The notes beneath the pieces are model-generated. The model saw only the letters and a program-made list of their open reading frames with translations. It was not told the origin of the DNA and searched no databases. This document shows positions 1-59,242 of a stretch of 59,242 bases of DNA, piece by piece. A program made the translations under genes and the position numbers. This DNA comes from an uncultured Bacteroidales bacterium. Its GTDB lineage: Bacteria; Bacteroidota; Bacteroidia; Bacteroidales; Bacteroidaceae. The stretch spans positions 1 through 59,242 of the forward strand of contig CACXLY010000006.1 of NCBI GenBank assembly GCA_902768605.1, read 5' to 3'. Each line of letters starts with the position of its first letter. The first letter of the stretch is position 1.

Positions 1-110
1 TGTCGCCCTTTCAGGGCTTACTATTGTCAGGCTATCCTGTCCCGGGGGTTCACACCCCCGTCTGTAGTCTTTCGCACCTTCGGTGCTTTTCCCCGGACAC
101 CAATAGTTTT
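1..110. repeat. Partial copy of a dispersed multi-hairpin repeat
   Basis: Three hairpins follow each other: GCCCTTTCAGGGC, a CGGGGGT/ACCCCCG stem, and GCACCTTCGGTGC. The same string, with a few changes, recurs in the same orientation at about 49206-49315 and 59155-59242. The window begins abruptly in the element, so the left part is missing. No transposase is nearby. Confidence 0.85.
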
Positions 111-113
111 TTT

Positions 114-146
114 ATTGCTGTCCGGTGCTTTTTACCGGACAGCAAT
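114..146. repeat. Perfect 13-bp inverted repeat
   Basis: ATTGCTGTCCGGT (114-126) and its exact reverse complement (134-146) flank a 7-nt loop. The TGTCCGG word also forms the ends of the neighbouring repeat modules near 355 and 480, so this is probably a piece of the same family. Confidence 0.8.
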
Positions 147-167
147 AATTGTATATAGTTGCCTAAA

Positions 168-305
168 TTATTGACATTACCTTCTTCATCGTCTTGTTTC
201 ATTTGTCTTTTTGCCAAAGATATACTGCATACTTGATTGCTGCATGGCGATGCAGCAATTGCTTTGTCGCCATGCAGCAATTGCTTTGTCGCGATGCAGC
301 AACGA
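168..305. repeat. REP-like module with TTGCTGCATGGCGATGCAGCAA palindromes
   Basis: An AT-rich segment (ATTGACATTACC and following) leads into two to three tandem copies of a palindrome whose arms are TTGCTGCAT and ATGCAGCAA around GGCG. Nearly the same 130 bp recurs in the same orientation at about 48860-48990. The palindrome alone recurs at 15810-15891 and 39531-39598. Short ORFs here are only repeat translations. Confidence 0.85.
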
Positions 306-354
306 ATTACCTAGTAGAAATCGGGCAACAACGCGAAAAAAAAAGGGCAATGAT

Positions 355-490
355 TCATTGCTGTCCGGGAAAAGCACCGAACCTTTGGTTCGAGACTTTT
401 GGTAAGCCTCCATGAGCTGCTATTCGTCAGAAAGACCGATGGGAAAGGGCCTAAAAGGAAGAGAGAGAAATTTTCCCCGGACAGCAATAT
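355..490. repeat. Inverted partial copy of the dispersed repeat at the window end
   Basis: Read on the minus strand, this stretch matches 58944 onward: GCTGTCCGGGGAA, a CTCTCTTCC tract, CATCGGTCTTTCTGACG, AGCAGCTCATGGAGGC, and then CCAAAAGTCTCG. It is therefore the same element in opposite orientation. Both outer ends carry the TGTCCGGG word. Confidence 0.8.
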
Positions 491-492
491 TT

Positions 493-539
493 GTTTTTCT
501 GTTTTTCCTCCCTTATATATAGAGGAAAAACAGAAAAAC
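493..539. repeat. Perfect 18-bp inverted repeat
   Basis: GTTTTTCTGTTTTTCCTC (493-510) is exactly complementary to 522-539, with an 11-nt AT loop. It could act as a weak terminator or be a repeat relic; no gene precedes it. Nothing else coding is seen between 1 and 1078. Confidence 0.75.
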
Positions 540-652
540 GAGAACGCATCTGTGCTTTCCAGGCAGACATCCCGCATCAGGTCGGCATCTTACCCGTTGT
601 AAGAATTCATTTTACGTGTAGGAAGATTGCCATTTATCCGGGGGGAGAAATC

Positions 653-740
653 AAGCGCCCGGCATCACGTTGCCAAGCGCCCAGCATCACGTTGCCAAGC
701 GCCCAGCATCACGTTGCCAAGCATCCGGCATCACGTTGCC
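653..740. repeat. Tandem array, four 22-bp units (ATCACGTTGCC core)
   Basis: Four consecutive 22-bp units of the form AAGCGCCCAGCATCACGTTG plus CC; the ACGTTG words start at 667, 689, 711 and 733. Period and core relate it to the arrays near 10651, 23494, 30392, 55381 and 58757. Confidence 0.85.
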
Positions 741-923
741 AACCTGCTTTCCTCAAGTGCTTGAATAGCGTTTCGCGTGAGGAAAGCTTGTTTAGGTTTT
801 ATCGCAAATGAAGTTTTGATATATCGTATAATCTGCTTTATGGCATATGGTATTGTCACAATATATTAGCAAATATACTAATTCTTTTTCTATTAAAATA
901 GTGGCAAGTGTCATAAAATGTTG

Positions 924-1006
924 TACCTTTGCCGCCGAACTTGGTCGCGTATGCACGCAAATCTAATACCTATACGCTGCCAAGGCAACCAGCACGCATG
1001 GCCAAG
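924..1006 (+). promoter_or_regulatory. Promoter and structured 5' leader of the 1079 gene
   Basis: A Bacteroidetes -7 motif TACCTTTG lies at 924-931, which gives a leader of about 140 nt. Within it CTTGG (940-944) and GCGTAT (947-952) can pair with CCAAG (980-984) and ATACGC (972-977). The same left strand can instead pair with ACGC (994-997) and CCAAG (1002-1006). The two folds exclude each other. No known riboswitch class was recognised and no terminator follows. Confidence 0.5.
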
Positions 1007-1078
1007 TCTCCCCACGTGCAAAACGATGTCTAATATCATTAACAAATAATATTTTATTAACCAAACAACAATCAAATC

Positions 1079-3958
1079 ATGAAGAAAAAACTATCATTAT
1101 TATTCCTCGCCCTCGTTGCGACAATCGGGGCCTGGGCAACTGTCACAATGCCGACATTGACGACAGATGCAAGTAATCCAACCTATTACACGATTAAGAA
1201 CTACAGGTCTGAAAAGTACGCTTGCTACATGGGCTCTTCTTCGCAGCTGGGTCAGCAGAGCAACGTTAACTACAAGGCTCTTTGGTATTTCATGGCGAAT
1301 GGCGAAGGCGTAAGCATTGTTAACGCAGCCAATCCTTCTGTGAAATTGGCTTCGACAAGCAGTTTCACAGAAACTGGGGCGGTGTGGTATCTGGTGGAGA
1401 ATCCTCACTACGCAGGCTATTTCTGTGTGAGCTTGACCAGTGGTGCAACAGTCAATTGTTGGGATGACCAGGCGAGTCATACGGGCATTGGTTATTGGCA
1501 GCCTTCTGCTAGCGACTATGAAGGTACATCTTGGATTATTGCCGCCACAGAGTACACATACTCAAGTGTACAGGAACAGATTCCTGCACCCATGACTCCT
1601 TCCATTGACCCGGAAGCTTATCTCACCGTAGGCCAAAAGGTGGAGAGCATTGAGGCTTGTACAACCGCCGACGACAACAGCAAGTGGTACATCGTGACAC
1701 AGAATCGTGGCGGCGAGACGCCTATGTATAATGCAGATGGTGAGGTAAAGCGTGCCGCCACTACTGTTACTACAGCTTCCCTCAGTGGTACTCTTGCTAT
1801 CAACAATGCAGCTTACCTTGTCCGCTTCATTAACGTAGGCGAAGGTCTGTACAATATTCAGTTTGCAGACGGTACATGGATTGAATACCCACGCAGTGAC
1901 AATCCAAACAATAATATAGTTTTAAAATCAACCGACACAAGGATTTTAGCGGGCGCATATGCTTTCTACAACTGCAACAATGGCAGCGGCAGTTATTTTG
2001 GTTGGAACCTAAGTGTTAAAGGCGGTAAGATTATTGACAACAACGGTGCCGGCAATACGCTTTCTTACTGGGGTGGCGGAACAGTCAGCGGCACTAGCGG
2101 TAACAATGTCTGGACTGTCTATGAGACAACCATAGTGGTCCCTACCTCTACTATAGAGGTGACCTACGCTCAGTATGTCAATGGTGTAGCAACTGGTCTC
2201 ACCCAAACAGAAACGGTTCCGCCCAACAGCGAAATCAATGTTCCAAGTAACTTCTATAGCGGTTACAGTTCTCTTGCTTATAACTTCTCGACAGAAGGAA
2301 CAATCGGAGATGAGAACGTAACAATCAAGGTTAATATTGACAAGAAGGATGGCGTGGTGTTGGCTCTTAGTGAACTGAGCAATGCCAAGGCATATACGCT
2401 AAATACTGTTCGTGGCTCTCTTGGCACGGATGGCACACAGATGGTGTCAACCTTTGGAACTTCTTATTCTGCCAGCAACTTTGCAATCATCAGCTACGAG
2501 GATAACTATTATCTTTATAGCATAGCAGACAGCAAATGGGTAGGTAACCCAACGAGCATCAGTGGAGTTGCCAATCAACCTATTCTCACCGATGATCTGA
2601 GCAATGTGTCCGCACTTGTGTTTAATGCTACAGATGTAAGTCCGCTCTTCTTTATTGGATATGGTAGCAATGGTATGAATGTTAGCAATTATACTACGGG
2701 TATCGTAGTAAATGGTTGGACAACTCTTGATGAAGGCAACCAGTACTGCATTATCGAGGTCGCTGACTTCGATGCAACCAATGCACTTGCTGCACTTGAG
2801 GATTACTTCAAAGGTACTACCGCTTTCGCAAATGCTATTGCACGACTTGAGACCTATACTTATGGTATGAGCCTAAATCAATACAGGTTAATAGTAGAAG
2901 AAAATGATTATACATCTCAGGCTGAAACTATAATTAGCGGTTTAAAGACACAAGGTTTTTCTGCCGAGAACCTTACTTATGCCCAAATGTTGTTGGATGG
3001 AACTATCCTGAATATGCCCTCTGCTGGTTTCTATCGCATTAAGGGTAAGACTAGCGGCAAGTATCTTGCATCGGGCTCAGCAAGCAATAATAAGTATAAT
3101 ATGAGTGATGCCACTGATGCATCTACTATCTTCTACTTTGGCGATGGTAAGCTGTCTAATTTTGGCTCTGGAATGTGTAATGGCATGACAACAAGCTCTT
3201 GGGCATGGGTAACTGGAAACGAAGCGTCAACTGTTGAGTTCCAGGATGGTTTGACAAATGGTGGCTATGCAATCAAGTCAACTAATGCGCACTTCTATGA
3301 TAATGGTGATAATACCTCAAGTGCCGACCGAGGTGGCAATTTGGCTATCAATTCAAGCACCAATCCTCGCTATACTAGTTGGTATCTTGAGAAAGTGTCT
3401 GAGCTCCCCATCACCCTCAATGGTCCTGTTGAAGGCAGCTACTATGCTACTTTCTGCGTTCCATTCAATGTAGTAACGCTTGACGGTGCTACAGCTTACA
3501 CGCTCAGCAAGGGCGAAACCGAATTGACGATGACGGAGGTTAGTGGCCCTGTTGTTGCTGGCACTCCTGTCCTGCTTGTTGGCACAAGCGAGACTGCAAC
3601 CGCAACGATTGGCAGTAACTATAGTAACGCACCTGTATCAGGCACAGCTCTCACAGGAAACTACTTCGCTATTCCATTCGATGGTGCAACCAACTACGTC
3701 CTTGGTACGGATGGCACGAAGGTGGGCTTCTTCCACTGGGATGGCACAACGCTGAAGGCTAACCGTGCATATATTGCTGGTGAAGCAGCTGGCGGTGCCA
3801 AGGGCTTCTATCTGGATGATAGCTTCGCAACAGCCATTCAGAAGCTGACGGATGCAGCTGACGGCAACGCCATCTATTATGACCTCAGCGGTCGCCGCGT
3901 AGCAGAGCCTAAGCAGGGTCTCTATATCGTGAACGGCAAGAAGGTTGTCGTGAAGTGA
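1079..3958 (+). CDS. Large secreted protein with C-terminal sorting-like module
   Basis: 959 residues. A clear signal peptide (MKKKLSLLFLALVATIGAWA) is followed by serine/threonine/asparagine-rich sequence of probable beta structure. Two similar segments, YYTIKNYRSEKY near residue 36 and FYRIKGKTSGKYLASG near 645, suggest repeated lectin-like or carbohydrate-contact modules, but no named domain could be assigned. A YYATFCVPFN segment near 785 resembles the last beta domain of many Prevotella surface proteins. The C-terminus (YDLSGRRVAEPKQGLYIVNG, then KKVVVK) looks like a type IX-type sorting tail; this is inference, since no secretion genes are present. A small gene follows after 42 bp. Function unknown; probably outer-membrane-associated or extracellular. 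Base composition is more AT-rich than the mannoside genes downstream. Confidence 0.85.
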   Translation: MKKKLSLLFLALVATIGAWATVTMPTLTTDASNPTYYTIKNYRSEKYACYMGSSSQLGQQSNVNYKALWYFMANGEGVSIVNAANPSVKLASTSSFTETGAVWYLVENPHYAGYFCVSLTSGATVNCWDDQASHTGIGYWQPSASDYEGTSWIIAATEYTYSSVQEQIPAPMTPSIDPEAYLTVGQKVESIEACTTADDNSKWYIVTQNRGGETPMYNADGEVKRAATTVTTASLSGTLAINNAAYLVRFINVGEGLYNIQFADGTWIEYPRSDNPNNNIVLKSTDTRILAGAYAFYNCNNGSGSYFGWNLSVKGGKIIDNNGAGNTLSYWGGGTVSGTSGNNVWTVYETTIVVPTSTIEVTYAQYVNGVATGLTQTETVPPNSEINVPSNFYSGYSSLAYNFSTEGTIGDENVTIKVNIDKKDGVVLALSELSNAKAYTLNTVRGSLGTDGTQMVSTFGTSYSASNFAIISYEDNYYLYSIADSKWVGNPTSISGVANQPILTDDLSNVSALVFNATDVSPLFFIGYGSNGMNVSNYTTGIVVNGWTTLDEGNQYCIIEVADFDATNALAALEDYFKGTTAFANAIARLETYTYGMSLNQYRLIVEENDYTSQAETIISGLKTQGFSAENLTYAQMLLDGTILNMPSAGFYRIKGKTSGKYLASGSASNNKYNMSDATDASTIFYFGDGKLSNFGSGMCNGMTTSSWAWVTGNEASTVEFQDGLTNGGYAIKSTNAHFYDNGDNTSSADRGGNLAINSSTNPRYTSWYLEKVSELPITLNGPVEGSYYATFCVPFNVVTLDGATAYTLSKGETELTMTEVSGPVVAGTPVLLVGTSETATATIGSNYSNAPVSGTALTGNYFAIPFDGATNYVLGTDGTKVGFFHWDGTTLKANRAYIAGEAAGGAKGFYLDDSFATAIQKLTDAADGNAIYYDLSGRRVAEPKQGLYIVNGKKVVVK

Positions 3959-4000
3959 GAAAGTGAACGATAGTAATTAACGCTTAATTCATCTAAAGAA

Positions 4001-4174
4001 ATGAAGAAAACATATCTATGCCCTGAGGCTCTCGTCATAAAGATACAAATTAATGAAAGTCTTCTCATTAACATGTCAGAAACTACGGTTGAAGGCGGTA
4101 ATGGCGGTTGGGTCAAGGAAGAAGAAGACTACAATCCTATCTCCGATAAGAAGATTTGGAACGACGAATGGTAG
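4001..4174 (+). CDS. Small protein, 57 aa, ends KKIWNDEW
   Basis: This ORF was translated by hand. It starts ATGAAGAAAACATATC and runs 57 codons to TAG: N-terminus MKKTYLCPEALVIKIQI, middle LLINMS then an acidic glycine-rich stretch, C-terminus SDKKIWNDEW. There is no signal peptide or membrane segment. A second protein of the same design (54 aa, C-terminus HSIWDDEW) lies directly downstream of the secreted protein at 27233-29437. The shared pattern is MKxTYxxP, an IxI stretch, an LI(x)nS word and the final IW(N/D)DEW. Short proteins of this kind are, from memory, common hypothetical proteins in Prevotella; role unknown. Probably co-transcribed with the 1079 gene and ended by the terminator at 4216. 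Confidence 0.75.
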   Translation: MKKTYLCPEALVIKIQINESLLINMSETTVEGGNGGWVKEEEDYNPISDKKIWNDEW

Positions 4175-4215
4175 AGTGGTAAAGTGCTTTTCATAGCATT
4201 AGTTTTTATGGTTGA

Positions 4216-4248
4216 GGAGATGTCGCCTGTGCGGCATCTCCTTTTTTT
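4216..4248 (+). terminator. Rho-independent terminator
   Basis: Stem GGAGATG (4216-4222) / CATCTCC (4235-4241), with an inner CGC/GCG pairing, is followed by seven T. It closes the 1079-4174 unit. Confidence 0.9.
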
Positions 4249-4355
4249 ATGCTACTTGCGGCATTGAGTGTTCTTTCACGAGGCGTTTTATATGCATTTA
4301 GATAGAGAAAACAGAAAAAACACATCAGATTGTACATTTTTTAACTGCAAAACGC

Positions 4356-4385
4356 TTGTTTGTACGTTTATTTTTGCTAACTTTG
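4356..4385 (+). promoter_or_regulatory. Promoter of the mannoside locus
   Basis: A TTG -33-like word at 4356-4358 and a -7 motif TAACTTTG at 4378-4385 are separated by 19 nt, close to the Bacteroidetes consensus. The leader runs about 90 nt through the AT-rich repeat to the ATG at 4485. Confidence 0.65.
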
Positions 4386-4403
4386 TGCGCACAAAATAAT
4401 AAT

Positions 4404-4465
4404 CAATTCATAATTCATAATTCTTAATTCATAATTCATAATTGGGAATTCATAATCCATCATAA
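4404..4465. repeat. AT-rich AATTCAT tandem repeat
   Basis: Seven-bp units AATTCAT/AATTCTT are repeated through the untranslated leader of the next gene. The same family occurs at 11961-12060, 13460-13490, 34518-34648, 45437-45506 and around 55900-55990. Confidence 0.85.
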
Positions 4466-4484
4466 TATTAAATAGCTTTTTTTT

Positions 4485-5909
4485 ATGTCAACAAGAAGAG
4501 ATTTCCTGAAGGGTATGGGTCTGGCTACTGCCGGCCTTACCTTGGCTCCGGGCGAGATGTTGGCTGCCAAGAAGACTGCGCAGCCTGCAGCACCGAAGAG
4601 CGACAAAGTGAGGATTGCCTACATCGGTATCGGCAACCGCGGTCAGCAGAACATTGATGAGTTCGCCAAGACGAACATGGTGGATGTCGTAGCGCTTTGC
4701 GACGTCGACCTGAAGGGCAAGCAGTGCGAGAAGGTGCTGAAGATGTACCCCAATGCAAAGCGTTTCACCGATTTCCGCAAGCTCTTTGACGAGTACAGCG
4801 ACAAGTTCGACGCTGTTGCCGTCAGCGTGCCTGACCACACGCACTTCTTCGTCTGCATGGCTGCCATGAAGCACGGCAAGCACGTGTATTGCGAGAAGCC
4901 CCTCATCCGCACCTTCCAGGAGGGCGAAATCCTCATCGAGATGGCCAACCGTCATCCCGAGCTCGCCACGCAGGTGGGCAATCAGGGCCACTCCGAGGGC
5001 AACTATTTCCAGTTCAAGGCTTGGCAGGAAGCTGGCATCATCAAGGACGTGACGAAGGTTGTGGCTCACATGAACAACGACCGCCGCTGGCACAAGTACG
5101 ACTGGAACATGACGAAGATGCCCGAAGGCGATCCCATCCCCGACGGCATGGACTACGACACGTGGCACGGCGGCATCCGCTACCACAACTTCAGCAAGCT
5201 CTACCATCAGGGCGACTGGCGCAGCTGGTACGACTTCGGTATGGGTGCTCTCGGCGACTGGGGTGCTCACCTGCTCGACACGGTGCACGAGTTCCTCAAC
5301 CTCGGACTGCCCTACGAGATCAACATGAAGTATGCGAAGAACCACAACGAGTTCTTCTATCCCTTCTCGAGCACCATCGAGTTCCGCTTCGGCGCTCGCG
5401 GCAACATGCCTCCCTGCGACGTCATTTGGTACGACGGCACCGACAACCTGCCGCCACTGCCCGAGGGCTACGGCGAGAGCAAACTGGCCGACGGCATCCC
5501 CGCAAGCGGTCAGGGCGAGTACACGCAGCAGAAGATTAACCCGGGCAAGATCATCTACGGGCGCGACCTCACCTTCAAGGGCGCAAGCCATGGCAGCACG
5601 CTCGAAATCATTCCGAAGGAGAAGGCAGAGGCCATGAAGGACAAGCTGCCGCAGGTGCCCAAGAGCCCGAGCAACCACTACGTCAACTTCCTGCGCGCCT
5701 GCCAGGGCACAGAGAAGACGCGCTCGCCGTTCCAGATAGCCGGCGTGCTGTGCCAGGTGTTCTGCCTCGGCGTCATCGCCCAGCGCCTCAACACGCAGCT
5801 CTTCTTCGACCCGAGGACAAAGAAGTTCACCAACAACGAGTTCGCAAACGCCATGCTCAGCGGCATGCCCCCACGCCGCGGCTGGGAAGAGTTCTATAAG
5901 ATTGACTAA
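4485..5909 (+). CDS. Tat-exported Gfo/Idh/MocA family oxidoreductase
   Basis: 474 residues. The N-terminus STRRDFLKGMG is a classical twin-arginine signal, which implies folding with cofactor in the cytoplasm and export to the periplasm. Residues about 44-180 form the NAD(P)-binding fold (VRIAYIGIGNRGQQN), with the family word YCEKPL near residue 137. The remainder matches the usual C-terminal substrate domain. It is the first gene of a four-gene locus with a DUF1080-family protein, GH92 and GH76. Members of this family paired with 3-keto-disaccharide hydrolases oxidise the C3 hydroxyl of a glycoside to a ketone, so a role as glycoside 3-dehydrogenase is a reasonable inference. GH109-type glycosidase activity is an alternative for Tat-exported members of the fold. 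Confidence 0.88.
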   Translation: MSTRRDFLKGMGLATAGLTLAPGEMLAAKKTAQPAAPKSDKVRIAYIGIGNRGQQNIDEFAKTNMVDVVALCDVDLKGKQCEKVLKMYPNAKRFTDFRKLFDEYSDKFDAVAVSVPDHTHFFVCMAAMKHGKHVYCEKPLIRTFQEGEILIEMANRHPELATQVGNQGHSEGNYFQFKAWQEAGIIKDVTKVVAHMNNDRRWHKYDWNMTKMPEGDPIPDGMDYDTWHGGIRYHNFSKLYHQGDWRSWYDFGMGALGDWGAHLLDTVHEFLNLGLPYEINMKYAKNHNEFFYPFSSTIEFRFGARGNMPPCDVIWYDGTDNLPPLPEGYGESKLADGIPASGQGEYTQQKINPGKIIYGRDLTFKGASHGSTLEIIPKEKAEAMKDKLPQVPKSPSNHYVNFLRACQGTEKTRSPFQIAGVLCQVFCLGVIAQRLNTQLFFDPRTKKFTNNEFANAMLSGMPPRRGWEEFYKID

Positions 5910-5912
5910 AAA

Positions 5913-5966
5913 CTAGGAAAGCCTAGGAAGACCTAGGAATGCCTAGGACACCCTAGGAAATCCTAT
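5913..5966. repeat. CCTAGGA spacer array (10-bp units)
   Basis: Five units of roughly CTAGGAAxxC fill the spacer to the next gene. Similar units return in the following spacer (6755-6800). Confidence 0.8.
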
Positions 5967-5982
5967 AAATAAAATAAAAGCA

Positions 5983-6744
5983 ATGAAAAAGATTATATTA
6001 GCTATGGCGATGCTGACCATTCTGCCTGCATCTGCAAAAGATAAGAAGACTGTGGCTCAGCAGCCTGCTCCTGCTCCCACGACGGATAACGTGCTCACTG
6101 AGCAGGAGCAGCGCGAGGGCTGGAAACTCCTCTGGGACGGCAAGACGACGAACGGCTGGCGCGGTGCCAAGCTGCAGACTTTCCCCGAGAAGGGCTGGCG
6201 CATCGAGGACGGCGTGCTCAAGGTTGAGGCTGCCAATGGTGCCGAGAGCGGCAATGGCGGCGACATCGTGACCGACAAGACGTACCACAACTTCATCCTG
6301 AAGGTGGACTTCAAGATAACCGAGGGCGCCAACAGCGGCATCAAGTACTTCGTCGATCCCGACATGAATCAGGGCGAAGGCAGTGCCATCGGCTGCGAGT
6401 TCCAGATACTCGACGACCTGCGCCACCCCGATGCCAAGCTCGGCGTGAAGGGCAACCGCAAGCTCGCCTCGCTCTACGACCTCATCCCTGCTCCCGAACA
6501 GAAACCCTTCGACATCACGGCATGGAACACGGCCATGGTCATCGTGAAGGGCAGCCACGTGGAGCACTGGCTCAACGGCGTGAAGATGCTGGAGTACGAG
6601 CGTAACAATCAGGAATGGAACGCCCTGGTGGCCTACAGCAAGTACAAGAACTGGCCCGACTTCGGCAATCGCGACGGACGCATCCTGCTGCAGGACCACG
6701 GCAACGAGGTTTGGTTTAAGAACGTAAAGATTAAGGAACTGTAA
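5983..6744 (+). CDS. 3-keto-disaccharide hydrolase (DUF1080) family protein
   Basis: 253 residues with a signal peptide ([18 protein letters not shown]). From about residue 40 it is a single PF06439-type concanavalin-like domain: [16 protein letters not shown], then [25 protein letters not shown] and [12 protein letters not shown] at the end, all typical family words. Families of this type hydrolyse or eliminate across 3-keto-glycosides produced by Gfo/Idh/MocA dehydrogenases, and such an oxidoreductase is encoded immediately upstream. The pair therefore looks like a non-classical glycoside cleavage module acting in the periplasm. Catalytic residues of this fold are not well enough known to me to point out. 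Confidence 0.88.
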
Positions 6745-6754
6745 CACTATGTTT

Positions 6755-6800
6755 TCCTAAGAAGTCCTGGGTATTCCCAGGAAAGCCTAGGACATCCTAA
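6755..6800. repeat. Spacer array of TCCTAGGA-like units
   Basis: TTCCTAAGA, CCTGGG, CCCAGGA and CCTAGGA words fill the 69-bp spacer between the DUF1080-family gene and GH92. Confidence 0.7.
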
Positions 6801-6813
6801 AAAGCAAAACACA

Positions 6814-9111
6814 ATGAAGAAACTCTTTCTGGCAGCCATTGCCACATTCCTTTGCGTAAGCACTTACGCCATAGACGACCCCGTGCAGTACGTCAACCCG
6901 CTCGTCGGCTCACACTCCACGGGCGGCCTCTCCACCGGCAACACCTATCCCGCCATCGCTGTGCCCTGGGGCATGAACTTCTGGACGCCGCAGACCGGCA
7001 AGATGGGCAACGGATGGTGCTATACTTATGACGCCGAGAAGATACGCGGTTTCAAGCAGACGCACCAGCCCAGTCCCTGGATGAACGACTACGCCATGTT
7101 CAACATCATGCCCGAGAGCGGCAACGCCCCCATTTACGATGAGGACCGCCGCGCCAGCTGGTTCAGCCACAAAGCCGAGGTGAGCAAACCACATTACTAT
7201 AAGGTATATCTTGCCGACTACGACATTACGACGGAGATAGCTCCCACCAATCGCGCAGCCATCTTCCGCTTCACGTATCCCGAGGGTAAGAACTTCGTCA
7301 TCATCGACGCCTTTGATCGCGGCTCCTACGTCAAGGTCATCCCCGGCGAGAACAAGGTGGTGGGCTACACGACGCGCAACAGCGGCGGCGTGCCCCACAA
7401 CTTCAAGAACTACTTCGTCCTGCAGTTCGACCGTCCCTTCACTTACACATCGACGGCCGACGAAGGCAAGGAGAGCCAGAACCTCGAGATGCAGAGCAAG
7501 CACGCGGCTGCCGCTGTAGGCTTCCAGACGAAGCGTGGCGAGCAGGTCAACGTGCGCGTCGCCAGCTCCTTCATCAGCATCGAGCAGGCCGAGCAAAACC
7601 TCAAGGAGCTTGGCAGCAAGAGTCTGGAGGAAGTTTCCGAGGCAGCGCGTCAGGAGTGGAATAAGGTGCTGAGCGTCATCGACGTAGAAGACCACAGCGA
7701 CGTCGACCGTCTGCGCACCTTCTACAGTTGCCTGTATCGCAGCACGCTCTTCCCCCGCAGCTTCTTCGAGATTAATGCGAGCGGTCAGGTCGTGCACTAC
7801 AGCCCCTACAACGGCGAGGTGCTGCCCGGTTACCTCTTTGCCGACACCGGCTTCTGGGACACCTTCCGCGCCCTCTTCCCCCTGGTCAACCTGATGTATC
7901 CCGGCATGAGCCAGAAGATGCAGGAGGGCTGGGCGAACGCTTACAAAGAGAGCGGCTTCCTGCCCGAATGGAGTGCGCCCGGCCACCGTGCCTGCATGGT
8001 GGGCAACAACTCGGCGAGCGTAGTGGCCGACGCCTACCTTAAGGGCATCCGCGGCTACGACATCGACGCCCTGTGGGAGGCCGTGAAGCACGGCGCCAAT
8101 GCCGACCTGCCCCACACGACGAGCGGTCGCAAGCAGTGGCAGACGTACAACAAGCTGGGCTACGTTCCCTATGACAGCATCAACGAGAGCGCAGCCCGCA
8201 CCCTCGAGTACGCTTTCGACGACTGGAGCATCTACAAGCTGGGCCAGGCGCTCGGCAAACCCGAGAAGGAGATTCAGGTCTATGCAGAGCGTGCCATGAA
8301 CTACAAGAACCTCTTCGACAAGAGTCACAACCTGATGCGCGGCAAGTTGGCCAACGGCGAGTGGGCGCCCAACTTCAACCCCTTCAAGTGGGGCGACGCC
8401 TTCACCGAGGGCAACAGCTGGCACTACTCATGGAGCGTCTTCCACGACCCTCAGGGACTCATCGACCTCATGGGCGGCAAGGACGTCTTCAACCAAATGC
8501 TCGACAGCGTCTTCATCCTGCCTCCCATCTTCGACGACAGCTACTATGGCGGCGTCATCCACGAGATACGCGAGATGCAGATCATGAATATGGGCAACTA
8601 CGCCCACGGCAACCAGCCCATCCAGCATATGATATATATGTACGCGTATAGCGGTGAGCCCTGGAAGAGCCAGTACTGGCTTCGCGAGACGATGAACCGC
8701 ATGTACAACGCCCACGCTGATGGCTATTGCGGCGACGAGGACAACGGCCAGACGTCCGCTTGGTACATCTTCACGGCGATGGGCTTCTACCCCGTCTGCC
8801 CCGGCAGCGGCGAGTACGTGCTCGGTGCGCCTTACTTCAATAAGATGACGCTTCACCTGGAGAACGGCAAGGACATCGTCATCACCGCGCCACAGCAAAG
8901 CGACGCGAACCGCTACGTCGGCTCTCTCCGGGTCAACGGCGCGGAGTACGGCAAGAACTACGTGACGCACACCGACCTCATTGCAGGCATGAAGATGGAC
9001 TACACCATGCAGTCGCAGCCCAACCGGCAGCGCGGCACGTCGGCCGATGCCGCTCCCTATTCCTTCAGCAAGGAGTACAAGCCAGCCGGCAAGTCAAAGA
9101 AAAAGAAGTAA
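6814..9111 (+). CDS. GH92 exo-alpha-mannosidase, probably alpha-1,2
   Basis: 765 residues with a signal peptide (MKKLFLAAIATFLCVSTYA). It opens with the family word DDPVQYVNPLVGSHS and is full length. Residue spacing fits the mannosidase BT3990 as I remember it: general acid E532 in TEGNSWHYSW, the two candidate base aspartates D641 and D643 in YCGDEDNGQTSAW, and H583-E584 in VIHEIREM, the pair associated with alpha-1,2 specificity. The enzymes are calcium-dependent inverting mannosidases. Together with GH76 downstream this suggests trimming of alpha-mannan or high-mannose glycans in the periplasm. The lysine-rich C-terminus (GKSKKKK) has no sorting tail. Confidence 0.93.
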   Translation: MKKLFLAAIATFLCVSTYAIDDPVQYVNPLVGSHSTGGLSTGNTYPAIAVPWGMNFWTPQTGKMGNGWCYTYDAEKIRGFKQTHQPSPWMNDYAMFNIMPESGNAPIYDEDRRASWFSHKAEVSKPHYYKVYLADYDITTEIAPTNRAAIFRFTYPEGKNFVIIDAFDRGSYVKVIPGENKVVGYTTRNSGGVPHNFKNYFVLQFDRPFTYTSTADEGKESQNLEMQSKHAAAAVGFQTKRGEQVNVRVASSFISIEQAEQNLKELGSKSLEEVSEAARQEWNKVLSVIDVEDHSDVDRLRTFYSCLYRSTLFPRSFFEINASGQVVHYSPYNGEVLPGYLFADTGFWDTFRALFPLVNLMYPGMSQKMQEGWANAYKESGFLPEWSAPGHRACMVGNNSASVVADAYLKGIRGYDIDALWEAVKHGANADLPHTTSGRKQWQTYNKLGYVPYDSINESAARTLEYAFDDWSIYKLGQALGKPEKEIQVYAERAMNYKNLFDKSHNLMRGKLANGEWAPNFNPFKWGDAFTEGNSWHYSWSVFHDPQGLIDLMGGKDVFNQMLDSVFILPPIFDDSYYGGVIHEIREMQIMNMGNYAHGNQPIQHMIYMYAYSGEPWKSQYWLRETMNRMYNAHADGYCGDEDNGQTSAWYIFTAMGFYPVCPGSGEYVLGAPYFNKMTLHLENGKDIVITAPQQSDANRYVGSLRVNGAEYGKNYVTHTDLIAGMKMDYTMQSQPNRQRGTSADAAPYSFSKEYKPAGKSKKKK

Positions 9112-9128
9112 CACCCTATAAGGACTTT

Positions 9129-9160
9129 AAGGACTGCAAGGTCTTTAGAGTCCTTTTTTT
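9129..9160 (+). terminator. Terminator between GH92 and GH76
   Basis: AAGGACT (9129-9135) and AGTCCTT (9149-9155) form a stem with a 13-nt loop, followed by a T run to 9160. It is built from the AAGGACTTT-type spacer repeat and may only partly stop transcription into GH76. Confidence 0.55.
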
Positions 9161-9173
9161 AAATCCATTGACT

Positions 9174-10622
9174 ATGAGAAGATTATTCCTCCCCTTCCTC
9201 TGCATGATGGCATGCCTCGTCGATGCCGGAGCGCAGGTGAACATTACTTACGACGACGAAGCGCAGTGGAAGGCGTACGAAGACTTCAACGCGGCGTTCC
9301 TCGACAAGTCGCGCAACATCTACAAGGCCGACACGAAGCAGCCCAATGCCAGCCATCGCGGCAACGGCTATCGCGACAACGACGTCTCGGGCTGCGCTGC
9401 TGCCATCTGGTGCCAGGCCATCATGTACGACATGGTCATCAACGCCTACAACCGCGCCAAGGCTGAGGGCGACGAGGCTCGCATGACCAAGTACAAGAAC
9501 CTGCACAGCAGCATCTACAGCGGCGAGAAACGCCACTACGTCAACTTCGACTTCCATAACCCCAACACCGACAACGGCTGGTTCGTCTATGACGATATCA
9601 TGTGGTGGACGTGCGCCTTGGCTCGCGCCTACGACACCTTCGGCAAGTCGGAGTATCTGACTAACTCGGAGAAGAGCTTCCTGCGCGTATGGTACGGCTC
9701 TCCCAAGGTGGGCGACGACGGCTCGTATGCCGACCCGGCCCGCTTCGAAGGCAAATACGGCGGCGGCATGTTCTGGGAGTGGCAGCCCATCGCTCACGCC
9801 AACCCCCACAAGCCCGGCGACTTCCGCTCGGCTTGCATTAACTTCCCGACGGTCATCGCCGCCTGTCTGCTCCACCGCCTCGTGCCGGAGGGCCGCACGG
9901 CGCCTACTGCCGCCTATCCTACGAGGCAGACGAAGGAGTGGTATCTGGAAAAGGCCAAGGAGATTTATGCCTGGGCAGACGCCACGCTGGTCAACAACAA
10001 CGGACGCGTGGCCGACGGCATTCACGGCGGCGGACCTGAGTACACCGACCACCTCTACAATCAGGCCACATACATCGGCGCCAGCTGTCTGCTCTACCTG
10101 CTGACAGGCGAGGTGAGCTACCTGACAAAGGCACAGAAGGGCGCCAACTACGTGATGAACAACATGTGCAACGCCTACATCCTCAAGTACGAAAACGGAT
10201 ACGAGCAGGGCATCTATGCAGCCATCTATGCCCAGTACATGAAGCTGCTCATCTACGATTGCGGCCTGAGCCAGACGCTGATGAAAAAGTACATGAACCA
10301 CATCAAGCGTAACATCCAGAAGGCCTACACGACGATGGATGCCACGCGCGGTATCCAGAACGGCAACTTCGCCAAGCCGACCGCCGAGGATGCCGTCGTG
10401 GAGAGCTACGGTGCCAGCGGCATGCCCGCTCTCATGCTGATGTTCCCCGCCAGCGAAGGCGGGACAGCCATCAGTCAACCCGAAGAGGACCGCTACGACG
10501 GCCCATCGGACGTCTATACCCCTGACGGCAAGCTCGTCATGAAAGACGCCACGCCCGAGCAGGTCCACCAGCTCGACAGCGGTCTCTACATCTTCCAGAG
10601 GAAGAAGATTCTGGTGAAGTAA
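9174..10622 (+). CDS. GH76 family glycoside hydrolase, probable endo-alpha-1,6-mannanase
   Basis: 482 residues. ATG at 9174 is preferred over an in-frame TTG two codons upstream because it directly precedes the signal peptide MRRLFLPFLCMMACLVDAGA. The (alpha/alpha)6 family signature is clear: NGYRDNDVSGCAAAIWCQ early on and WFVYDDIMWWTCALARAY near residue 140, where the paired DD are the catalytic aspartates of GH76. A GGGPEYTDHLYNQATYIG stretch matches the second half. The C-terminus (DSGLYIFQRKKILVK) is a short sorting-like tail. GH76 cleaves the alpha-1,6 backbone of fungal-type mannan, complementing the GH92 exo-enzyme. Confidence 0.9.
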   Translation: MRRLFLPFLCMMACLVDAGAQVNITYDDEAQWKAYEDFNAAFLDKSRNIYKADTKQPNASHRGNGYRDNDVSGCAAAIWCQAIMYDMVINAYNRAKAEGDEARMTKYKNLHSSIYSGEKRHYVNFDFHNPNTDNGWFVYDDIMWWTCALARAYDTFGKSEYLTNSEKSFLRVWYGSPKVGDDGSYADPARFEGKYGGGMFWEWQPIAHANPHKPGDFRSACINFPTVIAACLLHRLVPEGRTAPTAAYPTRQTKEWYLEKAKEIYAWADATLVNNNGRVADGIHGGGPEYTDHLYNQATYIGASCLLYLLTGEVSYLTKAQKGANYVMNNMCNAYILKYENGYEQGIYAAIYAQYMKLLIYDCGLSQTLMKKYMNHIKRNIQKAYTTMDATRGIQNGNFAKPTAEDAVVESYGASGMPALMLMFPASEGGTAISQPEEDRYDGPSDVYTPDGKLVMKDATPEQVHQLDSGLYIFQRKKILVK

Positions 10623-10650
10623 ACTTATCCCGCGAGAGGGAGAAAAAAAC

Positions 10651-10732
10651 GCCACGTGTGGGAACGCCTCTTCCCACGTGAAGGAACGGCCTTTCCCACA
10701 CGTGGCGTTGGCCTTTCCTTCACGTGGGGTAG
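10651..10732. repeat. CACGTG array, about 22-bp period
   Basis: CACGTG hexamers start at 10653, 10675, 10699 and 10721, separated by GGAACG/CCTTTCC-type linkers. Each core sits in a larger palindrome. The array fills the spacer upstream of the dipeptidase gene. Confidence 0.8.
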
Positions 10733-10748
10733 AAAACCCCATCATATT

Positions 10749-11534
10749 ATGAAGAAAACGTTACTCTATCTGGTGGCAGTCACCCTGCTGATTATCGGCC
10801 TCTCGTATGCCTGTGTCCGTTGCCTTGAGTACCTCAGGGACCGGACTTCCGACGCGACGGACGAAACCAGCCAATTCGTGACGCTGACCGACGCGGTGCC
10901 CGACGCCATCCTGGAAATCCGCTACTTCGGCACCTACAACTTCGTGGGGACGCGCATCGACGGCTATCTCGAGCCGACGGCCCTGTTGACGCGCGCGGCG
11001 GCGGATAGCCTCCGGGCCGTCAGCGACGACGTAAAGAAGCTCGGCTATCGGCTGAAGATTTACGACGCCTATCGTCCGCAGCAGGCCGTCGACCACTTTG
11101 TCCGCTGGGCCGAGAACGTGAAGGACACACTCATGCGGCATTACTTCTATCCCGACCTCGACAAAAGCGTCCTCTTCGACCAAGAGTATATCTGTGCGAA
11201 GAGTGGGCACACGAGGGGCTCTACCGTGGATCTCACGCTCTTCGACATGCAGACGGAGAAGGAGCTGGATATGGGCGGGACGTTCGACTGGTTCGGTCCC
11301 GAGAGCCATCCCGACTTCTGCGGAGACCCGGAGACACAGGAGTTTACGGGCGATGGCAGCAAAAGCCCTGCCGGACGAAGCATTACGGAAAGGCAGTTTT
11401 GTAATCGCATGATACTGCGCGAAGCGATGATGCGCCACGGCTTCAAGCCGTTCCCCACCGAGTGGTGGCACTTCACGCTGCAGGACGAGCCCTATCCCGA
11501 CACCTACTTCAACTTCCCCGTCCGTCAGCTCTGA
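10749..11534 (+). CDS. ddpX: D-alanyl-D-alanine dipeptidase (VanX/DdpX family)
   Basis: 261 residues from ATG 10749. An in-frame start upstream at 10656 would translate the CACGTG array and is rejected. An N-terminal hydrophobic segment (residues 4-22) anchors or exports it. The zinc peptidase signatures are present: YDAYRPQQA (conserved arginine), SGHTRGSTVDLTL (the SxHxxGxxxD zinc motif) and TEWWHFTL (catalytic Glu and third zinc His). It would cleave D-Ala-D-Ala or related dipeptides in cell-wall recycling. Glycopeptide resistance needs VanH/VanA partners, which are absent, so housekeeping use is more likely. Confidence 0.9.
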   Translation: MKKTLLYLVAVTLLIIGLSYACVRCLEYLRDRTSDATDETSQFVTLTDAVPDAILEIRYFGTYNFVGTRIDGYLEPTALLTRAAADSLRAVSDDVKKLGYRLKIYDAYRPQQAVDHFVRWAENVKDTLMRHYFYPDLDKSVLFDQEYICAKSGHTRGSTVDLTLFDMQTEKELDMGGTFDWFGPESHPDFCGDPETQEFTGDGSKSPAGRSITERQFCNRMILREAMMRHGFKPFPTEWWHFTLQDEPYPDTYFNFPVRQL

Positions 11535-11926
11535 CACTTACGCGGAAGGCGCATGGCGAGTCCGCCCAGGCAGCCCAGGCAGACACCGATGGTGTTGGCC
11601 ACAAAGTCGAGCCACTCCCCGCTGCGACAGGTGGTCAGGTGCAGCTGCGCAAGCTCCAGCAGGCCACCCATTGCGATAGGCGCCAGGAAAGCAAACACAA
11701 AGAGCTTCCACACCTCCAGACGCTCGTGGCAACGGCGGTAGTCGAACCAGATGGCGAGTGTCAGCACGCCGTACATCACCATGTGCGTCCATTTGTCTGC
11801 CAGCGGCACGTTGACATCCATCTTCATGTTGGCCAAAGGCAAAAGTGAAAGCAGGACGATGCTGACTGCAACAAGCAGCGTAAACGGGTAGTGGCGGAGG
11901 TATTTGTGTAGCATAATAAGCCTCAT
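11525..11926 (-). CDS. VanZ-like membrane protein
   Basis: 133 residues with about four membrane helices; the VanZ-type words DKWTHMVMYGVLTLAIW and GGLLELAQL... RSGEWLDFVANTIG are readable. The family is of uncertain function (teicoplanin resistance in some Gram-positives, general small membrane proteins in Bacteroidetes). Its 3' end overlaps the convergent dipeptidase gene by 10 bp. A start four codons later (MLHKYLRH) is possible. Confidence 0.85.
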   Translation of the reverse strand: MRLIMLHKYLRHYPFTLLVAVSIVLLSLLPLANMKMDVNVPLADKWTHMVMYGVLTLAIWFDYRRCHERLEVWKLFVFAFLAPIAMGGLLELAQLHLTTCRSGEWLDFVANTIGVCLGCLGGLAMRLPRKCQS

Positions 11927-11942
11927 TTATTACAAATCGGTG

Positions 11943-12004
11943 CAAAGATACGACAATTAGTTCATAGTTCATACGCCATAGTCCATATTTTTTTCGTAAC
12001 TTTG
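11943..12004. promoter_or_regulatory. Divergent promoters, VanZ-like gene and NSS transporter
   Basis: On the minus strand TATCTTTG (11950-11943) precedes the VanZ-like gene by about 17 nt. On the plus strand TAACTTTG (11997-12004) precedes the transporter by about 48 nt. ATGAACTATGAAC-type repeats fill the rest. Confidence 0.7.
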
Positions 12005-12052
12005 CCCCAAGTTTTGGCACAGCCATAACTATGAACTATGAACTAAAGAATT

Positions 12053-13444
12053 ATGAATTCAGAAAGGGGACGTTTCGGTAGCCAGCTGGGAGTCATCCTG
12101 GCTTCCGCAGGTTCGGCGGTCGGTCTGGGCAATATCTGGCGGTTCCCGACCGAGGTGGGGAAGGGCGGCGGCGCTGCTTTCATCCTCATCTACCTCGGCT
12201 TCATCTTCCTGATTGCCATGCCGGTGATGGTCAGCGAATTCGTTATCGGACGCGCTTCCCGCAGCAACGCCGTCGGCGCCTTTCAGAAACTGTCGCCCGG
12301 CAAGCCGTGGGTGGCGGCCGGCATCATGGGCGTGCTCGGCGGCTTCCTCGTGCTCTCGTTCTATTCCGTCGTGGCAGGCTGGACGCTCCACTACACCATA
12401 CAATCCGCCCTCGGACAGCTGCAAAGTTCTCTGACAACAGACAACGGACAACGGACAACGGACTTCGGCGCGGCGTTCAACGCGTTTGTCTCCGACCCGC
12501 TTCAGCCCATCCTCTATCTCGTCGTCTTTATGCTCTTGACGCACCTCGTGGTGGCCCGCGGCATCCAGCACGGCATCGAGCGCTACTCCAAGCTGATGAT
12601 GCCCCTGCTCCTCGCCATCATCGTGCTCCTCGTCGCCTTTTCGCTGACCATGCCCGGCGCAGGCGAAGGCATTCGCTTCCTCTTGCAGCCCGACCTGGGA
12701 AAGGTGACGCCCGACGTCATCCTCGGTGCCATGGGGCAGGCCTTCTTCTCGCTCAGCGTCGGCCTTGGCTGCCTCGTGACCTACGCATCCTATTTCGACA
12801 ACGAGACCAGGCTGGTGCAGTCCGCCACGAATGTCTGCATCATCGACACGATGGTGGCAGTGCTGAGCGGCTTCATCATCTTCCCGACCGTCTTCAGTGT
12901 CGGCATCGCGCCCGATGCAGGCCCGGGCCTCGTCTTCATCACGCTGCCCAACGTCTTCCTGCTTTGCTTCAGCGAGATGCCCGCCATAGGTTACGTCTTC
13001 TCCCTCCTCTTCTATGTCCTGCTCCTGCTTGCCGCCCTGACGAGCAGCATAAGCATGCACGAAATCTGTACCGCCTTTATCTCCGAGCATTTCCACAAGA
13101 GCCGTCGCCGCGCGGCCGTCATCGTGACGCTCATCTGCATAGCGCTCGGCAGCTTCTGCTCGCTCTCCTTCGGCCCCTGGCAGGACGTCACCTTCTGCGG
13201 CCGCGGCATATTCGACCTCTTCGACTACACCGTGACGAAGTTCCTGATGCCGCTCGGCGGACTCCTCATAACCCTATTCGTCGGCTGGTACCTCGACCGC
13301 AAGCTCGTCGAGCAACAGCTGACCAACGAGGGCAGCCTCGCGGTGCGCACGCTGCGCCCACTGCTCTTCCTCATCCGCTGGATGGCACCCATCGGCATCC
13401 TCCTCATCTTCCTCAACGAGCTTTTCCCTTTATTCATAAAATAA
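12053..13444 (+). CDS. Sodium-dependent NSS (SLC6/LeuT-type) transporter
   Basis: 463 residues with about 11-12 membrane helices. The NSS signature in the first helix is intact (ASAGSAVGLGNIWRFPTEVG), giving sodium and amino-acid binding residues, and GMGQAFFSLSVGLG-like sequence marks helix 6/7. A paralogue follows at 13476. Comparison of the two shows an extra stretch TTDNGQRTTD (about residues 128-137) in this copy, encoded by a simple AACGGAC repeat. The start ATG lies in an ATTATGAATTC repeat. Likely an amino-acid importer; substrate unknown. Confidence 0.92.
   Translation: MNSERGRFGSQLGVILASAGSAVGLGNIWRFPTEVGKGGGAAFILIYLGFIFLIAMPVMVSEFVIGRASRSNAVGAFQKLSPGKPWVAAGIMGVLGGFLVLSFYSVVAGWTLHYTIQSALGQLQSSLTTDNGQRTTDFGAAFNAFVSDPLQPILYLVVFMLLTHLVVARGIQHGIERYSKLMMPLLLAIIVLLVAFSLTMPGAGEGIRFLLQPDLGKVTPDVILGAMGQAFFSLSVGLGCLVTYASYFDNETRLVQSATNVCIIDTMVAVLSGFIIFPTVFSVGIAPDAGPGLVFITLPNVFLLCFSEMPAIGYVFSLLFYVLLLLAALTSSISMHEICTAFISEHFHKSRRRAAVIVTLICIALGSFCSLSFGPWQDVTFCGRGIFDLFDYTVTKFLMPLGGLLITLFVGWYLDRKLVEQQLTNEGSLAVRTLRPLLFLIRWMAPIGILLIFLNELFPLFIK
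12434..12463. repeat. In-frame AACGGAC repeat inside the NSS gene
   Basis: Units of 7 bp (AACAGAC, then AACGGAC three times) encode TTDNGQRTTD in an extramembrane loop. The paralogous gene lacks this segment. Confidence 0.8.
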
Positions 13445-13475
13445 ATAACTCGCGAGAGATTATGAATTGTGCATT

Positions 13476-14834
13476 ATGAATTATGAATTAAAAGAGAGTT
13501 TCGGCAGCAAGATAGGCGCTGTGCTGGCCTCTGCAGGCTCGGCGGTGGGCCTGGGCAACGTGTGGCGCTTCCCGACGGAAGTGGGCAACAACGGCGGCGC
13601 GGCCTTCATCTTCGTCTATCTCATCTGCATTGCCATGATAGGCATACCCGTCATGATGAGCGAGTTCCTCATAGGCAGGCACACCCACACCAACACGATC
13701 GACGCCTTTGCAAAGCTTGCGCCGGGCAAGTGGTGGCGCATCGAGGGCATTGCCGGCGTGTTCGTCGCCTTCCTGATACTCAGTTACTACATCGTCATCA
13801 GCGGCTGGACGCTCTTCTACCTCGTGGAGTCGTTGAGCGGCCGACTGCTGGCCGACCGCGACTACAGCGATGTCTTCACCGGCTTCGTCAGCGACACGTG
13901 GATGCCGATACTGGCGGGCGTGGCCTTCATGGCGCTAACCCACGTCATCATCGCCAAGGGGGTGCAGTCCGGCATAGAGCGTTTCTCGAAGATCATGATG
14001 CCTTTGCTGCTCTTCATCATTGGCATCCTGGTGGTCTGCTCATTCAGTATGCCGGGCTCTTCCGAGGGCTTGCGCTTCCTCTTGAAACCTGACTTCTCGA
14101 AGCTGACGGCCAGTGTGATCCTCAGTGCTGTCGGGCAGGCGTTCTTCTCGCTCAGCCTTGCCATGGGCTGCCTCTGCACCTACGCCTCCTACTTCCGTGG
14201 CGATACGAACCTGCCCAAGACGGCAGCCGGCGTCAGCATCATCGACACGGTGGTGGCCATCCTGAGCGGCTTCATCATCTTCCCTGCAGTATTCAGCGTC
14301 GAGGAGGTCAGCGTGGATGCCGGTCCGGGACTCGTGTTCATCACGCTGCCAAGCGTCTTCAACATCGCTTTCAGCCATGTGCCTTGGCTCGGCTACATCT
14401 TCTCCGGCTTCTTCTATCTGCTGCTCCTGCTTGCCGCGTTGACCAGCGCGATGTCTCTCCACGAGAGCGTGACGGCTTACGTTCTCGAGGCCTTTCACAT
14501 CTCGCGCCGTAAGGCTGCCATCGCCGTCTCGGTGAGTTGCATGACGCTTGGCGTGGCCTGCTCGCTTTCGTTCGGCGCGTGGAGCGACCTGACGCTTTTC
14601 GGCCTGAACATCTTCGAGCTGTTCGACTTCACGGCCTCCAAGATCATCCTGCCCATCGGCGGCATCATCATCTGCCTCTTCACGGGCTGGTACCTCGACC
14701 GAAAGCTTGTTGAGAGCGAGTTGACGAATGGCGGCACCCTTCGCTTCCGCTTGTTCCGCCTCTATTATTTCATCATCCGATACGTCGCGCCGCTTGCCAT
14801 CGCGGCCGTCTTCCTGCAAGAAATCCTGTCATGA
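13476..14834 (+). CDS. Second NSS (SLC6/LeuT-type) transporter
   Basis: 452 residues. ATG 13476 (MNYELKESFGSKIG) is chosen; the upstream TTG at 13467 is weaker. First helix: ASAGSAVGLGNVWRFPTEVG. Sequence and helix pattern match the preceding gene throughout, so this is a tandem duplication. The spacer is 31 bp and is made of the ATTATGAATT repeat, which also supplies the start codon and the residues MNYEL. The stop overlaps the next start (ATGA), indicating translational coupling to the helix-hairpin-helix gene. Confidence 0.9.
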   Translation: MNYELKESFGSKIGAVLASAGSAVGLGNVWRFPTEVGNNGGAAFIFVYLICIAMIGIPVMMSEFLIGRHTHTNTIDAFAKLAPGKWWRIEGIAGVFVAFLILSYYIVISGWTLFYLVESLSGRLLADRDYSDVFTGFVSDTWMPILAGVAFMALTHVIIAKGVQSGIERFSKIMMPLLLFIIGILVVCSFSMPGSSEGLRFLLKPDFSKLTASVILSAVGQAFFSLSLAMGCLCTYASYFRGDTNLPKTAAGVSIIDTVVAILSGFIIFPAVFSVEEVSVDAGPGLVFITLPSVFNIAFSHVPWLGYIFSGFFYLLLLLAALTSAMSLHESVTAYVLEAFHISRRKAAIAVSVSCMTLGVACSLSFGAWSDLTLFGLNIFELFDFTASKIILPIGGIIICLFTGWYLDRKLVESELTNGGTLRFRLFRLYYFIIRYVAPLAIAAVFLQEILS

Positions 14835-15769
14835 AACGTCTGCCCACCCTCACTAACGCGCAGCGACGCGCCCTGCTCGTCATCGAGTGGGTGCTGCTCA
14901 TCGGCATCATCGGCTTTGCCGTCTGGAAGAAAGAAGACCCCTCTAAATCTCCCCTTAAAGGGGAGAATAAGACGCAGGAAGTCTCCCCTTTAAGGGGAGA
15001 TTTAGAAGGGTCTCTTCCTGCGGAGCCTTCCTTCGAGTCGTTCCCCTTCGACCCCAACACGGCAGACTCCACGACGCTGCTTCGCCTCGGCCTCTCCCCC
15101 TGGCAGGTGCGCAGCATCTATCGCTACCGGGCCAAGCACGGACGCTATCACAAGCCCGAGGACTTCATGCGTGTGCCCGGCATGACCAACGAGCAATGGG
15201 ACCGCCTGAGGCCTTACGTCCGCATCGCCACCGAGTTCCAGTACGTCGCCCCTTCTGCCTCGCCCGAGGAGGAAAGGCTTGAGGGCCTGCGCTCCCTCGC
15301 GTTGGAGATGGAGGATTCTGCCTATCAGGATTCCATTTCAAGAGGAGACACGGCGGTGCATTCCACTAAGCTGTCGCCCGGCCAGACCATCGACATCAAC
15401 AGGGCCGACACGACGCAGCTGAAGAAGATACCCGGCATCGCGTCGAAGCGCGCAGCACGCATCGTCGCCTACCGCAGGTCGCTCGGCGGCTTCGTCAGCG
15501 TCGAGCAGGCCATGGAGGCCATAGAGATGCCCGACTCCGTGCTGAAATACATGGCCCTCTCGCCCGTCGAGGTCACGAGGATAAACGTCAACAAGCTCTC
15601 CGTCCAGCAGTTGATGAAGCATCCGTATCTCAATTTCTATCAGGCCAAAGCCATCAACGAGCACCGCCGCAACAAGGGCGACCTGCACTCCTTCGACGAG
15701 CTCTCGCACCTCGAAGGCTTTCGCCCCACCGACCTCGACAGGCTCCGTCCCTACATTTCATTCGAGTAG
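14831..15769 (+). CDS. Membrane-anchored helix-hairpin-helix (ComEA-like) protein
   Basis: 312 residues. One membrane helix (about residues 17-33, LLVIEWVLLIGIIGFAVW) is followed by three helix-hairpin-helix modules: FDPNTADSTTLLRLGLSPWQ, IDINRADTTQLKKIPGIASKRA (the best match to the DNA-binding hairpin) and INVNKLSVQQLMKHPYLNF. ComEA-type proteins bind DNA in the periplasm during uptake; DprA, another transformation protein, is encoded at 37739. Residues 36-61 (DPSKSPLKGE ... SPLRGDLEGS) are a palindromic repeat inserted between membrane helix and first module. Starts inside the stop of the transporter gene. Confidence 0.85.
   Translation: MKRLPTLTNAQRRALLVIEWVLLIGIIGFAVWKKEDPSKSPLKGENKTQEVSPLRGDLEGSLPAEPSFESFPFDPNTADSTTLLRLGLSPWQVRSIYRYRAKHGRYHKPEDFMRVPGMTNEQWDRLRPYVRIATEFQYVAPSASPEEERLEGLRSLALEMEDSAYQDSISRGDTAVHSTKLSPGQTIDINRADTTQLKKIPGIASKRAARIVAYRRSLGGFVSVEQAMEAIEMPDSVLKYMALSPVEVTRINVNKLSVQQLMKHPYLNFYQAKAINEHRRNKGDLHSFDELSHLEGFRPTDLDRLRPYISFE
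14935..15013. repeat. Palindromic coding repeat, complete copy, in HhH gene
   Basis: Left arm 14935-14966 and right arm 14982-15013 (32 nt each) are inverted repeats with one mismatch, spaced by 15 nt. Each arm holds its own palindrome CTCCCCTTAAAGGGGAG. It is read through in frame as DPSKSPLKGE and SPLRGDLEGS. Confidence 0.92.
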
Positions 15770-15809
15770 CCACGGGGTTTTTCGTGTCTCGTCTCCCGAC
15801 TTTGCGTGT

Positions 15810-15891
15810 GTAGTTCATTGCTGCATGGCGATGCAGCAATTGCAACATCATGATAATTCAATTGCTGCATCGCCATGCAGCAATGAACTAC
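15810..15891. repeat. Perfect 33-bp inverted repeat with nested palindromes
   Basis: 15810-15842 and 15859-15891 are exact reverse complements around a 16-nt spacer. Each arm contains TTGCTGCAT-GGCG-ATGCAGCAA. It sits in the 350-bp spacer before the adhesin gene; apart from this and the promoter at 16036 nothing else is seen in that spacer. Confidence 0.92.
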
Positions 15892-16035
15892 CCTTGCGTC
15901 GAGGGGCGACGACCACTGCCGCTTCGGGCATCATATACTGCCTCAAGGATGCTGCGCGACTGCATGATATGCAGCTTTCTCTGTCCCTTCCTGCATTTTC
16001 TCGCAAATAATTGTATAAGTTTCAATTCTTTTTCG

Positions 16036-16043
16036 TAACTTTG
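16036..16043 (+). promoter_or_regulatory. -7 promoter motif TAACTTTG of the adhesin gene
   Basis: It lies about 78 nt upstream of ATG 16122 and downstream of the longest-ORF start at 16011, which rules that start out. Confidence 0.7.
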
Positions 16044-16121
16044 CAACGCAGAGTGTATTCCCGCGTCTCTTCGCGCGTACTATATATAATAATGTATTAT
16101 CAACTTTTAAACAATATGACT

Positions 16122-19100
16122 ATGAGACTTAAATCACTACTTTTTACCTTGCTCATGCTGGCATGCTTCAGCACGGCAAAGGCAGCACATGTGTATGTTG
16201 GAGTAGAATACGGCTCCACGGGCGATGAAACTAGAGGTTACGAATTGCCCTCTTTTGCTCGCTATTCTGTGTCACGCCAGATTTATACAGCCAGCGAGAT
16301 AGGCAGGTCAGGTTTCATCAAGAGCATCAGCTTTTGTTTGCGGAATATGAACTATTGGAATGGCGCCCGGTATGTCGAAGCTGGCACTTTACAACGAAAA
16401 ATTGACCTCTATTTGAAGCACACATCCGCAACGGAATTCTATTGCAGCGACGAAGAATATAATTTCCGAGCTGGCGACATGGTGTACAGTGGATGGTGCG
16501 TGTATCACGAATACCAATGGATAACGATTGAGTTCGACGTGCCCTTCTTCTACAACGGCGTGGACAACCTTATGATAGGTCTCGACGACAACACAGGAGG
16601 GAACGATTTTTATCTTTATTCTCTTGTCTTTCCGACGACGAAGAGCCAGGCTCATACTGTTTCCGCATCTTCATCTATAAATTATGTTCCTTTTGATATT
16701 GACATAAATGCCCCTATTCCGGGTGACTATAACAGTAGAACTTACAACTTCAAGTTGCAGCTGGATATTGAGATGTATGATACCGACCAGCTGTCCTCTC
16801 CCCTCAGCTATGTAGGCGTTGGCAAAGAGCAAGTCCATGACGACAAGGTGCCTCTCTCTTCTCTCTACAAGTACTCCATCACGCAGCAAATCTATACGGC
16901 CAACGAGATAAGCAGCGCCGGAGAAACCAAGCTGATCCACAGCATCAGCTTGTTCAACACAGGCAGGGAGAAGACGCGAAAGATTGCCGTCTGGTTCTTC
17001 CCGACAGAGAAGTCGTTCTTCAGCGGCTTCGACGACTGGATGGAAACACCGAGTGAAGGCCCGCTGTTCGAGGGCGAGGTGACTTTCTACGAAGACGACT
17101 GGACATTAATACCTTTCTCCCGGCCCGTCCTCTCCAACGGCCGAAGCAACTTCATCCTCTGTGTGAACGACGAGACAGGCTCCTATCAATACGGCGGGCA
17201 AACGACTTTCCTGTCCTTCGAGGCAACGCAGGACCAGACAATGTATATGTATAGCGACCATAGCGAACCGTACGACCCGTCTGCCATCAAAACCTACAGC
17301 GGTTACTATACCAATGTGAAGAACCGAGTCGCATTTAATGGCGAGGTTAACATACCCACTACTCCCAGGCCGACAGAAATCCATGTCGATGCGCTACCCA
17401 CCGTGGCTACCGTCACATGGAGCAGCGAAGGAAGCTACTGGGAGCTTCAGTACAAGGCAGACTCCGAAACAGAGTGGCACAAACTTAACGCGACCGAGAA
17501 GAGCTGCGAGATTACCGGGCTGATGCCTAAGACAAAGTATCGCGTCCGCATCCGAAACATCAACAATGGAGCAAGCTACTGGCTGTCCACGGAATTCACG
17601 ACGCTCGACAACATGCCTACGGATATCACCAAAGCTCCGTTGGCAAAGTCTTGCACGATTAGATGGACGGGTTACAGCGACAGCTACGATGTGCTGTACC
17701 GTGAGGCATCAGACGACCCCAGCTTCTTCGAGGACTTTGAGGGCGGCTTTGCAGCCAAGGGCTGGTCAGTCAATACGATAGGCCAGGCCCGTAATGATGG
17801 GCAAGGCTGGTTCACGGAAGACGTGACATTAAGGTCAACTGAAGAGGCTACCTACACGAACTATAGCGGTTCGAAGTGTGCCGTTGCCGAGAGCTGGGCG
17901 AGTGGCGTCGGTGGCATGGAAGCCGACAACTGGCTCATATCGCCGTTGGTTGACTTGGGCGGCACGCTGAAGTTCTGGCAATGGACGAGCGACAGCTATG
18001 CAGACAGCTACGAGGTCATGGTCACAGCCAGGGAAGTCATCAATTTCACTACCGTGCGTCCGCTTAGTCCCGGCGCACGTGGATGGTCCCAAGTCGTCGC
18101 CGACCTCAGCGAGTTCCAGGGGAAGCAGGGCTTCATCGCCATTCATCACAAGTGCACCGATAAGATGTGGCTTTTCATCGACGACTTCGCCATCTATCCT
18201 GCAGAACCATGGCAGAAAGTGACTACGACAGAGACGGAGGTAACGCTCACGAACCTCAAACCAACCACGAAATACGAATACAAGATTGTTGGCCACCAGA
18301 CTGGATATGAGGATGTGTCAACCGACATTTTCGCCTTCACGACTGGTGTATGGCAACCTGTCATCATGAACATCGACATCGTTCCCGACGTGACGAGTGC
18401 GGAAGTAGACTGGGTGGGCAACAGCGAAAGCTACGAAGTGGAGTACAAGGAGGCAGGAGCAGCGTCCGAGCCTTTCTTTGACGACTTCGAGAACGGCCTT
18501 GCCGACAAGGGCTGGAAGGTCTATACACAGGGCGAGACGACTGGCGGCGAGGGATGGTTCACCGGAAGCATATTGGATATGGGTGTTGCCGAGCTGAACC
18601 ACAGCGGCAAGAACTCTGCAATTGCCGAGAGCTGGTCAAAAGAGACAAACGGCTTGGCTGCCGACAACTGGCTCGTTACGCCCCAAGTTAACCTGGGCGG
18701 CACGTTGAGGTTCTGGCAATGGATTCGCGGAGATTACCCGGACAGCTTCGAGGTCTTGCTCTCCACGACGGGCGACGCCATCGAGGACTTCACCACGACA
18801 CTCCGTCCGCTCGGCCCCGGTCTGAACAGATGGAACGAAGTCGTCATCGACCTCAGCGCATACGAAGGTCTGCAGGGCTACATCGCCATTCACCACAAGT
18901 GTACCGATATGTTCTGGATGGCCATCGACGACTTCGGCATCTATCCTGTGGAAGGATGGACGAAGGTGGCTACGACAGAGTGTCAGGTGACGCTGACCGA
19001 CCTGCAGCCCGAAACGACTTACGAGCTCCGCATCACAGGCTTCTCCGACGGCGAGGCAGAAATCGTCAGCGACATCGTCAGCTTCACTACCGAGGCGGTT

Positions 19101-19811
19101 CCTGGTCCCATCGACCTTGTGCTTGACTGCAAGGGTAGCAACTCAGAGACCATCCAAGCCAACGACGGCGCTTGGGCGAACGTCACCATCAACAACCTCA
19201 CGCTCAAGAAGGACGGCAAGTGGCAAGCCGTCTGCCTGCCCTTCGACGTGGACGTCGAGAACAGCCCGCTGGCCGGAGCAGACGTCAGGACGCTCGAGTC
19301 GGTGACCGTCACGAACGCAGTCTGCACGCTCGACTGCCCGACACCCCAGACCACGATGGAAGCCAACAAACCGTATATCCTCAGGTGGGATGAAGGCGAG
19401 GACATCGTGAACCCAGTCTTCGAAGACGTTACCATCAAGTTTGTCAGGATGGACGACAGCGGCCAATGGTTGAAAATTGAGGGTGCAGGATATTTCGGTG
19501 CCCGCTATGATTATATCGGCATAATGCCCGATATGTTATATCTCGGCGATGAGAGTCCGATACTTACCAAAACAGATACGAGCATAGAGCTTCATGCCTT
19601 TGAAGGCTTCTTCTTTATCTATACCTCGATCCAAAGCGTGGCAAGCGTCTTCGTGCTGAACACGGGCTATGAGGACGAACTGATAACCGGCATTGCCGGC
19701 GTTAACGCTAACGCTGACTCTGACGCTATCTATAACCTTGCAGGCCAGCGCATCAGTAAGACGCAAAAGGGCGTCAACATCGTAGGCAGCAAGAAGATTC
19801 TGGTGAAGTAA
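16122..19811 (+). CDS. Large secreted adhesin with fibronectin III and choice-of-anchor-J domains
   Basis: 1229 residues from ATG 16122, directly before the signal peptide MRLKSLLFTLLMLACFSTAKA; ATG 16116 is equally possible. Two similar N-terminal beta modules carry YKYSITQQIYTANEI-type words. Near residue 420 a fibronectin type III domain follows (ATVTWSSEGSYWELQYK ... YRVRIR). Two cleaved-adhesin / choice-of-anchor-J domains come next, each beginning FF(E/D)DFE and containing ADNWLISPLVDLGG or ADNWLVTPQVNLGG, each followed by another fibronectin-like segment (TTKYEYKIVG, TTYELRITG). A VCLPFDVDVENSPL domain and a sorting-like tail (YNLAGQRISKTQKGVNIVG, SKKILVK) end the protein. Probable surface adhesin. 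Its TAA stop is part of the adjacent 9-bp repeat array. Confidence 0.85.
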   Translation: MRLKSLLFTLLMLACFSTAKAAHVYVGVEYGSTGDETRGYELPSFARYSVSRQIYTASEIGRSGFIKSISFCLRNMNYWNGARYVEAGTLQRKIDLYLKHTSATEFYCSDEEYNFRAGDMVYSGWCVYHEYQWITIEFDVPFFYNGVDNLMIGLDDNTGGNDFYLYSLVFPTTKSQAHTVSASSSINYVPFDIDINAPIPGDYNSRTYNFKLQLDIEMYDTDQLSSPLSYVGVGKEQVHDDKVPLSSLYKYSITQQIYTANEISSAGETKLIHSISLFNTGREKTRKIAVWFFPTEKSFFSGFDDWMETPSEGPLFEGEVTFYEDDWTLIPFSRPVLSNGRSNFILCVNDETGSYQYGGQTTFLSFEATQDQTMYMYSDHSEPYDPSAIKTYSGYYTNVKNRVAFNGEVNIPTTPRPTEIHVDALPTVATVTWSSEGSYWELQYKADSETEWHKLNATEKSCEITGLMPKTKYRVRIRNINNGASYWLSTEFTTLDNMPTDITKAPLAKSCTIRWTGYSDSYDVLYREASDDPSFFEDFEGGFAAKGWSVNTIGQARNDGQGWFTEDVTLRSTEEATYTNYSGSKCAVAESWASGVGGMEADNWLISPLVDLGGTLKFWQWTSDSYADSYEVMVTAREVINFTTVRPLSPGARGWSQVVADLSEFQGKQGFIAIHHKCTDKMWLFIDDFAIYPAEPWQKVTTTETEVTLTNLKPTTKYEYKIVGHQTGYEDVSTDIFAFTTGVWQPVIMNIDIVPDVTSAEVDWVGNSESYEVEYKEAGAASEPFFDDFENGLADKGWKVYTQGETTGGEGWFTGSILDMGVAELNHSGKNSAIAESWSKETNGLAADNWLVTPQVNLGGTLRFWQWIRGDYPDSFEVLLSTTGDAIEDFTTTLRPLGPGLNRWNEVVIDLSAYEGLQGYIAIHHKCTDMFWMAIDDFGIYPVEGWTKVATTECQVTLTDLQPETTYELRITGFSDGEAEIVSDIVSFTTEAVPGPIDLVLDCKGSNSETIQANDGAWANVTINNLTLKKDGKWQAVCLPFDVDVENSPLAGADVRTLESVTVTNAVCTLDCPTPQTTMEANKPYILRWDEGEDIVNPVFEDVTIKFVRMDDSGQWLKIEGAGYFGARYDYIGIMPDMLYLGDESPILTKTDTSIELHAFEGFFFIYTSIQSVASVFVLNTGYEDELITGIAGVNANADSDAIYNLAGQRISKTQKGVNIVGSKKILVK

Positions 19812-20061
19812 GGTCCCTAAGGTCTTTAAGGTCCCTAAGGTCCTTAAGGTCCCTAAGGTCTTTAAGGTCCCTAAGGTCTTTAGGGTCCCTAAGGTCTTTA
19901 AGGTCCCTAAGGTCTTTAAGGTCCCTAAGGTCTTTAAGGTCCCTAAGGTCTTTAAGGTCCCTAAGGTCCCTAAGGTCTTTAGGGTCCCTAAGGTCTTTAA
20001 GGTCCCTAAGGTCTTTAGGGTCCCTAAGGTCCTTAAGGTCTTTAAGGTCCTTAAAGTCCCT
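19810..20061. repeat. Tandem array, 28 units of 9 bp (AAGGTCCCT / AAGGTCTTT)
   Basis: Exactly 28 nine-bp units, mostly alternating AAGGTCCCT and AAGGTCTTT with AGGGTC and AAAGTC variants, start in the stop codon of the adhesin gene. A 185-codon ORF through it on the minus strand (GTLKTLGTLKTL) is only a consequence of the 9-bp period. The same unit occurs in frame in the neighbouring GH115 gene. Confidence 0.92.
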
Positions 20062-20070
20062 AAAGTCAAA

Positions 20071-20103
20071 AGGCCCACTCGTGCTCCGAGCATGAGTGGG
20101 CCT
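20071..20103. terminator. Bidirectional terminator between convergent genes
   Basis: AGGCCCACTC (20071-20080) pairs perfectly with GAGTGGGCCT (20094-20103), with TGCTC/GAGCA pairing inside. Short T runs follow on both strands. It serves the adhesin (plus) and GH115 (minus) genes. Confidence 0.75.
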
Positions 20104-20122
20104 AAGCTTTCTTTATACTACA

Positions 20123-23100
20123 TTATTTAGCGAACTTGACGACGCTGCCGTCAGGACGACGCATGATGAAGAGGCCGTTCTGACGCGTCACGCCAAAAGG
20201 GAGCGCTCGCCCCTGGAGGTCGTAGCACCTGACCTTAAGGTCCTTAAGGTCCTTAAGGACTTCAAGGTCGATGATGCCGTCTGGTGTCTCTTTCGCGTCG
20301 ATGCGCTGCAGGCGGAAGTGGTCCACTTTGAACCATCCGTGGCTGTCGCTGGTGGAGCGCGTGCCGTCGGCCTTGTAGTTGCTGGTGCGGATGCCGAGCT
20401 TCAGGCTTTCGCCCTCCTTGAGCGTCACCATCACAGCCATCGGGTGCAGCGTCATCTTGCCTGCACCGGACGGGCCGTAACCGGCGAAGGTGTTCGTCTC
20501 GCCCGATGTGAGCATCGACGCCTTGTAGTCGCTCTCCTTGCCGTAGTACTGGACGTTCTTGTTGGCGAAGAGGCGGCAGTTGGCCAGCTTGTCTTTCTGC
20601 ACGCCCAGCAGGCAGGTGACGAGGTAGGTGCCTGCGCCGAGCTTCGATGCGCTGACGGTCTGCGAGAGCTCGTACGAGTTGGGCAGAGGCTTGCCGCTTG
20701 CCCAGAAGACGTTGATGCCCCACAGATGCTTGGCGTCCTGGTTGATGCCCCACGAGTTGCCGTTCGTGATGTTTGTCGCCCTCCAGCCCTTAGGCACGCC
20801 GCGTATCATGCTGCCTTGCGGGTTGAGGCTGCCGGCGGTGCCGCCATACTCGAAGTCGGGATTGGCGAGCAGGCTCGTCAGGTCTTCCTCTCCGGCACTG
20901 AACGGAATGCTTGCCAGCGCGCTGACCGAGATGCCCGGGTCCATGAAATAGACGCGGACGCTCACCGTCTTGTTCTCTGTGCTCAAGTAGTGGACGGCTG
21001 CGGGGATGTAGCCCTGAGCCACCGTCTCGTCCCACGACTCCGTTCGCTCCGTTTGCTTGATGGAGATGACGGTTGGCGTTGCGCCATCGACGGCGATGCC
21101 AGCGCGGATGTCGTAGTCTGTGTTGAGGCGGAACGTCGGCAGGCAACGCACCTGGATGACGTTGAGTCCCTCCTGCACGGGCAGGGTGTAGTCGGCGTAG
21201 GGCGCGCTGCCGGCCGAGCTGTAAGCCGTCATGTCGAGCGGCCATACGGTAGCTGTGGTGCCCCGGATGCCCAGCCCTTCCAGCGTCTTGACCGTCGGGG
21301 AAGCGCTCGTGTAGCTGCCGCCGGCGATGATGGTGACGTTGGGTTGCAGGATGCTGCTCTGCTGTTCAGCCACGTCGCTCGATGTGGCAACGGCCGGCAT
21401 CAGGTGCTGGTTCCAGTTGTTCGGCTTGTAGTCCATCATGTTCTGCCACTTGCCGCCCGCGATGCCCGTGTTGTATCTGTTCGTGAGCGTCTTGATTTCT
21501 TCGAAGGCCGACTGTGCCTTCTGTGCGTAGTCGAGAGCCTTATCGCCCTGTCCTGCCCAGGCATAGATGAAGCTTTGCCGTGCCCTGAGCAGCTTGATGT
21601 TCTGGTCGGTGCAGGCGCAGACAGGGTATTCGAGGAGCTCGTAGTAGGCGTTGCGCAGCGACGAGGGAATGCGCGAGCGCAGGGCCACTACCTTATCATA
21701 AAGGTCTTGGTATTCGGCGATGCGCGCGTCGATTTCCGCGTTCGAGTGGTCGAAGTGGCAAAGCTGCACGTGCTCCGGCTTGGCGGCAATGCCGAGGCGA
21801 TAGTAAGCCATCTTTATCTCGTTGATGTCGTCGGCGAAGTCCTCGCCGAAGGTGCGCGCTGCCCAGTCGCGGGTGTAGAGGTGGGCACGCTCCGGCGTCC
21901 AGCTGTCGATGTCCCAGGCAAGGTCCATGCAGAACTCGAGCTCCTCCTCGGCAGGCTTGATGTCGCCCACATTGATGATCCACTGGTCGCGTATGCCTTG
22001 TGCGTAGCCTTTGCTCAACTCGTAGCTGCAAAGGGAAGGCGAGATGCTGCTCAGCCAGAGGTAAGAGTCGGGCGAGCCCCAATAGGAGAGGTGGTAATAG
22101 ACGGCGTTGCCGCCCGAGCGGGCCTGCTCGGCCTCATTGGGCATCTGGCGTATGTAGCCGTGATTGTCGTCCACCCACATCAGCGTGACGTCGTCGGGCA
22201 CTTGCAGGCCTGCATTGTAGCAGTCGAGCACTTCCTTGTAGGGGATGAAGATTTGCGGGATAGTCGTGGGGTCGCCGATGCTGTCGGCAAGGAGCTGGCG
22301 CTGATAGGCGATGATTTCGGTCAGTGCCGCCACGCGCTCGGAGGTGTTGCTGTAGCCGTTGATGCCCGTGTCGTGAACGCCACGCATGCCGAGCGTGTAG
22401 ATGGCGTTCTTGCCGCGGCTCTCGCCCACGCGCTCTGCCCAGTAGCGCTTTATCATGTCCTTGTTCGTCTTCCACACCCAGTCGTCGTTGCCGTGACCGC
22501 CGAACTTGTCGCCCGTCTTGCCCCACTCGTACTCGTTGTCGCGCAGCATCTGTTCGCAGTGGCTCGAGCCCATGTAGATGTCGTACTTCATGATGAGCGG
22601 GATGTTCGTCTTCTCGAACCAGAAGGCACGGGAGCCGGCGTGCATGGCAGGCCACAGCGTGTTGGCACGGAGGCGCAGCAGCAGCTCCATGATGGCGGCG
22701 TAGGTCTTTGGGCCGAAGTTGTTGAGGTTCGTATCCATCTTCTTCGCAGCCCAGGGGCGCAGGCCGAAGTCCTCGTCGTTGAGGAAGATGCCGCGGAACT
22801 TGACCGATGGCGAGCCGAAGACGCGCCTGCCGGGCGTCACGTAGAGCTGGGTCTTCTTGGTCGGCGTGACGTCTGCCCACCATATCCACGGCGAGACGCC
22901 AGCCATGCGGCTCAGCTCGAACATGCCGTAGGCCGTGGCGCGAGGCTGCGAACCGAAGATGACGAGTGCTTTCGCCACGCCCTCCATCGGGTTGTCGATG
23001 ACCTGCATGCCGAAGGCTTCCCACTTGCCCTCGACGTCGCTCACGTCAATCTTGCCGTCGGCGATGAGCTGGTCGATGTGGCTCGACTGCCCGATGGTGC

Positions 23101-23377
23101 CGACGATGATGGGGTTCTTCAGCGTCGTGGGTTCCGCTTTGTACTTTATGTACGTCTTTCCCGTGACCGCTTTCAGGTCAGCGAGGAGGCAGTCGGCAAC
23201 CGTCGTCACCACCTCGGCATCGTTGCTGTCATAGAGGACGATGGCTTTGTCGGCTGCCGTCGAGCCAGCGATGGCAAAGCATCCGTCGACGGGAGAGGTC
23301 ACGACTTGCAGCTCGTCGGCACTTGCAGAAAGAGCGAAGAGCATTAGAATCACGTAAAGCAGGGATTTCGTTTTCAT
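20123..23377 (-). CDS. GH115 xylan alpha-glucuronidase
   Basis: 1084 residues with signal peptide (MKTKSLLYVILMLFALSASA). The N-terminal GH115 domain A carries AIVLYDSNDAEVVTTV and NPIIVGTIGQS. The catalytic barrel carries the typical words WIWWADVTP, VKFRGIFLNDEDFGLRPW, FGPKTYAAIMELLLRLRANT and LWPAMHAGSRAF, followed by MYMGSSHCEQMLRDNEYEW-like sequence. The family removes (4-O-methyl)-glucuronic acid from xylan side chains, probably at the cell surface or in the periplasm. No other xylanase is in the window. The C-terminus is a sorting-like tail (CYDLQGRALPFGVTRQNGLF ... VVKFAK), preceded by LEVLKDLKDLKVR, which is encoded by the 9-bp repeat family of the adjacent array. Confidence 0.92.
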   Translation of the reverse strand: MKTKSLLYVILMLFALSASADELQVVTSPVDGCFAIAGSTAADKAIVLYDSNDAEVVTTVADCLLADLKAVTGKTYIKYKAEPTTLKNPIIVGTIGQSSHIDQLIADGKIDVSDVEGKWEAFGMQVIDNPMEGVAKALVIFGSQPRATAYGMFELSRMAGVSPWIWWADVTPTKKTQLYVTPGRRVFGSPSVKFRGIFLNDEDFGLRPWAAKKMDTNLNNFGPKTYAAIMELLLRLRANTLWPAMHAGSRAFWFEKTNIPLIMKYDIYMGSSHCEQMLRDNEYEWGKTGDKFGGHGNDDWVWKTNKDMIKRYWAERVGESRGKNAIYTLGMRGVHDTGINGYSNTSERVAALTEIIAYQRQLLADSIGDPTTIPQIFIPYKEVLDCYNAGLQVPDDVTLMWVDDNHGYIRQMPNEAEQARSGGNAVYYHLSYWGSPDSYLWLSSISPSLCSYELSKGYAQGIRDQWIINVGDIKPAEEELEFCMDLAWDIDSWTPERAHLYTRDWAARTFGEDFADDINEIKMAYYRLGIAAKPEHVQLCHFDHSNAEIDARIAEYQDLYDKVVALRSRIPSSLRNAYYELLEYPVCACTDQNIKLLRARQSFIYAWAGQGDKALDYAQKAQSAFEEIKTLTNRYNTGIAGGKWQNMMDYKPNNWNQHLMPAVATSSDVAEQQSSILQPNVTIIAGGSYTSASPTVKTLEGLGIRGTTATVWPLDMTAYSSAGSAPYADYTLPVQEGLNVIQVRCLPTFRLNTDYDIRAGIAVDGATPTVISIKQTERTESWDETVAQGYIPAAVHYLSTENKTVSVRVYFMDPGISVSALASIPFSAGEEDLTSLLANPDFEYGGTAGSLNPQGSMIRGVPKGWRATNITNGNSWGINQDAKHLWGINVFWASGKPLPNSYELSQTVSASKLGAGTYLVTCLLGVQKDKLANCRLFANKNVQYYGKESDYKASMLTSGETNTFAGYGPSGAGKMTLHPMAVMVTLKEGESLKLGIRTSNYKADGTRSTSDSHGWFKVDHFRLQRIDAKETPDGIIDLEVLKDLKDLKVRCYDLQGRALPFGVTRQNGLFIMRRPDGSVVKFAK
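20231..20269. repeat. In-frame 9-bp repeat units inside the GH115 gene
   Basis: GACCTTAAGGTCCTTAAGG-type units are translated on the minus strand as VLKDLKDLKV just before the C-terminal tail. They are the same 9-bp family as the array at 19810-20061, about 170 bp away. Confidence 0.85.
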
Positions 23378-23415
23378 GTTGTGTGTTGGTTTATGCCTTT
23401 ATGCGTTGTCACGTG

Positions 23416-23423
23416 CAAAGATA
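23416..23423 (-). promoter_or_regulatory. -7 promoter motif TATCTTTG for GH115
   Basis: Read on the minus strand, about 38 nt upstream of the start codon and followed by GC as usual. Confidence 0.65.
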
Positions 23424-23493
23424 GGAATTCTTTTGCAAAATAATACAATCTTTGCCAAGAAAAAGGCTTTAATTGCACTTTTCTGCACAAAAG

Positions 23494-23643
23494 ACGTGGT
23501 TCAAGGCGTGATGAGTACAAAAACATCACGTTGTCAGAGAACCAGCAACGTGATGTTAGATGTCCAGCAACGTGATGTTAGATGTCCAGCAACGTGATGT
23601 TAAAGAGTCAGCGACGTGTTGTTAGAAGTCCAGTAACACGTGG
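23494..23643. repeat. 22-bp-period array (CAACGTGATGTT core)
   Basis: Three near-identical units AGATGTCCAGCAACGTGATG plus TT and degenerate flanking units; ACGTG words start at 23548, 23570, 23592 and 23614. The first unit is inverted (AACATCACGTTG). It fills the spacer between GH115 and QueA. Confidence 0.85.
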
Positions 23644-23654
23644 ATAGTTATTCG

Positions 23655-25061
23655 TCAGGGAATGAGCATCGAGCTGTCGCCGTAGCTGAGGAAGCGGAAG
23701 TCGTGGGCGAGGGCGTAGTCATAGACGTCGTGCCAGCCCTCACCGATGAAGGCGCTGACCAGGAGGAGCAACGTGCTTTGCGGCTGGTGGAAGTTCGTTA
23801 TCATGCGGCGGACAATGTGGTACTTGTAGCCGGGCGCTATGATGATTTGCGTGCTGGCGTGGAGCACCTCCTCGCCGCGCTCGTCCATGTAGCGGAGTAG
23901 GGCAGTGAGCGCCTCCGTCGTCGAGAGTGAGTTGTCGTACTCATACGGCATCCACTGGGGAACGTGAAGGGGAGACCCACCCCAGCCCTCCCTTAAAGGG
24001 AGGGAGTTCTTTGCGCAGTAAGTCTCCCCTTTAAGGGGAGATTTAGAGGGGTCTACCAGCACTCCCATATAGTACAGGCTTTCGAGGGTACGGACGCTGG
24101 TCGTGCCGACGGCAATCGCCTCGCCGCCGTGGGCCAGGAGCCGCTCGATGGTATGGCGATGGACTGCAATGTGCTCGGTGTGCATGTCGTGCCCGCCGAT
24201 GTCCTCGCTCTTGACGGGTCGGAACGTGCCGGCGCCGACATGCAGCGTCACCTCTTCCCGCTCAATGCCGCGAGCATCGATGTCCTGGAGGACGCGCTTC
24301 GTGAAATGCAGCCCCGCCGTAGGAGCCGCCACCGAGCCCTTTATCTTCGAATAGACCGTCTGGTACGTCGTCTTGTCGCTCTCCTCAGTCTTGCGGTTGA
24401 GGTACGGCGGGATGGGAAGTTCGCCCACGGCGTCGATGACCTCGGCGAAAGAAAGGGACAGCCCCCCTCCAACCTCCCCCCGAGGAGGGAGGCTTTCAGG
24501 GTTCTCCTCCTCCTCAGTGCAGAGGGCCGACCATCGGAACTCAATGAGTTGGCTCGTGCCGTGTGTGCCCTTGCGCTCGGCAGTGATTTTGAATTTTGAA
24601 TTTTGAATTTTGAATTCCCGCGTCAGCTTCCCTTCCTTCCATTTCTTCGAGTTGCCAACGAGGCAATACCACGAGCAGGAACCCCTCCGGGCGAAGTTCT
24701 CCTGATACTCCACCGGGTCGGCAGGCTCCAAGAGGAATATTTCGATGAGAGCCCCCACCCCCATCCCCTCCCCCGAGGAGGAGGGGAGAGAGGGGTCAGA
24801 AAGCCTCCCTCCTCGGGGGGAGGTTGGAGGGGGGCTTTTCCTGAAATGTAGCCTCGCCTGGATGACTCGCGTGTTGTTGAAGACCATCAGGCTTCCCTCG
24901 GGCAGCAACGAAGGCAGGGAGCGGAACACCGTCTCGCTGATGCGTCCGCCTTCATAGACAAGCAGTTTGCTGCTGTCTCGTTCCGGCAGAGGAAACTTCG
25001 CGATGCGTTCTTCGGGCAAAGGATAGTCGTAGTCGCGTATCTGAATGTGTTTTGTGTCCAT
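23655..25061 (-). CDS. queA: S-adenosylmethionine:tRNA ribosyltransferase-isomerase with repeat insertions
   Basis: 468 residues from ATG 25061 (MDTKHIQIRDYDYPLPEERI); the upstream in-frame ATG lies before the promoter position. Family words: ERDSSKLLVY, LMVFNNTRVIQARL, APTAGLHFT and HVGAGTFRPVKSEDI, with MHTEH following; the C-terminus has NFHQPQSTLLLLVSAF. QueA transfers ribose from S-adenosylmethionine to preQ1 in tRNA, forming epoxyqueuosine. Usual length is about 350 residues; the excess consists largely of four in-frame repeat insertions (KSPPPTSPRGGRLSDPSLPS, FKIQNSKFKI, ESLPPRGEVGGG, DPSKSPLKGE ... SLPLREGWGGSP). The conserved blocks between them look intact. QueG, which acts next, is at 49397. 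Confidence 0.92.
   Translation of the reverse strand: MDTKHIQIRDYDYPLPEERIAKFPLPERDSSKLLVYEGGRISETVFRSLPSLLPEGSLMVFNNTRVIQARLHFRKSPPPTSPRGGRLSDPSLPSSSGEGMGVGALIEIFLLEPADPVEYQENFARRGSCSWYCLVGNSKKWKEGKLTREFKIQNSKFKITAERKGTHGTSQLIEFRWSALCTEEEENPESLPPRGEVGGGLSLSFAEVIDAVGELPIPPYLNRKTEESDKTTYQTVYSKIKGSVAAPTAGLHFTKRVLQDIDARGIEREEVTLHVGAGTFRPVKSEDIGGHDMHTEHIAVHRHTIERLLAHGGEAIAVGTTSVRTLESLYYMGVLVDPSKSPLKGETYCAKNSLPLREGWGGSPLHVPQWMPYEYDNSLSTTEALTALLRYMDERGEEVLHASTQIIIAPGYKYHIVRRMITNFHQPQSTLLLLVSAFIGEGWHDVYDYALAHDFRFLSYGDSSMLIP
23973..24054. repeat. Palindromic coding repeat in queA, copy 1
   Basis: A composite element: a CCTCCCTTAAAGGGAGGG arm and a CTCCCCTTTAAGGGGAG arm, bounded by AGACCC and GGGTCT. 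On the coding strand it reads DPSKSPLKGE, a short linker, then SLPLREGWGGS. Confidence 0.9.
24460..24497. repeat. GC-rich palindromic coding repeat in queA, half copy
   Basis: AGCCCCCCTCCAACC followed by CCCCCGAGGAGGGAGG; translated in frame on the minus strand as ESLPPRGEVGGGLS. The right arm of the copy at 33960 reads the same way. Confidence 0.88.
24585..24616. repeat. In-frame AATTTTG repeat in queA
   Basis: About four 7-bp units AATTTTG; translated on the minus strand as EFKIQNSKFKI. Confidence 0.85.
24750..24836. repeat. GC-rich palindromic coding repeat in queA, complete copy
   Basis: Two GC-rich arms (AGCCCCCACCCCCATCCCC ... and ... GGAGGTTGGAGGGGGGCT), each with an internal CCTCC/GGAGG palindrome, form an imperfect inverted pair. 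In frame: SPPPTSPRGGRLSDPSLPSS then SGEGMGVGAL. Confidence 0.9.
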
Positions 25062-25071
25062 AAAGCAGGCA

Positions 25072-25194
25072 CAAAAGTACAACAAAAACTGTAAAGAGGA
25101 AAGTGAAAAGGGGAAAAATATCTGCTTTCTTGCCTCAGAAGATAAATTCTTTAAACCTGAAACCTCAAACTTTGAACTTTATTTTGTATATTTG
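25072..25194. promoter_or_regulatory. Divergent promoters, queA and metallopeptidase
   Basis: Minus strand: TACTTTTG at 25079-25072, which leaves only a few untranslated bases before queA. Plus strand: TATATTTG at 25187-25194, about 36 nt before the metallopeptidase start. Confidence 0.65.
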
Positions 25195-25230
25195 CAAGCG
25201 AAACATACAAAACTCTAAACTTATACGCTT

Positions 25231-26094
25231 ATGAAACTGACAGGAAGAAGAGAAAGTACAAACGTGGACGACCGTCGCGGCATGTCGGCTGCCAAGGCTG
25301 GCGGTCTGGGCATCGGTGGCATCATCATTGCCCTGATTATCTCGTTCATCACGGGCGCTAACCCCCTCGACATGCTGACCAATGCCGGCATGCTGGGCAA
25401 CATCACCGAACAGGCAGAGGGCGGTCGCGAGTTCACGGAGGAAGAACAGGCGCTCGCCACGTTCTCCAAGCAAATCCTTGCCGGCACGGAAGATGTCTGG
25501 ACAGAGGAGTTCAAGAAGATTGGCCGCACCTACGAGCCGCCAAAGATGGTGCTCTACACGGGCGCAGTGCAGACAGGCTGCGGCAACGGCTCGGCAAGCA
25601 TGGGCCCCTTCTATTGCTCAGCCGACCAGTGCCTCTACATCGACCTCTCGTTCTTCACGTCGATGAAGCAGCAGCTCGGTGCCGACGGTGACTTCGCCTA
25701 TGCCTACGTCATCGCTCACGAAGTGGGACATCACGTGGAATACCTGCTCGGCACGCTCGGCAAGGTGCATCAGCAGATGTCGAAACTCAACCAGACAGAG
25801 GCCAACAAGCTGAGCGTGCGCCTCGAACTCCTTGCCGACTTCTATGCAGGCGTCTGGGCATATCACGACAACAAGATGTTCGGAAGTCTGGAAGACGGCG
25901 ACCTCGAGGAGGCCATCAACTGCGCGCAGGTCATCGGCGACAACTATCTGCAGGAGAAGGCCCGCGGCTACTCTCAGCCCGAGACCTTCACCCACGGCAC
26001 CTCCAAGCAGCGCATGAAGTGGCTCAAACTTGGCCTACAGACAGGCGACATCCGCCGCGGCACAACCTTCCAATGCAGCGACGCCGAGCTCTAA
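25231..26094 (+). CDS. Neutral zinc metallopeptidase (YpfJ family)
   Basis: 287 residues. Basic N-terminus, one membrane helix (about residues 27-45, GLGIGGIIIALIISFITG), then an extracytoplasmic peptidase domain. The zinc motif is HEVGH at residues 163-167 in YVIAHEVGHHVEYLLG. Family words include MVLYTGAVQTGCGNGSASMG, FYCSADQCLYIDLSFF, ELLADFYAGVWAY and GTSKQRMKWLKLGLQTGD. Single gene; physiological substrate unknown. Ends four bp from the convergent Fic gene. Confidence 0.9.
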   Translation: MKLTGRRESTNVDDRRGMSAAKAGGLGIGGIIIALIISFITGANPLDMLTNAGMLGNITEQAEGGREFTEEEQALATFSKQILAGTEDVWTEEFKKIGRTYEPPKMVLYTGAVQTGCGNGSASMGPFYCSADQCLYIDLSFFTSMKQQLGADGDFAYAYVIAHEVGHHVEYLLGTLGKVHQQMSKLNQTEANKLSVRLELLADFYAGVWAYHDNKMFGSLEDGDLEEAINCAQVIGDNYLQEKARGYSQPETFTHGTSKQRMKWLKLGLQTGDIRRGTTFQCSDAEL

Positions 26095-26098
26095 GTTC

Positions 26099-26881
26099 TT
26101 AAAAGAGAAAATTCATTGTACCTGACGAGTTGGAGCGTTTCTGCTTCAACTCGTTTTGCATACGCCGGATAGCAGTCTTGTAGAAGAACGTCACAAGAAA
26201 CTCGATGCTGTCCGAATGGAACAATTTCAATGCGCGGATATATTCTTCCTTCGCTTCGCAAGGAATAATAACAATCGGGTGTCCGCTCTGCAGCAGAATC
26301 TTGTTCGAAAGCAATCTGCCCATACGTCCATTGCCGTCGCGGAAAGGATGCAAGTAAATGAAGTAGCCATGAAAAGTAGCGGCGATAAACATACGAGGGA
26401 GGTCGCCTTTCAAAGCTTTTTCGGTCTCCTCAAATAATGATGGAACTTTGCGAATCAATTCCTCGTGGTCGCCAAACAATGTATCTCCTGCAGCCATATC
26501 CATCGTCGTATATTCTCCGGGCTTTGCTCCAGGATGGCGATATTCAATTGTGTGTTCTGTAAGAATTTTGTGAAGCTGGAGCAGATAGTCCTCCGTTAAA
26601 GGCTCGTGGCAAGTCTGTGCCATAAACTCGAAAGCATGGAAGTGGTCGAGCATCTCCATTGTCTCCACCAAAGGCTTTCCCTGAGGCACCACGCCAAGGC
26701 TTAGCTCCTTCAGTGCCCTCGTGTCGTTTATGGAATATGAGTTCCCCTCGATGCCGCAACTATGTGCAGAGAAAAGCACCTCGTTGTACGTCAACAATTC
26801 CTCCGGCGACATCTTGTCTGTCACCTTTTGCTGGTATTCCAGCATCAGCTCGCCGTACTCTTTCTCTAAGTCTTCACACAT
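26099..26881 (-). CDS. Fic family protein with N-terminal inhibitory motif
   Basis: 260 residues. The Fic core motif HPFRDGNGRMGR (178-189) has the catalytic histidine and the phosphate-binding GNGR, so AMP transfer is chemically possible. SCGIEG at 41-46 matches the (S/T)xxxE(G/N) inhibitory helix in the N-terminal part of the same chain, i.e. a class II, self-inhibited enzyme. There is no separate antitoxin gene. Target unknown; typical class II members modify cytosolic proteins in response to nucleotide or chaperone state. Confidence 0.92.
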   Translation of the reverse strand: MCEDLEKEYGELMLEYQQKVTDKMSPEELLTYNEVLFSAHSCGIEGNSYSINDTRALKELSLGVVPQGKPLVETMEMLDHFHAFEFMAQTCHEPLTEDYLLQLHKILTEHTIEYRHPGAKPGEYTTMDMAAGDTLFGDHEELIRKVPSLFEETEKALKGDLPRMFIAATFHGYFIYLHPFRDGNGRMGRLLSNKILLQSGHPIVIIPCEAKEEYIRALKLFHSDSIEFLVTFFYKTAIRRMQNELKQKRSNSSGTMNFLF

Positions 26882-26904
26882 AAACGTACACGTAATTTCT
26901 GCTG

Positions 26905-26912
26905 CAAAGGTA
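26905..26912 (-). promoter_or_regulatory. -7 promoter motif TACCTTTG for the Fic gene
   Basis: Read on the minus strand about 24 nt before the start codon; followed by GC. Confidence 0.65.
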
Positions 26913-26979
26913 CAGAAAAAATCAATTCTTCACAACAAAGAGTACAGAAAGTTACAAGAAAAGTACAGAATCTAATGTG

Positions 26980-27004
26980 GCAGCCACACAGAACGTGTGG
27001 CTGC
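26980..27004. terminator. Stem-loop, probable terminator of the small-protein gene
   Basis: GCAGCCACAC (26980-26989) pairs perfectly with GTGTGGCTGC (26995-27004) around a 5-nt loop. The T run is poor on either strand, so it may stabilise the 3' end rather than terminate. Confidence 0.55.
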
Positions 27005-27061
27005 TTGCATGTCGTTTGTATTATTTCAATCCAGAGACCGTTACTTTGATAGTGGAGTCAT

Positions 27062-27226
27062 CTACCACTCATCGTCCCAGATACTGTGTTTATCCTTAAC
27101 CAGTGCTCCTCCTGGATTCTGCGGGTCGTCTGTATAAACATCTTGATCTGTTGTTGATGTTGAAATCAGGTGTTTAGTCCTGATTCCTATCTGTATTATT
27201 TGCGGAGCATTATAAGTTGATTTCAT
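27062..27226 (-). CDS. Small protein, 54 aa, ends HSIWDDEW
   Basis: Translated by hand from the minus strand: N-terminus MKSTYNAPQIIQIGIRTKHL, middle ISTSTTDQDVYTDDPQNPGG, C-terminus KDKHSIWDDEW then TAG. It starts six bp after the stop of the secreted leucine-rich protein, so the two are almost certainly one transcript. Layout and ends match the 57-residue protein at 4001. No signal peptide, no cysteine. Function unknown. Confidence 0.78.
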   Translation of the reverse strand: MKSTYNAPQIIQIGIRTKHLISTSTTDQDVYTDDPQNPGGALVKDKHSIWDDEW

Positions 27227-27232
27227 ATACTT

Positions 27233-29437
27233 TTATTTGATAAATACCTTTTTGCCATTGATGATATTTATTCCCTTTTGAGCCTTGTTCAGACGTTGAC
27301 CCGCAAGGTTGAAGATATTCTCGTCTTTTAAGGGAGAGTTAGAGAGGGTCTTGATGCTTGTCGCATCATCATCACTTTCATCATCAAGGATAACCTTCAG
27401 AGCCTTGACGCCAGTCACACTCGCTGTCGGCAGCTGCAAGTAAGCCTTGCCTGCTGCCAGCTCACCAGAAGTGGAGAGTGTGTAGAAGCCTACACCATGC
27501 GTGCCATTTGCAAGGATAAAGTTAGTTTTATCACCATCTGTGGGATAAATGGTGGTAGCTTTTGTCACGCCTTTCAGCAGATTGGAATAAGTCACGTCTG
27601 TCGTCGTTCGTGGGATTTTATAGCTACCCTCTGCCCCCATAATATAAAGTCCTTCGCCAGCAGGTACTTCTGTAACTTTTGTCAGCGTTAGGGTGTTTGT
27701 GGTAGAGTCAAAATCGCTGGCTACGTAGGCCTTAATAGATGCGACCCCAGAGAAGTTTAAAGCATAGAGAGAGCTGAATGTGGTAAAACCAGAGTTACCG
27801 ACATTAATAGTATTGATTTCTATAATTTCCTTAAAATCCTTCCAATACTCAGCCGCCTCGTAAATAGCCTTGCATCCAGAGGGTACATATAGCGAAATAT
27901 AATGTCGCTGGTAGAATGTGTTTTCGTTAATGGTTAATGGTGTATCCTTGTCTACCCTTACATCATGCAACCTTATACAGTTAGCGAAGGCATTATTTCC
28001 TATGGATGTTATTGTACTTGGGATGTTGATTGATAGTAAATTTTGACAGCCATCGAATGCACGATATCCAATACTTGTAACACCTTCAGGAATTGTTACG
28101 GAACGTAATCTTTGAAAAGAGTATAAAGCGTATTGACCAATGGAAGTTACCCCGTCTGGGATAACTACATCTGTTACCTCATTGCCATTAATATAAAGAT
28201 GATCTCCATAACGCAATGGATTTGAATCGAAATCTTCAAAATGAATACTACAAATGCTTTCTATATCAGTGAACTCCACATAATTTATATAACCCGTGAT
28301 GAGATTAAATGCACCTGTCGCAATGGATGTGATACTGGCAGGAATGTTGATGTATGCGAGACTTCTACAGCCATAGAACGCATTGCGACCAATGGATATA
28401 ACACCATCTGGAATTATTACCGATGTTAGTCCTCTACAATCTTTAAATGCATTGTCGGCAATAGATGTAAGTCCTGTAAAGTATTGTAGCTCGTCAAAAG
28501 AGATAATAGATGTGTATTCGAAAACATTTTCGATTGTTGTAACAGCCGCTGCTTCCGAAAGACTCAAGACACCATCTCCATTCGTGTCCCAGTGTTCCAA
28601 GCATATCGCTTCAACCCTTGCATCTGCAAAAGTGATATATTCAACTATTTCTTTCCAACCACCTGCAGCCTCATATGCAGACTTACTACCCATTGGTACA
28701 TACAAAGTGGCATTTGCACGATTAGGAAAAGAATATGCCGGAATTATAATCGGATTATTATTTTTAATTGTCACTGATGTTAGATTTGGACAATTATAAA
28801 ATGCCCAAGTACCAAAGCTGGTTATTGATCCAGATATAACGAGGGTTTCCAAGCCAGGATTATCCATAAAAGTATAAGCCGGCACTGAGGTAACATTATT
28901 CCCCAATGTTAAGGATGTAAATTTACAGTTACTGAAAGGATAATACACATCTTCATCGTCTTCATAGTATGGAATTTCTCGATCTATTATAAGTGCGCCC
29001 CTGTAATTACTAAAAGAACCTCTACGTATCCGAGTAAGATTATTACCTTGAATGGTAACGGAAGTTACAGAGCAATTTTCAAAAGAATTTTCCATAATAT
29101 CTACTACACGATAGGTCGTTCCGTTGTATGTTACTGTTTCTGGAATAACAATATCTCCGCTCATGTCCGAGGTGAAGTATACATTGTAAGGATTTCCCCA
29201 TATATCATTGTCATCTTCATCTTGGCCCAACCACTCATAATTAACATAATAATCATATCCATCAGGAACACTCCCTCCATTTTTTGTAGATATTAGAGAC
29301 TGAAATGTCACAATCGCAGTTGAATTCCAATCTTGTTTCAAATAATAAATTCCATTAGCCTTAAAATCGTAGGCCATCGCGTTGACGTAGATGCCAAACA
29401 GTGCCAGCAGGGTTAGAAATAATTGTTTTAGTTTCAT
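27233..29437 (-). CDS. BspA-like leucine-rich repeat surface protein
   Basis: 734 residues with a signal peptide (MKLKQLFLTLLALFGIYVNAMA). Repeats of the LRR_5/BspA type follow: ALYSFQRLRSVTIPEGVTSI, AFDGCQNLLSINIPSTITSI and others through about residue 560. A calcium-loop-like DTNGDGVLSLSEA (about 285) followed by ISFDELQYFTGLTSI is a combination common in Prevotella surface proteins. A final beta domain (FTTFSSLYALNFSGV ...) and a sorting-like tail (FNLAGQRLNKAQKGINIING, KKVFIK) close it. Just before the tail, NSPLKDEN is encoded by a fragment of the palindromic coding repeat (27325-27352). Markedly AT-rich. Probable adhesin; transcription likely passes through the structured RNA at 29495-29660. 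Confidence 0.88.
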   Translation of the reverse strand: MKLKQLFLTLLALFGIYVNAMAYDFKANGIYYLKQDWNSTAIVTFQSLISTKNGGSVPDGYDYYVNYEWLGQDEDDNDIWGNPYNVYFTSDMSGDIVIPETVTYNGTTYRVVDIMENSFENCSVTSVTIQGNNLTRIRRGSFSNYRGALIIDREIPYYEDDEDVYYPFSNCKFTSLTLGNNVTSVPAYTFMDNPGLETLVISGSITSFGTWAFYNCPNLTSVTIKNNNPIIIPAYSFPNRANATLYVPMGSKSAYEAAGGWKEIVEYITFADARVEAICLEHWDTNGDGVLSLSEAAAVTTIENVFEYTSIISFDELQYFTGLTSIADNAFKDCRGLTSVIIPDGVISIGRNAFYGCRSLAYINIPASITSIATGAFNLITGYINYVEFTDIESICSIHFEDFDSNPLRYGDHLYINGNEVTDVVIPDGVTSIGQYALYSFQRLRSVTIPEGVTSIGYRAFDGCQNLLSINIPSTITSIGNNAFANCIRLHDVRVDKDTPLTINENTFYQRHYISLYVPSGCKAIYEAAEYWKDFKEIIEINTINVGNSGFTTFSSLYALNFSGVASIKAYVASDFDSTTNTLTLTKVTEVPAGEGLYIMGAEGSYKIPRTTTDVTYSNLLKGVTKATTIYPTDGDKTNFILANGTHGVGFYTLSTSGELAAGKAYLQLPTASVTGVKALKVILDDESDDDATSIKTLSNSPLKDENIFNLAGQRLNKAQKGINIINGKKVFIK

Positions 29438-29494
29438 AATGTAAAATGTTTAGTTATTATTAATTTAGTTATTTGTCTTTTCTCGTATATAAAC

Positions 29495-29660
29495 AAAAAA
29501 AACGTGGACTTCATCGTCTACGTTCTCCCTGGTATCGGCAAACACCATTGCTATCATATACGAGTAAAAGCCCACGCCGTAACAACGTGAGCATCCTGGA
29601 CTTACTCATGATAGCTCTTTGTTGAAATTTTGCCGATTTCGGGGAGAGCATGAATTTAAG
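29495..29660 (-). ncRNA. Candidate structured RNA with terminator, upstream of BspA-like gene
   Basis: A long interrupted helix can be drawn: 524-529 with 642-647, 534-542 with 629-637 (nine pairs), 550-557 with 608-615 (eight pairs), 562-567 with 602-607, and apical 570-576 with 586-592 (add 29000). Read on the minus strand, the single imperfect apical pair is G-U; on the plus strand it would be C-A. The 3' end (minus) is a hairpin 29502-29523 followed by eight U, a good terminator. The BspA-like start lies about 58 nt beyond, without a recognisable own promoter. So it is either a termination-controlled leader or an independent RNA (6S-like rods are one possibility). No known riboswitch class recognised. 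Confidence 0.55.
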
Positions 29661-29733
29661 TTGGACGCTTTTTGTCTATATGTCTAATCTTCTTTGTTTA
29701 TGCCATAGGCTTTATTCTATTGAAAATTGATAA

Positions 29734-30073
29734 TTAAAATATGGACTCTATTATTTTGTCAACAATCTCGTTAAAATACTGCTCTTTTATGCTTCCGAGA
29801 CGACGAACAACATCACGTTCAATGTAACCTGTTATAATTTGGCACTACCACACTCGGCTTGGCAAAGGTGTGCCCGACAATCATCTCGTCGGTAAGACAA
29901 TAGGAATACTGAGGATTGAGCCAATCGTTGGAAGTGATGAGTACAAGATAGAACATGCCATCTTCTGCATCTTGCAGTTCATCATTTGAAACGATAATAG
30001 CAGGATGAGGTTTGAATGTCCCGTCTGGAAAGAAAAAACTGACCTCTACGATGTCTCTTTGATGGTATTTCAT
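29734..30073 (-). pseudogene. Frameshifted MazF/PemK-like toxin
   Basis: The readable start MKYHQRDIVEVSFFFPDGTF and PAIIVSND, FYLVLITSND and PSVVVPNYNRLH are typical of PemK/MazF-like growth inhibitors. The frame then stops at 29819. In the next frame the expected end is intact: ERDVVRRLGSIKEQYFNEIV followed by DKIIESIF and a stop at 29734. Removing one T near 29822 would restore a protein of about 112 residues. So the gene is broken by one extra base, or the base is a sequencing error. It overlaps the antitoxin gene by ATGA. Confidence 0.8.
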
Positions 30074-30279
30074 AGATAACGAGCTATTACTCTTGACATT
30101 GACTTCTGTGAGTGGGCAAGAAATGCGTCCCTTGCTGCTCGATGAGCTTCTATCTCTTCGGGAGTGGGTTCGTCAGGCTTTATTTCCTTTTGAATGAACA
30201 GCCCTGTGGCCAACAATGTCGCAAGCTTACGCCGTGCAAGAGCATTGTGTTGATTATATTCTAATGTTACGGTACACAT
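30070..30279 (-). CDS. Small antitoxin-like protein
   Basis: 69 residues (N-terminus MCTVTLEYNQHNALARRKLA, then LLATGLFIQKE and an acidic C-terminal helix). Position and ATGA overlap with the MazF/PemK-like gene make it the cognate antitoxin. The N-terminal VTLEYNQHNALAR... is like the ribbon or DNA-contact part of such antitoxins, but no named family was recognised. Promoter TATCTTTG on the minus strand at 30320-30313. Confidence 0.7.
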   Translation of the reverse strand: MCTVTLEYNQHNALARRKLATLLATGLFIQKEIKPDEPTPEEIEAHRAARDAFLAHSQKSMSRVIARYL

Positions 30280-30310
30280 GTCCTTATTTATTTATAGTAT
30301 TATTTTGTAC

Positions 30311-30443
30311 TGCAAAGATACGAATTATAAATGAAAAAATGAAAAGTGAAGAGAGGAAAAATAACGCTTCATGCGCCGATTCAGCAAAATCCACGTGTGA
30401 ATATTGCGAAATTCTCGTGTGGATTCGATAAACTATACACGTG
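30311..30443. repeat. Promoter-region direct repeat, copy A
   Basis: About 133 bp nearly identical to 33578-33711, same orientation. It contains the minus-strand promoter of the antitoxin gene, an ATGAAAAAATGAAAAGTGAAG stretch and 22-bp-period units (CACGTGTGAATATTGCGAAA and so on). Copies A and B precede two consecutive minus-strand units. Confidence 0.88.
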
Positions 30444-30499
30444 TAATTGCCAAACTGCTCACGCGATCTTATTTTCTTATTATCTTAATTTCTTATTTT

Positions 30500-33400
30500 T
30501 TATTTTACGAGCACCTTGCGTCCGTTCGTGATGTTGATGCCCTTTTGTGGTTTGCTTACGCGCTGACCGGAAAGATTGAAGATGCCGTCCTTAGAGGCCT
30601 CAAGGTCCTTTGAGTATTTAAGGTCGCTTATTCCATCGAAGATGTCGTAGAAGAGTTCCCAAACGTTGGCAAACATATAGGCTTCGTGGCAACCGGCAGG
30701 AACATTGAGCGTTACGCCCTGATAATGACTTTCGGTAAAGGTTGTGTAGTCTATTGAAGGAGGTTCTGTTGCCCAGCAATTAACTTCCTGTAGAGCCGTG
30801 CAGCCATCGAAGCACATCATGCCTATGCTCTGCACATTCTCGGGGATGGTGATGCTGGTCAGAAGGGGACAGTCCTTGAAGCTGCGGTTGCCGATTTTCG
30901 TCACCGTCGAGGGGATGATGACCCTTGTCAGTTGTGAGCTGCTGAGGAATGCCACGTTACCTATCTCGGTGACTGTGTAGGTGGTGCCTTTGTGCTTGAC
31001 TGTTGATGGGATGGTGACTTGTCCCCAATAGCTGTTGTAGCTGGGGTTGCGATGGACTACACTTACTGTGTTGGCACCTGTGATGGCGTAGAAGACCTTG
31101 CCATCCTGGAAGTGATAGGGCAGTTCGACGATATTGCCAAAGTTCTTCCAGACGTTATGAGCCATGTAGGCAGCCTTGCAGTCCTTCAGCACATAGAGTG
31201 TCAGGTCATTTATTTCCGAGCCGAAGGCATAGGGAGAGATTGTGGGCGGTGTCGTGGCCAGGCAAGTGATGTCGGAGTTGCTGGCATCGAGGAAGGCATC
31301 CACAAAGGCTTCATTCTCTATGCGGTCTATTGTGGCGGGAAGTGTCAGATGCTGCAGGTAGGGACAACGGTAGAAGGCGCGCTCGCCGATGGTTGTCACG
31401 ACATAGTACATGCCATTCTCTGGGCTTATTACATTTTCAGGTATTTCCACCGTGCCACTGTAGGTGCCATAGTTTGTATCCTTGTAAGTCACCTCGGCAG
31501 TTGCATTGCCTCCTGCATCCTTATAATAGATGTAGTCCACTTCGAAGTCATATTGCGCAGGTTCCTGAATGTTGGTGAAGTTCTTCCAATAAGGAGCTGC
31601 TTGGTAAAGCCCCATAGAGCCTGCAGGAACAATCAGAGGGACATCATAGTTCGAGAAAGTATTGGCATAAATGGTTGGAGGTGTTGGAGCGAGGCAAGTT
31701 ATCTTTTCCAAGTTCTCGCAACCTTCGAAAGCCAGTTCGCCAATATCTGTCACACTGCTTGGAATTGTAATGTCGGTCATTGTTACGCAGAAGAAGAAGG
31801 CTTTTGCCTCGATGGCTGTCACAAGGTAAGTTGTGCCAAGATAGCCAACAGAAGCAGGGATGACCACACTATCTCTATAAAAATCAAAGAAATCATGTCT
31901 GTTGGTTACAGCAACCGTGTTGTTGCCAGTTATCTTATAGAAGATGCCATCCTTCATGAAGTCGTATGGTTTGATGGAAAGATAGCCTGGATCTGAAGTG
32001 CCTCCATCAATATGGGCATAGGCTTTATCTATATGACTGGAATTATATTCTGTATCCTTTTCCCCACGAAGAACGTAGCAGCCGTCAAACATAGAGTCAG
32101 AATTATTAACTTTGTCCGTGTTCCAACCTGTGCCTACATATATCTTACTCAAATCATAACTACATGCAAACATCTTAGACATGTCCTCCACATTCCCCGT
32201 GTCAAAGCTACTCAAATCTACAAACACTATGTCGTTGCACATATCAAACATTTCGGACATATCTGTCACCCGCCCTGTATCAAAAGTACTCAAGTCGAGA
32301 TATTTCAGGTGGGTGCACTTCCAAAACATCTCTCTCATGCTCGTCACATTTGATGTATTGAAGTTGCTCAAATCAAGACTTGTCAAGCCCTCGCATCTGT
32401 CAAACATTTCTGACATGTCTGTCACTCCTGCAGTATTGAAATTGCCCAGATCAAGACTCGTTAAACTTTTGCAGTTACTGAACATGTGAGACATATCTGT
32501 TACATTTGATGTATTAAAGTTGCTCACGTCAAGACTTGTTAAGCTCTCGCAAGAACCAAACATAAGATCCATTTCTGTCACATTCATTGTGTTGAAATGG
32601 CTGACATTGAGACTTGTCAGAGATCTGCAGTCGTAGAACATCCAATCCATATCTATCACATTTTCCGTGTTGAAGTTGCTTAAATCAAGAGTTGTCAAGC
32701 TTCTGCAGTTTTCAAACATTCTGGACATGTCTGTCACATTCGATGTATCAAAGCTGCTCAAGTCAAGGCTTATCAAACTCTTGCAACCACCAAACATAAG
32801 ATGCATGTTTGTTACATTCTCTGTGTTGAAATTGCTTATGATGAGATATTTCAAAGCCTCGCAGCCCCAAAACATTGAACTCATGTCTGTCAAATTCCGC
32901 GTATCGAAGTTGCTCAAGTCAAGGCTCGTCAAAGCTTCACAGCCTTGAAACACATCAAACATATCTGTCACATTCGATGTGTTGAAGTTGCTGACATTGA
33001 GGCTTGTCAAGGATTTACAGAGATTGAACATGCTAGACATACGAGTTAACCTCGGGGTGTAGAAGTGACTCAAGTCGAGGCTTGTCAAACTTTCACACAA
33101 TTGAAACATGGCACCCATGTCTCTCACTTTTTCCGTATTAAAGTGACTCAGGTCAAGACTTGTCAAAGCCTTGCAGTTGTTGAACATAAAGCTCATATTT
33201 ACTACTTCGCTTGTGTTCAAGTTTGCCATTCCTTCGATGGAAGTAAGATTCTCCATGCCATCAAACCAACTATAGGTAGAAGTTGGGCGGGCATTTGCGT
33301 ATGACGAGTCAAACACGACTCTATTAACACTTAGCGCGTCATTTTCCCAAGGAAGGTGAGAATAGGTATACTCTCCAACGACCACTATATTATATGTAAC

Positions 33401-33553
33401 GGGATATGAAGTGCCAGGACGGCTGCTGCGCTGATTGTCATAGTAGAACGTCAAAGTGCCATCATTGAGAACCGTGTAGGCTTCCTGTGCTTTTACAGAC
33501 TGCAAACCAACTATTAATAGCAGGACGAGTGCCAAAAAGTTTCTGAGTTTCAT
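30500..33553 (-). CDS. BspA family surface protein with DUF285 repeat array
   Basis: 1017 residues with a signal peptide (MKLRNFLALVLLLIVGLQSVKA). About 14 tandem 25-residue DUF285 repeats, type SLDLSNFNTSNVTDMSxMF, occupy residues ~105-470. They are encoded by near-identical 75-bp DNA units (roughly 32050-33240). Then come LRR_5 segments (IEAKAFFFCVTMTDITIPSS, IGERAFYRCPYLQHLTLPAT, IGNRSFKDCPLLTSITIPEN) and a sorting-like tail (FNLSGQRVSKPQKGINITNG, RKVLVK). The residues before the tail (LKYSKDLEASKDG) look like a decayed copy of the 9-bp KDL repeat. Probable adhesin; the DNA repeats make copy-number variation likely. Confidence 0.9.
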   Translation of the reverse strand: MKLRNFLALVLLLIVGLQSVKAQEAYTVLNDGTLTFYYDNQRSSRPGTSYPVTYNIVVVGEYTYSHLPWENDALSVNRVVFDSSYANARPTSTYSWFDGMENLTSIEGMANLNTSEVVNMSFMFNNCKALTSLDLSHFNTEKVRDMGAMFQLCESLTSLDLSHFYTPRLTRMSSMFNLCKSLTSLNVSNFNTSNVTDMFDVFQGCEALTSLDLSNFDTRNLTDMSSMFWGCEALKYLIISNFNTENVTNMHLMFGGCKSLISLDLSSFDTSNVTDMSRMFENCRSLTTLDLSNFNTENVIDMDWMFYDCRSLTSLNVSHFNTMNVTEMDLMFGSCESLTSLDVSNFNTSNVTDMSHMFSNCKSLTSLDLGNFNTAGVTDMSEMFDRCEGLTSLDLSNFNTSNVTSMREMFWKCTHLKYLDLSTFDTGRVTDMSEMFDMCNDIVFVDLSSFDTGNVEDMSKMFACSYDLSKIYVGTGWNTDKVNNSDSMFDGCYVLRGEKDTEYNSSHIDKAYAHIDGGTSDPGYLSIKPYDFMKDGIFYKITGNNTVAVTNRHDFFDFYRDSVVIPASVGYLGTTYLVTAIEAKAFFFCVTMTDITIPSSVTDIGELAFEGCENLEKITCLAPTPPTIYANTFSNYDVPLIVPAGSMGLYQAAPYWKNFTNIQEPAQYDFEVDYIYYKDAGGNATAEVTYKDTNYGTYSGTVEIPENVISPENGMYYVVTTIGERAFYRCPYLQHLTLPATIDRIENEAFVDAFLDASNSDITCLATTPPTISPYAFGSEINDLTLYVLKDCKAAYMAHNVWKNFGNIVELPYHFQDGKVFYAITGANTVSVVHRNPSYNSYWGQVTIPSTVKHKGTTYTVTEIGNVAFLSSSQLTRVIIPSTVTKIGNRSFKDCPLLTSITIPENVQSIGMMCFDGCTALQEVNCWATEPPSIDYTTFTESHYQGVTLNVPAGCHEAYMFANVWELFYDIFDGISDLKYSKDLEASKDGIFNLSGQRVSKPQKGINITNGRKVLVK

Positions 33554-33577
33554 AGTTGTTCTGTTTATGTTTCCGTT

Positions 33578-33711
33578 TGCAAAGATACACTTTATAAATG
33601 AAAAAATGAAAAGTGAAGAGAGAAAAAATAACGCTTAATGCGCCGATTCAGCAAAAACCACGTGTGAATATTGCAAAATCCTCGTATGGATTCGATAAAC
33701 TACACACGTGA
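33578..33711. repeat. Promoter-region direct repeat, copy B
   Basis: Matches 30311-30443 with about a dozen differences. On the minus strand it carries TATCTTTG (33587-33580), 27 nt from the start of the BspA gene. The 22-bp units are present too. Confidence 0.88.
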
Positions 33712-33728
33712 AGTTTTAGTTGGGATTA

Positions 33729-33760
33729 TTTGGTAATGTACGTGTTTCTTTGTACCTTTG
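33729..33760 (+). promoter_or_regulatory. Promoter of the DUF2027 gene
   Basis: TTTG (33729-33732) and TACCTTTG (33753-33760) with a 20-nt spacer: the full Bacteroidetes consensus. Its position shows that the true start is ATG 33784, not the upstream in-frame ATG at 33730. Confidence 0.8.
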
Positions 33761-33783
33761 CGGTGCAATACACAAACAAGACT

Positions 33784-34527
33784 ATGAAGATAGGCGATCA
33801 AGTGCGCTTTCTCTCCGAGGTGGGAGGGGGCAGAGTGAGTGGCTTCCAAGGGAAGAACATTGTCCTCGTGGAGGATGAGGACGGGTTTGAGATACCGATG
33901 CTCAAGCAAGATGTAGTAGTGGTTGGCAACGAGGAATACGACATCGGGAAGGTGAACACAGCCCCCTCCCCATCCCTCCCCCAGGGAGGAGGGAGTGAAG
34001 AAGCCGCGCAGGAAAGCATTCCTCCTCGGGGGAAGGTTTGGAAGGGGGCTCCTCTCGAGCGCAGGGAAGGCGAGCGGCTCAACCTCTACCTCTCTTTCTT
34101 GCCTGATGAGGTGAAGGAAATCTCCAGCACGGGCTTCGAGTCGTACCTCGTGAACGACAGCAACTACTACATGCAGGTCTCGCTGATGAGCGCGGAGGGA
34201 GCGAGCTGGCGACTGCGTTTCTCGGGCATCATAGAGCCTAACAGCAAACTTTTCGTCGAGGCTTTCGACCGCTCGCAGGTCAACGATTTGGAGCGCCTCT
34301 GCGTGCAAGCCATCGCCTGGAAGCAGGACAAACCGTTCTCGCTCAAGCCCGCCATAACAACAGAACTTCGCCTAAACCTGACGAAGTTCTATAAACTGCA
34401 CGTCTTCCACCCGAATGAGTTCTTCAATGAACCCAACTGGACGGAAGACGTTATCCGTGATGACAAGCCTGTCCGGAACGTCTTTGTGGATGCCGAACAG
34501 GTGAAAGAGGCAGTACTCAATTCATAA
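33784..34527 (+). CDS. DUF2027 protein, apparently truncated before its Smr domain
   Basis: 247 residues. MKIGDQVRFLSEVGGGRVSG and FQGKNIVLVEDEDGFEIPML form the N-terminal beta domain; the second domain (VKEISSTGFESYLVNDSNYY ... KFYKLHVFHPNEFF) is also typical. Relatives in Bacteroides, as I remember them, continue into a C-terminal Smr nuclease-like domain after a VKEALL-type word. Here the protein stops at VKEAVLNS, where LNS and the stop come from the AATTCAT repeat, and no Smr sequence follows. Residues 59-89 are a GC-rich palindromic coding repeat (APSPSLPQGGG ... IPPRGKVWKGAP) in the interdomain linker. Confidence 0.82.
   Translation: MKIGDQVRFLSEVGGGRVSGFQGKNIVLVEDEDGFEIPMLKQDVVVVGNEEYDIGKVNTAPSPSLPQGGGSEEAAQESIPPRGKVWKGAPLERREGERLNLYLSFLPDEVKEISSTGFESYLVNDSNYYMQVSLMSAEGASWRLRFSGIIEPNSKLFVEAFDRSQVNDLERLCVQAIAWKQDKPFSLKPAITTELRLNLTKFYKLHVFHPNEFFNEPNWTEDVIRDDKPVRNVFVDAEQVKEAVLNS
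33960..34050. repeat. GC-rich palindromic coding repeat in the DUF2027 gene
   Basis: Left arm AGCCCCCTCCCCATCC plus CTCCCCCAGGGAGGAG; right arm TCCTCCTCGGGGGAAGG to GGAAGGGGGCT. They form an imperfect inverted pair, in frame, encoding SPSLPQGGG and IPPRGKVWKGAP. Confidence 0.88.
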
Positions 34528-34648
34528 TTCTTAATTCATAATTCATAATTATTTCTTTCGCCCTGTTTTCAGGCGTCCCTAATTATGAATTATGAATTAA
34601 GAATTATGAATTGGCAACTATGAATTATGAATTAAGAATTATGAATTA
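34518..34648. repeat. 34-bp perfect inverted repeat of AATTCAT units plus a third copy
   Basis: 34518-34551 and 34580-34613 are exact reverse complements separated by 28 nt that contain GCCCTG/CAGGCG. A further copy follows at about 34614-34648. The element supplies the stop codon of the DUF2027 gene on the left and of the guanylyltransferase gene (minus strand) on the right. Confidence 0.92.
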
Positions 34649-35722
34649 ATTTTTGGTGTCGCCGAACTTCGTGTCTGTGTGCATGCGGCGCATTGCTGCG
34701 TCGTCGTGGCGCGGACATATCATGAGGAACTCTCCCTCTTCGGCAATGACGTAGTCCTTCAGGCCTTTGATGACGGCGGTGTGACCTTCCGGCATGCGGA
34801 TGATGTTGCCCGAACACTCGTATAGATACGCGTTGGTGCCCATCAGGACGTTGCCGTCGGCGTCGCTCGGAGCGTCCTTGCCGATGCTTGCCCACGTGCC
34901 GATGTCGGCCCAGCCGAAGTGGCCGCGCTGCACATAGACGTGCTCGCTGCGCTCCAGGATGCTGACGTCCATGTTGTAGTTGGGCAGCACGTTGAAGCTC
35001 TCGGGCACGAGTTTCGGGTCGGCACTCTCGGCTTCGGCCATCATGCGGGGTATCTCGATGCGGTACTCAGGTACGAGCATGAACAGGTTGTCGAGCATGA
35101 CGCGGCTGCTGAAGCACAGCAAGCCGGTGTTCCAAAGGAAGTTGCCCTCCTGCATGAAGATGTTGGCGAACTCGTCGTTGGGCTTCTCGGTGAACGACTT
35201 GACGGGGAAGATGTCGTGGCTGAGCGGCTCGTCGTCGTTCATCTGGATGTAGCCGTAGCCTGTCTCAGGTCGCGACGGCGTGATGCCCATCACGAGAAGT
35301 CCGTCGTTCTCGCTGACGAACTGCAGTCCGTCGAGCACGTCCTGCCGGTACTCTTCCTCTTTGAGGATGAGCTGGTCGGAAGGCGTGACGAAGAGAATGG
35401 CCTGTGGATTCTGTGTGGCGATGAACACGGAACCCCACGCCACGGCTGCCAAGGTGCCTCGGCGCAGCGGTTCCTCCAGGATGTGCATGTCGTCCACCTC
35501 GGGCAGCTGCTCATAGACGAGCGGCAGGTACGCCACGTTCGTGCTGACGTAGATGTGCGAGGGGTCGATGAACTTGGCGACGCGGTCGTAGGTCTGCTGC
35601 AGCAAGGTGCGTCCCGTGCCGAAGAGGTCGAGGAACTGCTTGGGCTTTACCGTACGGCTGATGGGCCAGAGGCGACTGCCGTTGCCTCCGGCCAGGATGA
35701 GACAATACTTGTTGTCTGCCAT
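34646..35722 (-). CDS. manC: Mannose-1-phosphate guanylyltransferase
   Basis: 358 residues. The nucleotidyltransferase signature is intact at the N-terminus (CLILAGGNGSRLWPISRTVK then PKQFLDLFG), followed by FVTPSDQLI, FTEKPN and the YNMDVSILERSEHVYVQRGH block of GDP-mannose pyrophosphorylases. It makes GDP-mannose from mannose 1-phosphate and GTP in the cytoplasm. It lacks the C-terminal isomerase domain of bifunctional ManC/AlgA. First distal gene of a minus-strand group with the SGNH hydrolase (8-bp gap), HIT protein and GreA. Confidence 0.92.
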   Translation of the reverse strand: MADNKYCLILAGGNGSRLWPISRTVKPKQFLDLFGTGRTLLQQTYDRVAKFIDPSHIYVSTNVAYLPLVYEQLPEVDDMHILEEPLRRGTLAAVAWGSVFIATQNPQAILFVTPSDQLILKEEEYRQDVLDGLQFVSENDGLLVMGITPSRPETGYGYIQMNDDEPLSHDIFPVKSFTEKPNDEFANIFMQEGNFLWNTGLLCFSSRVMLDNLFMLVPEYRIEIPRMMAEAESADPKLVPESFNVLPNYNMDVSILERSEHVYVQRGHFGWADIGTWASIGKDAPSDADGNVLMGTNAYLYECSGNIIRMPEGHTAVIKGLKDYVIAEEGEFLMICPRHDDAAMRRMHTDTKFGDTKN

Positions 35723-35730
35723 GTGATGTG

Positions 35731-36423
35731 TTAGCGAAGTTTCTTAATGACGGGCAGCAGCAGGCTCTCCATGACTGCGTAGCCATCGGCATTGGGATGC
35801 ACGCCGGGATTGTCGTTGGCCAGTTCAGCCTTCATGGCTGTGCCTTCGGCATTGACCATGGCGCTGAAGTAATCGACATACGGAATCTTGTTTGCCTCGG
35901 CGTATGCCTTGACGCGAGCGTTGAGCTTGCGTATCTTGTCCATGCTGTCGGTTACTGACGGACGCCAGCTGAAGCCGCCGGCAGGGAGGCAGCTCGTCAG
36001 GATGACCTTGCACTTGTGGTACTTGGCGAGCTCGACCATCGAGAGAACGTTGCCGTAGGTTAAGTCCTCGTCGTATGCTCCGGTGTTCTCGGCGATGTCG
36101 TTTGTGCCGTAGTTGATGACCACGACCTTGGGCTGCAGGTTGATGACGTCCTCGCGGAAGCGCAGGAGGAACTGGTAGCTGGTCTGTCCGCCTATGCCGC
36201 GGCCGATGAGGTTGTTGTCCTTGAAGAACTCAGGCCGCGTGCGGGGCCAGCCGTCGGTGATGGAGTTGCCCATCAGTACGACGCGCTTCTCGCCCTTTGC
36301 AGGCGCACCAAGTTCCTTGTTCGACTCTGCGTAGCGCTTCCAGTTGGCGAACTCATGTTTCTGTGCCTGTATGCCGAGTGCGATGCTGAGCAATGCCACG
36401 GCGGTGATGATTCTTGCTTTCAT
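35731..36423 (-). CDS. Secreted SGNH/GDSL hydrolase
   Basis: 230 residues from ATG 36423 (signal peptide MKARIITAVALLSIALGIQA). The four SGNH blocks are visible: VVLMGNSITDGW (nucleophile serine), GRGIGGQT (glycine), INYGTNDIA (asparagine) and GVHPNADGY (histidine). Esterases of this type deacetylate glycans or act as lipases; in this strain a carbohydrate esterase is plausible but unproven. The upstream ATG at 36462 would translate an ATTAACCC repeat and is rejected. Confidence 0.88.
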   Translation of the reverse strand: MKARIITAVALLSIALGIQAQKHEFANWKRYAESNKELGAPAKGEKRVVLMGNSITDGWPRTRPEFFKDNNLIGRGIGGQTSYQFLLRFREDVINLQPKVVVINYGTNDIAENTGAYDEDLTYGNVLSMVELAKYHKCKVILTSCLPAGGFSWRPSVTDSMDKIRKLNARVKAYAEANKIPYVDYFSAMVNAEGTAMKAELANDNPGVHPNADGYAVMESLLLPVIKKLR

Positions 36424-36471
36424 GATTATGGTTTTAATGGGGTTAATGGGTTTAACGGGCATTATGGGAGG

Positions 36472-36864
36472 TCAGAAGGCCTTTCGGATGCTTTCTGCTA
36501 TCTGCTCGAATTCCTCGGGTGTGAGTTTGAGATGGGGGTTTGTGAAGCGCATGTCGGCCTCGCTCTGCATAGGGACGAGGTGAATGTGGGCGTGCGGCAC
36601 CTCCAGGCCGAGCACGCACTGGCCGACCTTCACGCAGGGGATAGCCTTCTTGATGGCCTTTGCCACCTTCTTTGCAAACACTTGAAGCCCTGCGAGTTCA
36701 TCGTCCTCGAGGTCGAAGATATAGTCCACTTCGCGCTTGGGAATCACGAGGGTATGACCCTTTTGCAAGGGGCTGATGTCGAGGAAAGCGTAGTAGCGTT
36801 CGTCCTCAGCAATCTTGTAGCTCGGTATTTCGCCTGCTACGATACGTGAAAAGATACTTGGCAT
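36472..36864 (-). CDS. HIT family (histidine triad) hydrolase
   Basis: 130 residues. The triad VPHAHIHLVP is intact near residue 95; N-terminus IFSRIVAGEIPSYKIAEDE is the HINT-like nucleotide-binding start. Likely a purine-nucleotide phosphoramidase. Spaced 48 bp from the SGNH gene. Confidence 0.92.
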   Translation of the reverse strand: MPSIFSRIVAGEIPSYKIAEDERYYAFLDISPLQKGHTLVIPKREVDYIFDLEDDELAGLQVFAKKVAKAIKKAIPCVKVGQCVLGLEVPHAHIHLVPMQSEADMRFTNPHLKLTPEEFEQIAESIRKAF

Positions 36865-36930
36865 TGTTATTTACGATTTGACGATTTACTATTTACGATT
36901 TATTTACGATTTAGTAATTTAACTATTTAC

Positions 36931-36966
36931 TTCTCCCCTCTCCTCGGAGAGGGGTCGGGGGTGAGG
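36931..36966. repeat. Intergenic copy of the GC-rich palindromic repeat
   Basis: TCTCCCCTCTCCTCGGAGAG followed by GGGTCGGGGGTGAGG, between the HIT gene and greA. It is the same class as the in-gene copies, flanked by TTTACGATTTAC short repeats. Confidence 0.8.
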
Positions 36967-36983
36967 CTGTCGAATCCCTTCAT

Positions 36984-37451
36984 TTAATCAAACGCGATGC
37001 TGACCACCTCGAGTTGGATGGTGCCCTGCGGCACTTTGATCTCGGCGATGTCGCCCACTTTCTTGCCGAGCAGTCCCTTGGCAATCGGGGTCTCCACACT
37101 TATCTTGCCGCTGCGGAGGTCGGCCTCCGTGGCGCTGACAATCGTGTACTTCATCGTCATCTTGTTTTTCACGTTGCGCAGTTCGACGGTAGAGAGGATC
37201 TGCACGGTACTGGTGTCGAGGTGCGTGGTGTCGATAATCTTAGCCTCGATAATTGTTTTCTTGAGCATGGCTATCTCAGTCTCGAGTTTGCCTTGCCATT
37301 CCTTAGCAGCGTCGTACTCGGCATTCTCCGACAGGTCTCCCTTGTCGCGGGCCTCTGCGATGGCAGCGCTTGCGGCGGGGCGGTCGATGCTTTCCATGTG
37401 CTGCAACTTTGCTACGAGCTCGTCGTAGCCTTTTTGTGTCATGTAAGCCAT
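36984..37451 (-). CDS. greA: Transcription elongation factor GreA
   Basis: 155 residues: an N-terminal coiled coil with the GreA signature (KGDLSENAEYDAAKEWQGKL), then a FKBP-like C-terminal domain ending in GTIQLEVVSIAFD. It rescues backtracked RNA polymerase by stimulating transcript cleavage. The leader is about 150 nt and contains a terminator-like hairpin (37541-37573). Confidence 0.95.
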   Translation of the reverse strand: MAYMTQKGYDELVAKLQHMESIDRPAASAAIAEARDKGDLSENAEYDAAKEWQGKLETEIAMLKKTIIEAKIIDTTHLDTSTVQILSTVELRNVKNKMTMKYTIVSATEADLRSGKISVETPIAKGLLGKKVGDIAEIKVPQGTIQLEVVSIAFD

Positions 37452-37540
37452 TTAATCTGTTTATGTTTTAGTTATACATTATCTATATATATGGTGGCTT
37501 GGGATGGGTCGCGACGTCTTTTTCCTTTTTGCGAAACGCG

Positions 37541-37618
37541 AAAAAAAAGAAGAATCCCGACTGGCGAAGTCGGAACCCTTGACCTTATCCTTTTTTATGT
37601 TAGCCGTCTGCAAAGGTA
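37541..37618 (-). promoter_or_regulatory. greA promoter with terminator-like hairpin in the leader
   Basis: On the minus strand, promoter TACCTTTG lies at 37618-37611. About 30 nt into the transcript, CCGACT (pairing 37568-37573 with 37557-37562) forms a short hairpin with a 5-nt loop, followed by GATTCTTC and eight U. No second promoter is visible before greA. The hairpin could attenuate greA, make a short RNA, or be a late terminator for dprA. Confidence 0.5.
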
Positions 37619-37738
37619 GGGATTATTTCTTTTCAATGCAAACTTTTTCAGGAAAAAATTATCACCCTACGTGTTTTTCTGCTTTCGCCGTTGTGCTAAA
37701 AGACTTTTTTCTGTTCAATATGTCGCATCGCCTGTGCT

Positions 37739-38869
37739 TTAGTGTCGTAATTTGTACTTGCCTCCGACGAGCATCTGCACTGCACCTTTCATCTCGAGCG
37801 AAAAGAGGAGGCTTGAGAGGTCGCCAATGGGGATGTTTGTCTCGACAGCGAGGACGTTGATTTGCTTGCTGTCGTCGCGGGCAAGTGCCTGCAGTACACG
37901 CTGTTCCTCCGCTGTGAAGTCGTCGGCAAAGAGCTCTTGCTGGACGCCTTCGGCAAGCTGTTTGCGGTGCTGCACATCGTCGGTCCAACCCATTGCCACG
38001 CAGAAATCCTCGGCCCCGGTCAGCAGTGTGGCGGCATTCGAGAAGATAAGCTTGTTGCATCCCGACGAGTAAGTATCGAAGACGCGGCCCGGGAAGGCCC
38101 ACACCTGCCTGTCGTAGCTGAGGGCGATGTCTGCGGTGATGAGCGAACCGCCTTTCGTCGCGCTCTCCACCACGACGACTGCATCCGCCATTCCCGCCAC
38201 GATACGGTTGCGCTGCACGAAGTTGCGCTTGTCGATTGGCGTTGCCGACATGTACTCCGTCAGCAGTCCGCCCTGCGCCACCATCTGTTTTGCAGTCTCC
38301 CGATGATGCCGCGGATAGATCTGGTCGAGCCCGTGGGCCAGGACGCCGACCGTCTCCAAACCCTCGTCCAATGCTGCCCGATGGCAATGCACATCCACGC
38401 CGTAAGCCAGTCCGCTCACGACGAGAGCGTCGGGGCAAAGCCGCTTCAGGTCGCGCACGAACGAGCGGCAGAGGTCCTTGCCGTAGGCCGTAATCTGTCT
38501 GGTGCCCACCATGCTGACGATGTGCTGCGTGTTGAGGTTGGCCGTGCCGCGGTAGTAGAGCAGAATCGGGGCGTCGTTGCAGTCCCGGAGCCGCTGCGGA
38601 TAGCCCTCATCGTTCAAGCCCAAGCACTGAATCCTGCCCTTTCTGCAGAACTCCAGCTCCTGCTCCGCCCGGGCCAGATATGTGTCAAAATGGCCCATTC
38701 CATCGAGAGTTTTCTTCGAAGCAGACGGCAGAACCTGCCTCAGGTCGTTGCGGTTTTCGTAGATGGTGACAGCCGAACCCAGCTCCTGAATCAGCAGGTG
38801 CAGGTTCGTGAGGCTCAACGAAGTCATCTGCGTCAAAGCCATCATGTATAAAGTCTCCTGGTCGGACAT
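37739..38869 (-). CDS. dprA: DNA-processing protein DprA
   Basis: 376 residues. Rossmann-type core: HIVSMVGTRQITAYGKDLCR, LVVSGLAYGVDVHCHRAAL, GVLAHGLDQIYPRHHRE, then FVQRNRIVAGMADAVVVVES and GSLITADIALSYDRQVWAFP, all characteristic. The N-terminal SAM-like and C-terminal winged-helix parts are present, so it is full length. DprA binds incoming single-stranded DNA and loads RecA in transformation. With the ComEA-like protein at 14831 it hints at competence. Confidence 0.93.
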   Translation of the reverse strand: MSDQETLYMMALTQMTSLSLTNLHLLIQELGSAVTIYENRNDLRQVLPSASKKTLDGMGHFDTYLARAEQELEFCRKGRIQCLGLNDEGYPQRLRDCNDAPILLYYRGTANLNTQHIVSMVGTRQITAYGKDLCRSFVRDLKRLCPDALVVSGLAYGVDVHCHRAALDEGLETVGVLAHGLDQIYPRHHRETAKQMVAQGGLLTEYMSATPIDKRNFVQRNRIVAGMADAVVVVESATKGGSLITADIALSYDRQVWAFPGRVFDTYSSGCNKLIFSNAATLLTGAEDFCVAMGWTDDVQHRKQLAEGVQQELFADDFTAEEQRVLQALARDDSKQINVLAVETNIPIGDLSSLLFSLEMKGAVQMLVGGKYKLRH

Positions 38870-38915
38870 AGTCTTTTCTTATTAACTGACGTTTCGGATG
38901 TTATCTTTTTGAGGG

Positions 38916-39066
38916 GGAGTTAAAGAAGTTAAAGAAGTTAGCTCGCTACGCTCGCTTGGGAAGTTAAAGGACAATAGCTTTGCAGCCAAGTTTGGGGCTG
39001 ATAGTTTTCCAACCTTTATGGTATCGTCCTTTAACTTCATTAACTTCTTTAACTTCTTTAACTTCC
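38916..39066. repeat. Inverted repeat of GTTAAAGAA units
   Basis: GGAGTTAAAGAAGTTAAAG... on the left is mirrored by TAACTTCTTTAACTTC... on the right. An inner pair GAAGTTAAAGGAC (38960-38972) / GTCCTTTAACTTC (39026-39038) is exact. It fills the dprA-thioesterase spacer. Confidence 0.85.
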
Positions 39067-39098
39067 GATAGATTAATGCCTGATTAGTGCCTCTCCCT

Positions 39099-39515
39099 TC
39101 ATTCTTCGGTCAGGACGATGCCGTATTTGCCAAGTTTCTCTTCCAGCTCGGGGCAGCGGCTGAGCTTGCCTCCGACGAGGCACACGACATCGACTTTCCC
39201 CCGGGCTGCCAGCTTCATGTCACTTGCGCGATAGATGTCCTGACGGAAGATATAACGGATTCCCTCCAGCTTCATATTGAGGCAAGAGACGAATTCATCG
39301 CGGCTGTGGAGCGGCGTCTTGTAGTCTATTGCCACGCGCGCCACGACGGAGACGATGTCCTGCTGCAGCATCTCGGCAAAGCTGATGCCTGCCGAGAGCA
39401 TGAACTCATGGCGGGTGTGCTCCATGTAATGTTGATAGTTGGCATTGTTGACGATTCCCTCAAGGTCACATTCATAGTCGCGAACCTTCATTTTCAGTTT
39501 GTAAATGTACTCCAT
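39099..39515 (-). CDS. Acyl-CoA thioesterase, 4-hydroxybenzoyl-CoA thioesterase family
   Basis: 138 residues from ATG 39515 (MEYIYKLKMKVRDYECDLEG). The longer ORF start would translate the GCAGCAA palindromes and is rejected. The hotdog-fold active-site region reads YECDLEGIVNNANYQHYMEH, with the catalytic-type aspartate and the NNANY helix. YbgC/FadM-like enzymes hydrolyse short acyl-CoA thioesters in the cytoplasm. It lies upstream of dprA. Confidence 0.88.
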   Translation of the reverse strand: MEYIYKLKMKVRDYECDLEGIVNNANYQHYMEHTRHEFMLSAGISFAEMLQQDIVSVVARVAIDYKTPLHSRDEFVSCLNMKLEGIRYIFRQDIYRASDMKLAARGKVDVVCLVGGKLSRCPELEEKLGKYGIVLTEE

Positions 39516-39530
39516 AATGTTATAAGTTCT

Positions 39531-39598
39531 TTGCTGCATCGCGACGAAGCAATTGCTGCATGGCGACTCAGCAATTGCTGCATGGCGATGCAGCAATC
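39531..39598. repeat. REP-like GCAGCAA palindrome cluster
   Basis: Three palindrome copies (TTGCTGCATCGCGACGAAGC, TTGCTGCATGGCGACTCAGC, TTGCTGCATGGCGATGCAGC) fill the gap between two minus-strand genes; the cluster starts at the stop codon of the DUF2851 gene. Confidence 0.88.
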
Positions 39599-40814
39599 AA
39601 TTCTTCTTCAAGTATTCGTATCCGAAACGGCATCGGAGGCAGTCCGTCCTGTCGCAGTATTGGCGTTTCAACTGTATGAGTGCCTGGCTGTCGGCAGCCG
39701 TGGAGACCTTCAGCCCGCATTCCTGCCACTGCCGCAGGATGTAGTTGTTCTCCGCGGGAAGCGTCTCCAGGAGCCGGATGGCACGCTGGCAGATGTCGTC
39801 GTTGCTGGTGTGGCGTCCGTAGGCAAAGAGCAGGGGCACCACCGTGTTGATGATGAGCAGGCGGCGGCTTGCTGCCGTCATTCCCTTCACGGCGAGGCAC
39901 GTCTGCAGCTCCTCCACGCTCTGCGCGCCCAGCAGACTGCTCATCTGCGCCCGTCCGCTGTGGTAGAGCTCCGCGATTTGCAGGATGCGGGCGGAGGGGA
40001 AATTGCTGGGGCGGGTCCGCAGGAAGCGCCAATCGGCCCGTTCCATCGCGTCGCCGAGGCTGAATTTGTGCTTCAGGAACGCATACTCCTGGCTGAGGAG
40101 CAGGACCTCCTGACTGCTTCGCAGACCCTCCACTTCGTCGATGAGGCCCGCCATCCCCAGGAAGAGCGCCTCGATCTGAAACAGGTCGTCGCGGTGTTTG
40201 CCGGCAGCCGAGAGGGGTATTCGCATGGCCCAGCGCTCGAAGGCATCGCCGTTGAGACCGAAGCCGAAACTGCGGCTCAGCGTGACGAACGTGGCACGCT
40301 CCCAGTCGCCCCCTGTCCGCTCGGCCCGTTCGGCCACTTTCTCCGACCTCTCCTTCAGCCTCTCCACGAGCAAGGCATCCATCCAAGGACGCACTTTTAT
40401 CGATGGAATCGAGGAAATTATGCGGTGGCAGCGCGGATAGTCCTCCGTTCGGCACAGCTCTTCGTAGCTCCGCCGGATGTGCTCCGGAATGTCGAGCCGG
40501 ACCTGCGGAAGCGTCTTCCCCTCCTGCGTCACGACCTCCGCGTCCACCTCTCCCACGACGTGCAGGATGACGCTGTTGTAGGCCGCATCGCTCTCGTGGC
40601 CGTGCCTGTACCAGTCCGACGAGCGGAGATGCACCTCCACATTGCCCGCCCAGACCGTCCCGTCCAGCCGAATCTTCGCATTGAAGAAGTCGGGGCCCTG
40701 GTCGTGATTGTGCAGACCGGGGTCGATGACCTCGACCGTCTGCCCCTCCGACGTTGTGAGCGGTTTCAGGGGCAATATCTTGTGTTTCCAGACGTAGTGG
40801 AGCAGGCGTTCCAT
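39597..40814 (-). CDS. DUF2851 family protein
   Basis: 405 residues. The N-terminus (MERLLHYVWKHKILPLKPLT) and the block DPGLHNHDQGPDFFNAKIRL, GNVEVHLRSSDWYRHGH are hallmarks of this Bacteroidetes-restricted family of unknown function. Full length for the family. Two cysteine pairs near the C-terminus (CDRTDCLRCRFGYEYL) suggest a small metal site. The stop TGA overlaps the ATTGATTGC end of the repeat. Confidence 0.88.
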   Translation of the reverse strand: MERLLHYVWKHKILPLKPLTTSEGQTVEVIDPGLHNHDQGPDFFNAKIRLDGTVWAGNVEVHLRSSDWYRHGHESDAAYNSVILHVVGEVDAEVVTQEGKTLPQVRLDIPEHIRRSYEELCRTEDYPRCHRIISSIPSIKVRPWMDALLVERLKERSEKVAERAERTGGDWERATFVTLSRSFGFGLNGDAFERWAMRIPLSAAGKHRDDLFQIEALFLGMAGLIDEVEGLRSSQEVLLLSQEYAFLKHKFSLGDAMERADWRFLRTRPSNFPSARILQIAELYHSGRAQMSSLLGAQSVEELQTCLAVKGMTAASRRLLIINTVVPLLFAYGRHTSNDDICQRAIRLLETLPAENNYILRQWQECGLKVSTAADSQALIQLKRQYCDRTDCLRCRFGYEYLKKN

Positions 40815-40848
40815 ACTTATTTTGGCCTCGTTAACTTATTTTGTGAAA

Positions 40849-40886
40849 CAAAAGTACGCATAATTGCGCGAAAAGCAGTACTTTTG
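40849..40886. promoter_or_regulatory. Divergent promoters, DUF2851 and dapB
   Basis: Minus strand TACTTTTG at 40856-40849; plus strand TACTTTTG at 40879-40886, 22 nt before dapB. Confidence 0.75.
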
Positions 40887-40908
40887 CACGAAAAATATCA
40901 GATAACGT

Positions 40909-41622
40909 ATGAAAATAGCACTTATAGGGTACGGCAAGATGGGCCGCATGATAGAGGAAATAGCCCTGCAGCGCGGTCACGAAATCGTCAGCATCATCGA
41001 TATTGACAACCAGCAAGACTTCGAGAGCCCTGCTTTCGCCAGTGCCGACGTCGCCATCGAGTTCACGACGCCCTGGACGGCTTACGACAACTATCTCAAG
41101 GCTTGGCGCGCCGGCGTGAAAGTCGTCAGCGGAAGCACGGGCTGGATGAAGGAGCACGGCGACGACGTGAAGCGTGCCTGCGCCGAGGGCAACACGCTCT
41201 TCTGGGCCTCGAATTTCAGTGTGGGCGTCGCCATCTTCAGCGCCGTCAACACCTATCTTGCAAAGATAATGAACCGTTTTACGCAGTACGACGTCAACAT
41301 CGTCGAGACGCACCACGTCCACAAACTCGATGCACCGTCCGGCACAGCCATTACCCTGGCCGAGCAAATCGTGGAGAACCTCGACCGCAAAGCGCGTTGG
41401 GGACTGCACGAGACGCAACCCGGCGTGCTCCGCATCGACGATGTCCGTCGCGGCGAAGTGCCTGGCATCCACGCCATAACCTATGACTCGCCCGAGGACA
41501 TGATAACCATCACCCACGACGCACACGGTCGCCGCGGCTTCGCCCTCGGTGCCGTCCTCGCCGCCGAGTACACGGCAGAGCACGCGGGACTGCTCACGAT
41601 GTCCGACCTCTTCAGTTTCTAA
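40909..41622 (+). CDS. dapB: 4-hydroxy-tetrahydrodipicolinate reductase
   Basis: 237 residues, slightly shorter than the usual 240-270, as in other Bacteroidetes. MKIALIGYGKMGRMIE is the NAD(P)-binding start; VETHHVHKLDAPSGTAITLA is the DapB signature with the catalytic histidine/lysine region. It catalyses the reduction step of lysine and diaminopimelate synthesis. dapB followed by lepB and a WbqC-like gene is an arrangement I recall from other Bacteroidales. Confidence 0.95.
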   Translation: MKIALIGYGKMGRMIEEIALQRGHEIVSIIDIDNQQDFESPAFASADVAIEFTTPWTAYDNYLKAWRAGVKVVSGSTGWMKEHGDDVKRACAEGNTLFWASNFSVGVAIFSAVNTYLAKIMNRFTQYDVNIVETHHVHKLDAPSGTAITLAEQIVENLDRKARWGLHETQPGVLRIDDVRRGEVPGIHAITYDSPEDMITITHDAHGRRGFALGAVLAAEYTAEHAGLLTMSDLFSF

Positions 41623-41670
41623 TTCCCATCTCGCCCTTTAATTCCATTTGACCTATTAATCCCAAAACAT

Positions 41671-43119
41671 ATGACAAAGAAGAAAAAATATCAAGCCACC
41701 AAGAAAGACTGGGCAAAGGCCCTCGTCGCCATCGCTCTCTACATCGCCTTCCTCTGCTGGGTAAAAGCCTGGTGGGGACTCATCATCGTGCCGTTCATCT
41801 TCGACGCCTACGTCACCCGCCGCATCCCATGGACGTGGTGGAAGGACGCGGAAAACCCTGTCGTCCGCACCGTGATGAGTTGGGTCGACGCCATCGTCTT
41901 TGCACTCGTGGCTGTCTATTTCGTCAACATCTATTTCTTCCAGAATTACACCATTCCATCGAGCTCTTTGGAGAAAAGCCTGCTTGTGGGCGACTACCTC
42001 CTCGTGAGCAAGATGAGCTACGGACCCCGCGTGCCGCAGACGCCCCTGCACATGCCGCTCTGCCAGCACACGTTGCCCTTCGGCGGCAAGAGCTACTTGG
42101 ATTGGCCGCAATGGAAATACAAGCGCGTGACGCCTAAGCCTGTAGGGCTCAACGACATCGTCGTCTTCAACTATCCCGCGGGCGACACCGTGGTCAGCAA
42201 CGTCAAGTATCAGACCGAGTACTACGCCATGTGCTACGGCATCGGCTCGCAGCTCTATCAGCAGCAGACGGGCTCTGTGCCTCAGCCCGAAGACATGACG
42301 CCCCTCCAGCAGCGGCAGTACTTCAGCACCATCTATGAGCTTGGACGGCAGTACGTTCGGCTTGCCCCGCAAGACTTCGGCGAAGTGAGCTGGCGTCCCG
42401 TTGACCGCAGGGAGAACTACGTGAAGCGTTGCATCGGACTGCCCGGACAGACGCTCGAGATACGCGATTGCGTCGTGTACCTCGACGGAAAAGAGAATCC
42501 TGCACCCAAGAACGTGCAGTTCAATTACCACGTTGAACTCAAGACGAGCTACATCCCCGAAGCTCTCGTCTATGAACTCGGCCTGAGCATGAAGGACGTT
42601 CAAGACATGTACCAGACCGGCGAGATACCCCTGACGTTCGAAGCGAAGAAGGCGCTCGAGGCGCATACAGAGTACGTGGAGAGCATCACGCCCATTCCGG
42701 AGCGCAACATGGGGCTCTATCCGCAGAACGCCTACACGGGCTGGACGCAGGACAACTACGGGCCAATCTGGATTCCAAAGAAAGGCGAGAGCATCAAGCT
42801 GTCGCTGGACAACATCGCCATCTACGAGCGTCCCATCCGTGTTTATGAGGGCAACGACCTGAAGGTGACTGCCGACGGCGACATCCTCATCAACGGACAG
42901 AAGGCTTCGGAGTACACCTTCAAGATGGACTACTACTGGATGCAGGGCGACAACCGCCATTGCTCTGCCGACTCACGCTACTGGGGCTTCGTTCCCGAGG
43001 ACCACATCGTGGGCAAACCCATCTTTATTTGGCTGAGCACAGACGTCGACAGAGCATGGTTCAGCGGCCATCATATTCGATGGAATCGCCTGTTTTCGCT
43101 TGTAGATAACATTAAGTAA
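41671..43119 (+). CDS. lepB: Signal peptidase I
   Basis: 482 residues, 48 bp after dapB. Two N-terminal hydrophobic segments, then box B with the catalytic serine S99 (YTIPSSSLEKSLLVGDYLLV) and box D with the general base K252 (ENYVKRCIGLPGQTLEIRDC). Box E reads MQGDNRHCSADSRYWGFVPE. About 150 residues separate the two catalytic boxes, much more than in E. coli but usual in Bacteroidetes. It cleaves Sec signal peptides at the periplasmic face. Confidence 0.95.
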   Translation: MTKKKKYQATKKDWAKALVAIALYIAFLCWVKAWWGLIIVPFIFDAYVTRRIPWTWWKDAENPVVRTVMSWVDAIVFALVAVYFVNIYFFQNYTIPSSSLEKSLLVGDYLLVSKMSYGPRVPQTPLHMPLCQHTLPFGGKSYLDWPQWKYKRVTPKPVGLNDIVVFNYPAGDTVVSNVKYQTEYYAMCYGIGSQLYQQQTGSVPQPEDMTPLQQRQYFSTIYELGRQYVRLAPQDFGEVSWRPVDRRENYVKRCIGLPGQTLEIRDCVVYLDGKENPAPKNVQFNYHVELKTSYIPEALVYELGLSMKDVQDMYQTGEIPLTFEAKKALEAHTEYVESITPIPERNMGLYPQNAYTGWTQDNYGPIWIPKKGESIKLSLDNIAIYERPIRVYEGNDLKVTADGDILINGQKASEYTFKMDYYWMQGDNRHCSADSRYWGFVPEDHIVGKPIFIWLSTDVDRAWFSGHHIRWNRLFSLVDNIK

Positions 43120-43135
43120 AGTATGCCCTGTGCCG

Positions 43136-43208
43136 CGAATTGCACGAATGGCACGAATTGGTTACGCCCTTGAAGGCAAAGAGTAATTCGTGCATTTCGT
43201 GCAATTTG
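43136..43208. repeat. Imperfect inverted repeat of GAATTGCAC units
   Basis: CGAATTGCACGAATGGCACG at the left is mirrored by CGTGCATTTCGTGCAATTTG at the right, in the 124-bp spacer between lepB and the WbqC-like gene. Confidence 0.8.
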
Positions 43209-43243
43209 TGGTTAAGTATCGAATAGTCGTTTGAGTTTGCTAA

Positions 43244-43801
43244 ATGGTTCTGCCTTGCTGTTATCTCGCCCCGGTTTCCCACTACAGCGCTTACTATCGT
43301 GCCGACGAGGTGCGGCTTGAGGTGTGCGACCACTTCGCGAAGCAAACCTTGCGCAACCGTTGCTGGATTGACAGCCCGAATGGAGCGCTCGCTCTCACCA
43401 TTCCCGTTGTGAAGACGGAGGGCAAGACCTTGATGCGCGACGTGCGCATCAGCGACCACGGCAACTGGCGGCATCAGCATTGGGTTGCCCTCGAGAGCAG
43501 CTACAGGCAGTCGCCTTTCTTTGAATATTACGCCGATGACTTCGCTCCTTTTTATCAAAAGAAGTGGGATTTCCTGGCCGATTTCAACGAGGAACTGATG
43601 ATGTTGGTTGCCTCGCTGCTCGATATTGAGAAGCCCGTAACGCGAACAGTTGCGTTTGAAAACTCCCTTCCTTTAAGGGAGGGCAGGGGAGGGTCTTCTC
43701 CCTACTACCAGATGTTTGCCTCGCGACACGGCTTCTTGCCCGACCTCAGCATCGTAGATTTGCTTTTTAACCTTGGACCGGAGGGCGTGTTATGGCTGTA
43801 A
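43244..43801 (+). CDS. WbqC-like family protein
   Basis: 185 residues: LPCCYLAPVSHYSAYYRADE, FAKQTLRNRCWIDSPNGALA and ESSYRQSPFFEYYADDFAPF are characteristic of the WbqC family (first found in O-antigen clusters, function not settled). Residues about 141-152 (SLPLREGRGGSS) come from a half copy of the palindromic coding repeat, in the same frame as in queA and queG. Overlaps the next gene by 10 bp. Confidence 0.85.
   Translation: MVLPCCYLAPVSHYSAYYRADEVRLEVCDHFAKQTLRNRCWIDSPNGALALTIPVVKTEGKTLMRDVRISDHGNWRHQHWVALESSYRQSPFFEYYADDFAPFYQKKWDFLADFNEELMMLVASLLDIEKPVTRTVAFENSLPLREGRGGSSPYYQMFASRHGFLPDLSIVDLLFNLGPEGVLWL
43661..43696. repeat. Palindromic coding repeat, half copy, in WbqC-like gene
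   Basis: AACTCCCTTCCTTTAAGGGA followed by GGGCAGGGGAGGGTCT; translated NSLPLREGRGGS. Confidence 0.88.
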
Positions 43802-45456
43802 CTGTTCATCCCCTGCCGGCTTCATCCCAAGGATTGCCTTTGCCCAAGCAGTTCACCTTTCCTTTCTGCTACGAGCCTCACCCGCTATGCATTGCCGCGG
43901 CTGACGAGGTGCGGCACTATATAAGTCAGCGCAAGGAGTGGTACGACGAGCTGCAACGTGGAAAGATGTTTGGAGTGCTCATAGTAGACCCCTCTAAATC
44001 TCCCCTTAAAGGGGAGACTTCTTATCCTGTATCCTCCCCCTCTAAGGGGGAGTTAGAGAGGGTCTCGCTTTCGTTCCTTGCAGCCTTCTCCGGCACGCTC
44101 GACGGCAAGACGCAGCACGAGTACTTCGTTCCGCCGGTTTTCGACTTGATGGCTCCGGGTTGCTATTTCCAAGAGGAAGAGCAGGTCATTAGCGACATCA
44201 ACCGTCGTATTGTGTCGCTCGAGCGTTCCCTAAGGCCGAGTCCATTGCGGGCAAAGATGGAGGAAGAGCTTGCCGCCTATAAGAGGCTGATGCAGCAAAG
44301 CAAGGCAGAGCGCGATGCCCAGCGTAAGTCTATATTTCCCGATGAAATGGGCGAAAATGAGCAAAGGTTTGTTCGAGAGAGCCAATTCCAAAAGGCGGAG
44401 TATCACAGGCTGAAGCAGGCTTGGGAGCATCGCGTCTTTGATGATGAGGCAACGCTGCGAGAGAGGCAAGACGAGATAAAAAGACTGCAGACGGAACGTC
44501 ATGAGCGCAGCATCGCCTTGCAGCAGTGGCTTTTCTGCCAGTTCACCTTCCTCAATGCCCGAGGCGAGGAGAAGTCGCTGCTCGAGCTGTTCGCTCCTGC
44601 CATTCCACCGTCCGGGGCAGGGGAGTGCTGCGCGCCGCGTTTGCTGCAGGCTGCTTACAAGGAGGGCTTGCAACCGCTTTGCATGGCCGAGTTCTGGGTG
44701 GGTGATTCGCCAAGGGACGAGGTGAGGCACGACGGGCATTACTATCCGGCCTGCCGCAGCAAGTGTCGTCCCATTCTGCGCCACATGCTTGAAGGGCTCG
44801 ACGTCGAACCCAATCCCTTGCTTGCCAATCAGGAGAAACTGCTCGCCCAATTGCACATTATATATAATAATAAGGAAATGGCCGTTGTCAGCAAGCCGGC
44901 AGGGATGCTTTCCGTGCCAGGCAAGGACGACCTGCCCAACGTGCAAGATGCAATAAAAAGCGCCATTCCATCGGCAAAAGGCCCGCTCATCGTGCATCGC
45001 CTCGACATGGATACAAGCGGCTTGATGCTCGTTGCGTTGACCGAGGCGAAGTACCACCAGCTTCAAGACCTCTTCCTGCATCGCCGTATCCACAAGGTCT
45101 ATCATGCCCTGCTCGAAAGAGAGATGCCCGTCGGACAGGAGGGCGACATCAACCTTCCCTTGCGTCCCGACATCGACGACCGTCCCCGGCAACTGGTGGA
45201 CCGAGAGCACGGCAAGCCTGCCGAGACGCATTACAAGGTGCTGGCCAACAAAGACGGGCATGCCCTGCTTGAGCTCCGACCGATAACAGGCCGCACGCAT
45301 CAACTCCGCGTCCACTGCGCCCACCCCCTCGGACTCGACAACCCCATCGTCGGCGACCGCCTTTATGGCAAGGCCGGAGAGAGGTTGATGCTCCACGCCT
45401 ATGCTATTACATTCGAAGACAAAACCTTCACTGATACTATGAATTGTGAATTATGA
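43792..45456 (+). CDS. RluA-family pseudouridine synthase with long N-terminal part
   Basis: 554 residues. The C-terminal half (from about 345) is the catalytic domain: VSKPAGMLSVPGKDDLPNVQ, and HRLDMDTSGLMLVAL with catalytic D405, followed by LRPITGRTHQLRVHCAHPLG. The N-terminal half contains a charged coiled coil (about 150-265). Residues 65-95 (DPSKSPLKGETSYPVSSPSK ...) are a palindromic coding repeat exactly 30 codons long. The last residues (TDTMNCEL) and stop come from an ATGAATTGTGAATTATGA repeat. It modifies uridines in rRNA or tRNA; target not inferable. Confidence 0.9.
   Translation: MAVTVHPLPASSQGLPLPKQFTFPFCYEPHPLCIAAADEVRHYISQRKEWYDELQRGKMFGVLIVDPSKSPLKGETSYPVSSPSKGELERVSLSFLAAFSGTLDGKTQHEYFVPPVFDLMAPGCYFQEEEQVISDINRRIVSLERSLRPSPLRAKMEEELAAYKRLMQQSKAERDAQRKSIFPDEMGENEQRFVRESQFQKAEYHRLKQAWEHRVFDDEATLRERQDEIKRLQTERHERSIALQQWLFCQFTFLNARGEEKSLLELFAPAIPPSGAGECCAPRLLQAAYKEGLQPLCMAEFWVGDSPRDEVRHDGHYYPACRSKCRPILRHMLEGLDVEPNPLLANQEKLLAQLHIIYNNKEMAVVSKPAGMLSVPGKDDLPNVQDAIKSAIPSAKGPLIVHRLDMDTSGLMLVALTEAKYHQLQDLFLHRRIHKVYHALLEREMPVGQEGDINLPLRPDIDDRPRQLVDREHGKPAETHYKVLANKDGHALLELRPITGRTHQLRVHCAHPLGLDNPIVGDRLYGKAGERLMLHAYAITFEDKTFTDTMNCEL
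43986..44075. repeat. Palindromic coding repeat, complete copy, in RluA-like gene
   Basis: 90 nt from AGACCCCTCTAAATCTCC to the matching GGGTCT end. The left arm is the CTCCCCTTAAAGGGGAG type, the right arm a CTCCCCCTCTAAGGGGGAG variant. Read DPSKSPLKGE and SPSKGELERVS. Confidence 0.92.
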
Positions 45457-45506
45457 AGCAAAGCTCGACGAATGTCAATTATGAATTGTGAATTATGAAT
45501 TATGAA
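45437..45506. repeat. ATGAATTGTGAATTATGAATT repeat supplying stop and start codons
   Basis: The repeat covers the 3' end of the RluA-like gene, the 38-bp spacer and the first codons (MNYEL) of the PHP gene. Confidence 0.85.
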
Positions 45507-46211
45507 TTGAAACTTGACGTCCACACACACACCGTGATGAGCGGCCACGCCTATAGCACCCTGCAGGAGATGGTGACGGCTGCCCAGCAGAAAGGCCTCG
45601 ACATCCTCGGCATCACAGAACACGCGCCAGGCATCCCGGGCACATGCAATCCCATCTATTTCCGCAACCTGCACGTCGTGCCTCGACAGATGGGAAGCCT
45701 GCGCCTCCTGCTTGGTGCCGAGCTGAATATCCTCGATACGAAAGGCACGCTCGACCTCGACGAGTACTACTACAGGCAGCTCGACATCCGCATCGCCGGC
45801 ATCCACATCCTGTGCTGGGAGGGCGGCACCATCGAGGAGAACACTCAGGGCATGATAAACGCCATCCGCAATCCGTGGACGCAAATCATCTCGCATCCCG
45901 GCGACGGCGCCGCGGAGCTCCTCTTCGAACCGATTGTGCTGGCGGCAAAGGAGTCGAAGACGCTGCTCGAGATCAACAACAGCAGCCTCAATCCCCGCCG
46001 AAACAAAGAGACGGCCCTCGCGAACAACCTCGAGATACTGCGCCTGTGCAAGCAGTACGAAGTGCCTGTCGTGCTGAGCAGCGATGCCCACATCAGTTAC
46101 GACATAGCCAATTACAGCTTCATCTGGCCGTTGCTGCAAGAGACGGAGTTCCCCGACGAGCTCATCATGAACTACGACACAGAAAGGTTCCTGGAATATA
46201 TCTCGGCATGA
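45495..46211 (+). CDS. PHP-domain phosphatase (YcdX-like)
   Basis: 238 residues. Metal-binding PHP motifs: LDVHTHTVMSGHAYSTLQEM at the N-terminus, GITEHAP, GAELNILD, IISHPGDG and LSSDAHISYD. This is the stand-alone YcdX-type phosphatase with a trinuclear metal centre; natural substrate unknown. The start ATG and residues MNYEL are encoded by the AT-rich repeat, as in the transporter gene at 13476. Confidence 0.9.
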   Translation: MNYELKLDVHTHTVMSGHAYSTLQEMVTAAQQKGLDILGITEHAPGIPGTCNPIYFRNLHVVPRQMGSLRLLLGAELNILDTKGTLDLDEYYYRQLDIRIAGIHILCWEGGTIEENTQGMINAIRNPWTQIISHPGDGAAELLFEPIVLAAKESKTLLEINNSSLNPRRNKETALANNLEILRLCKQYEVPVVLSSDAHISYDIANYSFIWPLLQETEFPDELIMNYDTERFLEYISA

Positions 46212-46298
46212 AATCGCTGCCAACAAACAATATTGGCGCGAGTACAAGCAAATGCTTAAATTTCATGCGTAGTTGCCATTCTAAGGAAAGAATATAGC

Positions 46299-47102
46299 TT
46301 ATTTCCTTACTGTCTTTTTGCCGTCAATGATGTTAATGCCACGTTTTGGCTGTTGCAGCCTGCGACCTTGAAGGTCATAGATGTTGCAGGAATACTTGTC
46401 GCTGGCAAGATTGCTTATAGCTGTCGCGATCTCTATGTGAATGAAGTCTTTCCATTCCTCAGCCTCCCCGTATGCTTCTTCGCTACCTTGGGGAACAAAA
46501 AGGATGCATTTCTTATGGTCTATAGTCCCAAAGACATGCGTAGCACAGCTTGGCGGCTCTATAGCATTACATGTCAAGGAGGTCAGGTTATAGCACGAAC
46601 CGAAAGAAGAACGTTCGATACTTGTCACACCGCACCCAAGCGCAACAGAAGTCAGGCCGTCGCAAAAGTCGAAAGTATATTCTCTGATGGTCGTCACGCC
46701 ATCGGGTATTGTGATTGATGTAAGGCCAGTACACCCCTTGAATGCGCTCTTTCCTATGCTTGTCACACTCTGAGGAATAGTAATTGAGGTCAGGCCGCTG
46801 CATTTGCCAAAGGCACCATCACCAATAGTATTCACAGTTTCAGGGATGCTAATGGAAGTCATATTGGTGCAAGACTCGAAGGCTCGTTCGCCAATACTTG
46901 TCACGATATACGTCTTGCCATCATGAAAAACTGATTCAGGGATAACGACATCGCCAGAATAGTCGTGAGATGATGGTCTTCGAGAAGTCACCTCCGCCTC
47001 ATCGTCAGATAAGTTGAAGTAGAAGCCGTCAATCAGAGCATCAAAGGCTTGCATCGTAGTGCTTGCCATGAGCACGAGCATAAGGGAATAAATCTTTTTC
47101 AT
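46299..47102 (-). CDS. Small BspA-like leucine-rich repeat protein
   Basis: 267 residues from ATG 47102 (signal peptide MKKIYSLMLVLMASTTMQA); ATG 47105 one codon upstream is equally possible. Four LRR_5/BspA repeats (IGERAFESCTNMTSISIPET, IGDGAFGKCSGLTSITIPQS, IGKSAFKGCTGLTSITIPDG, REYTFDFCDGLTSVALGCG). The tail is YDLQGRRLQQPKRGINIIDG, KKTVRK. Divergent from the TPR/HTH gene, with both promoters in 47138-47250, so the regulator may control it. Confidence 0.87.
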   Translation of the reverse strand: MKKIYSLMLVLMASTTMQAFDALIDGFYFNLSDDEAEVTSRRPSSHDYSGDVVIPESVFHDGKTYIVTSIGERAFESCTNMTSISIPETVNTIGDGAFGKCSGLTSITIPQSVTSIGKSAFKGCTGLTSITIPDGVTTIREYTFDFCDGLTSVALGCGVTSIERSSFGSCYNLTSLTCNAIEPPSCATHVFGTIDHKKCILFVPQGSEEAYGEAEEWKDFIHIEIATAISNLASDKYSCNIYDLQGRRLQQPKRGINIIDGKKTVRK

Positions 47103-47137
47103 CATTAAATCTATTGTTTGAATGTTTGTTTCCGCTG

Positions 47138-47250
47138 CAAAATTACTCGTTTTTACACAAGCGGGCAAATAATTCTTGTTTCAAGTTGTTTCATGAAACG
47201 CATTGAAACAAACAAACAGCTCTCTGTTCCATTTTTTATTTGTATTTTTG
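47138..47250. promoter_or_regulatory. Divergent promoters, BspA-like gene and TPR/HTH gene
   Basis: Minus strand TAATTTTG at 47145-47138; plus strand TATTTTTG at 47243-47250, about 30 nt before the ATG at 47281. Confidence 0.65.
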
Positions 47251-47280
47251 CAGCAGAAATGACATATAAAGAAGTAAAAG

Positions 47281-48821
47281 ATGGGAATTAAAAAGAGCGT
47301 CTGCTTATTCTTTATCCTGCTGATGGCATCCTGTTCCAATGACGGCATCATGGAGAAGATGGAGCAGATAAAGACGTTTGGTAATGGGAATCCCGAGATG
47401 GCACTCACGATGCTCGACTCTTTGGAACTTGACGTCCGGGACAAAGGCGAGTACGTCAGAAACAAATACGACCTGCTCCGAATCAGACTCAACGACAAAG
47501 CCAACCACATGCCAAGCTCCGACATGATGATAAAGAAGCTGGTGGCTTACTTTGAGGAAAAGGGTTCCGTTCCCGAGAAGCAAGAGGTCTATTACTATGC
47601 CGGCAGCATCTACCGCGACCTTCAGGACACGCCCCGCGCCCTGGAGAACTTCTTCAAGTCGCTCGACTATGCCATCGACCATCCGAAGGAGTGCGACCCC
47701 ATCATGCTTAGGAACACTTACTCTAACCTTCATTACCTTTTTTATATGGTGAAGGATTATCCTGATGCGCAGGAATATGGAATGTAGTGTTACCCTTCAA
47801 TCACATCGCGGCCACATATCTTGACATGGATAGCATGCGACAGGCAGAGGCGGCAAGTGACTCGGCTTTCGCTTACATCATGCAGTCTGGTGACATTCAC
47901 AAGTATCAGGAGTCGCTCTCCTATCTGCTGTATTACTATTCATATATGGAAAAAGTAGAGAAGGCAAAGAAGTGTATGTCGCTGATGGAAAGCAATCCAC
48001 TGGAAAATGGCGATTACTGTACCTGTATGACCTACGCATTCTACTATGAGGCATTGGGCAAGAAAGATTCTGCTGCCATCTATTGCAAGAAGGTTCTCGA
48101 GGACGCAAAGGACACGCTCTATATGTATGATGCGGCAAAACATCTTTTCACCTATTACGATGAATTGGGCGACGAGCACAATGCCGCCCGCTATGCCAAA
48201 GCATACATGGACATGAGTTCTGCGATGGACTTCGGCAGGCGTCAGGAATTGTCTGCTACGGTCAACAACCAGTACAAGTATCACCTTGACAAGAAGAAGG
48301 AGCAGCAACTGAAGGACGAGAAGGAACGCTACAAGACGACGCTCATCGTGGTCTGCCTCGCTGCGCTGTTGCTGGCTTCTCTCGGCGTCATATACTATAT
48401 TTGGAAGAGGAACAGACATCTGAAAGAAATTGTGGCACTTTTGGAAGAGAATAAAGCGAGGGAGCAGCAACTGGCAGAGCGGGAAGAACAAAACAAGGCA
48501 ATCATCAAGCTGATGCACAAGACGGAACTTGAAGGAACTGCGGAGGAGGTTATCGAAGCCGTACGGCAAGCATCGACAGGCAAGAGGGAGATGACTGCCG
48601 CCGAGTGGAAACAGCTCTACTGTGCTGTCGATGAGCTTTACCCATCGTTCAAAGACAAGTTGGTGAAGGAGTTAGGCAATTATTCAGAGCAGCAGCAACA
48701 AGTCTGCTACCTGATGCGCATCGGCCTCTCCAATCCGCAGATTCAGAACATGACCAACCTCTCGCGCGCTACCGTCTGGCGCTGGGTGAAGAAGTACGAG
48801 TGGGTGCTTGCAACGACTTAA
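47281..48821 (+). pseudogene. TPR lipoprotein with C-terminal helix-turn-helix, frameshifted
   Basis: Two abutting frames make one protein of a known layout. 47281-47787 gives a lipoprotein signal (FFILLMASCSN) and TPR-like helices up to DAQEYGM. The frame continuing to 48821 gives more TPR helices, one membrane helix (TTLIVVCLAALLLASLGVIY), a coiled coil and an HTH-like end (MRIGLSNPQIQNMTNLSRAT, VWRWVKKY). One missing A in GGAATGTAG near 47780 would restore EYGNVVLPFNH across the junction. Bacteroidetes proteins of this layout act as membrane-spanning regulators. Real inactivation, phase variation and sequencing error cannot be told apart here; GTG 47787 could start the second part. Confidence 0.78.
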
Positions 48822-48859
48822 CACGTTAAAAACATTTTGGAATTATTGGAATATTGACA

Positions 48860-48990
48860 TTACCTTTGTCATCGTCTTGTTTCATTTGTCTTTTTGCCAG
48901 AGATATACTACATAGTTGATTGCTGCATGGCGATGCAGCAATTGCTTTGTCGCCATGCAGCAATTGCTTTGTCGCCATGCAGCAACGAAC
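48860..48990. repeat. REP-like module, second copy
   Basis: Same order and orientation as 168-305: ATTGACATTACC ..., CATCGTCTTGTTTC, then TTGCTGCATGGCGATGCAGC palindromes. No gene is seen between 48822 and 49396. Confidence 0.9.
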
Positions 48991-49054
48991 CATATCTGTG
49001 GAATCGAACAGAATCTGCTGCCGCATCTTGCTACGCAGCAGCAGGATGGCGCTA

Positions 49055-49315
49055 TGTCAAGGCTTATGGGGGCTTGCCAAAAGTCTCGAAGAGACGACAG
49101 ACCACAGACGGGGGTGTTAACCCCCGGTAATAATGCGACGACAGAGAAAGTCCTGAAAGGACGACAGAGCCATAAGCAAGTTCTTATTAAACAAGTTATA
49201 TATTCTGTCGCCCCTTTGGGGCTTATTATTGTCAGGCTAATCTGTCCCGGGGGTTACACCCCCGTCTGTGTTCTTTCGCACCTTTGGTGCTTTTTCCCGG
49301 ACAGCAGTAAAAAAC
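49055..49315. repeat. MITE-like long imperfect inverted repeat
   Basis: The left half (AAAAGTCTCGAAGAGACGAC ... CAGACGGGGGTGTTAACCCC ... CCTGAAAGGACGACAGAG) is mirrored by the right half (CTGTCGCCCCTTTGGGGC ... CCGGGGGTTACACCCCCG ... CTTTCGCACCTTTGGTGC) around an AT-rich centre near 49170-49200. Copies or parts at 1-110, 355-490 and 58944-59242. No coding capacity. Confidence 0.85.
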
Positions 49316-49396
49316 GAATCCTTCTGATGGGAATTTTTGGACCGTCTGCAGTTCGGAGCAATCAACCCACGTGTCGCGGGGCAACTATGCTGCTTG

Positions 49397-50341
49397 TTAT
49401 TTCTTGTAAGACTTTAGCCAGCGGTCGATGTTGCGCTTGAGTCCATCGTATTTGGCACGCTTTACGGCAGACCCTTTGAAGAGCTTGCGGTATTGCTCTT
49501 CTGTGAGGTCTTGCCAGTCGTCGGGCGTCATCTTCAGAAGCGCCTCGGAGGGTTGGAAAGCTTGTTCTGCTGTGGGATGCGCCTCTTTGAATTGCGGTGT
49601 GGCCCTCAGGCAGCGGTCGCAGCCATAGAAAGTTGTCGAGAGGCGCAGATTGTCGGGCAAGGGTCCGCGATGCTCGATGGTCTGATAGCTGATGCATAGT
49701 CGGGCATCGAGTCCCTCGGGTGTAAGGGCGGGGCAAGACCCACCCTGACCCTCCCTTAAAGGGAGGGAAGAAGTCTCTCCTTTAAGGAGAGCTTTAGAGG
49801 CTTCTAAGGATTGGTCCAAGGGCTCGTCGTATTGGTCGGCTTCCTGCGTCAGGAAAAGCTCGCCGAGGAAAACCGTGGGGCCGTAGCCCGGCACGCTGAT
49901 GAAGCCGCTGCCCGGGGTGATGATGCCGATGCCGCTCCGCCAAGCCCAGTACCGCTCCAGGACGGGAGCCGTATCGACAAAGCATCGGCCTTCGAGTCCG
50001 CAAACCTGCATGAGTTGCTTCATCCGCTCCCGGAGGACGTCGTGGTAGTCGCGGCCCTGTGCATAAAGACTGATGGCGGGCTGGTGGTCCGCGGGCATGA
50101 AGTTCATGGCGAGGCTGACGATGGTGCGCACGCCGGGCACGAGGAGGCCGGGCTGCAAGCGCATCTCGACACCCCGGCGCATGTAGTCCATGTCGGCGCA
50201 CAGGCCGAGCTCCAGCCATCGGCGGTATCGGCTCGCAAAGGGCTCAGCCACGGGTTCCGCCTTTGCCAGTCCGCAAGCAACAAAGCCCAAGCGCAAGGCC
50301 TGGGCTTTGATGTGTTTGCTATTCAATGACGCCGAACTCAT
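49397..50341 (-). CDS. queG: QueG-like epoxyqueuosine reductase lacking most Fe-S cysteines
   Basis: 314 residues. The fold is recognisable: PGVRTIVSLAMNF, YAQGRDYHDVLRERM, VDTAPVLERYWAWRSGIG, FLGELFLTQEADQYDEPLD, CISYQTIEHRG, YGCDRC. QueG needs two [4Fe-4S] clusters, eight cysteines, plus cobalamin. Where the first CxxCxxCxxxCP motif is expected, residues 179-202 are a palindromic coding repeat (EASKALLKGETSSLPLREGQ) and only C203 remains. In the second motif C216, C241 and C244 are kept, but the last position is T248 (CDRCLRATPQ). Probably inactive or altered in its last queuosine step. The start overlaps the deacetylase gene by 23 bp. Confidence 0.85.
   Translation of the reverse strand: MSSASLNSKHIKAQALRLGFVACGLAKAEPVAEPFASRYRRWLELGLCADMDYMRRGVEMRLQPGLLVPGVRTIVSLAMNFMPADHQPAISLYAQGRDYHDVLRERMKQLMQVCGLEGRCFVDTAPVLERYWAWRSGIGIITPGSGFISVPGYGPTVFLGELFLTQEADQYDEPLDQSLEASKALLKGETSSLPLREGQGGSCPALTPEGLDARLCISYQTIEHRGPLPDNLRLSTTFYGCDRCLRATPQFKEAHPTAEQAFQPSEALLKMTPDDWQDLTEEQYRKLFKGSAVKRAKYDGLKRNIDRWLKSYKK
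49736..49805. repeat. Palindromic coding repeat in queG
   Basis: AGACCCACCCTGACCCTCCC ... TTTAAGGAGAGCTTTAGAGG; on the coding strand EASKALLKGETSS and SLPLREGQGGS, same frame as the other copies. Confidence 0.9.
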
Positions 50342-50933
50342 ATCCCTCTTGTTTCAGCCAAGCGAGTATCTCGGGCAGGGCGTGCTTGAGCTTGTCAATG
50401 CTTTTGAGCGAGTCGTGCAGCGTGATGATGCTGCCGTTTCGCGTGTATCGCTTCACGTTGTTCACCACGTCGTCGGCAGTCAGGAGACGGCTGTAGTCGC
50501 GCGTCACGACGTCCCACATCACGACCTTGAAGCCGCAGTAGCGCAGCACTCGGTACTGCACCATGCCAATCCATCCGTGAGGCGGACGGAAGAGCTTCGA
50601 GTGGAGAATCTCGTTGGCTCTCACGATGTTGGACAAGTACGTCCAAGGCGTATGGCGTGCCCCGGAGAGGTGGTTGAAGGTGTGATTGCCGATGCCGTGC
50701 CCCCTGAGGCGTACCTCGTCGAGCAGATGCGGGTACTTCGCGGCGTTGTCGCCCACCATGAAGAACGTCGCCTTCACGCCGAAGCGGTCGAGCGTGTCGA
50801 GGATGAAGGGCGTGGCCTCAGGGATAGGTCCGTCGTCGAAGGTAAGATAGACGGCCTTCCTGTCGGGGTTTATCCGCCAGAGAGCGTGAGGATAGAACCA
50901 GCGGAAGATACGTGGCGGTTGCTCAATGAACAT
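50319..50933 (-). CDS. Polysaccharide deacetylase (NodB homology) family protein
   Basis: 204 residues, a single NodB domain: VYLTFDDGPIPEATPFILDT holds the catalytic/metal aspartates, HGIGNHTFNHLSG the metal histidines, RPPHGW the third motif and IITLHDS the last. No signal peptide, but the N-terminus (PPRIFRWFYPHALWRIN) is typical of Bacteroidetes members. Metal-dependent de-N-acetylase of peptidoglycan or another glycan. Confidence 0.9.
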   Translation of the reverse strand: MFIEQPPRIFRWFYPHALWRINPDRKAVYLTFDDGPIPEATPFILDTLDRFGVKATFFMVGDNAAKYPHLLDEVRLRGHGIGNHTFNHLSGARHTPWTYLSNIVRANEILHSKLFRPPHGWIGMVQYRVLRYCGFKVVMWDVVTRDYSRLLTADDVVNNVKRYTRNGSIITLHDSLKSIDKLKHALPEILAWLKQEGYEFGVIE

Positions 50934-50941
50934 CTTGTGTG

Positions 50942-51098
50942 TTAGTTGGGAGTAAACTCACTTTGTTCGTGGGAGTAAAAGGGGAAGTAAACTCGCTTCG
51001 CTCGTGGAAGTAAAACGCTTCGCTCGTGGAAGTAAACTTGCTGTGCTCGTGGAAGTAAACTTGCTGTGCTCGTGGAAGTAAACTTGTTGCGCTCATGG
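50942..51098. repeat. GGAAGTAAA array, about 23-bp units
   Basis: Units GTGGAAGTAAACTTGCTGTG plus CTC, three nearly exact and several degenerate. The same GGAAGTAAA/GGGAGTAAA words occur inverted at 51508-51591 on the far side of the four-helix gene. Confidence 0.85.
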
Positions 51099-51482
51099 AC
51101 GATTGCTGTTTCGGCTGATGGCTTCGGCATAACCGTTGAGTTTCCAACTTGTTCCGTTGATTAGGCTTTCAAGCTTGTCGTGCGTAGGTTGGTCAATGTA
51201 TTCTATGTCACGCGACAACAGGATATAATACTTACACTCTTCAAGTGAGCCTTGGGCAATGTTCATGAAGCGAAGCTTGTCTGCTCGGCTCAATTTGCGG
51301 TAGCCTTCACAGATGTTGGCTGCAATGGAGACCGCTGCACGGCGGAACTGCGACGTAAGTCCATAGCGCTCTTCTTCAGGGAATGGCTTTGTTGCAGCAT
51401 AGACAGCCTTCACAAACTCGTGAGCCTGCTGCCAGCACTCCAAGTCCTTGAAACTACGGCTGTTGTTCCTTTTCGTTTCCAT
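51093..51482 (-). CDS. Four-helix-bundle protein (23S rRNA intervening-sequence family)
   Basis: 129 residues, all helical: RSFKDLECWQQAHEFVKAVY, YGLTSQFRRAAVSIAANICE, GYRKLSRADKLRFMNIAQGS, LEECKYYILLSRDI. This is the S23/PF05635 family, first seen in intervening sequences of 23S rRNA and scattered by transfer; function unknown. Flanked by inverted GGAAGTAAA arrays; its stop codon lies in the left array. Confidence 0.88.
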   Translation of the reverse strand: METKRNNSRSFKDLECWQQAHEFVKAVYAATKPFPEEERYGLTSQFRRAAVSIAANICEGYRKLSRADKLRFMNIAQGSLEECKYYILLSRDIEYIDQPTHDKLESLINGTSWKLNGYAEAISRNSNRP

Positions 51483-51530
51483 TAGTATTGTCCAGCACGA
51501 AGTGCTTTACTCCCAGCCAACTGCTGGCTT

Positions 51531-51591
51531 TTCTTCCTTTATTTCTTTTACTTCCTTTTATTACTTCCTTTTATTACTTCCTTTTTCTTCC
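51531..51591. repeat. TTACTTCCTTTTA array (inverse of GGAAGTAAA)
   Basis: Three units of about 13 bp, immediately 3' of the DUF2723 gene. An AGTGCTTTACTCCC word at 51501-51514 continues the inverted similarity to 50942-51098. Confidence 0.8.
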
Positions 51592-54500
51592 TATAAAGAA
51601 TCTCCTTCGTAAGGTTCTTCCTCTTCGTATTCTTCCTCTTCGGCCTCGACGCTTTCGTCAGCACCCATGCCGACAGAACCGTAGAAGCGAGCCTGTATGA
51701 GCTGGTTGTAGATGTCGAGCTTCTTGGCAAGTTCCATGACCTTGTCGCTGCCCGCGCTCTCCAGGACGCTTATCGCGCTGTGCATCTGGTACATGCTGCT
51801 CAAGCATTCCTTCTGGGAAAGCAGGAGCATGTTGCCGGGCAGGTTCAGGTACCACTCCAGGTACTCCGACGCTTTATTCGCCACGGCGAGCGCGATGTCG
51901 TTCGCTTCCTTCTTGCCGCCAATGGTGTTCCAGACGCGTGCCAGTTCGAGCGAGCCGCTCGTGAAGCTGTGAGGCACTGCGGTTGGCGGGATGGCCTGCT
52001 CGACCTTCTCGACAACCTTCTTCGCCATATCGTTTTTGCCCTCTTGGACGAGGCGTGATGCCAGCTGCGCGAAGATGCGGCGATGGGTGGAGCACATGCG
52101 GGTGACGGTCTCATCGAGATAGATGCCCGGCTTGTCGATGCCTCCGAAGGCAAAGCGCGTCATGAGGTTCTCGTACATCTTCTCCGTATCGACGTTCATT
52201 CCGCTCCTGGCCGTGTTGAACGGCGTGATGCGATAGACAAGGCCTTCCTGCACGAAGTAGTCGTCGAGGTGCCCGTAGTTGTCCGGTCCGACAGTCATGG
52301 CGACGTAGAGCGGCCGCTCCCAGTTGCATTGGGCTATCATCTCGTACATCATCATCTCGCTCTTATAGACAGCGCGCTTGCCCTTCAGGCTGATGTGCAT
52401 CTTGTCGGGGATGCTGTCGCCCGCTATCATCATGCCGCTGCGGCGGACAGCGTCCTTGTCGATGGTGAGCACGATGCTGTCGGTCGGTATGAAGCGCAGC
52501 TCGGGGTTGTCGCTGAGCACCCAGTTGTCGATGATGCTCTTCAGCTCGAACGGGTCGTCGCCCAGCAGGTCACGAAGCGTCTGCGGGTCGTCCTTGTAGG
52601 ATTCTACGAGGCGCTCCAGCGTGCCCGGTCGAATGGTGACGCCCTCGCGAGTGCCTGCCACGTACTGCAAGCGGCTCCAGTGGATGGGCACTGCCGGCGA
52701 GTCGTAGGCGGGGCGCTTCATCTGGTCGATGTACCAGTCGGTCTGCAGATAGGATAGGTTGCAGACGCGGGCATCGGTGCGGAAGCCTTCCGTCTCCTGT
52801 GCGTACCAGAGGGGGAAGGTGTCGTTGTCGCCGTTTGTATAGATGATGGGGAAGTCGCCCTTAGAGAGCGATTCAAGGTAGTTGCGGCCGAAGTCGCGGC
52901 AGGTGTAGCGTCCGCTGCGGTCGTGGTCGTCCCACGTCTGGCCTGCCATCTGTATGGGCACAAGGATGCAGATGCAGCTGATCAGTGCCGCAGCCATCTC
53001 GCTGCGGAGCAGCTTATGCAGGTAGTAAGCGATGCCTGCCACGCCGAGGCCTACCCAGATGGCAAACGCGTAGAACGAGCCGGCATAGGCATAGTCGCGT
53101 TCACGAGGCTGCATGGGCGTCTGGTTGAGGTACAGCACGATGGCGAGGCCCGTCATGAAGAAGAGGAAGAAGACGATGCCGAATTGCTTCTCGCCCTCGC
53201 CGTTGTTCTTCTCGTCGTTCTTGAAGAGCTGCCAGAGCAGACCAATCAGGCCGAGCAGCAGCGGCAGAGCGTAGAAGACGTTGCGGCCCTTGTTCTCGCG
53301 CAGGTCGCTTGGCAGTTTGCTCTGGTCGCCGAGGCGCATGTTGTCGAGGAACGGGATGCCCGTAATCCAGTTGCCGTGTTCCCATTCTCCGTAGCCTTGT
53401 ATGTCGTTCTGGCGTCCCGCGAAGTTCCACATGAAGTAACGCCAATACATGAAGTTGACTTGGTAGCTGAGGAAGAAGCGCAGGTTCTCGAGCTGCGTCG
53501 GCGTCTTGATTTGCACCATCTCTCCACAGCGCTCGTAGGTCTTGACGGTTCCCTTCACGCCGCCCATCCAGCTCTCGTAGGCTGAGGGATGTGGGTCCGT
53601 GGAGCTCCACATGCGGGGGAAGAACATGTTCTGCTGATAGACGTAATCGGTCTTATAGCGCTGTATCTCGTAGCGGTCGGGCTCGTCGGGCGTCTGCTTC
53701 TCCTTCCTTTGATATACGGGAGCGCCCTTCTTGCTGACGGGCACGCAGTAGTTTCCGTCGGGCTTGAGCTGGACTTGGCTGGTGTAGGCGGGTCCGTAGA
53801 GCAGCGGGCGGTCGCCGTACTGCTCGCGGCTGAGGTAAGTGCCCAGCGTGAAGATGTCCTCGGGCGAGTTCTGGTCCATCGGCGTATTAGCGGAGCTGCG
53901 GATGACGATGACGGCATACGAGCTGTAGCCTATCATAATCATCAGCATGCAGAGCAGCGACGTGTTCATCAGCCGCGCAGAAACGAGGGGCTTGCCCTCT
54001 TTCTTCCAATTGAGCGCGACATAGAGAAGACCCAGGACAATCACGCCGAAGATGATGCTCGTCCAGCCGTAGCCGTAGAACGGGATACCCAGCATGCCCA
54101 CGCTCAGCAGGTAAGAGACGATCATGCGGATGCGGCTCTTCTGCTTGATGGTTTCCCAAATGCTCCAGAGCACAATGCCGACGAGCAGGGCGATGTACAC
54201 GATGACGCCCGTGTTGAAAGGCATGCTCAGGGTGTTGACGAAGAGCAGTTCGAACCATCCGCCTACCTTCACGATGCCCGGCACGATGCCGTAGAGCACG
54301 GCAGCAATGAGCAGTCCGCTGCCTACCAGCGACAGCATGGCGCCCTTCAGCGTGGCATTCTTCACCTTTCTATAATAGAAGATGAGGACGAGGGCAGGCA
54401 GACAGAGCAGGTTCAGCAGGTGGACGCCGATGCTCAGGCCGGTCAGATAGGCGATGAAGATGAGCCAGCGGTCGCTTCCGGGCTCGTCGGCGTGGTCTTC

Positions 54501-54992
54501 CCACTTGAGCATCAGCCAGAAGACGACAGCCGTGAAGAGGCTGCTGTAGGCATACACCTCGCCCTCTACAGCGCTGTACCAGAAGGTGTCGCTGAAGGTA
54601 TAGACCAGGGCGCCGGTCAGCGCGCTCGCCTCGACCGTGATGAGCTGGGCCAGGTTCTGCACCCTGCCGTTCTCCCCGACCAGCTTGCGGGCCAGGTGAC
54701 TGATGCTCCAGAAGAGGAACATGATGCAGGCGGCGCTGAAGAGGGCGCTCATCATGTTGACCATCAACGCGACTTTCGTGGGGTCGCTCACAAACTGGGT
54801 GAAGAGGTTGGCGGTCAGCATGAAGAAGGGTGCCCCAGGCGGGTGACCGACTTCCAGCTTGTAAGCTGTCGTTATAAACTCGGGGCAGTCCCAAAAGCTC
54901 GCGGTGGGTTCCACCGTGCTGCAATAGACGTAGGCAGCGATGGCGAAGGTGAGCCACCCCATTAGGTTGTCAACTAGTCTGAAATGCTTCAT
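51591..54992 (-). CDS. DUF2723 family multi-spanning membrane protein
   Basis: 1133 residues. The first ~600 residues hold a dozen or more membrane helices, beginning NLMGWLTFAIAAYVYCSTVE, PTASFWDCPEFITTAYKLEV and GHPPGAPFFML, the DUF2723 signature. The C-terminal ~450 residues are soluble and helical, ending in an acidic tail. The fold is that of GT-C glycosyltransferases, and the eukaryotic member TMEM260 is a protein O-mannosyltransferase. Transfer of a lipid-linked sugar to exported proteins is therefore a plausible role, not proven. Aspartate in SFWDCPE would be the expected catalytic-type residue. Confidence 0.85.
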   Translation of the reverse strand: MKHFRLVDNLMGWLTFAIAAYVYCSTVEPTASFWDCPEFITTAYKLEVGHPPGAPFFMLTANLFTQFVSDPTKVALMVNMMSALFSAACIMFLFWSISHLARKLVGENGRVQNLAQLITVEASALTGALVYTFSDTFWYSAVEGEVYAYSSLFTAVVFWLMLKWEDHADEPGSDRWLIFIAYLTGLSIGVHLLNLLCLPALVLIFYYRKVKNATLKGAMLSLVGSGLLIAAVLYGIVPGIVKVGGWFELLFVNTLSMPFNTGVIVYIALLVGIVLWSIWETIKQKSRIRMIVSYLLSVGMLGIPFYGYGWTSIIFGVIVLGLLYVALNWKKEGKPLVSARLMNTSLLCMLMIMIGYSSYAVIVIRSSANTPMDQNSPEDIFTLGTYLSREQYGDRPLLYGPAYTSQVQLKPDGNYCVPVSKKGAPVYQRKEKQTPDEPDRYEIQRYKTDYVYQQNMFFPRMWSSTDPHPSAYESWMGGVKGTVKTYERCGEMVQIKTPTQLENLRFFLSYQVNFMYWRYFMWNFAGRQNDIQGYGEWEHGNWITGIPFLDNMRLGDQSKLPSDLRENKGRNVFYALPLLLGLIGLLWQLFKNDEKNNGEGEKQFGIVFFLFFMTGLAIVLYLNQTPMQPRERDYAYAGSFYAFAIWVGLGVAGIAYYLHKLLRSEMAAALISCICILVPIQMAGQTWDDHDRSGRYTCRDFGRNYLESLSKGDFPIIYTNGDNDTFPLWYAQETEGFRTDARVCNLSYLQTDWYIDQMKRPAYDSPAVPIHWSRLQYVAGTREGVTIRPGTLERLVESYKDDPQTLRDLLGDDPFELKSIIDNWVLSDNPELRFIPTDSIVLTIDKDAVRRSGMMIAGDSIPDKMHISLKGKRAVYKSEMMMYEMIAQCNWERPLYVAMTVGPDNYGHLDDYFVQEGLVYRITPFNTARSGMNVDTEKMYENLMTRFAFGGIDKPGIYLDETVTRMCSTHRRIFAQLASRLVQEGKNDMAKKVVEKVEQAIPPTAVPHSFTSGSLELARVWNTIGGKKEANDIALAVANKASEYLEWYLNLPGNMLLLSQKECLSSMYQMHSAISVLESAGSDKVMELAKKLDIYNQLIQARFYGSVGMGADESVEAEEEEYEEEEPYEGDSL

Positions 54993-55031
54993 TACGTTTC
55001 CTTATATATGTAAGATGAGTAAATTCCGTGC

Positions 55032-55039
55032 AAAGGTAC
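55032..55039 (-). promoter_or_regulatory. -7 promoter motif TACCTTTG for the DUF2723 gene
   Basis: Read on the minus strand about 40 nt before the start codon at 54992. Confidence 0.65.
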
Positions 55040-55130
55040 GACTTTTAATTCATAATTCATAGTTCATAGTTCATAAATTCTGCTTTTCTTAACTCTAAAT
55101 GCAGATTGCTTACATTTTTTTAGGGAAAAG

Positions 55131-55162
55131 TTTGCAAGAGTCGTAGGATTGTTGTACCTTTG
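55131..55162 (+). promoter_or_regulatory. tRNA-Val promoter
   Basis: TTTG (55131-55134), 20-nt spacer, TACCTTTG (55155-55162): the complete Bacteroidetes consensus, 30 nt before the tRNA. Confidence 0.85.
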
Positions 55163-55192
55163 CAGCGCAAAAACGGGAAGGACATCGTTTTT

Positions 55193-55267
55193 GGGCGCTT
55201 AGCTCAGCTGGTTCAGAGCGTCTGCCTTACAAGCAGAGGGTCGGGGGTTCGAATCCCTCAGCGCCCA
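55193..55267 (+). tRNA. tRNA-Val (anticodon TAC)
   Basis: Acceptor stem GGGCGCT (55193-55199) / AGCGCCC (55260-55266), discriminator A. Anticodon stem CTGCC/AGCAG region with loop reading TTACAA (anticodon TAC). T arm GGGGG-TTCGAAT-CCCTC. CCA is not encoded. Confidence 0.95.
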
Positions 55268-55272
55268 CAAGA

Positions 55273-55304
55273 AAGAGCAAAGTCGGAAGGCTTTGCTCTT
55301 TTCT
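55273..55304 (+). terminator. tRNA terminator
   Basis: AAGAGCAAAG (55273-55282) / CTTTGCTCTT (55291-55300), followed by T-rich sequence. Confidence 0.85.
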
Positions 55305-55307
55305 TAT

Positions 55308-55372
55308 GGGGCTATGGGCTGAATGGGGTCGGTCGATGGGCTGAATGGGCTTAATGGGTCTAATGGGCGGAA
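55308..55372. repeat. AATGGGCTTAATGGG spacer repeat
   Basis: Short units TGAATGGG, TTAATGGG and TAATGGG. The same words occur at 36424-36470 upstream of the SGNH gene. Confidence 0.75.
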
Positions 55373-55380
55373 TGAAGACG

Positions 55381-55482
55381 CGACACGCCAACTCCGAAAA
55401 CGACACACTAGTAAATCGTGATTTAGACACTAGTAAATTGCCAACGAGACACTATTAAATTGCCAATTACACGTTAGTTGTT
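55381..55482. repeat. 22-bp-period array (ACAC / AATTGCCAA)
   Basis: Units begin at 55381, 55403, 55425 and 55447 (for example AGACACTAGTAAATTGCCAA plus CG), with a partial unit ACACGTTAG at 55469. AATTGCCAA is shared with the array at 30392. Confidence 0.8.
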
Positions 55483-55499
55483 TCAAAACGTATGCTGCG

Positions 55500-55536
55500 T
55501 CAGGAGTTCCCCCTAAAGGGGGGTAGGGGGTCTTCT
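55500..55536. repeat. Intergenic half copy of the palindromic repeat
   Basis: GAGTTCCCCCTAAAGGGGGG then TAGGGGGTCTTC, just 3' of the MerR gene. It shows that the coding-repeat family also occurs between genes. Confidence 0.8.
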
Positions 55537-55547
55537 GCACTCGGGGA

Positions 55548-55892
55548 TTACAGTTCTCCCAGTTCGCGGCTGATCTCCTGCAACTCCGCCTTGATGCTTT
55601 GCAAGCGTCCGATAATCTCGGATGTGTCGCTTGCTGCCTTGCGGTTCTTGCTCAGGACTTGCTTCGCCGCAGCAATCTTCATTCCTCTCACCTTGAGCAG
55701 GTTATAGACGAGACGCACCTCCTCGATGTCCTCTTTCGTGTACATTCGCACGCCCCGGCCGTTCTTCTTGGGGTTGATATTGGAAAACTCCTTCTCCCAG
55801 AAGCGCAGTAGTGACTCGGCCACATTGAATTGCTCGGCCACCTCGGCTATGCCGTAGAATTTCTTAAGTTCTTTGTTGGGATTGTATGCCAT
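55548..55892 (-). CDS. MerR family transcriptional regulator
   Basis: 114 residues from ATG 55892 (MAYNPNKELKKFYGIAEVAE). The winged-helix MerR DNA-binding domain is clear: YGIAEVAEQFNVAESLLRFW, EKEFSNINPKKNGRGVRMYT, KEDIEEVRLVYNLLK, followed by a coiled coil for dimerisation. No effector domain, as in the short Bacteroidetes MerR proteins. The longer ORF start would lie upstream of the promoter. Confidence 0.9.
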   Translation of the reverse strand: MAYNPNKELKKFYGIAEVAEQFNVAESLLRFWEKEFSNINPKKNGRGVRMYTKEDIEEVRLVYNLLKVRGMKIAAAKQVLSKNRKAASDTSEIIGRLQSIKAELQEISRELGEL

Positions 55893-55938
55893 GACAGAAT
55901 AATTCCTAATTAATAATTCATAATGCACAATTTCGTTG

Positions 55939-56007
55939 CAAAAGTATAAAAATAATGTCAAAAATCAAAGCGCATGGCGTATAATTCATAATTATTTCGT
56001 ACATTTG
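55939..56007. promoter_or_regulatory. Divergent promoters, MerR gene and alaS
   Basis: Minus strand TACTTTTG at 55946-55939; plus strand TACATTTG at 56000-56007. Confidence 0.7.
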
Positions 56008-56068
56008 CACGCATTTTAACGCACGAGAGAGTGAATTCTAAATCGTAAATCGTAAAATCCTATATCAT

Positions 56069-58690
56069 ATGATGACAGCAAATGAGATACGCGACTCGTT
56101 CCTCAAGTATTTCGAGTCGAAGGGACACAAGATTGTTCCGTCTGCACCGATGGTCGTGAAAGACGACCCGACCCTGATGTTTACCAACGCCGGCATGAAC
56201 CAATGGAAGGACATCATCCTCGGCACGCGCGACCCCGAACCTCGTCGGCGAGCCGACAGCCAAAAGTGTCTGCGCGTCAGCGGCAAGCATAATGACCTGG
56301 AGGAGGTAGGGCATGACACCTACCACCACACGATGTTCGAGATGCTGGGCAACTGGTCGTTCGGCGACTACTTCAAGGAGGGCGCCATCGACATGGCTTG
56401 GGAATACCTCGTCGACGTGTTGAAACTCGACCCCCGAGACCTCTATGTGACTGTGTTCGAGGGTTCGCCCGAAGAAAACCTCAAGCGCGATGACGAGGCC
56501 GCAGGCTTCTGGTTGAAGCACGTGCCGGCTGACCACATCATCAACGGCAACAAGCATGACAACTTCTGGGAAATGGGCGACACGGGTCCCTGCGGACCTT
56601 GCTCGGAGATTCATCTCGACAGTCGCTCTGCAGAGGAGAAGGCCAAGGTGCCCGGCCGCGAACTCGTCAACAAGGACGACCCGCAGGTTATCGAGATCTG
56701 GAACATTGTCTTCATGCAGTACGAGCGTAAGGCCGACGGCCACCTCGAACCGCTTGGCATGAACGTCATCGACACCGGCATGGGCTTCGAGCGACTCGTT
56801 CGCGCCATCCAAGGCAAGCAGTCGAACTACGACACCGACGTCTTCCAGCCCATCATCCGTGCCATCGGCGACCTCAGCGGCTACCGTTACGGCGAGAAAG
56901 AAGAGACGGATGTGGCCATGCGCGTGGTAGCCGACCACCTCCGCACCATTGCCTTCAGCATCGCAGACGGTCAGTTGCCGGGCAACGCGAAGGCAGGTTA
57001 CGTCATCCGCCGCATCCTGCGCCGCGCCGTACGCTACGCCTATACCTTCCTCGGACAGAAGGAAGCCTTCATCTATCGCCTGCTGCCCGTCCTCATTAAG
57101 GAAATGGGCGCGACCTATCCCGAATTGGAAGGGCAGAAGGAGCTCATTACGAAGGTGATGAAGGAGGAAGAGGAGAGCTTCCTGCGCACACTTGATACCG
57201 GCATCAAACTGCTTGACGGGGTGATGAAGGAGGCAAAGGCAGCAGGCCAGACGGAGATTGCCGGCGAGAAGGCATTCACGCTCTTCGACACCTACGGCTT
57301 CCCCTTGGACCTCACCCAGCTCATCTGTCGCGAGAACGGTCTCACCGTGGACGAGGCCGGCTTCAACGTCGAGATGCAGAAGCAGAAAGAGCGTGCCCGG
57401 GGTGCCGCCAAGGTAGAGGCCGGCGACTGGCACATCGTAAATGACCAGGTTACTGAGCAGCAGTTCGTCGGTTACGACGAAACCGAGTGCACTTGCCACA
57501 TCGTGAAATACCGCGAGGTGAAGCAGAAGAAGGGCGTCGTCTATGAAGCCATCTTCGACCAGACGCCGTTCTACGGCGAGATGGGTGGTGAGGTAGGCGA
57601 CTCAGGAGTCATCGTGAACGGGACGGAAATCATTAGGGTCATCGACACGAAGAAGGAGAATGGCGTGAGCGTTCACCTCCTGGAGCGCATTCCGAAGAAT
57701 CCCGCTGCCGAGTTCATGGCTTGCGTGAATGTGGACCGCCGTCATGCCATCGAGGCCAACCACACTTGCACGCACCTGCTCGACGAGGCGCTGAAGGAGG
57801 TTCTTGGCAGCCACGTGGAGCAGAAGGGCTCGCTCGTGACGCCCGATTACCTGCGCTTCGACTTCTCGCATTTCGAGAAGGTGACGCCCGAACAGATTCG
57901 CGAGGTGGAACATCTCGTGAACGAGCGCATCCGCTATGACTTGCCTTTGATGGAGTACAGAGATACGCCCATCGAGGAGGCCAAGAAGCTCGGCGCCATC
58001 GCACTCTTCGGAGAGAAGTACGGCGACAAGGTGCGCGTCGTCCAGTTCGGCTCGAGCATCGAGTTCTGCGGCGGTTGCCACGTGAGGAGCACAGGCCAGA
58101 TCGGCATGGTTCGCATCATGTCGGAGAGCAGCATTGCAGCCGGCGTGCGCCGCATAGAGGCTATCACGGGCAAGGCCGTCGAGGAGCATATTGACAAGCT
58201 GCAGGACATGGTGACGAGCCTGCGCAGTCTCTTCAACAACGCTCCCGACCTGGTTGGCACCATCCAAAAGGCCATCGCCGACAACGCCGAACTCAAGAAG
58301 CAGGTGGAGGACGTGATGCGCGAGCGTGCAGCCGACCTCAAGAAGCAGATGCTCTCTGAACAAAAGGAGATAAACGGCCTGAAGGTCCTGAAGGCCATTA
58401 CGCCTCTGGGCCCGGAGTTCGTGAAGGACATCGCCTTCCAGCTCCGCTCGGAAGTGGAGAACAGCATCGTCGTGATAGGTTCCGTGGCAGGCGGCAAGCC
58501 GTTGCTCACCGCGGCAGCCTCGGACGGCGCAGTCGCTGCGGGCGTCAACATAGGCAAGAACATCCGCGAGGCTGCCCAGTTGATGCAGGGCGGCGGAGGC
58601 GGCCAGCCCCACTTCGCCACAGCCGGCGGCAAGAACGCCGACGCCATCCATCTCGCCGTGGAGCGCCTCATCGAGCTTCTCACGGTATAA
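56069..58690 (+). CDS. alaS: Alanyl-tRNA synthetase
   Basis: 873 residues, full length. Catalytic class II domain at the N-terminus ([48 protein letters not shown]), editing domain with [16 protein letters not shown] (zinc-site histidines) and [14 protein letters not shown]. The C-terminal DHHA1-type domain ends [20 protein letters not shown]. It charges tRNA-Ala. ATG 56072 is an alternative start one codon later. Confidence 0.97.
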
Positions 58691-58717
58691 GGAACCGAGG
58701 CTTATAATATATATAAT

Positions 58718-58752
58718 GTAGGAGTGCGACGCGTCGTGCTCCTACTTTTTTA
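58718..58752 (+). terminator. alaS terminator
   Basis: GTAGGAG (58718-58724) / CTCCTAC (58739-58745) with CGACG/CGTCG inside, then six T. Confidence 0.88.
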
Positions 58753-58756
58753 TACC

Positions 58757-58930
58757 GGCGTTGGCCGATGCTTCACGTGGCGTCGCCTGATGCTACACGT
58801 GGCGTTGGCCGATGCTACACGTGGCGTTGGCCGATGCTACACGTGGCGTTGGCCGATGCTACACGTGGCGTTGGCTGATGCTACACGTGGCGTTTCCCGA
58901 TGCTACACGTGGCATTTTCCGATGCTATAT
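58757..58930. repeat. 22-bp tandem array (CTACACGTGGCGTTGG)
   Basis: Seven units of GATGCTACACGTGGCGTTGG plus CC; ACGTGG starts at 58775, 58797, 58819, 58841, 58863, 58885 and 58907, a strict 22-bp step. Confidence 0.92.
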
Positions 58931-58943
58931 AAAAAAATATTGC

Positions 58944-59242
58944 TGTCTGGGGAATATTTCTCTCTCTTCCTTTTATGCCCTTTTCCATCGGTCTTTCTGA
59001 CGAATAGCAGCTCATGGAGGCTTGCCAAAAGTCTCGAAGAGACGACAGACCACAGACGGGGGTGTTAACCCCCGGTAATATTGCGACGAAAGAGAAAGCC
59101 CTGAAGGGGCGACAGAGCCATAAGCAAGTTGTTATTAAACAAGTTACATATTCTGTCGCCCCTTCGGGGCTTATTATTGTCAGGCTAACCCGTCCCGGGG
59201 GTTAACACCCCCGTCTGTGGTCTTTCGCACCTTCGGTGCTTT
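58944..59242. repeat. MITE-like dispersed repeat, cut by the window end
   Basis: Begins TGCTGTCTGGGGAA, then CATCGGTCTTTCTGACG, AAAAGTCTCGAAGAGACGAC, a CAGACGGGGGTGTTAACCCC stem, CTGTCGCCCCTTCGGGGC and GCACCTTCGGTGC. It is the most complete copy here; the window stops inside it. Confidence 0.88.

Follow-up and report, generated by a model that had tools for sequence, protein, structure and literature searches.

The window, by which we mean the whole stretch of 59,242 nucleotides of uncultured Bacteroidales DNA analyzed here, carries palindromic repeats inside its protein genes. A 17-nt palindrome allowed up to 3 mismatches matched the window 11 times, versus a mean of 0.15 and a maximum of 3 in 100 shuffles, and a scan with four arm types at a threshold of ≥12 bits returned 13 arms. 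The features are as follows, with the strand being that of the host gene.

14935..15013 (+): two-arm element A4 + A4, 79 nt, in the HhH-protein ORF 14831-15769 (+); peptide DPSKSPLKGENKTQEVSPLRGDLEGS
23973..24054 (-): two-arm element, A4 then B in gene direction, 82 nt, in loop 3 of the queA ORF 23655-25085 (-); peptide DPSKSPLKGETYCAKNSLPLREGWGGS
24460..24496 (-): C-type (GC-rich) arm in queA loop 2; peptide ESLPPRGEVGGGL
~24753..24836 (-): C-type (GC-rich) pair, 84 nt, in queA loop 1, low coordinate derived from loop length; peptide SPPPTSPRGGRLSDPSLPSSSGEGMGV
27318..27351 (-): degenerate A5-type arm, unpaired, toward the 3' end of the BspA-like ORF 27233-29437 (-)
33960..34050 (+): C-type (GC-rich) pair in the 93-nt linker of the DUF2027 ORF 33730-34527 (+)
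36931..36967 (ends approximate): GC-rich palindrome just outside ORF 36984-37451, below the arm threshold
43663..43696 (+): single B arm in the WbqC-like ORF 43244-43801 (+); peptide SLPLREGRGGS
43986..44065 (+): two-arm element A4 + A5, 80 nt, in the RluA-like ORF 43792-45456 (+); peptide DPSKSPLKGETSYPVSSPSKGELERVS
49736..49805 (-): two-arm element, degenerate A4 + B, 70 nt, in the queG ORF 49397-50341 (-)
55500..55540 (ends approximate): palindromic arm, intergenic according to the initial annotation; weak 17-mer match, below the arm threshold

The initial annotation of in-gene palindromic repeats largely holds. Two-arm elements had been assigned to five genes and are present in the HhH, queA, RluA-like and queG genes, but the WbqC-like gene has a single arm only. 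The fragment reported in the BspA-like gene is the degenerate arm at 27318-27351, the GC-rich relatives were recovered in queA and the DUF2027 gene, and the peptides quoted earlier (DPSKSPLKGE; SLPLREGxGGS / SPLRGDLEGS) were confirmed in the window genes. The copies placed between genes (36931, 55500) are visible as sequences, but neither reaches the arm threshold. The queG element lies approximately where the solved homologue 5d08 carries CGSCTKCLDACPTGA. One QueA peptide bridging element and flank reads EGWGGSPLHVPQWMPYEYDNSLSTTEALTALLR.

Repeat structure and distribution

Each arm is about 34 nt long and combines a palindrome with a pyrimidine-rich stretch and, at its outer end, an AGACCC tag. 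Arms pair head to head across a short spacer; 65 of the 70 two-arm copies are 70–95 nt long, and an in-frame element adds about 27 amino acids to its host protein. AGACCC forms the outer end at 51 independent sites with next to no conservation beyond it, and the sharpness inside the ends is partly by construction because element ends were fixed by arm models. Arms of types A4, A5, B, C, D and G, plus AT-rich ones, make up sister families. A short-profile search with the AT-rich and other families gave few matches, and these are therefore too weak to call genome-wide repeats; their recurrence is indicated by peptides that turn up in different loops.

Among 84,980 species genomes searched, the exact 27-nt arm occurred in 65 stretches from 14 genomes, all of them Bacteroidaceae, Prevotellaceae or Bacteroidales by title. 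In each of these carriers, Bacteroidales many of which come from ruminant stomachs, the 35-nt arm occurs 4 to 24 times at up to 3 mismatches. Of 399 family genomes, 4 contained an exact A 19-mer, three of these being known carriers, and of 198 order genomes only G005 contained an exact B core; exact patterns overlook diverged relatives, as a B-like arm in L117 illustrates. L117 is more distantly related (its QueA is 65% identical) and has this arm in queA loop 3, and so the site is common to more than one close group. Two exact arm patterns had no matches in viral contigs, which were searched for phage carriage. Relatives without the repeat at the same site were found for queA (L110, L113, L119) and RluA (L140, L141). 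The parallel drawn earlier with Rickettsia is thus a good one: dispersed palindromes lie in frame in unrelated genes, and relatives lack them at the same sites.

Reading frame

Sixty-eight unique pairs were sorted into 3 at an edge, 25 unclear and 40 with both flanks clearly coding, and in 39 of these 40 the frame was kept and was open across the element. Of 42 single arms, 14 continued the frame and were open, 26 were unclear and 2 lay at an edge; none was discordant. This count on clear coding flanks replaced a first genic class that demanded an open body and was circular. Random frame usage, named earlier as refuting evidence, was not seen. The constancy arises mostly because the other frames hold stop codons; of the 52 genic pairs, 45 have just one coding-strand frame free of stops. 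Hence the claim that two of three frames are open in each direction is correct for a single A4 arm, but not for whole elements. The claimed use of a single frame is correct for the window's A and B arms. The GC-rich arm, by contrast, occurs in two different frames (SPPPTSPRGG in queA, APSPSLPQGG in the DUF2027 gene). In the whole set, 3 of the 52 genic pairs use a second frame; all three belong to a single orthologous site (L001, L023, L044). Genic and other pairs could not be told apart by a rule linking length phase to arm type (46/52 versus 14/18, P 0.27).

Genic calls were made for 52 of 70 pairs (12 other, 6 edge) and for 19 of 42 single arms. Both flanks were clearly coding for 40 of 65 pairs, compared with 1868 of 4000 random 80-nt windows from the same loci. 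These data show that copies do not avoid genes; they are genic no less often than random windows.

Replacement of native sequence and turnover at queA loop 3

At several sites the repeat takes the place of native sequence instead of adding to it. Four relatives hold native sequence of equal length where the WbqC-like gene of the window has SLPLREGRGGS, and the DUF2027 linker measures 93 nt here as well as in 5 of 6 relatives (L018 and L110, with no match, were left out). Loop length was equal in 153 of 310 filled QueA pairs that have different families and cores within 6%, pairs that are not independent of one another; among distinct filled contents within clusters of 98% core identity, 3 of 9 pairs were equal in length. 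Because native residues are lost and lengths are equal, simple insertion fits poorly. Short-patch double illegitimate recombination is a process to be kept in mind here, and a literature search for it gave nothing.

At least seven repeat families fill QueA loop 3 at identical boundaries, frequently with equal length, in comparisons that included 22 sequences chosen from 52 queA rows. Regular expressions that we wrote labeled loop 3 of 120 QueA homologues among the matches listed as E (24), A-B (23), D (23), C (13), A5-A4 (12), F (9), other (7), empty (5) and G (4). Different fillings were found in proteins with core differences of 0/350 (P0058/P0098), 2/350 (P0001/P0004) and 1/364 (P0005/P0010), and a filled and an empty loop in a pair differing at 2/350 (P0045/P0064). 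On a tree of 71 of the 120 proteins, 49 having been dropped for a missing loop anchor, we counted at least 22 family changes when branches under support 80 were collapsed, 18 at 90 and 12 at 95; P0014 was moved by hand from "other" to A5-A4 for this count and for the near-identical-core comparison. An earlier count of 52 changes on all 120 proteins was set aside because the loop columns had been imperfectly removed. Family changes numbered 26 on the QueA tree versus 39–46 in 100 shuffles, a phylogenetic signal, so part of the pattern is inheritance. Other families also occupy shared sites where flanks are at least 80% identical. Thus, one family replaces another both between genomes and between near-identical proteins, at fixed boundaries and often at fixed length.

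The arms themselves are closely conserved at the nucleotide level. Across the queA loop 3 copies of six genomes, identity was 98.1% in the left arm, a value biased because 4 of the 6 copies were found through that arm, and 95.4% in the right arm, which played no part in selecting them, versus 73.8% in the spacer, 85.9% in the left flank and 60.1% at fourfold-degenerate flank sites. At this loop, arm nucleotides are far better kept than neighboring synonymous sites.

Relation to known repeats and origin

In the available portions of the published accounts, in-frame palindromic repeats come chiefly from Rickettsia and Wolbachia and, as REPs, from several other species; a search of titles and abstract openings, in which subscription journals were thinly covered, returned no account of such elements in Bacteroidales. 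In the excerpts consulted, RPE and Wolbachia elements are palindromic repeats in unrelated ORFs that leave the frame intact, encode a conserved peptide and occupy matching positions in orthologues (PMC3767692, PMC10969869). The Bacteroidales repeats likewise sit in ORFs without a frame break (39/40 clear pairs) and share orthologous sites (queA, RluA) in several genomes, often with another family. Unlike RPEs, which are 100–150 bp long and belong to another phylum, they are pairs of two REP-like arms, mostly of 70–95 nt. Among the 84,980 species genomes the exact arm occurs only under Bacteroidales titles, which points to families other than those of Rickettsia and Wolbachia. Exchange of families in one loop at fixed boundaries has no counterpart in the portions of the RPE accounts that we consulted. 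REPs, as excerpted, are tagged palindromic units of 20–40 bp that form opposite-orientation dimers; intragenic copies encode 20–30 residues, and CGTC families are without a known transposase (PMC3733652). The Bacteroidales repeats resemble REP/BIME/REPIN in unit size and dimer orientation, but their tag is AGAC/GTCT instead of GTAG or CGTC, most pairs are genic (REPs are mainly extragenic) and dimers join arms of different type.

We favor, with a probability of about 0.8, a REP/RPE-like non-autonomous repeat that persists as tolerated, stop-free peptide in permissive loops and is subject to renewal by some process. Arms may be renewed by recurrent copying from other copies, through single-stranded transposition or through ectopic conversion or microhomology-assisted replacement. 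Selection would purge copies that break frame or fold, and loops and linkers would serve as sinks storing repeat DNA as tolerated peptide. The initial annotation had suggested a peptide-neutral selfish repeat that creates new protein segments. "Selfish" goes further than the data, as we found neither target duplication nor a mobilizing gene; the creation of segments was understated, since segments are swapped for other families, sometimes with length unchanged.

Bacteroidales now join the hosts of in-frame palindromic repeats, which lie in genes such as queA and the RluA-like gene and turn over fast enough to distinguish nearly identical proteins. The system opens three questions to direct testing: how dispersed repeats turn into protein sequence, whether cells put up with them or make use of them, and how short DNA comes to replace coding sequence rather than interrupt it. 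It also calls for caution, as loop differences in such proteins need not reflect ordinary divergence.

The copying could be performed in trans by a RAYT (HUH/Y1 transposase) acting on REP dimers through single-stranded intermediates, a candidate that we place somewhat short of an even chance. It agrees with the REP-like arm anatomy, the head-to-head dimers, the coding capacity reported for intragenic REPs in the excerpts of PMC3733652, the lack of target duplication and the Y1_Tnp matches in 10 of 14 carriers. Against it stand the divergent tag, the mostly genic location and four carriers without a match (G004, G005, G009, G014), whose drafts may be incomplete; G005 has 12 A arms and 10 B cores yet no Y1_Tnp match. 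Unlike GTAG-family RAYTs, no Y1_Tnp gene was immediately flanked by A arms in a hairpin scan of 23 loci in the 14 carriers (ORFs listed for six). A arms lay near a match at L067 and L085 only, that of L085 in the neighboring gene, and a palindrome ~0.24 kb upstream of the L069 gene belongs to another family. A transposase link was dropped on this flanking result. Looser hairpin matches at L080, L085, L086 and L087 were taken as chance.

We think it unlikely that loop types are alleles passed between strains or species by homologous recombination in the host gene, with the repeats immobile. Identical boundaries across fillings and nearly identical cores are as expected from such transfer, but peptide families recur in different QueA loops and in RluA and HhH homologues, and identical arms occur in many different genes of one genome; therefore the repeats themselves must spread. 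It is similarly doubtful that a structural requirement for set length and hydrophilic make-up, enforced by selection, explains the equal lengths. Several families do share modal loop lengths, and the DUF2027 linker is constant in the window and 5 of 6 relatives, but the same loops also range over 14–68, 46–96 and 18–59 residues between anchors. The QueA AlphaFold model (mean pLDDT 37.3) was unusable for judging whether the loops are solvent-exposed, as expected of RPE segments; in an alignment to solved QueA, loops 1 and 3 fall outside the aligned stretches and loop 2 partly inside.

More speculatively, a dedicated process might overwrite loops and linkers with repeat DNA at set length and boundaries, exchanging families on a strain timescale with the repeats as a cassette store. 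If true, a handful of intragenomic repeats would be rewriting the loops of housekeeping proteins.

A classical MITE, mobilized by a DDE transposase and with its genic copies simply tolerated, is improbable. Like a MITE, the element has inverted terminal arms (about 34 nt) around a short spacer, has defined ends and lacks a gene of its own, but each arm contains a palindrome, native sequence is lost at several sites, AT-rich fillings occupy the same site, and target duplications of 2–9 nt were not above chance at 51 independent sites (2 nt, 2 versus 1.84 expected; 4 nt, 1 versus 0.24; none at 3 or 5–9 nt). That the arms are DNA-level functional sites under selection, in genes by chance, is very improbable: the queA loop 3 arms are conserved beyond coding need, but carrier genomes have only 4 to 24 A arms each and other families often take over at the same site.

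Distribution and anatomy of the elements

Matches to the palindrome CTCCCCTTAAAGGGGAG in the window far exceed chance expectation: there are 11 at up to three mismatches, whereas shuffled sequence gave 0.15 on average and at most 3. A scan with four arm types located 13 arms. Inspection of the window DNA agreed with an initial annotation at the sites that it names, and translation placed the peptides quoted there in the frames of the HhH, queA, WbqC-like, RluA-like and queG genes; host protein families were matched by Pfam.

A full element runs from AGACCC through a pyrimidine-rich stretch, a palindrome and a short spacer, then through the reverse layout to a terminal GGGTCT, its two arms facing one another. 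One element may join different arm types (A4, A5, B, the GC-rich C and others). At 51 independent sites, position +2 from the element end was G in 99% and positions +3 to +6 were A, C, C and C in 98% each, a conservation that is partly by construction because the ends were set by arm models. Outside the end the sole signal was a slight bias toward A at −1 (64%), and direct duplications of 2–9 nt at these sites did not exceed chance.

A search of 84,980 species genomes found the exact 27-nt arm 66 times, in 65 stretches belonging to 14 genomes, all with titles naming Bacteroidaceae, Prevotellaceae or Bacteroidales. Rumen, omasum or reticulum samples are named in seven of the 14 titles, and the four “RUG” isolates among the carriers are rumen genomes. 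Each carrier has 4 to 24 copies of a 35-nt arm at up to three mismatches, and at least 13 of the 14 fall within 139 genomes grouped as one genus. In a sample of 399 genomes of the family, 4 contained the exact 19-mer of the A arm; in a sample of 198 from the order, the exact B core was present in carrier G005 only.

Reading frame

We examined frames in a 625-kb set comprising the exact-arm loci, loci with a Y1_Tnp transposase domain and the window. Of its 182 arms, 42 stood singly and the rest made up 70 pairs, which were classed as genic in 52 cases, other in 12 and edge in 6 (48 of 64 unique sequences were genic). Because this genic class had demanded an open body, the test was redone from the flanks alone. 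Among 68 unique pairs, 3 lay at an edge and 25 had a flank lacking clear coding, leaving 40, of which 39 kept an equal frame on both sides with zero internal stops. The exception, at locus L062, apparently sits where a gene ends, and an ATG frame starts directly after the element. Both flanks were clear in 1868 of 4000 random 80-nt windows. A cruder phase rule gave no significant difference between genic and other pairs (46/52 versus 14/18).

The initial annotation held that one frame is always used. A common reading, of the SPLKGE / SPLRGD / LPLREG kind, does prevail in 49 of the 52 genic pairs, but the other three, all at one orthologous site, are read differently. In only seven genic pairs does the coding strand offer another stop-free frame (five of these use the common reading, two the other), so stop codons account for most of the frame constancy. 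Judging from the open frames, the repeat segments are probably translated.

Turnover of loop fillings

Among 120 homologues listed of 7999 QueA matches, three loops are variable, and loop 3 carries at least seven families of filling (A-B, A5-A4, C, D, E, F, G) in addition to unclassified and empty versions. A tree of the 71 proteins with cleanly cut cores requires 26 family changes, compared with 39–46 when labels were shuffled; with weak branches collapsed, the minimum was 22 (support below 80), 18 (at 90) or 12 (at 95). Thus, families are inherited in part and changed often.

Different families were found despite near-identical QueA cores, loops removed, in the pairs P0058/P0098 (0/350 differences), P0001/P0004 (2/350) and P0005/P0010 (1/364). 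P0001 matches the window QueA at 100% identity over 98%; its near twin P0004 has another loop 1 (27 versus 27 residues) and another loop 3 (30 versus 30). In P0045/P0064 (2/350), P0045 is filled and P0064 empty; the empty ASQGNEELHVPQ and the AT-rich filling AWQMKNEELRMK... may have NEEL in common, a candidate microhomology. Loop exchange within these pairs, seen at the protein level, appears to be between strains of one species. Draft and metagenome assemblies supplied the data, and alleles carried by long contigs (P0004, 302 kb; P0002, 178 kb) or by more than one contig (P0098, six) are unlikely to be chimeras. Mixed fillings also occur at the RluA site (111 of 120 listed homologues read) and the HhH linker (66 of 120).

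At the DNA level, queA loop 3 holds 18 native nt (SQGKED or SQGQED) in relatives L110, L113 and L119. The 19 filled versions read measure 84 nt in nine and 39 to 111 nt in the rest, and in none are the native codons clearly recognizable. The RluA site spans 80 nt with the element; among relatives, five have 14 nt there, two have 5 nt and one has 35 nt. In the WbqC-like gene, a single arm stands against native sequence of equal length in L140, L141, L144 and L145; the site has longer fillings in L142, L143 and L059 and a decayed arm in L008. The DUF2027 linker of 93 nt is native in L109 and repeat-derived in the window, between flanks 94% identical; among six relatives read, the length is 93 nt in five and 114 nt in one. 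A further site is filled by one palindromic family in L042/L025 and by another in L013, both 95 nt long and between flanks 85–91% identical, and at yet another, L003/L020 and L011/L037/L038 hold the element in opposite orientations, in frame in all. Arms have apparently multiplied by 30-nt steps in L027, L035 and L041.

Loop 3 has a modal length of 29 residues in families A-B (17/23), C (10/13), D (20/23) and E (17/24) among the 120 listed QueA proteins; lengths are greater in F and G and spread in A5-A4. Between shared anchors there are 102 nt in the window (A-B), L178 (D), L109 (E) and L194 (A5-A4). Equal lengths are partly expected, since A, B, C and D have a common anatomy. The AT-rich E filling, DUF2027 and WbqC are stronger hints, suggestive of length-preserving replacement.

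For the A-B element at queA loop 3 in six genomes, identity was 98.1% in the left arm, 95.4% in the right arm, 73.8% in the spacer, 85.9% in the left flank and 60.1% at fourfold-degenerate sites of the flanks; four of the six copies were found via the left arm, so of the two arms only the right escapes this bias. Either renewal from other copies or constraint on the DNA would give high arm identity, and the frequent swap for other families favors renewal.

Mechanism and relation to known repeats

These data demonstrate dispersed repeats, used in frame and exchanged at fixed boundaries in the absence of duplication. We infer that they would spread via single-stranded transposition or ectopic, microhomology-assisted replacement, with selection retaining stop-free copies within permissive loops. 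A REP-associated transposase (RAYT) may drive the spread: 10 of the 14 carriers have Y1_Tnp matches, but A arms do not immediately flank any of 23 Y1_Tnp loci, and carriers G004, G005, G009 and G014, drafts that may be incomplete, have no match. Several carriers encode a Y1_Tnp-domain protein of ∼400–470 aa, including at loci L074 and L085, where the gene upstream looks like one for an hflX GTPase; the L074 protein bears a short in-frame tandem repeat.

Rickettsia palindromic elements (RPEs), named in the initial annotation as the closest parallel, are described as 100–150 bp long and located in ORFs of Rickettsia and Wolbachia (PMC3767692, PMC10969869). Other accounts report intragenic REPs with tags and REP dimers, coding 20–30 residues (PMC3733652), and assign REP-transposase subclasses 2.4 and 2.6 to groups that include Bacteroidetes, with REP insertions within subclass 2.4's own genes (PMC6006769). 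The present elements act like RPEs and intragenic REPs but depart from each in features that define it (tag, length, extragenic location, linked RAYT), and we therefore class them apart, as a variant. None of the papers listed by our literature searches deals with elements of this kind in Bacteroidales.

Other features of the window

Further repeats were observed in the window:

231-306, 15812-15887, 39525-39600, 48914-48989: four copies of a second palindromic repeat family (ATTGCTGCATGGCGATGCAGCAAT type, ∼76 nt)
49062-49294, 59010-59242 (93% alike), part at 1-89: ∼200-nt repeat with CCCGGGGGTT...ACCCCCGTCTGT stretches
19755-20121: tandem array with 9-nt steps (CCCTAAGGTCTTTAAGGTC)
58735-58949; also 652-761, 10666-10730, 23510-23641: tandem units of 22 nt that vary in sequence

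Another long repeat (CGTCGCTAACGCTCCCCAATCGCT type) lies in queA loop 1 of L024/L182 and in the WbqC region of L059. The epoxyqueuosine reductase gene queG (49397-50341, minus strand) is without the CGSCTKCLDACPTGA iron-sulphur stretch of the solved homologue 5d08, at about the element's present position, and part of the second cysteine cluster is apparently missing as well. On our reading, L139/L008 likewise lacks the stretch and has no element there.
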